From assembly GCF_964204645.1 (NCBI RefSeq), contig NC_134030.1, forward strand, positions 3,263,855-3,327,854: a stretch of DNA of 64,000 nucleotides, written 5' to 3'. This document shows, piece after piece, positions 1 to 64,000 of the stretch (position 1 is the first letter of the stretch; each line of letters begins with the position of its first letter). Source of the DNA: Tubulanus polymorphus (lineage: Eukaryota > Nemertea > Palaeonemertea > Tubulaniformes > Tubulanidae). Under the pieces are notes generated by a model. The model saw only the letters and a list, made by a program, of their open reading frames with translations. It ran no database searches and had not been told where the DNA came from. The position numbers and the translations under genes were made by a program.

Positions 1-9917
<9,917 letters not shown>

Positions 9918-10044
9918 CTTGGTCCTCCTCGTTGATCGGACGGACCAACCGCCAACTGTTCCCTGGCTAAACTTCAAACTTCGGAGCCAGTGTGCCCTGG
10001 GAACAAAAGCACGGTTTATTGTGATCTATCGCGTCCTGGCTGAA

Positions 10045-10098
10045 TAGCGCGGACTGCAACGCGCACTGTGTCTTTTAACCAGACGTACCGTGACGTCA
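10045..10098 (-). promoter_or_regulatory. Likely collagen promoter: TATA-like box and CRE palindrome
   Basis: On the minus strand a TTAAAAG box (complement of 10072-10078) lies about 155 bp upstream of the ATG at 9917. A perfect TGACGTCA palindrome, the CRE/ATF consensus, lies at 10091-10098 just upstream of it. A start near 10045 would give a roughly 125-nt 5'UTR. Sites are read from sequence; use as the promoter is inferred. Confidence 0.45.
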
Positions 10099-11227
10099 TA
10101 GCTTCTGAAACAAAGGATGTAGAAAGGGGTGACAAGTTGCAGCCCCGCTGGTTTCGTCCAATTAGTTCTTAATATGAATTCCATCGTTATTTTTTCATTT
10201 ATTTATATAATCTATAGTTTGTGTCAAATCTATATATTTGATTCACGAAAAGTGATTATTCTGAAGAATTAGAATTTTTTCCCTGTACAGAGCCCCCTCT
10301 CTTACGAAATGGATGCGCCCATAGTCATCAAGGGTTTCAAGTGTTGCCGTAGTCAACATCTTCCATACATCTGAAAATGGAAATACTTTTTAAAGTCTTC
10401 TTTTTACGAAGTCCCGACACGCATTTACCACTACCACACCAGGAAACTTTATTGTCAGTTAGAATAAACTTATAACGAACAAAACAGATTGGTACATTTA
10501 TGAAGATGGGTGAAGTACGAATTGATATGACAAATCATAGTTTAATAGAAATTATCGGAAATAATCTTTTTCTGATGACAGAAATCGAATGATTATTTTC
10601 GTATAGAATTACTCAGTTCTTTATGAGATAATCAAGTCATTTTTCGCACTGCTGGGTTATGCGAATCGAGGGATGTTTTGCGTTTTTCGGTGGCACCACG
10701 TTGTAAAAAAAACAACTTTTTAAATGCTCTCGACCCCCGACCTTTGACATATGCTGCCGCTGTCGTATTTTCTTCAAGTTTTCTCGGTTGATAAACGAGT
10801 TTAGAATTTCAGAGATGGGCAGCTGTTTCTGGTTACTGTGAAAGAACGGTCGTAAACTATATTCCCGTCTAAACACACACACACACTGTGCGCGGCTCAT
10901 TTTTTCTATCCAGATTTCGTTTTCGATAAAATCGTACTTATAAATCGTCCATTCATTTGTGGAAAAAAAATAGTTGTTATTTGTATCATATGTTACTAAG
11001 CAAAAGAAAACGATAGCAGTGATGTAGGCGTGAAACCGTGATTGGGTTATACTGGACCAAAAGGGACACTTTCACACCAAAAGTCATCTTTCAGGAGGAA
11101 ACATTTGAAATAACTTTTTTGAAAGTGCAAAGACCAGTGGCCACATATGAAACAAAATAATATTTTGTATGATTTGCGTCAGATTCCATGATATTGATTA
11201 TCAATACTGGAATTAACCCAGGAGATT

Positions 11228-11300
11228 CAACGAAGACTCGAACCAAGGACCTTCACGACACCCGCTGAGTACGCTAACCAATAGACCATCAAGAGTGGTG
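11228..11300 (-). repeat. tRNA-like sequence, probable SINE head
   Basis: On the minus strand there is an A-box-like TGGTCTATTGGTTAGCGTA and a B-box-like GGTTCGAGTC at tRNA-like spacing. The flanks do not pair as a 7-bp acceptor stem, so this is not a functional tRNA gene. A tRNA-derived SINE fragment or decayed tRNA fits best. Confidence 0.4.
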
Positions 11301-13087
11301 ATTGTAGGCTTTGTAAGGGTTATCTGGTCAGTGTCAGTCGTAAGTGACCAGCCAGGCGTGGTATGACTGGACTGGTTGCCAATCATTCTTTATTCACTGC
11401 GGTAATATTGGCTTCGATGAAAGTTTTGATAGCAATGTTTTAAAGGATTTTCATGTGTATTGAAGGCTTTTGTCATATGAAAACTATTCTTTTAAGCTAC
11501 AGCTTGCAAGATTTATCAGCGTGCGATGATGCGAAATTTTTATTTTCTCGTGAAAAAAGAACCGGTGTGTGACCTGGTTTCGATATTCGTGACGCATCGT
11601 TGTTTTAACCCGACTTGAGCGACTTCATCGCAATTAAAAGAGTTTTCACACAAAATACAATCTCGATCCGGTCTTGCTATCGACTGGAGGAACCGAAATG
11701 AACAACAGCATGTTTGAATTAAAATTCTCACCATCGATACGCTGAGAGCGTCTGTCCCAGAAACATCATTTAACACACTATCGCTGTCTCGACGGCGCAT
11801 TCTTTTTTTAACCCATCAATTGTTTCCCACTGCTCCATCTTAAAATATCAACACTAAATCAACAAGTCACTCGACAGGGAGGCCTCCGTTCTGTGATTTT
11901 TATGTAACCGAACTATTTCATAATGGGAATATCTTCTCGCTGTTTTAGGCTTGTTTTATAACACCGGTAAAAAGTGGTCGGCTAATGATTTCCGAATAGA
12001 AAACCGCAGGGGTCTATTTTCTCGAAAACACTCGCAGCACCCAAACACTATACACCCACCTAAACCACAACACAAGAAATGTTTTTCTTGTCTTTGCGGT
12101 TCTCTGTCTATTTCCGATTCTCGGTTTCTATACCAGATCGGACATTTTTTCATGTTATCTTAAACTGAAAAAAATTAGGCAGTTATCAGCTCTCATTTCG
12201 AAACAACATTGAAGAGAGGACGTTGCCCTGGCGCAACTACTAAAAGGTTATGGCCAATAACTGAAACACTCCATAATGTGTTGGAAACACTCACTATGGA
12301 CTCTTTTTATTCTTGCGCCGGGATTTTAGACTTTTGGTAAATCTTGGTCAGTTTCTAATGAACATAACTCTGTGGAACACATGTTTGCACACAATAATTA
12401 TTGCTGATTGAAATAGAATATGTCTAAATGTGATCAAAGTCAATGGTCTTATGCTTTTACATAATTCAGACTGGCAGTACACGTCCGATTCAATTAGATA
12501 TCCATCAACCAGTAAAGTATGACTTCTTTTCTTTTCTCTATAAAAAAAGTCGGCCGTCTTCAAATTGTTTTGTACAATTTTTCAATGCAGACAACCTCCA
12601 TTAAATTTTTGCCAACCCCAAAGAAATGATAGTCATCTACTCACTTAAAAACCACATCACCAATCGACACATTGTTTTTCAGTCTCCCTCGGAAATGATA
12701 AAAAATACAGACGATTTGCCCCAGATGCTGTAGGGTTATAGGCCGTTTTGTGGAACACGGGGACAAATTCATTTTTTTCCGTCTGTGGTTTTGCGCTCTT
12801 CAGACTTGTATATGTGATGCTGCCGAACATGTGTAGACCGTCGAGGAAATTAATTACTCTTAATTGATATTAATTAATTTTGTGACGATGGAATCTAATG
12901 TACATCGCACGTATACGTAACGATTATCAATGATTAATGAAAAAAAACTACGAGAAATGCATTTCATTCATTTACCGCCCAAACTTAACTACAGCCTGAC
13001 AATTAAAAGTCTAGGTATTCATGGATATTTTTCACTGTAGGATTTTAAGGAATAGAAAATACAAATTCTTTGAAAAGACTCTTTGCA

Positions 13088-13249
13088 GTAGCTCACAGGG
13101 GCTCGTATTTGAAGTTTGAGGGTGAATAGCAGCTTAGATCATCCAGTATCCCAGTATGTTTTTATACAGAAGTAGCTGGGGGGGGGGGTGGGACATTGGA
13201 TGATCTAAGCTATTCACCCCAAGATACGAGCCCCTGTGCACTGAACTAC
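13088..13249. repeat. Foldback repeat (arms about 60 bp)
   Basis: The left arm (13088-13152) contains CACAGGGGCTCGTATTTG and TGAATAGC-AGCTTAGATCATCCA. The right arm (13188-13249) contains the reverse complement in order (TGGATGATCTAAGCTATTCA, ATACGAGCCCCTGTG). The spacer has a run of nine G. This looks like a non-autonomous foldback or MITE. Confidence 0.7.
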
Positions 13250-14182
13250 TTTCAAAAATGATTTTGTTCAAGAGTCGACAGAGAGGCCAGACACATTTTT
13301 CTTATGCGTATAGTAAATGCGATTAGGGACATTACGCAACAGTAATAGGGTAATTCATTTATTATAAAGAATAATTAATTGATCATACAATCATCAGTAA
13401 AGCCTACTGTGTAAACTACGCGTCGAAGTTAATCTATTTCTGATATTGTATCCGAATAACATTGGGTTTCTATAAAGCACCGTAATTCTCACAAAATGAA
13501 ATCCAGTCTTGAGAATACGACGGTTTAATCGATTCTCGTAGAGATACGCGTCGTCGCAGTCATCTGCATTCTCTATACGTGCTAAGCAAAATTAGTGTTC
13601 TGACCATGAAAGTTGACATTATGAACCTTTCAGACTTGATTTTTTTTAGGCCGGTAGAGTACAAAAGTCTTCAGGAAAAAATACATCGGGGTCATTAGTG
13701 TAGGGGGTTCAGAGATAAGTGGAAGATTCTGAAATTATTCGGAATTGACGTGACTTGGACAACTGGGCGTGGAGCGGGCGGGAGAACACTAAATTAGAAG
13801 CACGGGCAGACCCTCACCCTTAGGGGAGAGGGCTTCGCCCCTCTTTAAATTATTACCCAATAATGCAGCGGGCAAAATAACTCATGCGGATTTTCCCTAC
13901 AGTAATTTGTTTGTCAAAACTTCTTTTCGAGTTGATATTTTGGGGTTTTAGCGTATCAAAATTCTTTTCTACTGAGCTGCAAAGTTGTGGGTTCGATCTT
14001 AATCGGGTGCCAGATTTGTTTAAAGATTAATTCCTGAAATCAATATTGAAAAGGTTAGAGCCGGCACATCCAATAAACCATCCACAGTCGACATGCGCCA
14101 CGGACAAATGCACTGAATTTTAATTTGAATTGTTTCCGTCTTGTTATCAGACAACATGCTCCATATTGAACTGTTAAAATGA

Positions 14183-20049
<5,867 letters not shown>

Positions 20050-21190
20050 TTATACCAGTACTACAAGAACGTTTCGAACTACTAGAATTCCACCCGATAT
20101 TCACAACCTATCGGGGTTCCTATCACTCTTTCTAAACAGAAAATGATTTTGAAGCTGCTCGAAACTGCTTTCATTTGAGCATAATGCTCGAAACTCCTTC
20201 AATTTTGAGAAAAAGCCAAAAATGTGTAGTTGTACAGTTACATTGGTCAGGGGCCAGGATTTTTTTTCACCGAATTAGAGTCCGAGTTTAGTTGTGTAAA
20301 TGATAAAAATTTGCTAACAAAACTACCAATTACCACTTAACCGAGATAGACAGTACAGAGTCTACTGTAATGGGATATGAAAGTGATGCGGAAACTTCCT
20401 CAAAATTTGAAATATTCACCCCTTGAAATCTTGTATCCAAGAATTATCGAATTACCAATCTGTAAGGACCCTGCCAGTTTCAACATAATTCATTGTTTGT
20501 AAGTTTAACACTGACGAGTTAAAATTAGCATGATTTATCGTACTGCTAGTCACAGAGAATAGGAAAGTAGTGAAATTCAAATAATCACCTTTCGCGATGC
20601 ATGCTATCATTATAATGTATATTTATAAAATTCAGATATTTTTAGTATGAAATATTGCAATAATAACCGCATATATTCTGCATAGTTATTTGTAGGCCTA
20701 TATAATGAAATAGTATCTGAGGTGCTCATTAATACACAAATTGCAATGTCTAGCATGTTTTTCATTTAACAATTCTCTTTCAATATGAACTTAACGCAGG
20801 TTTTGATTGAACATATTCCGGTTTAAGAATAGCATCAATTCTAGATTACAAACTACCGGCAGCTTCTATCCAGTTTATAGATTACGTTATTCCGGATTAG
20901 GTAGAGCAGACGCACCATGGAATGGGTGGAGGCTAATCAAAACCTGCACAAAATGTTGCGAACGGTTTCAGATGATACTTAATTTATTTTTCAAAAAATT
21001 GTCATTTTCATTTATTCTGCGTCAGTTTCATTTGTGGCTGAATTACTTGTATGACATTATTTTAAATTTTTGCTTATATCGTTGTATATATTTTCTACAA
21101 TGTTATTAGAGTTGTAAATTTCAAATAATCAGACTTCAATCTTGTATCTGTTGATAATATCTCTTTCTGAAATAAAATGAAAATCTTGTA
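20050..21190 (+). other. Abi 3'UTR with polyA signal
   Basis: About 1.1 kb following the Abi stop codon. An AATAAA hexamer lies at 21171-21176. A MITE copy is embedded at 20796-20947 and would be part of the transcript. The 3' end is inferred from the hexamer. Confidence 0.6.
20796..20947. mobile_element. MITE with GCAGGTTTTGATTG terminal inverted repeats
   Basis: About 150 bp with ends GCAGGTTTTGATTG and AATCAAAACCTGC. A second copy, diverged but alignable along its length, is at 29447-29591. The internal TTAAGAATAG-ATCAATTCTAGATTACAAACT stretch is shared. No coding capacity. Confidence 0.75.
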
Positions 21191-21222
21191 TATATTATAT
21201 ATCAGCCATGTTTGCCTTATTA

Positions 21223-23117
21223 TTCTATCGCATCAAAAAGGATGAGGAAGAGTGTCATTGTGGATGAGTGATGCTGAGGACAGATGGTCTTGGAGATAAG
21301 GGTTGCTGCATTGATGGAGGGGTGGTGATGATATATTAATTGATTTTACGACTGCCCCTCCCCCATTTTTCAATACCTTTCAAGAAGATCATTTGACGAA
21401 TCAATGGTATTAAACCCTATTAGGTTTTCCATACCACGTATCAAAGATCATTTTATATAAGATGGATTCGAACATGGGACCTGTATATTCAGTCATTCTA
21501 TCATAGATCGCCATCTATTAGAATTTTCCTGAACTGACTCGATTTTCAATCCAGCTCTTCGCGCTATGCTCGAAAATATCAAAATCATAGATCGCCACCT
21601 GGTGGAATTTTATTGAACTGACTTAATTTTACTATATAATCGTTCTCTGGAAATCCAATAGATGAATTAATTAGAAACCAATCAGGATCCCCTATGACAC
21701 CCCTACCTATATCATCTATTCGACTTAGGGCGCCTACCAATACTGGGTTTGAACTTAGTCACACTTGATTATCATCTATTATTCAGTATCAGGACAACAA
21801 CTGGATGATTATCATATCATGTTTACCTATTGTTTGAGTTGTATATAGCACACTGAAAATATAAGTGCCATGTTTCACCAAAAAATGCATCGATGTCAAA
21901 TATCTGTATAATGTTATTCATCGTGAATTCAATAAAAAAACATTGTTTTGAAATATTATCTTTCTTTGTATACAACAAACACAGATTTCTGTACCCATTC
22001 ACCATTTCCGTTCTTGATCTGTCTTATTCTTGTTGTGACAGTCTCGCTGGTTTAGATGCTGAATTGAGGTTAGACAGAGACCTTGTCATGGTCTAGGCCT
22101 TGGACCCTTATTACATCACTGAGGAGAACTGGTTTCCCGGAGAGCAGATAATTCGCGCCTCAGTTGTCCTGATACTGAATACATACATTAGATGATAATC
22201 AAGTGTGACTTTGAACCCTAAGTCGAATGGAGGATATAGGTAGGGGTGTCATAGGGGATCCTGATTGGTTTCTAATTAAATCATCTATTGGAATTCCAGT
22301 GAACTATTATGTTGTAAAATTAAGTCATTTCAGTAAAATTCCACTAGGTGGCGATCTATGATTTTGATATTTTCGAGTATAGCGCCAAGAGCTGGATTGA
22401 AAATCGAGTCAGTTCAGGAAAATTCTAATAGATGGCGATCTATGATAGAATGACTGAATATACAGGGTCCCATGTTCGAACCTATCTTATGGATAACGAT
22501 CTTTAATATGCGGTATGGAAAACCTAATAGGGTATCATAGCAATTGACAATTGCCCCCACCCCATCTTTCTCAATATCTATCATCTTTAGACTTACGTAG
22601 CCCCATCTTAACACAGCCAGTAATTCCAATTATAGTTTCCATTGATTCGTCAAAGAACTTCTTGAAAGGTATTGAAAAATGGGGGAGGGGCAGTCGTAAA
22701 ATCACTTAAAAATCACTTTAAAATCACTTAATATATCATCACCACCCCTCCATCAATGCAGCAACCCTTATCTCCAAGACCATCTGTCCTCAGCACCACT
22801 CATCCACATTGACACTCTTCCACATCCTTTTTGATGCGATACTAACCTCAATTCAGCATCTAAACCAGCGAGACTGTCACAACAAGAATAAGACAGATCA
22901 AGAACGGAAATGGTGAATGGGTACAGAAATCTGTGTTTGTTGTAGACAAAAGAAAGATAATATTTCAAAACAATGTTTTTTTATTGAATTCACGATGAAT
23001 AACATTATACAGATATTTGACATTGAAGCATTTTTTGGTGAAACATGGCACTTATATTTTCAGTGTGCTATATACAACTCAAACAATGGGTAAACATGAT
23101 ATGATAATCATCCAAAA
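21223..23117. repeat. Complex inverted-repeat block (A-B / inverted A-inverted B)
   Basis: Segment A (about 21223-21795) recurs inverted at about 22165-22845, including shared ATAGATCGCCA and GGGGGAGGGGCAGTCGTAAAATC stretches. Segment B (about 21800-22075) recurs inverted at 22848-23117 with the CATTTCCGTTCTTGATCTGT stretch. The order A, B, inverted A, inverted B is not a simple palindrome. The open frames in B are shared by both copies and match no domain I recognise. Likely a composite mobile element or a duplicated, rearranged genomic segment. Confidence 0.75.
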
Positions 23118-24930
23118 CGTTTTGAGATGTGACAATTTGTTTCAACTGCTGAAATACAGGATTGTCTGATGTGTTATTTAACAAGCAACATTCTACTACT
23201 GTTAGCAGAGACAGAGAGATACCAAGGACAACATCAGCTATACAAAAATACAAGTAATTTGTACAAATAAAATCATTATTTATGAGACAGAAAGTTAAGA
23301 AAAGCACCAAAAAGAAATAGACAATAATTTGAGACGGTATTTGACTGCTTCATCATAAATTGGCATATTCTGAAAGATTATATAGAAATAATATGAAATT
23401 CCACACTGAACAATGATAAATAGAGTCTGAAATGTTTGTTTGAGCTAAAACAATATCTATTCAACGTTTAAACTATTTCCTAAAGGACATCTTAAGGAAT
23501 AATTATCGGTAAGTTACTCAAGGAAACATTTCGGAAACTTATTCGTCTTTGATGTAGGATTTCATATTATCTTTACAACACGGACAGAGTTCTTTCTTCA
23601 ACGGTTATTGTATAGAAATCGTAAACATAAAATGAATTTTCATAAAACTTGCATAAAATCCGCTTATTTGCAAAAAAATGTTTGCAAGAAAAGATGGTTT
23701 CTACGTAAAGGTTTTTCATAATGAATCATACGTTTTTTTACCCTTCAGACCGTTTGGACAAATATGTAATTCAGGGCTAGAACCTTGTTACATTGTAAAA
23801 CCAGCCTCCAATCAGTGCTTGCTTAAATCAGAGATCAAAATAAAACAAATCATTTAAGAACTAATACTGAAAATTACAGGCCAAGAAAACTGAACTTGCA
23901 GTAGTAACCTGACCATTATTTCCTGGTGCGGATAGTTTCGCAATTATTTACTGACAAAGAGTGTTAACCTGAGGTGCATGAAGGTTAATAATGATTTTCG
24001 TAGACTTCAATTTTCTGAATTGCATGAACACGCATTTTTACAAAGACTAAATGAATACAACTTGTGTCGTCATCAATAGTATTTACAATGATTACAGTGA
24101 TTATACATATGTACAAAGAGAGATAGAAGTTTATATTAATATCATATATAAAATATTTTTTAAACAGCGTTGACTAGTTATTAGCACTATCAATAGTAAA
24201 AGAATCAGAAATTACAAGGCTTTCGATGTTTTTGCAAAAAAGCGTAGCACAGCGAATTACCGTATATGTACAATCTGGACCCGGTTTTACACTTCTCTGT
24301 TAAGATTGATAATTCAAGAGTTAAAATGGGTTCATTTCTGATGTGTTAACCCTCCTAGATGCAAATGTTAAATAGAGAACTGTAGAACTGACTCCTGCGC
24401 TTTATGGCAAGATATAGTTTTTTCACAAGTCAGTGTGCTATGTGTACTTTACATAGTGCTTTGTCATACCAATTTCAAGATGGCAACAAGGCAGCCATCT
24501 TTAATAATGAGGTCTATTTACAATGAAATTCAGCTGTAATGGTGACCTTTACATTAATTACATTACGTAGATATAAGATACACTTTTTAAGAGAATTACA
24601 TTATCGATGTATACAACATTTATTGATGATGGAGGTATTCTTTAAACTGAAGCTTGCTCTTTAAAAACGTATCGTACAAAATATCTACAGGTGGTTTTTT
24701 GACAATGCTTTAAATACTGGATTCAGTAGTATCTGATTGTAGTAAGTTCAAATATTTATTTCCATTATTTGCAGCTTGTTTTTGATTGAATACATTGATT
24801 ACTCACTCACTCGAACACTGATTCTGCTGCCGTCATATTATTCACTGTTGTTATGAGTTAAATGCATATTTTACATCGAATTGTAGTAATATTCTATACA
24901 AAAACATTTCTAGTGTCGGAATCAATCAGC
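23118..24930 (-). other. Unassigned AT-rich stretch, possible 3'UTR of the PP2C-like gene
   Basis: No gene was recognised. Minus-strand AATAAA hexamers are at 24619-24624 and 24755-24760 and could end the PP2C-like transcript whose stop codon is at 25283-25285. The remainder shows no recognisable structure. Confidence 0.3.
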
Positions 24931-24931
24931 A

Positions 24932-25180
24932 GCCTGTAACCTGCAACGCCCTCTGCCTAGTACCTGCAACGCCCTCTGCCTAGTACCTGCAACGCCCTCC
25001 ACCTGGTACCTGCAACCCCCTCTGCCTGGTACCTGCAACCCGCTCCACCTGGTACCTGCAACCCCTCCGCCTGGTGCCTGCAACCCCCTCTGCCTGGTAC
25101 CTGCAACCCCCCTGCCCGGTACCTGCAACCCCCTCTGCCCGGTACCTGCAACCCTCTCCGCCTGGTACCTGCAACCCCTG
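24932..25180. repeat. 23-bp minisatellite, about 11 copies
   Basis: Unit CTGCCTGGTACCTGCAACCC plus three bases. It lies just downstream of the PP2C-like stop codon and so is probably in its 3'UTR. Three minus-strand frames remain open through it because the unit lacks stops; none is treated as coding. Confidence 0.85.
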
Positions 25181-25282
25181 CACCTCGACCAAACTCATGA
25201 ACCTATCCCCACATGAGGAGGTGTTTCAGGAATGAAGATTGGGGTGACAGGTCTCAAGCTGCTGATTGACAAACGTTCACTC

Positions 25283-28200
25283 TCACAGCGATGTTTCAAA
25301 TGATATTTCTCTCGCTAGCGGAGCCGGTCCACTCGGATTGATCGGACTCATCGGTTCCGGATAGTCTTCTTCATCCTCCTCTAATTCATAATTTTCGTCC
25401 TGGTTGCCGTGGTAATGCCCGACCTCGTACGCGACAATCGAAGCGTGATCGAGTTTCCCGGCAGCTTGATGCATTTTATCGGTGATCAACGAATCGCGTC
25501 GTTTTCGTTCTTTCGACTTCAGTTTCTTCCCGTATAAATTCGGATCCTCGAGAACTTTACGCTTGCCGTCGGTTAGTTTTAACACGTGCTGCAAGAGGGC
25601 GCCGCAGAACTCTTGCGCCGATACGGACGACTCGGTGTCGAGTTCGAACTCGTGAATCACGCGTTCCATTTCGCGAACGGAATATCTATGCCGTTCTTCC
25701 GGTTCCATTTCCGGTTTATAGTTATTAACGACTCGTCGCGGAGCGGAGACGTTATTCGCGTCGGTCGTCGATATAACCGGTTCGCTGAGTCGCCGCGACA
25801 ACGCGATCTTAGTAACGACCGGATCGAAATTATCGGAGATTCCGTCGGTGGTGAGGAATACGATATCTCCCGGGTCGACCAGCGTCATCGAACACGTCAT
25901 ATTGTGTAACTCGGGGTTTTTACCGGCGTCGACCGGACCGAGCGCGCCTCCCGCGTCGCGGATATCGCGCTCCGACGTCAGGTCATGTGACCCGACGGTG
26001 ATCTCGCGGATGCCGTGGAATTTACTGAACACGAAAGCGAGGCTGTCGCCGACGTTGACGACGAGAACGGCGAATTGTTTACGATACGCGAGTGGCAGAA
26101 CGAGCGCCGCGCAAAGAGTCGTCAATCCTCCCTCGTGTTCTAATATTACTTCATGAGCGGCAAAAAATGATTCTAATAAATGTTGCATCGCCTCCTGAAA
26201 TACAATAACACAAACACTGATTATAATGAATTCATTTTTCAGGGGTCAATCTGAACTCGCTCAGCGTTTCCCCCTCAATCTGAACTCCCTCAATCTGAAC
26301 TCCCTCAATCTGAACTCCCTCAGTTTGAACTCCCTCAATCTGAACTCCTTCAATCTGAACTCCTTCAATCTGAACTCCTTCAATCTGAACTCCCTCAGTC
26401 TGAACTCCCTCAATCTGAACTCCCTCAATCTGAACTCCCTCAATCTGAACTCCTTCAATCTGAACTCCTTCAATCTGAACTCCTTCAACCTGAACTCCCT
26501 CAGTCTGAACTCCCTCAATCTGAACTCGCTCAGCCTTTCCCCCTCAATCTGAACTCCCTCAATCTGAACTACCTCAATCTGAACTCCCTCAATCTGAACT
26601 CCCTCAGTCTGAACTCCCTCAATCTGAACTCCTTCAATCTGAACACCTTCAATCTGAACTCCCTCAATCTGTGAACTCCCTAAGTCTGTGTGGTTTCAGG
26701 GCTACAGATTTATAACTGTAGAAGCTATCGGCTTAAAACGACAGTCAGGTCTTATCAAACAGTGTTACCTGAGTGGTTCTAATTGATTTATTGTCTCGAA
26801 ACAGTTTTTTATACATATTTTCCATACAGCCGTAGACGGCACAGCGGGCGGCTAGTTTCGACTTCTCTCCCCAGTTGACACCATCAGCGATCACTAACAA
26901 CGCGTTATTCATACGAGCACTGATTGCGAATGCGTCTGCTATAGGATCACCTTTAAAGCACAAATACAAATACAAATAAATACAGACAAGTTTTATACCC
27001 TAAGTCAGTATTTTCAATAAGCGCCAGGTCCCAGACCCGCCCATTTTTCCCAACCCGCTTTCGTTTCAGGGACTGTGAAATATTATGGGACCCTCCTGTT
27101 TTTCATAGGGAGCTGACTTGTTAATTTCTTATCAAAAACACTTTAAGTGCTGGAACTGTTTTGAAAATTTAGAAAACTTCCACCCCGGTGCGTTGTATGA
27201 TGGACATAATGCTATAGTGTGTCTACACTGCAGTGCAATGTATAACAGATGTACCAATATATCATACTCCACAGTGCGGTGTATAATGCCTGTACTGCTA
27301 TATTGTATCTACCCCTCAATGCGGTGTATTATCAGTCACTAGTATTTACAATGTTTGCCAGATGCTGCCATCTTTGAATAGATTTTCACTAATCGATACT
27401 GACATGGATTCATCGCACCATAGAGTATGCACAATTTAAGACTGACGGATTAAACACAGCCCTCGATCACTCACCGTCAGGTGCTGCCACCGTTGACGGT
27501 ATCGTGAATTAAAAACTCACCTGATATTTTCCCGTTAATCGGATGTTGATCGTAAAGAGACATCGCGATTCCGTACGCTTTACGATTCTTCAAATTCCAG
27601 TTCTTCGAACCAAGAATATACATGGTTTTATCATCCTCGAAATCTACAATCAGAAAACAACGAAATCATTCGATAATTGTCAATATTTGGGGTTTGTTGC
27701 CAGTGTACGCTAGAACAGGTGCTGGGTATCTTGATCAAAACATCCACTCTGATGGACCTTGAGGAGATATGTGGTGGCAGAGTTTATGGGTTTCAATCCC
27801 GGTGGCTGCAGAGTTTCTTGGTCGAAGTTTCCTTGAAGGTATATAATATTCCTTTAATCCGAAAAAGAAACGTCAAACCTCATAATTAATGCGCTGATTG
27901 GCGTTCAACAAGGGTGACAAGACCTTCAACTTTGATAATTCCCTGAGTGGTAGTGCTCGTAGCGCTCCAGGAATAAAACAATCTTTTCTTTAATCATTTC
28001 ATTTTTTGAATAGTTCAAATACATACCAGGATTTTTAAGTTTTTCTATATGAAGAAGACCGTCATCAGGTCCGGTATAAGTACAGAATACATCTGTTGAT
28101 AGCGGTCCTATTCTACGTAGAGGAATATCTTTAGGCGTATCTCCGTACCAAACCTCTTCACCAGCTTTATTCTTACTACTGAACGACAACCTGAAATATT

Positions 28201-31200
28201 CATCATTAGAAATATTCAATTATCCTCAATTCAAGACGGTTAACTTAAAATTTACAAGCCAAGTTTCACTTTCAATCGCAGAGATGTGACAAGTCAAAGA
28301 CTGGTTTTTTAGATTGGTTATAGAACCACATTGTTAAACTACTTATAAAACCACCATGATCTTGAGCTGTAAGTTGTTGGTTTGGTTATAGAACCAAAAT
28401 GAGCTTGTCTCGCATCTAAGCGTGGACTGATGCAACTGACACTTTTGATTGATTCTAGACTCTTAAATCGGTCGTTGAGGAAATTGAATAACTTCTGGCG
28501 GTACGGCGGAAAACGATATTAAGGCAGCGAGGGAGAAGATGGTTTACGGTAATTTGAGAAATGAACGCTTTTGAAACAGTTTTTATCAAAGCGTTGATAA
28601 TTATAGCACGAACTGGTGTACGATAAAAAACCAGACATATATACACACGTACAGTACCGAGAAAAATTGTTACAGAATCAAAGACAAACAACTTTGTATT
28701 GTTGATGTAGAAATGGTTATAGATAATCACATGGGAACATAACTTAGGCTAGTCTAGAAGATGAGGTTTTTTATTTACTCTCTCTTCCTGACACGCGTAG
28801 TACTGAACTGAACCAATGTTTATATACCAGTCAGTTATCTAGAATTAGCTAATGTTTATACAGAGAAATATACGAGAAAAACACGCCGAAAAAATACACA
28901 GTCCTTACATCGCATGTTAGAAAACATATCGTAAAATGGTAAATGACACTGAAATATAGAAATACATAGAAATAAAGCTAGCGTTTTGTTAATAAAATGT
29001 GTGTGATTTCTAAATATTTCTATACAGTTGATTTAATTATCATATTCCTCAAACACGACCTCAACCACAATACCCGATAATCAGTTAGTTATTCTTTCGG
29101 TGATTGCAAGAAATTAATAATCATTTGATTCGATTAATCATGAATAACAGACCAGACTACGCGATCTCTTCATTAAGTATCTCTTCATTGTTCTAGTTTT
29201 TACAAAGAAATTAGAGTAATTTGACATCAAAAATAGTAGTTTGATTGATTATTCCAGAAATTATTCTGATTTTGGGAGTACTTTGATATTTTGGGAGAAG
29301 TTGATGTCTTAAAAAGAGCAGAAACTAGTCCCAATTTGTAGTTTTAGTCAGGTCTGTATAAACAACTTAATAACGGGACCCAGTTCCACAGTTAAGATTA
29401 GCGAAGATCTGTAAAACTGTGTCCTCTGGTATAGTGTTGAATTTAAGGCAGGTTTCCATTAGACATATTTTTTGATTTAAGAATAGTATCAATTCTAGAT
29501 TACAAACTCTACCGGCTGTTTCTATCCGGTTTACAGATTATGCTATTCCGGAATAGGTATAGAGTTCGGCAAAGTCCAATCAAAACCTGCCTAAAAAGAC
29601 AAGAGTTTATAGGTGATATTCCTAAGCCACTGTCACTCTACGTACAGATGGTTAAACATCGACTCTTCATATTCAGCTCCCATCAATTGAAACGGTTTTA
29701 TAGTTTTTAACGGAGGTTTGGGAATTATGCGACAATGGGCAATTTGCACAGACAATTACTGGTAATTACGCTAAGAGCTTGAGGGTAGGAATGCAGCACG
29801 GCGTGTCTGCACGTCCATCATCCCTCGAGCACAGACCATTCAAACTGTTACCCCACTGAATTATAACAATCATTTTTGCGAGACTCGCGCTCATTATCGG
29901 TGAGACAACAATGACAGCAGTTTCAATGAACCACAGCTCTCTCACAAACACAAGTTCAACACAAAAACGCTTCCTTAGAAATCGATGGAATTGAATTCAA
30001 TGTTTAATTATGTTTCATCCAGACCTGAAAGTGGCTAGTTTTATACGCCTAGTCTATGTGAGAAGTGCACAGCCTTTGTTCGCTGGTCTCTTGGCTGGGA
30101 GTATGAATCTGATTCATGATGGGGGATATACAGTTTCCTCACGGGTCTCTTACCCAATTTCGAGAAAAATTTCATCTCATACATTGATTCAATTTCTTCA
30201 TTAATTCAGTTCATTTAAGATTGCAAAACTGCCCCTTCATAGTAGCACTCAGTGGCACTCAGTGATACTCAGTGATACTCAGCGATAAGTGGCAGGGAAA
30301 CAAGGAATTAAGTAAAATAGAATCACATAAACTTCATCCATGTTAGATTTTAGATAATCAGGTTAATGTGTATGAAGGTGCACAGGGGGCGCTACCTTAT
30401 CGGGAATTCGATGTAAATGTCATCATCTTCCTCATTGAACAGGGCTAACGGTACTTGAGATATGATTAAAGGCTTTACCTTAAACCGACCACGATAGACG
30501 ACGCCCGAGGGGCTACTGAAAACAAGATGTATAGACAAATTCATTGAAACCATGTGAGAGACAAGAGATAGGCAGAGATAGACAGAGATAGACAGGTAGA
30601 GATAGGCAGAGATAGACAGGCGGAGATAGACAGAGATAGACAGGCAGAGATAGACAGAGATAGACAGGCAGAGATAGACAGAGATAGACAGGCAGAGATA
30701 GACAGGCAGAGATAGACAGGCGGAGATAGACAGAGATAGAGATAGGTTAAAACAATCTAAATTTCTCAATACTAGATACAGAGTACAGACATTCATCTAG
30801 TAACTGTTCTACCCATTGAGCTGATAATCTGATATAAACAGTTTATAGCGAAGTTTCGACAATGTTTTACAAATAAAACAGTGAAGATGTTGCGTGGAGG
30901 TTTTCTCGAAGCCGTACGATTGAATCTCTACAGAATTACATCGTTATCTATAAACAATAACAACATTGATTAATACTTAGTGATAATCGATGATGCATTC
31001 ATTATACTAACTATCATCTCTCTGGACTGTTTCCGATTAACATCAAAACCAAAAACAGTCTTAGCTGTGTATAAAGGGTATGTATAGATGGAGCTGTACA
31101 GGGGGGGGGGAGGGGAGTGACGGAGTAAATGTGATTTGTTTGCAGTTTTACGTTCTTTTGAATCTATTTGATTTATCATTTTCTAGAGAATGTTAGGAGA

Positions 31201-34200
31201 TACAACGAAGGTAGATACTAATTTTACAAAACTAATGCGCAATACACGTTATATTAATAACATTCTTTGTGATAATGTTAAATTTCTTCTTTTTAATTCC
31301 TATTGTAAACTGTTTGTCAATGTGTAATCGAGAAATGTGACAGCTCTTCACAAACCTTAACCAACCCCTCCTGACAGTAATACTGTCATCCTTTATATAC
31401 CATGATGTTTATACGTCCATGGTGGTAGCCCATAGTACCACCATGTACGTAGGTAACACTAAGTGTTGTTAGAGTGTAGTAAATCTTATCTTATCATATC
31501 TAGGAGGGGGTGTATATGGCATGTATATAAGGGGGGTTTACAGGGGGGTAGAGGGAGGAAGCTGCTGGTGATGAATCGTGAATCACAGTAAACGTGGTTT
31601 CAGGCTCAATTAATATGATTAATACGAATGAACGAATGATGACGAGTGAATGTGATCCCAGTCATTACTCTACGAATTATACATTCATACAATTCTATAT
31701 ACAGTAATCATCAATGCAAAATCTCTCTCGCGCAGATGCTTAAAAAATTCCTGTATTTTAAAGTTTTTGCTCGTGAAATGATCGATAAATGTAAACTAAC
31801 ATGTGTGTTAACGTTTATATTCATACAGATCAAACTATTTCATCTTTCAAAAGTGAAACGCAATCAAACAGTCAGTTACGTAATGATCGGATCAGTCGTT
31901 GTCACATCAATTCCAGTCATCAACGTTGAATTCTAATTTACGCAATTCAATTAACTAAGTGCAAGTCGTTATTTGGATAAGTCGTTAACGTAATGATCGA
32001 CACAACTACCGACGACTTTAAGCTAGTTTAACTCGGGCCCCGGGGGTCGTTCGAGTTTCATTAATCACTCGCTGAACCATGAAATACCAGTCAAATCTAA
32101 AAAAATGTCCGATGCAAACTCTGAATTTAGATAAGAGTCTTCATAAAAGAAGTTTTGTCGCCTATTCACCGTTTAATAGATTAGTCTGAGCAGTGAAGTG
32201 AGTAAGAGAGTAAGACTCGATTGCTAAATAAACAATGTTCTATTAATTGATAGGATGCTTATAAGAAGTCATTAAGACTTTAACCGATGATAAGAGAGAT
32301 CAACGATCAAACTTACTTTCTCCTAATAATCGGTCTGATGTATTGTATATCCATTGTTCAGACAGACTCAGGTCGCGGGTCGTCCTGCCTCGTCCTGCGA
32401 CTAGCTCCCGTTGACAGATCACTATGCAGTGAGTATACATGTAATAACACATCACGTATTACGTACATGATGTAGGACAAATCTATTGTATTCAAACACA
32501 TATTTAGTGTCAGTCAAACAATTCCCACAGCTAAACGTCTGCTTGGAGCCGCGGACCGGAGCGAGAGACAGTGGGAGAGATAAGAGACACAGGGTTGTTG
32601 GGGCAGCTTAGAGCCCAAGGACTACTGGAGTAGACCAGAGCTGCAGGACTGCTGGAGTAGACTGGTACAGTAGGATTGTTGGAGCAGCCCAGAGCTGCAG
32701 ATTGCTAGAGTAGACCAAAGCTGCAGATTGCTGGAGTAGACCTACAGATTGTTGGAGCAGCCCAGAGCTGCAGATTGCTGGAGCAGCCCAGAGCTGCAGA
32801 TTGCTAGAGTAGACCAGAGCTGCAGATTGTTGGAGTAGCCCACAGCTGCAGATTGTTGGAGCAGCCCACAGCTACAGATTGTTGGAGCAGCCCACAGCTA
32901 CAGATTGTTGGAGCAGCACAGAGCTACAGATTGTTGGAGCAGCCCAGAGCTACAGGATTGATCAAACAGCCCAGTAGAGAATCTGATCTAGCTGTGTAAC
33001 AAAATTATAAATTCAATGGAAATCAGACACATAAATGACAGCGTGTGTGAACACATACACTGAGCTTCATGTACCCATCTTCGCAGCAACACTTGACTCT
33101 CCTCTGATGAGAGAACCAGAGAGACCAGAGAGACGTGAATGACGTGAATGGAGGAACTCATTGACACATCTCGTGCAGTGAATAGATGTGAAAATGGTCT
33201 AAATGTTTATAACCGACTGTTATGAACATATGTGACCACCACCATCTCTCAGACCGTTTACAAAATAACATCTAATCCTATTATTCTATCAGACTTTAAT
33301 TTATTTCTATTCAAATCCACTGAAAGACTCTTTTTGTGCGGATCTGTAGTTTTACGAGCATTTGATAGGTTTTTCAGACTAAGAGCTAGAGTTATCCAAC
33401 AGCAAACAAATCAGACTGCAAACTAGATACACCAGGACCCAGTTCCACAGTTGTGAGTTAGAGTTAACTCTGAGTTAAAGTTAGTTAATTTTCAATGTTT
33501 TAACTCGGAGTCAAATCTTAACTCACGACTGTGGAACTGGACCCAGACTGCAGATAAGTAATCAGGACCCAGTTCCACAGTTGTGAGTTAGAGTTAACTC
33601 TGAGTTAAAGTTAGTTCATTTTCAATGTTTTAACTCGCAGTCAAATCTTAACTCACGACTGTGGAACTGGACCCAGACTGCAGATTAGTAATCAGGACCC
33701 AGTTCCACAGTTGTGAGTTAGAGTTAACTCTGAGTTAAAGTTAGTTCATTTTCAATGTTTTAACTCGCAGTCAAATCTTAACTCACGACTGTGGAACTGG
33801 ACCCAGACTGCAGATTAGTAATCAGGACCCAGTTCCACAGTTGTGAGTTAGAGTTAACTCTGAGTTAAAGTTAGTTAATTTTCAATGTTTTAACTCGGAG
33901 TCAAATCTTAACTCACAACTGTGGAACTGGACCCAGACTGCAGATTAGTAATCAGGACCCAGTTCCACAGTTGTCAGTAAAGATTTGACTCAAAGTTAAG
34001 TCATTGAAAATGAACTAATTTTAACTCATAACTAACGACTGTGGCACTAGGTCCGTACTACTGACTGAGAGTATTTTGACTGCGGACTATAAGAAATATC
34101 AGACCGCTCTAGAAACAAGACTCTCAACTTGAAACTCAGACAAATCTAGAAACGCTTAGCAAACAAGTGAACATTCAGTGAATCGCGTTGAAGTGAATCT

Positions 34201-36929
34201 CTTCTGAATCGCGTTGAAGTGATTCTCTTCTGTCAGTTTTTTTTTCAAATTGAGATCGAATATGAAGAGATTTCCGATATAAGTTGTTAAAACCCCATTA
34301 TCGCAGAAATCTAGAATAAAACGCTTATTTTGTAACGACGAGAGGATGAGAGAAGGGGAAAAGAGAGAGTAAGGAGAGAGGAGGAAATGAGCTGGAGGAA
34401 AGGAGGAGCAAATGAGAGGGAAAGAGGCTTTGATGTAAGAATGTAAAAAACATAATAGGAGTGAAAATTGTTCGCTACATAGTCATAGGTAGGAACGGGT
34501 AATAAGGGAAGGGAAGTTGAGAAAGGAAGTGGGGAAAGAAGGGAAGTTGAATGGAAGGGAATTGAGAGGGAGTTGAGAGGAAGAGAAGTGGGAGAGGAAG
34601 GGGAGTTGAGAAGGGGAGTGAGGAAGAAGGGGAGTTGAAAGGAAGGGGAAAGAAGGGGAGTTCAAAGGGAGTGGGGAAAGAAGGGAAGTTGAAAGGAAGG
34701 GAATTGAGAGGGAGTTGAGAGGAAGAGAAGTGGGAGAGGAAGGGGAGTTGAGAAGGGGAGTGAGAAAGAAGGGAGTTGAAAGGAAGGGGGAAAGAAAGGG
34801 AGTTGAGAGGGAGTGGGGAAGAAGGGGAGTGGGGAATATTGTAGAATGAAGGCCTCAATTAGTATTCGACATGAGCGCATAAAACATTTGGAAGTCGACT
34901 AATGGTATTGATCTTGCTGATCTGATGGATGATGTCTCGCTAACGGTATTCAGCATCAATGGTTGCATCGTCGAGAAAAACAACAATGACGACGACCGAT
35001 GATGACGATTGCTGCTGCTGCTGCTGCTGGATTCTCAGTAACCGGTGACAGATGATTCAAGGTCGGAACAGAATTCCATGAATTCTGTAAAGCACAGAAT
35101 CATCGACAAATCATGTCAGCAATAAAAACAGTATTTCATTAATCAGGCTGTTAAACGCCTCAATTACATAGTCAACACTGACATAGTGAAATCACATAGT
35201 CAAATCACATAGTCAAATCACATAGTCAAATCACATAGTCAAATCTCATAGTCAAATCACATAGTCAAATCTCATAGTCAACTGACATAGTCAAATCACA
35301 AAGTCAAATCTCATAGTCAAATCACATAGTCAAATCTCATAGTCAACTGACATAGTCAAATCACATAGTCAACTGACATAGTCAAATCACATAGTCAAAT
35401 CACATAGTCAACTGACATAGTGAAATCACATAGTCAAATCACATAGTCAAATCACATAGTCAACTGACATAGTCAACTGACATAGTCAAATCACATAGTC
35501 AAATCACATAGTCAAATCACATAGTCAACTGACATAGTCAACTGACATAGTCAAATCACATAGTCAAATCACATAGTCAACTGACATAGTCAACTGACAT
35601 AGTCAAATCACATAGTCAACTGATATAGTCAAATCACATAGTCAAATCATATAGTCAACTGACATAGTGAAATTCAAGTTGAAATCTGTTTCACAAAAAC
35701 ACTGGATTTAATGGTTAGTGGTTTGAGGTGAAGAATAGTCAGCAGGTGATTGAAAGATTTTGCTGGTGATGTGTAAAGCAATGAGGAAATACAGTATAGA
35801 CTCCTGCTTACCCAGCACCTCTCAAATCAGTGAATTTTACCAAACTTTACTTGATAAAACTTTCAAACTCCCCAATTCATTATGCGGTCAACTCAGTGAA
35901 ATAATCACAGCAGTCTCAAAGCTACCGAGTTCCCTGATTCTCAACTCGGTGAAACATTTACAGCAGTCTCAAAGCTACCGAGTTCCCTGGTTCTCAACTC
36001 GGTGAAATATTTACAGCAGTCTCAAAGCTACCGAGCTACCGAATATTTACATCAGTCCCAATGCTACCAAGCAAGGCAGAGTTAACTGTATGGCAGATTA
36101 TTAAGTTGTTAGAAGGTAGAGATTCAAGGGGGTGTATTAATACTTGGGGGGGGGGTGTATCAATATGAGGGAGGTGTGTATTGGAGTGTATGGGGGAGGG
36201 GGAGATGTGTATCAGCGTGTATAGGGGGGGAGGTGTGTTGAAGGTATATAGAGTATAGTATACCTTGCAGGCATTGATTGAGTTCTTTTCGCTCGTCGTC
36301 TGTTTTTCATCCTTTGAATTGTTTGCGATCGTGCGCTCATACACGAAGTCATTTGATCCCAAATCGGAGTCCGTGTGCCACCGCCGCCGTGTGCCAGCTG
36401 ATCTAACGTGCGCGACCGCGCGCCGCTGCTGGCACACGACGTCATTTCGTCCCAAACTCGCGACCTCGAACTGGTGCACGAGGTCATCGAATCCCACGTC
36501 CGAGACACCGAACGCGAGAACGATTCAGATAACCTTGACCTCGATAACGGCATCTTCCACGCGAGTTCAAAGATCAAATATGAAGTTGAAGGTCAATCGG
36601 CGTAAAGATGAACGCGTGGCGCTGGTCAGTCGATGAGAGATGAGTTTTTTGAGTTATATGTGAGTTTATCATAATGAGTTCATGCAACACGCAGCACACC
36701 AAAAGCACAAACTAAAGATAACATACAATAAATAGATTAACAAATCATTGATTTTTCAAAGTTGTTTGATTGATTCTGTTGTTCGATTGATTTTTCCTCA
36801 ATCAATGTTTATCTGATTGAGATCTGGTTGTTTATAGCCTAATGTTACAGGTGTTGTTGTTTTCAATTCAATTCATTCTAACCAGCTCCAGTTCACACCG
36901 CATCCAAACTATCTGTTCAACAACCAGTA

Positions 36930-36982
<53 letters not shown>

Positions 36983-39900
36983 TCTGACTGATAGTGATAT
37001 GACGCAGCGAATCAATTACAATTCAATTTCATTGTCAGATCGTATTCAGAAACGCCCCCCATTTCACTAATGGCCGCATATGTTTCAAACTATAAAACGG
37101 AACAGGTGTTGAACAATTACAACAACACCCAGTCCAGTCTGCACAACTCGGTATTAGTCATCAATATCCTATTCTTTCCATAAATAATTCCACGATTCCA
37201 CGTTTCCACATTAAGAGCTCCGGTGAGATTTCCGCGAGCGATATTAAAATCCGACGATAAACACTTGTTTCTACTCGATGATAAACCGAACCGACTGCAG
37301 TAACCGGTCCCAGCAGCGACAACAGCGGTTACAGAATTCTCAAAGTGCAACCGTTTCATAAATTCAATAATTTAGATATTTCGTAGAACGATTTCAGTTT
37401 CAAGCCCTAACCGCATCAACGCTAAAGCTTCTTCACTTTAATGGATCAATTGTAATTCCTTACAGTTCAAGAGGATCAGAGTAATTTCCGTATTCATATC
37501 GCGAAACCGCATTATATACATTAGGCCTATATCAACACAACAATTATCAATATCCTTTAATACTCGACTAGAAATGAATTGTAGCCTCGTAAATCCAGCG
37601 CTAGTTTATATTTACTCGATCCCATTTACTGATCGCTTATTTACGCAATATGCACAGAATTTAACACAAAGTCACAACGAGAATTTCTGATCTAATAACG
37701 TAGTCGCATAAATAATATATCTATTCCGCAACTAAACAATGTTGTTACATGTACAGTCTGTACATATATATATCTATAGAATGAACAGGTATTGATTATA
37801 TTTGCCCGTAGTTTGAATTGTTGTCAAGTCAAGTCCCGATAATTGACCTAAATTTATGTGAGTGAATAAATATTCTTAAGTTTTTTTGATGATCAAAATT
37901 ATGTTTCGAAGAACCAGGCACCGCGTAGCCAGGATTATTCAAGAGTTGGTCCATGAACATTGCCAAAAAGGCCTAAATCATGCATGGATATCAGGAGTGG
38001 AATGAGGATAGGGGGGCAAACATGTCTGAGACCTACATGTAATTGGTAAATGAACGGGAATGCTGTAGACGCAAAGGACTTAAGGAGGTCTGGGCCTCAA
38101 GAACATTTTGAAAAAATGTATCATTTTCTGAGCATCTAGAGTGACTCTAGAACAAAATGACCGGTCTATTTGACACCATACATGTAACGTTCTTAAGCCA
38201 GGTTGTGAAATCTTGGCAAAAATAGGGACGGGGCCCGGACCGCTTAGGCCCCCTGGTTCCGCCCCTTGATATGATAGAAAAAGGCATGAGGTAAAGTTCA
38301 GTCATAAGTTCAAATCAAATCAGTATTTCTTATGAGGAAGCCAGGAACAACCCTTGGCAGCGCTCTAGATTCGTGCAAACCCTTTAGCATGTTGACCCCC
38401 ACCTTCAATATCATAGCATTCTAGATCTATACAAAAGAAACCAATCAGTACAAAGCGTGGTGGAGTTTGTAATTAATAATTGACTAACCTACTTATACGG
38501 TTAGGTAAATAATACTAATAAAACATTGGTGTTTGTAGGTGGATCAAATTACCACAAATAACTGAACAAATGAATCATTACATTATATTATAGAAACAAT
38601 AAACAACTGTAATATCATTATTACCTAGACAAAGATATCACACTTCTATGTCAGTCTATAGGCCTACAAACATAGCACAAATAAATGTCAGTTTATTTGT
38701 ATATTTGTATAAAAAAGTGGTAATATTTATATTACACTCTTTTTAAACCAATAAGAGCATAAAAACACCTCTTCTTTAAAAAGATAACTAAAACCCTTAT
38801 TAGTAGACTTCAGTTTATAGCGAAAGGCTCTCCGATATAGTTTACTATGAAAGCTTAGAAAAATTGTGTACCTTGGATCCATGATAAAGTCAAGAAAATC
38901 CATGACCATCATAATCGAGTCAACTTGAAAAATGGGCAAAAATTCAGCTCGCTAATTCTTTATAGGCCTTTAGAATGCGAAAGTATCTTAAAAATAAAAT
39001 TTTGACATCAGAAAAGTATTTGCGGTAAGTGGATTTATTGTTTAATTGCCATTTTGGACAATTCAAAAAAGGATCAAAAAGATTGCGTGTGCGGTATTTT
39101 CACTTTGAAGTTGGAAGTTTGATTCCAAGGAAAACAAATCAGCAAATTTTATATCTCACATGAAACATTTTCATGGGATTTTTCAACGTTGATTCGACGA
39201 ATTAAGCCAATAAAACAATGGCTTTAGAGTGATCGCCTAAATTGAAGTGAACTTTGTTGATATACGCCTACAAATTGACAACACTGCTATAAAAAACTGG
39301 AATATTGATTTGAGGTTATATTTATATCAAACACACTTCAAAACTGAGAGATAAAACAAATCAAAGCACCGCGCAAAATAAATGAGTTATTGACGTAGAA
39401 TGGATTAATCTAAATAAGAAATTGATCCCTTTAGCCCCAGACATTTACAACCTATCACTGCGATGAAAAATACATCCTAAATGATGAAATTCACCTCAAG
39501 GGAAAATGATGTCATTTCTCAGATACTTTGTGTGAAACATACTCTGTATGAGCTTGGAGTAATCTGATTACTCCAAGGTATGAGGAATATATGAATACCG
39601 GTAGGCTACCGAAGTCTTAGCATACTATGATTTCAACACCTCACACTTCAATCCGGAGGAGCATTGGACAGATAGCGGATAATGACGACTGAATGACTCA
39701 AAAGGTAAACACAACACCAATAACAAAAACACAATTAGGCCTACATGGGGAGGGAGGGGGAAGTTACACATAAAGGATTAATTAAAAAATCTAAGATAGA
39801 TTGATTTATCGGGAAGAAACATTTTTGAGGGTTAGGTTATGTAATCAACCCTAGGCCTATGTGTATTTCGCCCGATTTCAAAACTGGTTTATGAAACTTT

Positions 39901-40255
39901 AGACACAGGGAAAAGTTAGACTGCAAACTCCACGATACAACTCTCAATTCATTATTCCATGGTTTTTCCGATCCATATAGTGAATAAGCCTGTACCCTAC
40001 GTACGAATACGAATAAATTACAAGAAATTTTATAGGCCTACAAAATATCTAAAAACTAAATTTAAAAAAACATGAAAGCAGCCAGTTCCCACAATAACTA
40101 AGCGTTACAAGCCTAAAATATAAAAAGGAAAATGTAACTTACTTTTTGACGACTGCAGCTTGCTCGTCATCCGGACTGGTTTCTATTTCATCTTTAAATT
40201 GAACTTTAACCGGAGACCTCGGTTCTTCGTCGTCGCTCATCGTGCGTGACTCCAT
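25283..40255 (-). CDS. PP2C-like domain protein (Drosophila CG9801-like)
   Basis: Predicted protein with a metal-dependent Ser/Thr phosphatase (PP2C/PPM) fold. Exons 5' to 3': 40143-40255, 36264-36533, 30396-30515, 28027-28190, 27521-27643, 26769-26950, 25283-26194. They join in frame to 627 residues and phases match at every junction. PP2C landmarks: VIADGVNWGEKS (metal-binding DGxxG region), VVNVGDSLAF (GDS), VFLTTDGISDNF (DG..D) and a C-terminal DHASIVAYEV in place of the usual DN-type motif. Metal-binding Asp residues are thus mostly retained, so weak activity is possible, but the degenerate first motif leaves a pseudophosphatase possible. Residues about 39-127 are Arg/Ser-rich low-complexity sequence. 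The C-terminal tail is acidic (NYELEEDEEDYPEP). The 5' edge of the second exon is uncertain and another exon may be missing. I know the family mainly as an uncharacterised invertebrate protein; substrate unknown. Confidence 0.85.
26247..26686. repeat. 15-bp minisatellite, about 29 copies, in PP2C-like intron
   Basis: Unit AATCTGAACTCCCTC with scattered substitutions. A 15-bp period without stops leaves both strands open (NLNSL on plus, REFRL on minus). It lies wholly within the intron between 26194 and 26769, so it is treated as non-coding. Confidence 0.9.
27700..27840 (+). repeat. Possible tRNA-derived SINE fragment
   Basis: Contains a B-box-like GGGTTTCAATCCCGG preceded by TGTGGTGGCAGAGTTTATG, with no paired acceptor stem. 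It lies in the intron between 27643 and 28027. Weak support. Confidence 0.25.
28191..30395 (-). other. PP2C-like intron, 2.2 kb
   Basis: No exon recognised. It holds a MITE copy at 29447-29591, a short CAGTTCCACAG-family fragment at 29372-29430, and a diverged foldback near 28300-28440 with repeated GGTTATAGAACCA. The rest shows nothing identifiable. Confidence 0.5.
29447..29591. mobile_element. MITE with GCAGGTTT terminal inverted repeats (second copy)
   Basis: Ends GGCAGGTTT and AAACCTGCC. Alignable throughout with 20796-20947 (shared ATCAATTCTAGATTACAAACT). The flanks TTTAA and TAAA suggest a short A/T-rich target duplication, not resolved. Confidence 0.75.
30545..30750. repeat. Minisatellite of GAGATAGACAG units
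   Basis: About 200 bp of 10- to 24-bp units (GAGATAGACAGGCA). It lies immediately upstream, on the minus strand, of the PP2C-like exon at 30396-30515 and would sit close to its polypyrimidine tract. A long minus-strand frame of leucine/serine repeats here is a low-complexity artefact. Confidence 0.85.
30751..32590 (-). other. PP2C-like intron segment without recognised features
   Basis: Mostly AT-rich intron with short G-runs (31097-31113, 31504-31552). No exon with splice sites and matching phase was recognised. Confidence 0.4.
32600..32955. repeat. Minisatellite of about 28-bp units
   Basis: About 12 imperfect copies of a unit built on GGAGCAGCCCAGAGCTGCAG followed by ATTGTT or ATTGCT. 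Intronic in the PP2C-like gene. Confidence 0.85.
33433..34050. repeat. 130-bp tandem array built from a foldback element
   Basis: Four nearly identical 130-bp units start at 33433, 33563, 33693 and 33823, followed by a diverged fifth at 33953. Each unit is itself a foldback: it opens CAGGACCCAGTTCCACAG and closes CTGTGGAACTGGACCCAG around complementary GAGTTAACTC-type segments. A mobile foldback has become a tandem satellite in a PP2C-like intron. Confidence 0.9.
34335..34845. repeat. Purine-rich low-complexity tract with internal duplication
   Basis: About 500 bp almost entirely of A and G on the plus strand. A segment of about 137 bp beginning GAAGGGAAGTTGAA occurs near 34538 and again near 34677. 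Mirror-symmetric purine tracts of this kind can form triplex DNA. The open minus-strand frames rich in Ser/Pro/Leu are artefacts. Confidence 0.85.
35165..35670. repeat. 13-bp satellite, about 38 copies
   Basis: Two alternating variants, ACATAGTCAAATC and ACATAGTCAACTG, with few other substitutions. Intronic in the PP2C-like gene. Confidence 0.9.
35885..36045. repeat. 55-bp tandem repeat, about 2.5 copies
   Basis: Unit contains AACTCGGTGAAA, ACAGCAGTCTCAAAGCTACC and GAGTTCCCTG. A plus-strand frame spanning it is not considered a gene. Confidence 0.8.
36264..36533 (-). CDS. PP2C-like gene exon 2: Arg/Ser-rich segment with internal repeats
   Basis: The donor (CTGCAAG then GTATAC) ends in phase 2 and joins in frame to the 30396-30515 exon. 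The encoded segment contains three related units built on W-D-x-M-T-S-C followed by an Ser/Arg stretch, at spacings of about 14 and 30 residues. The acceptor shown (CAAG) gives the phase needed to join exon 1, but its pyrimidine tract is poor. An alternative at 36539 also fits, as does an ATG inside an extended exon as an alternative start. Confidence 0.5.
36930..36980. repeat. (TA)n microsatellite
   Basis: About 25 TA dinucleotides in the large 5' intron of the PP2C-like gene. Confidence 0.95.
37117..37359 (-). CDS. Unrecognised 80-codon open frame, possible exon or small gene
   Basis: ATG to stop on the minus strand with more balanced base composition than its surroundings. It encodes a non-repetitive sequence with FGLSSSRNKCLSSDF and GALNVETWNRGIIYG segments and four Cys. 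There is no signal peptide or domain I recognise. It lies in the 3.6-kb 5' intron of the PP2C-like gene and could be an alternative exon, a separate small gene or chance. Codon usage is the only positive evidence. Confidence 0.2.
   Translation of the reverse strand: MKRLHFENSVTAVVAAGTGYCSRFGLSSSRNKCLSSDFNIARGNLTGALNVETWNRGIIYGKNRILMTNTELCRLDWVLL
37360..40142 (-). other. PP2C-like intron 1, distal part
   Basis: AT-rich sequence with no recognisable exon. Open frames are short and lack splice context. It ends at the GTAAGTTACATT donor of exon 1. Confidence 0.5.
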
Positions 40256-40400
40256 CTAACAACACCAACAGCTCATCATAATTAATCCAGATCAGTGACA
40301 GTCAGAGGGACTGCGAGAGAGCTGTTGCAGCATCAGACAGCAGCAGCGGCGGCAGCAGCAGCAGCAGTTTGTGATGGTACAGAACGTAGGTGATGAGGTA
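40256..40400 (-). other. PP2C-like 5'UTR with CAG/CTG repeats
   Basis: Upstream of the ATG at 40255 the sequence is enriched in CAG triplets on the plus strand (40340-40367: CAGCAGCAG and GGCGGCAG), reading CTG on the transcribed strand. A second in-frame ATG 15 bases into the CDS (40240) could also start translation. The 5' end was not located. Confidence 0.4.
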
Positions 40401-43400
40401 AGCCACCTGTACAAGCATTAGACTGCTGCTAGTGCTGATTCATTAAACGACAGATCAGTAAACATCGATGTCAGGCTGGAAAATGTATATTGAATATCTG
40501 TTACAAACATTGAGTCATGCTAATTTTCCGATGTTTGAGTCATAAATCCGTATTTAGACGCGATTTTGCAGCATTTTCCTGCAGATTTTATGTTGACAGC
40601 TACCTTCAATGCTAGAGATTGAATTGATTGAAGCGACACCGAGCGAAGGATTCGAGAACTAATATTGGTATTTCAGGGACTCGAACTTACCTGATACTTC
40701 CACTTATTCTGAAGATCTTCTACTATTTCAAGTTAGCGAATGTTGACTAATCTTCGTTCAATTCGTTCCAATGCAATTCAATTCTAACTATATTTTTCCT
40801 TTTATACCACTGACGTTAATTAATTCGTGTTAATATGTCTCTTAGGGCCAGACTATCTTTGAGCTCCAATAATCTACTTATTGTCCTAACGTCAACTTAT
40901 TTCCACGTTATATCTATTGACTTTCATTAGTTCACTATTTAGAAAAAGTTCTTTTTAATCATGAATTTTTGATCCCCTCCGTAGTAGTCAGTAGTTAGTG
41001 TACTTACTGTATGAGATGTATTCTACAAATTATTTATATATGGACCTTCGTGTCTGAAGCAAATAGATAAACAGATGTACGGTAAATGAATAATCAAGAA
41101 AACAAAACAAAAAATCCTGGTTTTAACGCGCAATCGACCCGCCGAAAAACATGATTTCTCAGAAAGAAAGTTAAATACTGACAAGTTTTGCTTCGCGAAT
41201 CGATCTTTTTCTGACTCGTAGTTCGGCCTGAAGATGGACTTAATGTGCCGGGGAAATTGCACTTTCAGAGAACTCGATCTCCGCAGAGTTACTGGCCAGA
41301 AAGTGATCGAGTCGATTTCAAATGTTCACGGCCAAAAAGACTGGCAGGCACACACTATGATTCTGGCTAGTGCGCGTTCGTCTCTGTGACCGGAGTCCAA
41401 GGTTCGGGAGACCGGTCATCTATGTTGACGTACTTCACCAGATTTGTTTTGTTTTCGAGTTTCTCATTTGGGAGAATTTTCCTTATAAGACGTACCCTCT
41501 CCTGTGATTCTCGTTAGGATCTATCCTCGTCTAAGTAAGCGTTGGAGCGGCCCACCAGTCCTCGCTACAGTGATTTATGAAACTAAGAATTGTCCGTTAT
41601 GGAAAATGGAGCTTCTTTCGCCTGATCCTCTTTTGAGCTTTGCTGATCTTTATTTATTTTTTGTAAATGGATTTGGGTCCTTTATCGATAGCTAACCACA
41701 GCCTTTTTCTATTGCATGGCTCCTCGAGACGTTTGCCTTAGTTTAAGTCGGGGTTAGGTTACGGGGGTGTCCTGGTGATTATGTGTTCATTCCTCGATCG
41801 CTCTTTATCCTTATCCCGAGATGAAGAAGTTGCGAATTGGGGCTTCATTTTATTTGTTGAAGAATAAAGAGCCATGTCTCAGCTGTCTTTGGACCCAGTT
41901 TTGCAGTCGGTCCAAAATGCCTCGAATCTTAAAATCTCTTCTATCCGATTGGTTATAGAACTAACGGCCAAGATTGATCTATTGTTTTCAAATGTAAGTC
42001 TTGAGCTCGTAACCTGGGTCCAACAGGGAGTTCCTTTCAGTACGGTAAGTCAACGGAATAGAAGGAATCTCCTCGAATCATATATCAATCAAGACGCTGA
42101 AAGAACTATTTGGTTTCATTGTTGCTTAAGTTTATTCATAATACAAATAGTACACCGTCTCTTTCATTTATGCAAATTATTTCTCAAGCGAGGATGCCAC
42201 AAAGCTATAAAATAAGTAACTTCCCAAAACTATCTTCGCCACGCACCTGCAGACACCTTGCATATAGCAATTATCTATTTACATTTTAAAGCACCATTGG
42301 ACCCATTAAAAAAATTGTTTTAATATTCAAATTTGCTCGGATATCGGCGCACGTGATTGGTTAAGATTATAACGGTTAATTATCTGTTTAAATAAATCTA
42401 CTACGGAATGCCTCTTCTATCCTACGTATGATATAGTTTTTACAAACAAGTCAAGAATTAGTAGCATTTCAACAATCGACTTGGTAATTAAATGTCATAC
42501 TTCATCAAAGAATCAAATAAGATTATAAAACCGAATAAGTTTGAAAACCCTGTTTACATTTTCCTCACAAATTGCTTTGAACACGACAGGAAACTCTCTG
42601 AGAATGATTACAAACTATATATGATATCAACTCTTCCTATTTCTGTATATTTACACAATTTTGATTGCCATCACGTATAATAAGTATAATAAAAATATTC
42701 AAAATTCGGAAACTGCAATGACCACCAGTTTCTAATGTAAACTATTTGAAATATTTCTGGTCTTCCAGTGAAATCTCGTTAAAATGAACTCAGAAAATCA
42801 TCTTGAAATTTTGACCCAAATCAGGAAATATGAAAACGAACTATGGCTTACAACGAACTGAGTACGGTTGTAACAAGGTTTCACTGTAATTCCTATTTCC
42901 TCTTTTCTCAAGTGAATCTTTTGTTTAATCTACGGCTAAATCATTTTACGACTACATCAATCATTCTATCAACAAATATGTATCTCCTGAGTCAATCAGG
43001 CTAAACTATAGGTGACTAGACTATACACAAAATATCCACATCAAAAGTCTAAGCATAAACATCTTTTTTGGGGATTAAAAATCCCGCAATAACTATCAAA
43101 ATGCTATTCAGCCAAAAATATGTAAAACGGTAGAAATATTAGAAAAGAGTAGAAATTCACAGTTCAATCTTCTTAAGAATATGATGTAGAAATTCTTCTT
43201 TTAAGTGATTTTGCCATTCTAAAATCTATAAATACAAATTTCTTTTTTCTAAATCAATTAAAATATTCCAACTATATCAGTGAGGTAAACAGTATTAACT
43301 ATATGAAACGGATGAACGTCAGAAAATGATAACATTTTTTCACGAAAAATTCTTTTTTAATGGAAACATCTTTATAAGCGCATAAGACGTTTAGTGTACA

Positions 43401-43720
43401 TCGAAAACATGGCGGGTGGCTCTTCAAATCAGAATGTCCTCTCTAGTGGCTCCTATATGAAAAGTTCTTTATCTTAGTTATCAGCAGTGTACACGCATCT
43501 AATCATATCAGTCATTAAAAAGCACACAGCTAAAAGCATCGGTGACTATTCCCTTGGTTATTGTGAATACAACACAATCAGCTGAAAAATAGAAGAAATT
43601 CATTGTTTATCTCCGACTAATTTTCACCATGATTAAATTAACAGTTTCGCAGTGTTTGTTTGGCTTACTGTTGTTATTTCATCGATTCATTCAATTGCGT
43701 TTTTCGTCCATTTATCCATC
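40400..43720. other. Region without a recognised gene
   Basis: No gene supported. A diverged TAAGACC-family foldback lies at 41889-42030. A less AT-rich segment at 41260-41880 carries two short plus-strand open frames with no recognisable domain; an old solo LTR or retroelement fragment is possible but unproven. At 43629-43757 a 42-codon plus-strand frame starts with a hydrophobic segment (LFGLLLLF); it is too short to claim as a gene. Confidence 0.4.
41889..42030. mobile_element. Diverged foldback, TAAGACC family
   Basis: Opens GGACCCAGTTTTGCAG and closes in CCTGGGTCC, with the family's GATTGGTTATAGAACTAA centre. It overlaps the N-terminal part of an open frame of about 110 codons, which argues that frame is not a gene. 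Confidence 0.5.
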
Positions 43721-44063
43721 GACCAGAGTTTCTGGAACTGTATCCTCTACAAGATGAACAGTACAATTATATATCATTCACATTCGTCCAGGTATCAATT
43801 TAAAATTGCACCCTGCACCCCCTCAGACAGTCTGCAGCCTGTGCCCTGTCATTCAATACTTTAATTCTTCCAATTTTTGATCATCCATAGTTCAAATATA
43901 TCCAAAACTTCCCCTGTGACTACAAACATCAGACATTAGAAATTCTTTCATCACATACTCAAAGGCGGATTGTCCAGATTTTAGTGGTACAGGGCTGCAG
44001 ATAGATTGATATCAGCATAAAACGAGAGCTAGAGAGGGATGACATGTATAATGTAAAATCTAC

Positions 44064-44237
44064 CTTCAGTGCTTTGAGGTTCCTCCAGATTTTCCAGTTG
44101 ATTTGGGGCATTGTCAGTTGCATCATTTGGTTCGGCATCATTTGGTTCGGTGATCTCGGTTTCTAAGACCTCATCTGCAGTTGCTTGGGGCACTGTTTCA
44201 TCTTCAGCAACACCATCTTCAACATATTCAACCATTT
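44064..44237 (-). CDS. AC13: long acidic spacer exon, last recognised exon of the cluster
   Basis: 174 bp, acceptor TTTTTAG, donor GTAGAT, phase 1 to phase 1. Near copy of AC12 with EPNDAEPNDAT. If the donor is not used, the frame reads nine more residues to a stop at 44029-44031, which would make this a terminal exon. No other terminal exon was found. Confidence 0.7.
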
Positions 44238-44396
44238 CTAAAAACGAACGCGTATTGAATAAGTTTCAACTAAAGTTTTTGCCTTTTTTTCCCAAACAAA
44301 TGCCCTTTTCATTTTGTGCTACATCTAGCGTTGCCTCAGGATCCAAACCGAAATAACTGATACGATTCTGTACAACTTTTTGCACGATTTACCTAC

Positions 44397-44645
44397 CTTC
44401 ATTAGAGGGGAATCCATTGCACCATTTAGCACAGCGATAAGTTCGGTATCCTCCCATTCTTCTCCAGCATGAAGTCTTTTTGTGACATTTCGAATACCAT
44501 TTAAGGATTGCGTAATACGGTCTAACACAGAAATACATGCAGCGAACGTATCGACTTCTGTGACGTCTCCATCTTCTACGTATGCGTCTACGCAGCTTCC
44601 TCGAACGGTACATTCCTTCGTTCGATTCCTCTTTCGGTTCCATTT
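44397..44645 (-). CDS. CR17: six-Cys domain exon with Arg-rich lead
   Basis: 249 bp, phase 1 to phase 1 (acceptor TTGATAG, donor GTAGGT). Acidic lead MEPKEESNEGM, then RSRKLRRRIRRRWRRHRSR before CMYFC, loops 3-13-5-11-3, CWRRMGGYRTYRC, AKWC. Its Arg-rich run is longer than in CR16 and is a small-scale version of the CR8 expansion. Confidence 0.8.
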
Positions 44646-45036
44646 CTATCAAGTAATAAAGATATGCGTTAAGACATAAAATGAGTAAGACCAGAGTTTC
44701 TGAAACTGTATCCTCTACAAGATGAACAATACAATTATATATCATTCATATTCATGCAGGTATCAATTTAAAATTGCACCCTGCACCCCCTCAGACAGTC
44801 TGCAGCCTGTACCCTGTCATTCAATACTTAATCATCATTCTTCCAATTATTGATCATCCACAGTTCAAATATATCCAAAACTTCCCCTGTGACTACAAAC
44901 ATCCGACATTAGAAATTCTTTCATCACATACCCAAAGGCGGATTGTCCAGATTTTAGTGGTACAGGGCTGCAGATAGATTGATATCAGCATAAAACGAGA
45001 GCTAGAGAGGGATGACATGTATAATGTAAAATCTAC

Positions 45037-45210
45037 CTTCAGTGCTTTGGGGTTCCTCGAGATTTTCCAGTTGATTTGGGGCATTGTCAGTTGCATCAAT
45101 TGGTTCGGCATCATTTGGTTCGGTGATCTCGGTTTCTAAGACCTCATCTGCAGTTGCTTGGGGCACTGTTTCATCTTCAGCAACACCATCTTCAACATTT
45201 TCAACCATTT
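45037..45210 (-). CDS. AC12: long acidic spacer exon
   Basis: 174 bp, phase 1 to phase 1, acceptor TTTTTAG, donor GTAGAT. Encodes about 58 residues rich in Glu, Asp and Asn with no Lys or Arg, including EDGVAEDETVPQAT and a repeated EPNDAEP motif. Paralogue of AC13. Confidence 0.75.
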
Positions 45211-45369
45211 CTAAAAACGAACGCGTATTGAATAAGTTTCAACTAAAGTTTTTGCCTTTTTTTTCCAAATAAATGGCCTTTTCATTTTGTGCTACATCTA
45301 GCCTTGTCTCAGGATCCAAACCGAAATAACTGATACGATTCTGTACAACTTTTTGTACGATTTACCTAC

Positions 45370-45591
45370 CTTCATTACAGGGGAATCTATAGCACCATTT
45401 AGCACAGCGATAAGTTCGGTATCCTCCAATACTTCTCCAGCATGAAGCTCGTTTGTGACATTTCGAATACCATTTAAGGATTGCGTAATACGGTCTAACA
45501 CAGAAATACATGCAGCGAACGTATCGACTTCTGTGACGTCTGCATCTTCTACGGTCCATTCCTTCGTTTGATTCCTCTTTCGGTTCCATTT
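45370..45591 (-). CDS. CR16: six-Cys domain exon
   Basis: 222 bp, phase 1 to phase 1 (acceptor TTGATAG, donor GTAGGT). Acidic lead MEPKEESNEGM, a basic run RRRCRRHRSRYVRC, loops 3-13-5-11-3, CWRSIGGYRTYRC, AKWC. Two extra Cys, one in the basic run and one near the end (RFPCNE). Second unit of the 0.96-kb duplication. Confidence 0.8.
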
Positions 45592-45667
45592 CTATCAAGT
45601 AATAAAGATATGCGTTATAAAGACATAAAATGAGTAAGATCATCTCTGAAAACTAGATTCCACAAAC

Positions 45668-45736
45668 CGGTATTGTCATCTGATATTTCATCTGCCACTT
45701 CATCAAGTGAGTTGTTTTCCTCCGCAGTCTCTTCAG
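45668..45736 (-). CDS. AC11: acidic spacer exon
   Basis: 69 bp, phase 1 to phase 1, acceptor ATTTTAG, donor GTTTGT. Encodes EETAEENNSLDEVADEISD and DNT, with no basic residue. Confidence 0.7.
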
Positions 45737-45787
45737 CTAAAATAAACAAATACTTGTATCATTGGGAAAAGACTAAAACAAGTCGGC

Positions 45788-45950
45788 ATCCAGTTGGACA
45801 GTGGTGCATAAGTCCAAAAATGGTCTTAAATCGTAAGACTTGTTAGCTCAAGTTGTTAGATTAGCTTTAGAACTAAGATGATCTAACACTGGTCATAAAT
45901 CTAAACAATGAGTACGCAACAAGCCTCAGGTGCCAATTCTACAGTTCCTA
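45788..45950. mobile_element. Diverged foldback, TAAGACC family
   Basis: Contains the family's TGGTCTTAAATCGTAAGAC and TTGTTAGATTAGCTTTAGAAC segments between weakened ends. Located between AC11 and CR15. Confidence 0.5.
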
Positions 45951-46149
45951 GTTGAAAAACTTATTTGAAATTTAAATATCACACTCATCTCAGAACTGGG
46001 TTACCGGTATCTGGTCCGGAGGACAGCTTTTCTCATTGTGACTGTGATCATTTTATGAGTCACAAAACTTATTTTGGTTCACCTGAAATCACGTTATTGG
46101 TTTCCTCATTTTCGGAAAGTGGATACAAACACAAACCCTATAAACGTAC

Positions 46150-46329
46150 CATCCTGTTTCGGCATCCTCGCACACCAATTTACACATTTCCTCGCGCGAG
46201 TGACGCCCAAAGATTTCCAACAGACGGGATTTTTATGACAGCGACGATACCATTTCATAATCGGAAACGATGAAGTGCATACGTACACGCACGATACATA
46301 CCGCCCACTCCCCGCTCGAATAACACGAC
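46150..46329 (-). CDS. CR15: six-Cys domain exon with shorter second loop
   Basis: 180 bp, phase 1 to phase 1 (acceptor TTTCAG, donor GTACGT). Basic lead RVIRAGSGRYVSC, loops 3-12-5-11-3, CWKSLGVTRARKC, VNWC. It groups with CR16 and CR17 by the VNWC/AKWC ending and MKWY/LKWY motif. Confidence 0.8.
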
Positions 46330-46802
46330 CTGAAAAATCAACACTAATTTCTAAATGATAGTAAAATAAAGTATTCAAATGATCAGCTTACAATTATTGA
46401 TAGGTGAAAATAATCACAATCAGAAGAAAAACTATAAAAGTTAAACGTTTCTACTCTATTTACTTGAGATATTCTCAGTATCAGTAAACAGTTATGTACA
46501 GTCGTTCAGCAGAGTTTTATTGGGTATATTGTTATATGGAATCAACACTTGGATTCAATCAAATGAAATATCGATTAAAGCGATTACATCTCATTTTCAT
46601 GGGTATAAAACAGTTTTTCGTGCAAACGTTTTCGGGATCATACCCCGTCATTAGGTGAAATACATGTGAATCAAATGGAAAAACTACAAATTTGTATAGA
46701 CTTGTTACTAAAAGTACAATGCAACATTTTCTAGAATTTGTTTAGTTTAATCAAAGCCAAATTTGATAGTTTTCTATTTGAATATCGTTATGCATTACGT
46801 AC

Positions 46803-46856
46803 GATCAGTTTTCAAATCAACCGAATTTTCCGTAGCAGTTTCTTCAACCATTGAAT
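46803..46856 (-). CDS. AC10: acidic spacer exon
   Basis: 54 bp, phase 1 to phase 1, acceptor TTTTAG, donor GTACGT. Encodes SMVEETATENSVDLKTD; it has one Lys, unlike most spacers. Confidence 0.65.
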
Positions 46857-47045
46857 CTAAAACAGACAATATATCTTAACACTACACATTTGAATATAAA
46901 AGACAAAGTCATTATCGGACTATGGGGTCAGTTACTGAAAAGGGTTAGTTAAGTAGAATTTAGACTTCGCTAATGACAACAATCAACTCATTTCACTATA
47001 TAAATTGTGAAGTAAGATATTGAAGTGTTTAGGGCAAAAACTAAC

Positions 47046-47114
47046 CTTCAGTAGAGTCAGTAGGGGTTTGTTGAGCTTGAACTGGTTCATTATCATCATT
47101 CTCATCTTCAACGA
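47046..47114 (-). CDS. AC9: acidic spacer exon
   Basis: 69 bp, phase 1 to phase 1, acceptor CATTTTAG, donor GTTAGT. Encodes VEDENDDNEPVQAQQTPTD and STE, with no basic residue. Confidence 0.7.
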
Positions 47115-47312
47115 CTAAAATGAAGATAATGTCTGAATACATTGGACACCAAGGAATATACTTAATCAGTTATGGATCTGAGGCTTAATAACCCCACTGC
47201 ATTTCAGTCAATAAATGGACTGAGGTTTAGTCAATAACCAACCAACGATTAGTTTACCAACTGGTAAATAACCTTTTCATATAAATGTCAAATAATTTTC
47301 TGGTTACAATAA

Positions 47313-47473
47313 AGGGTCATTCATTTATTACGTATGCATTAGGGGAGGGGGGAGGGGTCAGTGCAATTGCGTACTGTAATGCTTAATGTATATGAAAAAA
47401 TGGCAGATTTTGCGTACAGAGGGGGGGTTGAAAAATTCAAATTTTATGCGTACGTAATAAATGAATGATCCCT
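47313..47473. mobile_element. MITE with AGGGTCATTCATTTATTACG ends
   Basis: About 160 bp. The left end AGGGTCATTCATTTATTACG is mirrored at the right as CGTAATAAATGAATGATCCCT. G-runs lie inside (47342-47357, 47419-47427). It sits immediately downstream of the CR14 donor and would be part of that intron. Confidence 0.8.
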
Positions 47474-47503
47474 AAAGCTAGTTTAACCCCTAATTAATCG
47501 TAC

Positions 47504-47749
47504 CTAAATCAGCAGGAAGGTTTTCATCATTAGCAGGAAGGTTTTCATCGATTTCTAAACTATCTTCGTCTGCATGTCGTAGTTTACAGGCCCTCGCACA
47601 ATGATAATATCGTCTCCCGAAATTTTTCAGCCAGCATCTCGATCTCATGTGACAAATCTTGTACATTCTGTACAATCTAAACGGTGACATCTTCAAGCAA
47701 TAGTAAATACACCGGAGGAACTTTGGTACACGCCTTCGCACAACTACAC
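47504..47749 (-). CDS. CR14: six-Cys domain exon
   Basis: 246 bp, phase 1 to phase 1 (acceptor CATACAG, donor GTACGA). Basic lead VVVRRRVPKFLRC, loops 3-14-5-11-3, CWLKNFGRRYYHC, ARAC, then an acidic tail with a duplicated DENLPA motif. Confidence 0.8.
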
Positions 47750-48090
47750 CTGTATGACAAAAAGATTGACAGAATACAAACAACTCTAAGATGATGGTCG
47801 TTCCTACATTCAGGGCGGATCAAGGGAGCAAGATCTGATCTGAGAAAGGAAATCTGCAGCACTCTAATCAACTCAACCGTCATTGTTTTATTTTTCAATC
47901 TTAGGCAGATTTTGATCGGTTTTCTATCGATTCCAGATTCTCTTCTGGTACATCCACTTCAACCAGAGTGGCATAATTTGTTAACCTGATAGAAGTGGCC
48001 AGTAGAGACGGGAGTAATGCGGAATCGCTGCTATGCCTATACCGGAATACATTCTATCAGTGTAAATCTGAAAGTAAGAAAATTGCTTAC

Positions 48091-48144
48091 GAGCGTTTTC
48101 AGGTTCAACCAATTCATTCTCAGCTTCTTCATCAGAACCGGCAG
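48091..48144 (-). CDS. AC8: acidic spacer exon
   Basis: 54 bp, phase 1 to phase 1, acceptor TTTGTAG, donor GTAAGC. Encodes AGSDEEAENELVEPENA; shares VEPEN with AC7. Confidence 0.7.
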
Positions 48145-48231
48145 CTACAAAACATCAAAATGGCAAAAATCATAATAAATCAAGGTTTTTGATATAATAA
48201 TGCGGTACGAACAATTCTACTGTTTACACAC

Positions 48232-48411
48232 CTTTATTCAGATGATAACGACAACGATATAAACATCTGGAAGCGACTCTAAAACGCCTTGAATATTTTG
48301 CCCAACACCAATATCTAAAGCCACACTTCCTCATCCAATTTTTAGCCTGGATCATGCCCGTATTAAGACATTGAGCCATGCAGATAACAAACTGCTGCCG
48401 GCCCGGTGCGG
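48232..48411 (-). CDS. CR13: six-Cys domain exon with longer fourth loop
   Basis: 180 bp, phase 1 to phase 1 (acceptor ATAACAG, donor GTGTGT). VICMAQC, loops 3-14-5-13-3, CWAKYSRRFRVASRC, LYRC. The two-residue longer loop and an extra Trp before C4 (RYWCW) set it apart. The frame's upstream Met lies in the intron. Confidence 0.75.
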
Positions 48412-48539
48412 CTGTTATCTCAAACAAGAAAATCTTCGAATGAATTTTCATGCGTTTTATGAATATGGACCAAAGTAATGCGCAAAAGCGTTAATAAAGT
48501 GCACCAAAATAAATAAAGACTAGTCAAAGTCTATGTTGT

Positions 48540-48670
48540 ATATATAAAAACCCACAATCTCAACAAAAAATGAAGGAAATATCAGTTACACTGACGTTTC
48601 GGATATTACTTCAATCCAGCTTCAGAGACTTGTTTAAATTACTCATTTACCGGATGAAGCTACGCTAGTA
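48540..48670 (-). mobile_element. Possible Penelope-like retroelement end
   Basis: On the minus strand, AAGCTGGATTGAAGTAATATCC and GAAACGTCAGTGTAACTG resemble the sequence just downstream of the coding region in many Penelope-like elements (a GAAGC...GAAACGT signature). No reverse-transcriptase frame remains. Similar fragments lie near 46590-46670, 50410-50520 and 63750-63800. Confidence 0.35.
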
Positions 48671-48924
48671 GCAAAAGCTGGTACTTAAAATTAAATCTAG
48701 TTAACATTCAAAGTACGACCTGCCTTCACGTTTAGAGATTTATCTAAAAATCTCTCTTTCAGTTACCTCTACACAACATCTATGAAACATTTCTCTTTTA
48801 GTATTTGTTCATCCATGTTGTGGTTTTTTACATAATAAGTGCAATTTAGTATAGAATATGATATTCACTTTTGTTTATATAGTAAATGCAGCTTGTTTAA
48901 ACTGGTTTAATATGAATAAATTAC

Positions 48925-48978
48925 CTATGAATGAGTTTTCTGGTTCCACTGCTGTCTGCTCCTCATTTGTGTCAATTT
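48925..48978 (-). CDS. AC7: acidic spacer exon
   Basis: 54 bp, phase 1 to phase 1, acceptor TTAAAG, donor GTAATT. Encodes IDTNEEQTAVEPENSFI, with no basic residue. Confidence 0.65.
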   Translation of the reverse strand, partial: KLTQMRSRQQWNQKTHS

Positions 48979-49293
48979 CTTTAAATAAAAAATAAATCAT
49001 CATACATCAAATGTTAGTGTAAATGAAAGCATTTCCCATACCCTAGGGTTTTTACTTTGAGTTAGGATGTGGTCACCTGATATGTACAAACAACCCCACA
49101 TAGCCAGCAAGCGTTTTGATTGGTTTAGAGCTGGTCATCTGATGCGAACAAATGTAAACAACGCAGTTTACACTAACAACAGCGATACTGAATGCATAGT
49201 CAAAGTGCACATTTTGACTCGGACCGGTTCTACAGTTATTGGTCATCTTCAGGGACAATAAGGTTATAACATAACTATCTAAAGTATACGTAC

Positions 49294-49476
49294 CATCAAT
49301 GCGATGTCTACATCTGTACACACATTTGTACGCTTTATATCCAGCTTTACGCGCCCAACAGTATTTACTGTAACCACACTTTATGAACCATTTTGTCGCA
49401 TAGTATTTAGTGATGTGTAAACAGTAACGCATACAGGAACGGAATCCATTGACTTCATCGGTCGCTTCATCATCAA
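49294..49476 (-). CDS. CR12: six-Cys domain exon
   Basis: 183 bp, phase 1 to phase 1 (acceptor TTTCAG, donor GTACGT). Acidic lead DDEATDEVN, then SCMRYCLHITKYY, loops 3-14-5-11-3, CWARKAGYKAYKC, VYRC. Strong similarity of its C-terminal half to CR13 (CLYRCRY) suggests a subgroup. Confidence 0.8.
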
Positions 49477-49927
49477 CTGAAACAGACAATATTTTTCAAT
49501 GGTTAGCGTTAAAATCTAGTTTATGTAATTCATATAAAAAACTCATAATTTTAACGTTCAGTTTCAGAAAACTCTATTCATAATTCATAGTTAAGTTCAG
49601 TTTAGTCCTGCATCCTGGTAACTTAACTATACTGCTAATTGAATAGGTAAGATTTTAATAATGGCTCATAGAATCAAGTTGAAATGTCAATACTTTCTAT
49701 GTTTTACTTTGTAATTCTGCGTCTTTTCTTCGATCGACTTTGACAGACGCTTGTCTGTAGAGACGAGCTGTACTGCCAAAATTGACAAGGTTAAAGCACC
49801 AAATATTCTTTCAAAATAAAAGTTCCAGTTTCACGAAAAGGTTGTAAACGCATAAATTTCGGTTTATTAGCTGCTGATTATTTGTTTCAACTTTTTCATG
49901 AAACTGGACCTCGAAGATAAATCTTAC

Positions 49928-50191
49928 TCAAAGCAAAATTATCAGTGTCACCACCATCAGGGACAGTATCTTCAGTTTCTAAATTTTTATCAATATCCGC
50001 TAATACATCAGATATATCGCTAACGCGACATTTCATGAAACAAGATGAAAGTTTCGGTCCGAAATATCTCTTCCAACAACTCGTATCCGTCCTACATCTC
50101 TTCAGGACCATCATTAACTTTCGTTTAGTAATTCCTAAACATTTAGTTAAACATCTTAGGCTCAATGTTAAACGAGCATTTTCTGGACCAG
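49928..50191 (-). CDS. CR11: six-Cys domain exon
   Basis: 264 bp, phase 1 to phase 1 (acceptor TTTTCAG, donor GTAAGA). CLTKCLGITKRK, loops 3-14-5-11-3, CWKRYFGPKLSSC, acidic tail ISDVLADIDKNLETEDTVP. Here the acidic spacer is fused to the domain exon, so spacer and domain need not be separate exons. Confidence 0.8.
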
Positions 50192-50666
50192 CTGAAAATA
50201 ACATTTCTACAATTACTCCGTGGAAGAAAATGTATACACGTTGTAACTTTATAGAAATAAAAAAGAGTCTGAAATGTTTAGTAGTTAATTGAATGTTTCA
50301 AATCGGTTTATCAAAATAGTCATATATAAAGTAAAGCTGTAGGGGAGATGTTTTAACCTGTGGTCAAATCAAAGATGAAGAGCACTTGAATGAGTTAACT
50401 TGATCTCATCAAAAGTATGAGTTTTCTCTTCTTATTTCCACTAGTGCAGAATAGCTTCATCAGGTGAATTCTACTGATAAAGCTACTATGCACTAGTAGA
50501 AAAAGTAGCAAAATCTCATGTTCTCGATTACATTAATCCATCCCCAAGTTTACTTAAGTAAAGTTACAACTGTCGCGGCAATACAGCGTTTAACGGATTC
50601 ACAATCGATGATTTGGTTTAGCTGCAAACTTTTGAAATAAAACAAACATCATAAGATAAATCTTAC

Positions 50667-50960
50667 TCAACGCAACATTATCGGTATCGCCACGACCAGG
50701 GACCGTATCTTCAGCTTCTATGTGTCTATAAATATCTGCTAATATTTCAGATATATCTCCAGGTTTCCGGCTACATTTCACAATGCAAAACATTCTCGGC
50801 CCGAAATATCTCTTCCAACAATAGACATTCGTCCTACATATCTTCATGACCAGGATCAACTTGCGTTTGGTAACTCCTAAACATTTAGTTAAACACTTTA
50901 TTACAACGCGAGCCTTACTTGCTGTCGTTTGTCCAATTGCGGTTTCTGATTCTGGACCAT
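50667..50960 (-). CDS. CR10: six-Cys domain exon
   Basis: 294 bp, phase 1 to phase 1 (acceptor CTTTCAG, donor GTAAGA). Lead GPESETAIGQTT, then KCLTKCLGVTKRK, loops 3-14-5-10-3 with CWKRYFGPRMFC, then a long acidic tail (ISEILADIYRHIEAEDTVP). It and CR11 are a diverged tandem pair, including the tail. Confidence 0.8.
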
Positions 50961-51392
50961 CTGAAAGAATAACATTTCCATAATTAATCATTGCGGAAGA
51001 AACTGCCTGACGACGGCTAATAGTCTTTAGCAAAAAACGTCGCGCAAATATATAAACCTTTTACTCAAGAACTTTTCATCTTTGACTGAATTATTGTGGG
51101 ATTTCTTTCATTCCTTTTACACGGATATCGTGTATCTTTTCGATTAAGTTATGAATAAATAAAATAATTCCATTTTCTTTTAATCGAAAGATGGTCGATG
51201 AAATTAAGGTCGTTGAAATAGACAGATATTGCTTAAAACCAATGCATGAAAACATTGTGAAAATACGAAGACAACCGATGACATTTAACAGAATAGAAAT
51301 AATCTTTTCTTGTGTCTCCGCTGTTAAATGACTTATCGCATTTCACTGGTGTTTCAGCACATTATAGAGAGTCATGTGGTGCCAGACACAGC

Positions 51393-51400
51393 TATAAATA
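51393..51400 (+). promoter_or_regulatory. TATA box of the VKORC1 gene
   Basis: TATAAATA on the plus strand about 30 bp upstream of a start-like region near 51425-51450 (TTCATTCAGTCAGT). It precedes a non-coding first exon ending at 51482 with a GTAAGA donor. Confidence 0.65.
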
Positions 51401-51424
51401 ACACACGCACACAGCAGGCAACAG

Positions 51425-51864
51425 GTAGAACTAAATTGTCTTCATTCAGTCAGTAAGGAGCAAGAAATCAACACGCGCTCAGGTAAGATTAGTTCACTGT
51501 CGCTCATTCATAACAAACAACTCACAGCAAAATTACCGCATACTTTATGTATCAGACTAAATCCATCGGTTGAATTTTATAAGATGAATTTGAAAACTCA
51601 TATCTTTAGAAATATTCAAACTTGCAACTAATCTTATTCATCTGTAAATTTTAATTCTTGATAACGATAATTCACGTCGTATTTTAGATAACTACTTCAC
51701 CTGCCCAGTTCATCATATACAGATATTAGGCACACTGATTACAAGTAGAACGAAAATAGAAAAATATATTATCACTATTATATTTTCATGTGTTTTGCTG
51801 AATAAATTTGGACGAAATGACAAAATTTCAAAATTTTTCAGGATCAAGTCTATAAAGAATCATC
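51425..51864 (+). other. VKORC1 5'UTR: non-coding exon, intron and leader
   Basis: A probable first exon of about 55 bp ends at 51482 (CGCTCAG then GTAAGA). The intron ends at TTTTTCAG (51841) and a 23-nt leader runs to the ATG at 51865. The exact start is inferred from the TATA box. Confidence 0.5.
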
Positions 51865-52725
51865 ATGGTGGTAAAAGTCGGAGAACTTTTCATGTCTAAT
51901 GAGACCGATCATATGATGCTGAATTGTCTGGGTATTTTCATATCCGTGTACTCCTTGTATATAGAACTTAAAGCGTTTAAAGACAAGAATTACAGAGCGT
52001 TTTGTGACTTCAATGAACACATGAGTTGTACCAGAGTATTGACATCAAAGTATGTTTAAAAATAAAATATCAAATTTCAATCCGATCAAAGAAGTCATTA
52101 AGAGTGTGATTATCATATTATTTCATGTTTCTATAGATATGGACAAGGCTTCGGTGTTGTGGAAGTTCTGTTTGGAAAAGAAAGCTACCTCAACGTACCA
52201 AATTGCTGTCTAGGAATTGTCTTCTACTGCCTTCAATTAATCCTGGGTAAGTTAAACTAAAACTAGTCGACCTCGCTAAAGCCGCCCTAATTAAGGATGA
52301 ATTATTCAAATGCAACTTACGCGTATAAGTAAATAGAATCGGAAATACAAATTGAGACTCAGTAGAGAGAACTAAAGTAATTTGACAACTGTCAAGGATA
52401 TATTTTCAGCTTGACAATTTGAATAAATCTTGAGTATAGAATACTATAGTTAATGTGGTTTGTATTTACAGGTTCAATAGAAAGTGAATGGGCGATTTAT
52501 CTGTTGGTTATAACATCGATAATAGCGTGTATCGGTTCGGTTTATTTGGGAACCGTTTTATTTGTTATATTGAAAGATTTCTGTCTCGTTTGTATTTGTA
52601 CGTACATCTTAAACGGTTGCTTAATGTATCTTAACTACCAGAAATATATAGCTATGGATTTCATAGTATCGACACCGACTCAAGCCCCACCCCCACCGGT
52701 AATGAACATGCATCCTGAATACTAG
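51865..52725 (+). CDS. VKORC1: Vitamin K epoxide reductase complex subunit 1 (VKORC1-type)
   Basis: ER membrane thiol oxidoreductase that reduces vitamin K epoxide and quinone to the hydroquinone needed by gamma-glutamyl carboxylase. Exons 51865-52049, 52137-52246, 52472-52725 join in frame to 182 residues, a little longer than human (163). The four catalytic cysteines are present: loop Cys 47 (YRAFC) and Cys 55 (MSC), and the CXXC at 136-139 (FCLVC), a constant offset of 4 from human 43, 51, 132 and 135. The TY of the anticoagulant-binding TYA motif is kept (CTYI). Four hydrophobic segments lie near 19-38, 85-99, 106-133 and 136-155. A Pro-rich tail (PTQAPPPPV) replaces the human basic tail. 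The gene lies on the strand opposite the Cys-rich cluster, between CR9/AC6 and CR10. An ATG at codon 10 is an alternative start. Confidence 0.95.
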
Positions 52726-53030
52726 AGTGTTTCCAAGTGTGATCTGATTTGTAATATTTCGTTTATAATTCAATTATCGGATGTCGTGTAATATTTGTAC
52801 GAAGATTTTGTGAATAACGGTTATGGTGATGATAAGTGAACACACTCCCACCAGGTGGCGATACCAGTACCAGCCGATTGAAACTTCATAGAGCAGTATA
52901 TCATTAAGTACTGATTTGAAGATGAAATTAGATTATTGTATTTTTTCGTTAAGTTTTCCACCACAAATGCTGCTAAAACTTGTATTAGTTTAATTGAAAA
53001 TGAATAAATCATCTAGTTCTATATAAGACA
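52726..53030 (+). other. VKORC1 3'UTR with polyA signal
   Basis: AATAAA at 53003-53008, about 280 bp after the stop. Cleavage is expected near 53025. Confidence 0.65.
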
Positions 53031-53184
53031 TAATTCGTAAGTAAATTTTACTTTTGTTTCAAGCGCATTCTAGATCAATGAAGATAAACAACTCAATAAA
53101 AGTGAACTAATCTCAAATATGAGATAACCACTGACGTAAACACTCTGCGCGTGTTGTAACAATACTACATTAATCCCACACTAA

Positions 53185-53594
53185 AGCCCGGCGCACACCC
53201 TTGCGATTGATCGTATGATCCTTTCATCGCATGGTTTTATCGCATCATCGTAAAGGTATGCGGTGGCATCCGGAGCCGATTTCATCGCATCATCGCTTCA
53301 TCGCAACAAATCAAACTTGTTTGATATTTTGCATGTGATTTTTCCGTGCGATGAAAATCGTAAAGGTGTGCGGGCTACGCTGTCGATGTTCAGAACGAAC
53401 ATTTTTAGTAGCCAATCGGAATTAACGATGAAGCAATCACGGGATGTTCAAAATGGCGGCTCAGTCACGTGATTGAATCCAACTCGAGGCCCTCATAAAA
53501 AATCGCAAAGGTATGCGGGAATGATGCGATTTTCGTCGTGTCATCGCATGCGATGATACGATGACACGATGATCGCAAAGGTGTGCGCCCAGCT
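53185..53594. mobile_element. MITE, probable PIF/Harbinger type
   Basis: 410 bp with ends AGCCCGGCGCACACCCTTG and, inverted, AGCTGGGCGCACACCTTTG. It is flanked on both sides by TAA (53182-53184 and 53595-53597), a 3-bp target duplication typical of PIF/Harbinger. GCGATGA-type subrepeats fill the interior. No coding capacity; the plus-strand frame inside is chance. Confidence 0.75.
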
Positions 53595-53820
53595 TAAGAC
53601 CGAAAAATCTGAAATTTTTCTTAAGCAAGCTGATAGTCATCTTCAGGAATACTGTATTCTTGAAGATACAGTTATATAGTATTTCTAAAGATTAGAAAAC
53701 ACTCTATTCCCCAAAGATGACTATTTAGAATATAGTCAAATCATAAGATAAAGCATTAGCTCAAGGAAGTATTTTGGACTTTTTCATTCTCAGTGCCATT
53801 GATTTTTATATCATCAAATA

Positions 53821-54015
53821 TCAGATTTCTGCTGTTGTACGGTACTGGACAGTCATGTGGATGTGAGTTGATGGTTTTCTATCAAGGTGACATGTTGATC
53901 CCTCTTCATCATAAACTACAGGTGTTTTACGAGAGAGACAAAAGCCAGGTATAAAACAGCCGTGTGTCTGTGTAGCTATTATTACCACGAGCAACAGCAG
54001 CAGCTGTGCTGTCAC
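53821..54015 (-). pseudogene. Small secreted-peptide-like frame lacking an ATG in frame
   Basis: The minus-strand frame opens with a strong signal-peptide-like hydrophobic run (QLLLLLVVIIATQTHG) followed by a short segment with three Cys (CFIPGFC, later STCHL) and ends at 53821. The frame has only GTG at its head. A nearby ATG upstream is in another frame and reaches a stop within about ten codons, so a small indel seems to separate start and body. It could be a decayed gene, an assembly error, or an exon whose start lies further upstream. Cys spacing differs from the CR domains. Confidence 0.4.
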
Positions 54016-54303
54016 AGAGAGACTGCGGCTGTTCTTGACATTTTAGAGAAATTACTGCTGAATATGAATATCAGCCACACACAAATAGATTGTGAACTGA
54101 ACGAATTACACAGTTCTACATATTCTAACAATTTCAGCTAAAACTCTGTTGAAAACACAGTTTTAATTGGCTTCAAGAAAGTTGAATCGAATTCTTAATA
54201 TCCTAGTTCAGAATTCTAAACAGGCAGCAAGAGATTCAATAGACTTGAGAATCAAAAACAAGTGAAGAACCCAGCTCTTTAGTTGTGAGTAAAAATGCGA
54301 AAA

Positions 54304-54399
54304 GGGCTGGTTCCATTTTCATGGTTTAGACTTAAGACCAGTCTAAGACCAACTTGGCCAACCATTTTTGGATATAAGTCCTGATGTGGAACTGGCCCT
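54304..54399. mobile_element. Short foldback MITE, TAAGACC family
   Basis: Opens GGGCTGGTTCCATTTTCATGG and closes GTGGAACTGGCCC; about 95 bp, internally deleted relative to the 140-bp copies. Confidence 0.6.
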
Positions 54400-54591
54400 A
54401 AAGGTTTAGATAAACAAGTCTAAATTTACTCCAGGGTCTAGTGTCACGAAAGAGTTAAAGCTTAAAACGGTTAAGTTTAATTCATATCCTCAATGACAAC
54501 AAGAAGTAACAAACAGTGACTGAACAAAAAATTGTGAGTTTAACTTCTTTGTGAAACTGGATCCTTCGTTCTAAACATAGAGACCTCTTAC

Positions 54592-54660
54592 CTTCACTCA
54601 GTTCATCATTGCTTTCTTCGTTTTCCTCTCCATCAGCAGACGGAACTTGCGATTCTTCAT
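54592..54660 (-). CDS. AC6: acidic spacer exon
   Basis: 69 bp, phase 1 to phase 1, acceptor TTTATAG, donor GTAAGA. Encodes EESQVPSADGEENEESND and ELSE. Shares a PSAD motif with AC4, indicating common origin. Confidence 0.7.
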
Positions 54661-54793
54661 CTATAAAAAAAAGAAGAATATTTTGTAATGCATGTGGTTG
54701 AGATTGGCTAAGATTGTGGCTAAGATTGCCACATCAAATAGTCCAGGTTCTGAGTAAAATAAGCAAGACCGCTGCTAATGCTTAAAAACTAAC

Positions 54794-54847
54794 CTTCAGA
54801 TTGTGGTAAATTGTCTTCGATCGATTGTTCCGGTTCGCTGTATTCAT
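54794..54847 (-). CDS. AC5: acidic spacer exon
   Basis: 54 bp, phase 1 to phase 1, acceptor TTATAG, donor GTTAGT. Encodes EYSEPEQSIEDNLPQSE, with no basic residue. Confidence 0.7.
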
Positions 54848-55350
54848 CTATAATATACAAACAAAACTTGAAATTAAAGACATGAATGATGATCGGTATT
54901 TGGTAATCTTTTATTGGGATGTTTATCGTAACTATCGCTTCCATCTTGAGTTGTATATTTCAAGTCTGACATGAGAAATCCAATCAGTACTTAGTAAGTC
55001 CGATGATGGCTTATAGTATTTAGCCAAAATTTTGCTCGAAATATATATCATTTTACTAATAGAATTTTTCATTTTTGGCTAAATCTATTGTGGGATTGCT
55101 TTCGTCATTCATCTTACACGGATATAGCGTATCTTGTCCACTCATTTCAAGACTGATATTTAATGCAGCGAGATGATGCCCCAAGAACTATACTACATAA
55201 AACAAAGGCCGCTAGAATATTCATAACAAGTGAAAGACTGTCAAAACAGTACCCACTAAATAGAGTGATAGATATTGCGATTTCTCCTGACGATTATTCA
55301 AAAATACTCCAGTTAATATTTCTGCATATGACTACATTAAGTAGACATAC

Positions 55351-55518
55351 CATTGATTTTGAAGGGTCTGCACTCGGGCAGACATTGGTATACTCTGTAT
55401 CCGAGAGTTTTCATCCAACAAGAAGGGAAGAGCCCACACTTTTTCTCGGCGTAAGCAATTTTTGACAGAGTAACATTCGAACATTTATTCATACAAGAAT
55501 CAAATTTGTCGATAAAAT
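55351..55518 (-). CDS. CR9: six-Cys domain exon
   Basis: 168 bp, phase 1 to phase 1 (acceptor GTCCACAG, donor GTATGT). DSCMNKC, loops 3-14-5-11-3, CWMKTLGYR and CLPEC. It is less basic than most and carries an N-glycosylation sequon (NVT) after C2. Last Cys-rich exon before the VKORC1 gap. Confidence 0.8.
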
Positions 55519-55737
55519 CTGTGGACGAACAAAAACAGTATAGGAAAATATTGCAAGGCTGCATCTATAAAGCGATCAATACATTCATACGTGTTTGACA
55601 GGAGGACATTTCCAACTCAGGGACACAGTTCAACATCTAACCTGAGAACTGTGTAATGTACAGGCATTCTTACTTACATATGAACATGCTGGCCCTGAAA
55701 GATGTAGAAACTTGATCCCCTTAATAGCCAGGGGCCA

Positions 55738-56012
55738 GGGGCCGGTTCCATAGACAGGGCTTAGACTTAAGAACGGTCTAAGACTAACTAAGTTCTATAG
55801 CCAATCTAACAACTTAAGACCAGTCTTAAGGTTTAAGACCACTTTTGGTCTTAAGTCTTGACTATGGAACCGACCCCAGTTGCACAGTCGTGACTTAAGT
55901 CCAAAAGTGGTCTTAAATCTTAAGACTGGTCTTAAGTTGTTAGATAGGCTAAAGAACTAAGTTGGTCTTAGACTGGTCTTAAGTCTGAGCCATAACTATG
56001 CAACCGGCCCCA
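55738..56012. mobile_element. Two adjacent foldback MITEs, TAAGACC family
   Basis: Copies at 55738-55877 and 55871-56012 lie back to back in inverted orientation, giving a larger palindrome. Each has GGTTCCATAG-type ends and TTAAGACCAGTCTTAA cores. Located in the CR9/AC4 intron. Confidence 0.8.
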
Positions 56013-56304
56013 GGTCTCATTTGCAAGATACAATCAATTCTAGCATAGGTATGGAAGTAAGCCGAGGACTGCCTGCGCGTACCAACTTTTAATCATTCCC
56101 TTAATCATGAATATACGTATGCCAAATACATAGAATTATACATTTGATAAACAGACAAAAATATATCGAAAAAAGATCCAATACTTTTGAAACATGTTTC
56201 AGGTATTTTCAAAACAAAGTTTCCATGCAATATTTATGAGGAATCCTGGAAATGAAAACATGCAATTCTAGGACACAATTGTGGGAGCAAAAAAAGAGAC
56301 AAAC

Positions 56305-56367
56305 CTTCTTCATCAGCTGATGGCGAATTTTCCTGTTCTTCCATTTCAGAATCTTCTGTTGGGTTTG
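56305..56367 (-). CDS. AC4: acidic spacer exon
   Basis: 63 bp, phase 1 to phase 1, acceptor TTGATAG, donor GTTTGT. Encodes NPTEDSEMEEQENSPSADEE, with no Lys or Arg, right after the most basic exon of the cluster. Confidence 0.7.
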
Positions 56368-56407
56368 CTATCAAAAAAGCATAACCAATCATTATTTACT
56401 GATCTAC

Positions 56408-56520
56408 AGGGTCCAGTTCCACAGTTCTGAGTTAAGATTTGACCATGGGTTAAAACATTGAAAATGAACTAACTTTAACTCAGAGTTAACTCTAACTCAC
56501 AACTGTGGAACTGGGTCCTG
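56408..56520. mobile_element. Foldback MITE, CAGTTCCACAG family
   Basis: A single dispersed copy of the unit that forms the 33433-34050 array: opens GGGTCCAGTTCCACAG and closes CTGTGGAACTGGGTCC. It sits in the intron just downstream of CR8. Confidence 0.8.
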
Positions 56521-56553
56521 ATCTACTAATCGAAATGAAAAGCAAACACTCAC

Positions 56554-57393
56554 AATTTTCAGAGAATTCATTAGATTCAATGATGTTCCGGTCATCGGGA
56601 TATTCAGTTAACAAAGCAGTGGTGACAACTTCTTTCATATCGAAATCTTTGTGACCAATGCATCCGATTACACAACGAATCGCTCTAAAACCTGCCTTTT
56701 TGATCCAACATGCACGCGATGTACCGCATTGAGCTATCCATTTCAATATCTTACGCTTTGATCTTCCGAGACATCTCAATAAACAACGAGTATAACCACG
56801 TCTCCCACGTCTCCCACATCTACGGCGTCTACGTCTACGTGTTCTTCTACGTCTACGGGTTCTACGTCTACGTCGTCGGGTACTTCTTCTGCGTCGGTAT
56901 CTACGTCTACGGTACCTGCGTCTGCGGACACGGTATCTACGCCTGCGGACACATCTTCTTCTGCGGACACGGTATCTACGCCTGCGGACACGGTATCTTC
57001 TTCTGCGGACACGGTATCTTCGTCTGCGGACACGGTATCTTCTTCTGCGGACACGGTATCTACGCCTGCGGACACATCTTCTCCGTCTGCGGACACGGTA
57101 TCTTCTTCTTCTGCGGACACGGTATCTTCTTCTGCGGACACGGTATCTACGCCTGCGGACACATCTTCTTCGTCTGCGGACACGGTATCTTCTTCTTCTG
57201 CGGACACGGTATCTTCTTCTGCGGACACGGTATCTTCTTCTGCGGACACGGTATCTTCCTCTGCGGACACGGTATCTTCTTCTGCGGACACGGTATCTTC
57301 GTCTGCGGACACGGTATCTTCTTCTGCGGACACATCTTCGGTATCGTCTTAGTGGTGAAGTCTTGGATGAGGCTAACTCTGGTATCATATCAC
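56554..57393 (-). CDS. CR8: giant exon, about 185-residue Arg/Tyr-rich repeat plus six-Cys domain
   Basis: 840 bp, phase 1 to phase 1 (acceptor ATTACAG, donor GTGAGT). After a short lead (IPELASSKTSPL) come about 20 heptads of the type RVRRRRY encoded by a 21-bp minisatellite, then Arg/Thr runs, then a normal domain (RCLLRCLGRSKRK, loops 3-14-5-11-3, CWIKKAGFR) and an acidic tail (TEYPDDRNIIESNEFSE). The reading frame is fixed by its continuity into the domain and by phase. The other two frames through the repeat would give acidic VSAEEDT or CPQKKIP repeats and connect to nothing. Four repeats carry extra Cys (RRCVRR). Protein would be extremely cationic; nucleic-acid, membrane or polyanion binding is possible but unproven. 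Confidence 0.8.
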
Positions 57394-57795
57394 CTGTAAT
57401 CATTGAATGACATAAACAAATATTCAAATGAAAGACAACAAAAAACTAGTAAATAACTTTTTATATATTAAAACTGGATCCAGTTTCAAAGTTCTTGGCA
57501 AACATTCACGGTTGTCAGGTCATGAAGTATCTTGAGTCGAAACATTGAAAATTTACTATTTCCAAGTAAACGAACTAAACTAAGGACCGCACAACTGCAT
57601 CCAGAACTGCAAAATTGAGTCTGAACTGCGGAACTGCGTCCAGAAGTGCGGAACTGGGTGCAGAACGAACTGCGGAACTGAGTCTAGTTCTGCAGAACTG
57701 GGTTCTGTCTTATCTATTTATATCAGTGCACGTTCGTGCAAGGTGCATCACATAAATAACAAAGTATGAATGATTCTAGTTTAAAACTAACCTAC

Positions 57796-58026
57796 CTTCA
57801 ACTTTGGTCATTTCCATATTGTCAATCATCAACCGATTTTCAATACGTTTTCGACAGCTTTTAAAACAATGATAAGCTTTCTTGCCGATTTTACCGATCC
57901 AACATTGTAGATTAATATTACACTCGATTCCCCATTTTATCAATTTCAATCGACCCAAGTGGGCGCATCTGCCCAAACATTTCACGAAGTGGCTTAAATT
58001 GTCTTCATTGAGTGCAGCAACAAATT
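57796..58026 (-). CDS. CR7: six-Cys domain exon
   Basis: Same structure as CR5: acceptor CATTTAG, donor GTAGGT, loops 3-14-5-11-3, with CAHLGRLKLIKWG after C2. The second loop has a His-Leu-Gly-Arg start unlike the LGR-K start of most members. First unit of the 1.5-kb duplication. Confidence 0.85.
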
Positions 58027-58737
58027 CTAAATGTGCGAGAGTGAATTGTACATGGCGCGCTACCCATAAACAGCTTACAACAATCCACAACCAAAACCCA
58101 GTGCAGTGATAAGTAGATAATTACAGTGTTCCAGTTCTACGGTTCTCACTCAAGAGTTAAACACATTCGAAACAAACTAGTCCAAACTGAAACTGACCAT
58201 CAACTCAACAATCACACCTAACATCAACTTTCAAGTCAACTTTCACTTAAAATTTTAAGTCAAATTTAACTTCAACTCTGAAGACACAGTGAAATTCAAC
58301 TATAGAGCGAATTTCAACTCAGAAATTAGAACAATGGAACTGGATACTGTGTTATACTATAATATATACTGTTAATGTGATTGTGTGCTATAAATATGAT
58401 TACATAATGTGTTTTTATCTTTCTCGTGTCATTGAACTGTAACATTAAACTTCATCGCTTCGAAGATTTGTACCCATCACTAATAATAATGTTGTCTCTA
58501 GTGTAACATGAAACATGTTGTATTTCTAGAAGTTTTCACTCACAGTTCAATGGCCACAAAAGTAAATAAATTGGGATCAGTAGCTCAAAAGGTGATTAGT
58601 CAACCAATGGATAACTGACATACAGATAATAACAATTACAACTGGCTTGTTACTACCATATAGTATTTATCCAATGATTAACATAAACCAACTTTTAAGC
58701 AACCGCCCCTCCCCCGTCATATTGATAAAGTTCTGAC

Positions 58738-58980
58738 CTTGAACGGCAGTGACCTCCACACTACCATGACGGGAGTTCATCTCATTGTCTTCAACGATGA
58801 ACAAACACCTGCTGACGCATTTAGCAGCTTTACGCCCAATTTTTCTCAACCAACATTTGTAATCGGTGCGGCATTTCGCAAAGTATTTCAGCATTTTCCA
58901 GTGACTTTTTTTCAAACATCGTCCCATACATTTCAGGAATTTGTGCTTATTTTCTTCATTAAGTTCAATGAGTTCCGAAT
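58738..58980 (-). CDS. CR6: six-Cys domain exon
   Basis: Same structure as CR4: acceptor GTTACAG, donor GTCAGA, phase 1 to phase 1, loops 3-14-5-11-3, acidic lead and tail around a basic core. It belongs to the first unit of the 1.5-kb duplication, and its intact frame and splice sites argue both copies are in use. Confidence 0.85.
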
Positions 58981-59352
58981 CTGTAACAAAATCAATATTT
59001 TTCACTCATATTCTACACACTAAGAATCAACTCATTCACTGTCGCCATAGTTCTTCCCATTTTCAACTATCTCGTAGTTGGCACTGAAACTATTTAGAGA
59101 ATGAAGCTGAGTTTGTTCACACTATCTGCCAATCATTCGTGTGTCCCAGTACAACTATCTTAGCAGTGAATAACCCCTTGAGGGTTTTAACTGCGTCCAG
59201 AAGTGCGGAACTGGGTGCAGAACGAACTGCGGAACTGAGTCTAGTTCTGCAGAACTGGGTTCTGTCTTATCTATTTATATCAGTGCACGTGCGTGCAAGG
59301 TGCATCACATAAATAACAAAGTATGAATGATTCTAGTTTAAAACTAACCTAC

Positions 59353-59583
59353 CTTCAACTTTGGTCATTTCCATATTGTCAATCATCAACCGATTTTCAA
59401 TACGTTTTCGACAGCTTTTAAAACAATGATAAGCTTTCTTGCCGATTTTACCGATCCAACATTGTAGATTAATATTACACTCGATTCCCCATTTTATCAA
59501 TTTCAATCGACCCACGTGGGCGCATCTGCCCAAACATTTCACGAAGTGGCTTAAATTGTCTTCATTGAGTGCAGCAACAAATT
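59353..59583 (-). CDS. CR5: six-Cys domain exon (copy of CR7)
   Basis: Phase 1 to phase 1 (acceptor CATTTAG, donor GTAGGT). Contains KCLGRC, loops 3-14-5-11-3, CWIGKIGKKAYHC and a tail with MIDNMEMTKVE. The frame continues upstream to a hydrophobic MWIVVSCLWVARHVQF, which could be read as a signal peptide and an alternative start, but the good acceptor and family-wide phase favour an intron there. Differs from CR7 by one residue (Val for Leu). Confidence 0.85.
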
Positions 59584-60253
59584 CTAAATGTGCGAGAGTG
59601 AATTGTACATGGCGCGCTACCCATAAACAGCTTACAACAATCCACAACCAAAACCCAGTGCAGTGATAAGTAGATAATTACAGTGTTCCAGTTCTACGGT
59701 TCTTGTTAAAATTTCACTCAAGAGTTAAACACATTCGAAACAAACTAGTCCAAACTGAAACTGACCATCAACTCAACAATCACACCTAACATCAACTTGA
59801 CACAGTGAAATTCAACTATAGAGCGAATCTCAACTCAGAAATTAGAACAATGGAACTGGATACTGTGTTATACTGTAATATATACTGTTAATGTGATTGC
59901 GTGCTATAAATATGATTACATAATGTGTTTTTATCTTTCTCGTGTCATTGAACTGTAACATTAAACTTCATCGCTTCGAAGATTTGTACCCATCACTAAT
60001 AACAATGTTGTCTCTAGTGTAACATGAAACATGTTGTATTTCTAGAAGTTTTCACTCACAGTTCAATGGCCACAAAAGTAAATAAATTGGGATCAGTAGC
60101 TCAAAAGGTGATTAGTCAACCAATGGATAACTGACATACAGATAATAACAATTACAACTGGCTTGTTACTACCATATAGTATTTATCCAATGATTAACAT
60201 AAACCAACTTTTAAGCAACCGCCCCTCCCCTGTCATATTGATAAAGTTCTGAC

Positions 60254-60496
60254 CTTGAACGGCAGTGACCTCCACACTACCATCACGGGAGTTCATCTCA
60301 TTGTCTTCAACGATGAACAAACACCTGCTGACGCATTTAGCAGCTTTACGCCCAATTTTTCTCAACCAACATTTGTAATCGGTGCGGCATTTCGCAAAGT
60401 ATTTCAGCATTTTCCAGTGACTTTTTTTCAAACATCGTCCCATACATTTCAGGAATTTGTGCTTATTTTCTTCATTAAGTTCAATGAGTTCCGAAT
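60254..60496 (-). CDS. CR4: six-Cys domain exon (copy of CR6)
   Basis: Phase 1 to phase 1 (acceptor GTTACAG, donor GTCAGA). Acidic lead (SELIELNEENKH), then KCMGRC, loops 3-14-5-11-3, CWLRKIGRKAAKC, and an acidic tail. The core is strongly basic, about 15 Lys/Arg in 42 residues. Differs from CR6 by one residue in the tail (Asp for His in the NSR-GSV context). Confidence 0.85.
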
Positions 60497-60917
60497 CTGT
60501 AACAAAATCAATATTTTTCACTCATATTCTACACACTAAGAATCAACTCATTCACTGTCGCCATAGTTCTTCCCATTTTCAACTATCTCGTAGTTGGCAC
60601 TGAAACTATTTAGAGAATGAAGCTGAGTTTGTTCACACTATCTGCCAATGTATTCGTGTGTCCCAGTACAACTATCTTAGCAGTGAATAACCCCTTGAGG
60701 GTTTTGATAGCTTCTGGAGTCAATTTTCCCAGGGTTTCAATAAATATACGCCCAAAACCTTTAAGAGGTTTTGAGAAGGATCAACTACTCATGGTGGCAG
60801 AACTGAAACTATGAGTTACATGTAGTGGCAATGGTAGTACAACCGGAACTATGAGATATTTCTATCAAATTAAAACATGTTAAAATGAATTAATTGAAAT
60901 TGTATTGAAATAACTAC

Positions 60918-60989
60918 CTTCTGGTTCACTATTCAGTTCGATGTCATTTTCATTTTCTGATTCCGGTTCAATTTGATTTTCATCAACTT
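60918..60989 (-). CDS. AC3: acidic spacer exon
   Basis: 72 bp, phase 1 to phase 1, acceptor TTTTTAG, donor GTAGTT. Encodes VDENQIEPESENENDIELN and SEPE, with no Lys or Arg. Confidence 0.7.
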
Positions 60990-61114
60990 CTAAAAACAAG
61001 AATGCATTTAATTGAAAACTGAACTGGTCATAAGTTGATGATCACCTCGTGAAACACTGAACAAAATTCTGCGGCAAAACAACATAGTTACTGAAGAATA
61101 ATGGACTTCCTTGA

Positions 61115-61188
61115 CCGCAACTTTGACAAGCAGAGATTCGATCCTCTCATGCTGGCAAGCGAGGATCGACCAGGTGCACCAGTGGTCA
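61115..61188 (-). repeat. tRNA-Gly-like SINE head
   Basis: On the minus strand, A-box TGGTGCACCTGG, an anticodon-arm-like CTCGCTTGCCAGCATGAG (GCC in the loop) and B-box GGATCGAATCTC occur in tRNA order and spacing. The acceptor stem is absent, so it is a tRNA-derived SINE and not a tRNA gene. It lies in the intron between CR3 and AC3. Confidence 0.5.
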
Positions 61189-61492
61189 TTCTTTTGAGCT
61201 TCGATTTCTTCTATATTGCGATCAAAATCAAATAATTTTTTCTCTGGAGTCAATTAACTATTGTTCATAAATACATCAAACTCAAAGAATATCATAGCAA
61301 AGTCAAGAATATCTGTTTAGAGGCTTGTATGAGTTGAAAAATCCAGAATTCGAAGTTGATTGAAAATAAATGTATGACTGACGCCTGCTGGCGGCTTAAG
61401 CTCGATTTATGAGTTGTGTGTCGGAGTTAAAGATCTTTTTCATAGAAGCATCTAGAAAAGACTGATGTCTGAATTGTAACAGGATTACTAAC

Positions 61493-61642
61493 CACGGAAT
61501 TTATAGATGCACTTGTTGAGACATTGAAGAGCCTTCCAGCCAAGTTCTGACATCCAGCAAACCCTATTAATTTTACACTTTGAGAACAACTGCATAGCTT
61601 TATACAGATCTATACCACAGCACCAGGCCATGCAATTCACAT
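61493..61642 (-). CDS. CR3: compact six-Cys domain exon
   Basis: 150 bp, phase 1 to phase 1 (acceptor TTTTAG, donor GTTAGT), almost nothing but the domain. Loops 3-14-5-11-3, with CMAWC, CWMSELG and CLNKC, plus one extra Cys right after C2. It is the least basic member. The frame is too short to appear in a simple open-frame search, so similar exons may be missed elsewhere. Confidence 0.75.
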
Positions 61643-62162
61643 CTAAAACAACAGCCAGTAACAATCATAATTCAAACCTAATTCATCCCACGGAGAAACT
61701 GAGTTTGCATGCGTACAGATTTTGATTTGTGACTGTTCAGGGCTGCCAACCACTATAATAGTATTATCAGCAGTAAGTTGAAATTTGTTGAGTAATATTT
61801 CATCGAAATATAAAAGACAATGCGATCAATAATCAATAGGGGCAAGAAAAAGCCTCAATTTCTGTTATACATCGAATGTTGAATCAGTATTTCTCAAGCC
61901 AAAACCACGGAAAAGTTGGCAGCTCTCTGTTCGTCAGTTCATCGTCTGTGGATATACATGTATCTTGGTCTGCGATGATGGGGGAATAATGACAGAAGAA
62001 AGTGTTCATTTCATTCATGTATCATGCAAGAAATGAGAAATAGCTAGTAGGGACTTAGATATGAAGGTAACATTCTATAATGAGTACACTTGTAGCAACC
62101 TAAATACAAGCTTAGCAAGATACATAGATATCAAATATTCAGGGAATGAGAAATGCTCTTAC

Positions 62163-62207
62163 CTTCATCATTGTTTTCCTCAATTGTAGGTAAATTGTCA
62201 AAACCAT
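62163..62207 (-). CDS. AC2: acidic spacer exon
   Basis: 45 bp, phase 1 to phase 1, acceptor TTAACAG, donor GTAAGA. Encodes GFDNLPTIEENNDE: no Lys or Arg. Separates CR2 from CR3. Confidence 0.65.
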
Positions 62208-62486
62208 CTGTTAATATAAAAATAAGAAATTCTTACACTATCACAATTTGAAATCGTTATCATTATCATTTTCATGAATTGAAAAATTTTGAGATAAGAG
62301 TTTAGGGTAGTGAAAGATATTTGTAGAATGCTTGGAATGTCACAATAATGAAATATCTTGTCAGTTACACACAGATTGGTCGATGTTTACCACTGGATAA
62401 ATATTGAAAATTCAGCTTTAATTTTAACTCATCTTCTGAAACTCTTAAACAGATTTTTCAGCAACTGACCCCTGGTATAGAACTAC

Positions 62487-62687
62487 CTTTTCTTATTAAC
62501 CATGTTGTCATACACCTTGGATAGCAAAACATTACTCCCAATCCAGCTAGTTTCAACCAACACTTGAAACTTCTTTTGCATTTTACACATTCATGAATTA
62601 CTTTGAGTATTTTCTGCGGCAAACATTTTGACATGCAGCAAATGAATCTTAAGGTGCGAGAGTATGGTCCACTTTTAGGTTCAGCAA
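62487..62687 (-). CDS. CR2: Cys-rich domain exon with two extra cysteines
   Basis: Phase 1 to phase 1 (acceptor TCTGTAG, donor GTAGTT). Standard loops 3-14-5-11-3 with CWLKLAG and YPRC, but with one extra Cys before C1 (FICCMSKC) and one inside the second loop (IHECVKC). The pair could form a fourth disulfide. It has no acidic lead. Confidence 0.8.
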
Positions 62688-63132
62688 CTACAGAAATATA
62701 GGAAAAATGTGCCAGCACAGTAACTGTCTACGCAAGCAAGATCGAAGTTTTTGAAGAAATGTTCTATCAAAGCTTTTTTTGTGCTCTCGCAATTTTCGAA
62801 GTTACAAATGTGAGAATAATTATAACATGCATCCGGCATTTAACAATGCAGTATTTGAAATGTCTAAAATAAACTGGAGAAATTCATCTATTTATGAATC
62901 CCAAAAACAAACTATGGACATACAGCAGACTGCACTTGCCTTGGATCTTGCGGGACCAGGCAAGGAAGCAAGCAAATTTGGGGGCAGTCGGAGTGGCGAA
63001 GGTTGTCAGTCATCTGATCACAAATTGGAGCAGGAAAATTTCAAAAATTTTATCCAGCAGGGCATGTGATAATCGAAGGCAGTATTTAACTGTATGATCA
63101 TATTTTGTGACTGGGTCAATCCGAATAAAACA

Positions 63133-63244
63133 CTGGATCCGGTTCCATAGTTGTGGCTTAGAGTTAACTCGGAGTTAAGATTAGTTCATTTTCAATGTTT
63201 TAACTCGGGGTCAAATCTTAACTCACGACTGTGGAACCGGGCCC
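63133..63244. mobile_element. Foldback MITE, CAGTTCCACAG family
   Basis: Opens GGATCCGGTTCCATAG and closes CTGTGGAACCGGGCCC; same interior as the 130-bp array units. It lies within about 30 bp of the CR1 donor. Confidence 0.8.
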
Positions 63245-63276
63245 TGTTGTATCAACTGTTATATATTATAACTCAC

Positions 63277-63501
63277 CCGTGGTGACAAGAGCCTTGCGTT
63301 TAACGTAACAACGAGGGTGACAGAATAATGTTTTCATGCCAGTTCGTTTCAGCCAACACGGGAACCAGTAACGACACCTCTTGAAATAGTGAATCATTTG
63401 TATCTTCGGTCGTCCTAAACACTTCGCCATACACTTAATGAATTTATATTTACGAAGGGCACTATCATCGGTGATCGCTTCTAATTCATTGGAAGACTCT
63501 T
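63277..63501 (-). CDS. CR1: six-Cys domain exon
   Basis: Phase 1 to phase 1, acceptor TTTTAG, donor GTGAGT. An acidic lead (EESSNELEAITDD) precedes a basic domain beginning KFIKCMAKC. Cys loops are 3-14-5-11-3 with Trp directly after C4 (FPCWLKRTG) and HPRC at the end. The strongly basic domain after an acidic lead suits a secreted peptide precursor. Family unrecognised. Confidence 0.8.
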
Positions 63502-63960
63502 CTAAAATCATAAATTGAAAGAAGTGAAATCATAGAAGATATACACATTGTAGTTGAAACAAAGTGTGCAAAATATCATGGGAACAAGTACCAACTGCTT
63601 CAAACTGTAATCAATTGGGATAAGCGATTTCAGTTAGATACCCCAGTAATGTAAATTCAATAGATATTCCATTGCAAAGGCTCAAAGATTTGCATTTTGT
63701 AACTGTTAAGAAGACTGGTAGTACATTGCAGGTCAAATTGATGACAAAAAATACACGCTTTCGTTACTAGTGCATAGTAGCTTCATCAGGTAAGACATTT
63801 GTACTTTTGAGTGAAGTACTTTTATAATGGATTCAAGTTGAAACCCTTGGAATTTGATTTCTTTTCTCTGATCAGGACTATGGGCTCTTTATTTTATGGT
63901 TTTAAACACTATAGAAGGGGAGCCAAGACATTAGTTTGACTGGGTATTTAGAAGTGCTAC

Positions 63961-63984
63961 CTGGTGTCTGCGCATCAGTGATTT
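63961..63984 (-). CDS. AC1: 24-bp acidic micro-exon of the Cys-rich cluster
   Basis: TTTTAG acceptor, GTAGCA donor, phase 1 at both ends; encodes ITDAQTP plus split codons. It is the most 5' exon of the cluster in the window, so the gene continues beyond the right edge. The short length lowers confidence. Confidence 0.5.
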
Positions 63985-64000
63985 CTAAAACAGAGTCATC

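Follow-up and report, generated by a model that had tools for sequence, protein, structure and literature searches.

The stretch of the Tubulanus polymorphus genome analyzed here (64,000 nucleotides; hereinafter, the window) encodes 17 copies of a six-cysteine module, all on the minus strand between positions 44419 and 63433, as detected by searching all six frames with a regular expression for the pattern C-x3-C-x(12-14)-C-x5-C-W-x(9-12)-C-x3-C. All 17 modules listed in the preliminary description of this region are present. The same scan of the window yielded no matches on the plus strand, the reversed motif has no matches in the real window, and the motif was not found in any of 200 simulated 64 kb windows generated with a first-order Markov model. 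A looser motif applied to 93,446 bases, that is, the window plus 29.4 kb past its right-hand edge (the upstream side for the minus strand), recovered the identical 17 matches and nothing further; an 18th module, which is split by an intron, is missed by such motif scans.

The module cores are short (40-44 residues), and in the 17-row alignment exactly seven columns are invariant, namely the six cysteines and the tryptophan after the fourth one, as originally proposed. Outside these positions, the mean identity between modules is 19% (66 pairs). Less strictly conserved features are a glycine five residues past the tryptophan, shared by 12 of the 13 modules that are 42 residues long, and, on visual inspection, a residue just before the first cysteine that is hydrophobic or aromatic in most of the modules. 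Modules D2 and D3 each contain one additional cysteine adjoining a core cysteine; otherwise, there are no adjacent cysteines. The basic character previously ascribed to the modules is pronounced: the 17 different cores contain 159 lysines and arginines against 9 aspartates and glutamates in 711 residues, with a net charge per core from +4 to +13.

The modules appear to fit a single predicted gene on the minus strand, not a gene cluster. The gene model consists of 35 exons that encode 2026 residues in one joined frame. A predicted signal-peptide exon of matching phase (66368-66308) is located 2.4 kb beyond the window edge. The 18th module, D0, is spread over two exons, of which the first (64730-64390) is outside the window and the second occupies positions 63961-64000 and continues to 64099. 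Each of the other 17 modules has its own exon. The exons of D1 (63277-63501) and D2 (62487-62687) are followed by an acidic spacer exon without cysteines (62163-62207, charge -5), D3 (61493-61642) and another acidic spacer exon (60918-60989, charge -10). Next are D4 (60254-60496), D5 (59353-59583), D6 (58738-58980), a tandem copy of D4, and D7 (57796-58026), a tandem copy of D5. The D8 exon (56554-57393), which includes an in-frame Arg-rich stretch ahead of the module, precedes a spacer (56305-56367, charge -9), D9 (55351-55518) and two successive spacers (54794-54847, charge -6, and 54592-54660, charge -10). Then come D10 (50667-50960), D11 (49928-50191), an older duplicate of D10, D12 (49294-49476), a spacer (48925-48978, charge -5), D13 (48232-48411) and a spacer that was read by eye and is absent from the scored exon list (48091-48144, charge -7). 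The remaining part includes D14 (47504-47749), two spacers (47046-47114, charge -8, and 46803-46856, charge -4), D15 (46150-46329), a spacer (45668-45736, charge -10), D16 (45370-45591), a spacer (45037-45210, charge -19), D17 (44397-44645), a tandem copy of D16, and a spacer (44064-44237) that is a tandem copy of the one at 45037-45210. The terminal exon (43712-43746, stop codon 43714-43712) was picked by eye as the first in-phase candidate fitting the acidic spacers. The cluster was originally placed at 44064-63984; these limits are slightly off, given that position 63984 falls inside the second half of D0 and does not mark the start of an exon, and that the predicted gene extends to 43712 instead of stopping at 44064. 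Because the exons were selected for open frame, phase and, in most spacers, acidic content, the absence of stop codons inside them and the acidity of the spacers are in part a consequence of this choice.

Among the 34 predicted introns, 33 are in phase 1, and the only exception is the phase 0 intron inside D0; symmetry holds for all exons other than the pair encoding D0 and those at either end of the gene. The preliminary description treated the modules as separate exons of a large family; this view is not supported, and the exons fit a single secreted precursor with 18 modules. Separate genes for the modules were rejected because, by the scan criteria used, the region from 43.7 to 74 kb around the cluster offers a single candidate for a signal-peptide exon, at 66368-66308. 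A related and decidedly improbable alternative is that there are two or more transcription units, extensive alternative splicing or partly defunct exons, with the 2026-residue chain being an artefact of joining. Because nearly all exons are symmetric, any subset of them would splice in frame, and the 3.6 kb intron before D10 contains a VKOR gene on the opposite strand. Furthermore, the acceptor scores are low for D2 (4.3), D8 (4.2, one of the lowest values for a module exon), D16 (1.2; a stronger acceptor is at 45645) and D17 (1.2; stronger ones are at 44714 and 44699), and the scan for terminal exons yields several possible alternatives to 43712-43746. Besides the single signal-peptide exon candidate, the indels in three duplicate pairs speak against this alternative: each of the five exon indels has a length divisible by three (27 nt in one case and 12, 15, 3 and 6 nt in the others), compared to 3 of the 15 intron indels in the same pairs, and therefore the exons evolve as coding sequence. 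Both the anatomy of the proposed precursor and the coding selection acting on it are supported by calculation.

The domain tree groups neighbors (D10 with D11; D15, D16 and D17; D5 with D7), although its inner branches are mostly weak, with 2 of 14 starred. The claim that the modules are fast-evolving receives mixed support: the exons of D16 and D17 have diverged by 4.0% and the introns by 3.1%, so that the exon figure is not lower, but in the pair of D10 and D11 the exons differ by 23% against 52% for introns, and in the D4-D5/D6-D7 pair, by 0.4% against 0.7%. New modules probably would arise by tandem duplication of exons flanked by phase 1 introns, which keeps the reading frame.

Behind 15 of the 18 modules, the adjoining stretch carries a net negative charge, whereas those following D1, D7 and D13 are not net acidic. 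Our best explanation, to which we assign nearly even chances, is that this is a gene for a secreted precursor from which cationic, helical defense peptides stapled by disulfides are released by cleavage and directed against microbes. The three nonacidic stretches and the exon divergence of D16 and D17 count against it. The main rival, somewhat unlikely in our estimate, is an uncleaved structural chain, made of cationic beads joined by acidic linkers, that would undergo complex coacervation in mucus, adhesive, egg coat or mineralizing matrix. The search for a consistent processing site after the 18 modules, among dibasic pairs and R-x-K/R-R motifs, did not find any, which speaks against a cleaved precursor and fits an uncleaved chain: a dibasic pair is present in the stretch after 10 of the modules and absent after the others. 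Apart from the Arg run, R-x-K/R-R is confined to three positions, each a short distance ahead of D16 or D17. The alternation of polycation and polyanion blocks is also in line with a structural protein, as is the variation of surface residues on a conserved skeleton of cysteines and tryptophan. Ahead of D8 there is, in frame, a run of about 200 residues, mostly arginine (134 of 202), which is largely a 21-bp minisatellite. This run, being rich in tyrosine as well as arginine, again suits a structural role, and in a peptide precursor it would serve no obvious purpose. The basic frame of the repeat stays open into the module; reading the repeat in the acidic frame was rejected given that this frame is closed by stops on both sides of the repeat. 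Nevertheless, the Pfam scans detected no known matrix domain in the modules, and their low average identity is closer to a peptide cocktail than to a repetitive polymer. Should the structural reading hold, the protein would be a natural block polyampholyte, of relevance to adhesives and mucus.

The fold of the proposed module is supported by calculation as well. AlphaFold2, with an input alignment that included 15 of the 18 modules, predicts one shared four-helix shape for D4 and D12 (pLDDT 94.1 and 91.3, respectively), which may be read as a two-armed bundle with each arm broken in two. The two-armed helical shape predicted for these two modules is consistent with the stapled hairpin originally suggested, save that both arms are broken. 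In both halves of the module, the hydrophobic moment is highest at angles typical of a helix when compared to shuffles with cysteines and tryptophan fixed (z of 4.7 at 100 degrees in one half; 5.0 at 90 and 3.7 at 100 degrees in the other), these z values being inflated because the 17 modules are related. From the spacing of the cysteines, the most likely bonds that we infer are the nested C1-C6, C2-C5 and C3-C4; the respective position sums of 43, 43 and 46 suit an antiparallel hairpin. The predicted C3-C4 turn is variable and lacks a constant arginine or lysine, which speaks against a multi-headed protease inhibitor. The latter, a very improbable alternative, is brought to mind by the resemblance of the scaffold and the multi-module precursor to plant alpha-hairpinins, several of which inhibit trypsin via an arginine in the loop (PMC7191063, excerpts).

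No named family was matched to the module in the preliminary description, and this assessment holds for Pfam, PDB sequences and the Foldseek comparison with PDB; a profile match to a well-described domain, named beforehand as a refutation, was not found in the databases searched. Pfam searches with 17 cores and 15 flanked modules returned only single-member matches (best E 0.02), and with the same queries the Pfam saposin profile was not detected at E up to 10, with the HMMER filters discarding most matches above about E 0.1. Saposin-like peptides, such as NK-lysin and granulysin, combine a nested three-cystine helical bundle with cationic membrane activity but consist of about 75-80 residues with other cysteine spacing. 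Against PDB sequences, one of the two module profiles had one chance match at E 8.6 and the other had none, and the best Foldseek match to PDB (E 3.4) is not a convincing relative. Three protein-database searches produced no convincing relative either, in a database of uncertain animal coverage. The search of the worm's own genome yielded at least 22 matches, at least 21 of them in the locus and one (E = 2.3) on another contig; only D10-D16 were used as queries, and such counts are lower bounds. Among the papers listed in literature searches, no title or abstract opening names a described animal family with this cysteine pattern, and those on nemertean peptides do not name it either.

Nemerteans do produce comparable peptides, and a venom or deterrent precursor, with modules freed as cytolytic or channel-acting peptides, is a distinctly unlikely option, suggested by the helical, cationic and Cys-rich scaffold. 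Neurotoxin B-IV forms a helical hairpin held by disulfides, and B-IV, cytotoxin A-III and the parborlysins are small, helical, disulfide-linked secreted peptides, as predicted for the modules; the Lys-rich A toxins and the parborlysins are strongly basic, like the modules (PMC6410017, excerpts). The A toxins have three or four disulfides, the B peptides have four in 55 residues, and parborlysins are 9.4-10.1 kDa (same excerpts). However, the module profiles have no convincing match to any PDB sequence, among which B-IV (1VIB) should be included according to PMC6410017, and the excerpts of that source name no multi-module precursor.

Under the defense-peptide explanation, one gene would give rise to a 2026-residue chain that starts with a signal peptide and an acidic N-terminal region, continues with 18 cationic modules, most of them separated by acidic spacers, and ends in a short acidic tail. 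In the secretory pathway, each module would fold into a compact stapled bundle whose two helical arms are kinked and antiparallel, with the nested bonds as the most likely pairing, and the spacers would offset the positive charge of the modules during synthesis and storage. After secretion, we infer, proteases would cut in or beside the spacers, yielding a mixture of related amphipathic cationic peptides that might target microbial membranes or surfaces. It is possible, although we consider it the lesser chance, that the module represents a new family of small disulfide-rich helical folds in animals, and that the gene is the first counterpart in animals of the alpha-hairpinin cassette of plants, with 18 diversified cationic peptides interleaved with neutralizing acidic exons and growing by phase 1 exon duplication. 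If so, animals and plants would have independently reached the production of many stapled helical defense peptides from one precursor, with an unusual charge design and a growth mechanism visible in the symmetric exons, and 17 natural variants of a compact three-cystine helical scaffold would become available for the study of peptide engineering.

Among antimicrobial peptides of animals, turgencins A and B from the ascidian Synoicum turgens are cationic and antibacterial, with six cysteines linked C1-C6, C2-C5 and C3-C4 and a helix-loop-helix-like structure in which the helices are unstable in water; their gene and precursor were not known to the authors (PMC7024374, excerpts). The modules resemble turgencins in the six cysteines, none adjacent (except in D2 and D3), and in the cationic character, but the CXMAC and KKXGG motifs of turgencins are in no module, as judged by eye, and the cores are longer than the 35-36 residues of turgencins (PMC13208793, excerpt). 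A parallel in precursor architecture comes from plant alpha-hairpinins (MiAMP2, Sm-AMP-X, Tk-AMP-X and EcAMP), whose precursors contain a signal peptide, many Cys-stapled helical hairpin modules with linkers and a C-terminal part, and are cleaved to antifungal or trypsin-inhibiting peptides (PMC7191063, excerpts). A secreted multi-module precursor with signal peptide, 18 modules, spacers and tail is likewise predicted here, and both groups share a CxxxC pair on each arm (same excerpts). In contrast, the modules do not conform to the four-cysteine motif of alpha-hairpinins, CxxxC-x(n)-CxxxC, and all 18 have C3 and C4 in addition to the four cysteines, as well as the invariant tryptophan. The long alpha-hairpinin precursors include 5-12 modules (PMC7191063, excerpts), compared to 18 in the worm, and wheat alpha-hairpinin genes are devoid of introns, whereas 17 of the 18 modules here have an exon each. 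Altogether, the likeness between the two systems is more likely to result from convergence than from descent.

The six-cysteine modules matching C-x3-C-x(12-14)-C-x5-C-W-x(9-12)-C-x3-C are genuine and far above chance. A six-frame scan of the window recovered all 17 that the preliminary description had reported, exclusively on the minus strand (44419-63433); the reversed motif has no matches in the window, and the motif appeared in 0 of 200 first-order Markov simulations of 64-kb sequence. Exactly the seven columns described as conserved, namely the six cysteines (C1-C6) and the Trp after C4, are invariant in the aligned modules. The finding was nevertheless under-described: instead of comprising a large family of separate exons, the exons join as a single predicted secreted precursor of 18 modules with recent tandem growth.

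Because the feature runs over the window edge, the sequence examined included 29.4 kb beyond the right end, i.e., the upstream side of this minus-strand gene (positions above 64000 continue the same scale). The module exons are flanked by AG and GT and are in phase 1 at either end, and most are separated by short acidic exons of matching phase (spacers). Among the modules, numbered D0-D17 along the minus strand, the eighteenth, D0, is split by a phase-0 intron (64730-64390 and 64099-63961, minus strand). Two further acidic exons were found upstream of the window, and a candidate first exon with a hydrophobic, signal peptide-like start and a phase 1 end maps to 66368-66308 (minus strand). The candidate terminal exon with a stop (43746-43712, minus strand) was picked by eye among those listed by the scan. 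The predicted joined frame encompasses 2026 residues from 35 exons, with phase 1 in 33 of the 34 introns; exon choice relied on an uninterrupted frame, on phase and, in most spacers, on acidity, which partly builds in both the lack of stops and the acidic nature of the spacers. The acceptors of D2, D8, D16 and D17 are weak by scripted splice scores. Judging from the sequence, this is one predicted gene rather than a family of genes.

Tandem duplication produced three module pairs, all on the minus strand. Two are recent, D4-D5/D6-D7 (1.5-kb unit, 57632-60705, 98-99% identical) and D16/D17 (0.95-kb unit, 43721-45639, 93% identical), and D10/D11 is older. Across these pairs, every one of the 5 exon indels has a length divisible by three (27; 12, 15, 3 and 6 nt; the D4-D5/D6-D7 exons have none), compared with 3 of the 15 intron indels (1, 52, 11; 3, 5, 2; 8, 11, 9, 3, 1, 5, 7, 13 and 1 nt). 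Exons and introns differ by 23% and 52%, respectively, in D10/D11, where the intron may be misaligned, by 4.0% and 3.1% in D16/D17, and by 0.4% and 0.7% in D4-D5/D6-D7. Simple estimates give dN 0.29 and dS 0.51 for D10/D11, and dN 0.055 and dS 0.063 for the D16/D17 exon. These patterns count as independent evidence that the exons evolve as coding sequence, with the frame retained and residues able to change fast. Given the two recent intragenic duplications, module number may differ between individuals.

The module cores (C1 to C6) span 40-44 residues with a net charge of +4 to +13, and the basic character noted previously is borne out by 159 Lys or Arg against 9 Asp or Glu among 711 core residues of the 17 different modules. 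Outside the Cys and Trp, identity averages 19% (66 pairs of 42-residue modules). The hydrophobic moment is maximal near helical angles both in the first half of the module (z 4.7 at 100 degrees) and in the second (z 5.0 at 90 degrees, z 3.7 at 100 degrees), these z values being inflated because the modules are related. Given an alignment that covered 15 of the 18 modules, AlphaFold2 predicts four helices in D12 (2-14, 18-28, 32-39, 41-56; pLDDT 94.1, pTM 0.76) and in D4 (2-12, 16-26, 30-36, 39-54; pLDDT 91.3, pTM 0.69). In these models, C1 and C2 lie in helix 1, C3 at the end of helix 2, C4 and the Trp in helix 3, and C5 and C6 in helix 4, with a conserved Gly at the break between helices 3 and 4; we read the modeled module as two kinked antiparallel arms. 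The position sums for C1-C6, C2-C5 and C3-C4 (43, 43 and 46) would suit disulfide pairing in an antiparallel hairpin, as a spacing argument only.

No convincing relative of the module was detected in Pfam, among PDB sequences, by Foldseek comparison of its shape with the PDB (best E 3.4), or in searches of a protein database of uncertain animal coverage. The module is therefore unrecognised, as first described, with respect to these libraries, but a claim of uniqueness is not supported. In the same genome, a 622-residue D10-D16 query (D0-D9 and D17 lying outside it) gave at least 22 matches, 21 in this locus and one on contig C10 (E = 2.3). There is a real chance that the module represents a new fold family.

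The locus holds several other features. A complete-looking gene for vitamin K epoxide reductase (VKOR; 51865-52725, end placed by eye), whose joined exons match Pfam VKOR at E 1.6e-24, lies on the plus strand, opposite to the modules, inside the 3.6-kb intron that separates the spacer at 54592 from D10. VKOR is an oxidoreductase family tied to disulfide formation; this position is curious and probably coincidental. Translated in the module frame, the 20 copies of a 21-bp minisatellite (56909-57333) give an Arg-rich repeat, RRRRYRV, and a different frame on that strand gives an acidic, spacer-like one, EEDTVSA. Dispersed intronic repeats of 90-140 bp, 78-86% identical and in both orientations (56400-56518 with 63135-63254; 45790-45931 with 55876-56015; 45809-45904 with 55761-55853), are perhaps a short mobile element, and 53180-53580 contains, by eye, inverted copies of gcgatgatgcgat-type sequence resembling a non-autonomous element. 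Elsewhere in the window, the minus strand carries a collagen-like coding sequence (2409-3958; Pfam Collagen E 1e-33 for 3164-3958) and a 320-residue open frame (25286-26245) for which Pfam gave nothing at E 0.001.

On the likeliest reading, the gene product would be a secreted precursor in which acidic spacers offset the charge of the cationic modules, and the modules, once cleaved, would act on microbial membranes. Cleavage is the weak point: dibasic pairs follow only 10 of the 18 modules, and R-x-K/R-R occurs at only three places outside the Arg-rich stretch ahead of D8. The main rival is a polyampholyte that stays uncleaved and serves in mucus, adhesion or matrix. The cleaved precursor of cationic modules is inferred from published parallels. 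The closest architecture found is that of plant alpha-hairpinin precursors, which comprise a signal peptide, 5-12 CxxxC...CxxxC helical-hairpin modules and a C-terminal part, and are cleaved to separate antifungal or trypsin-inhibiting peptides (PMC7191063). Turgencins offer the closest animal cystine topology with antibacterial activity (PMC7024374), and insect antimicrobial precursors combine module repeats with acidic propeptides (PMC2853521). The known design here is that of multi-module cysteine-rich peptide precursors, of which the 18-module gene would be a new kind, with a module shape that gave no match in the libraries searched.
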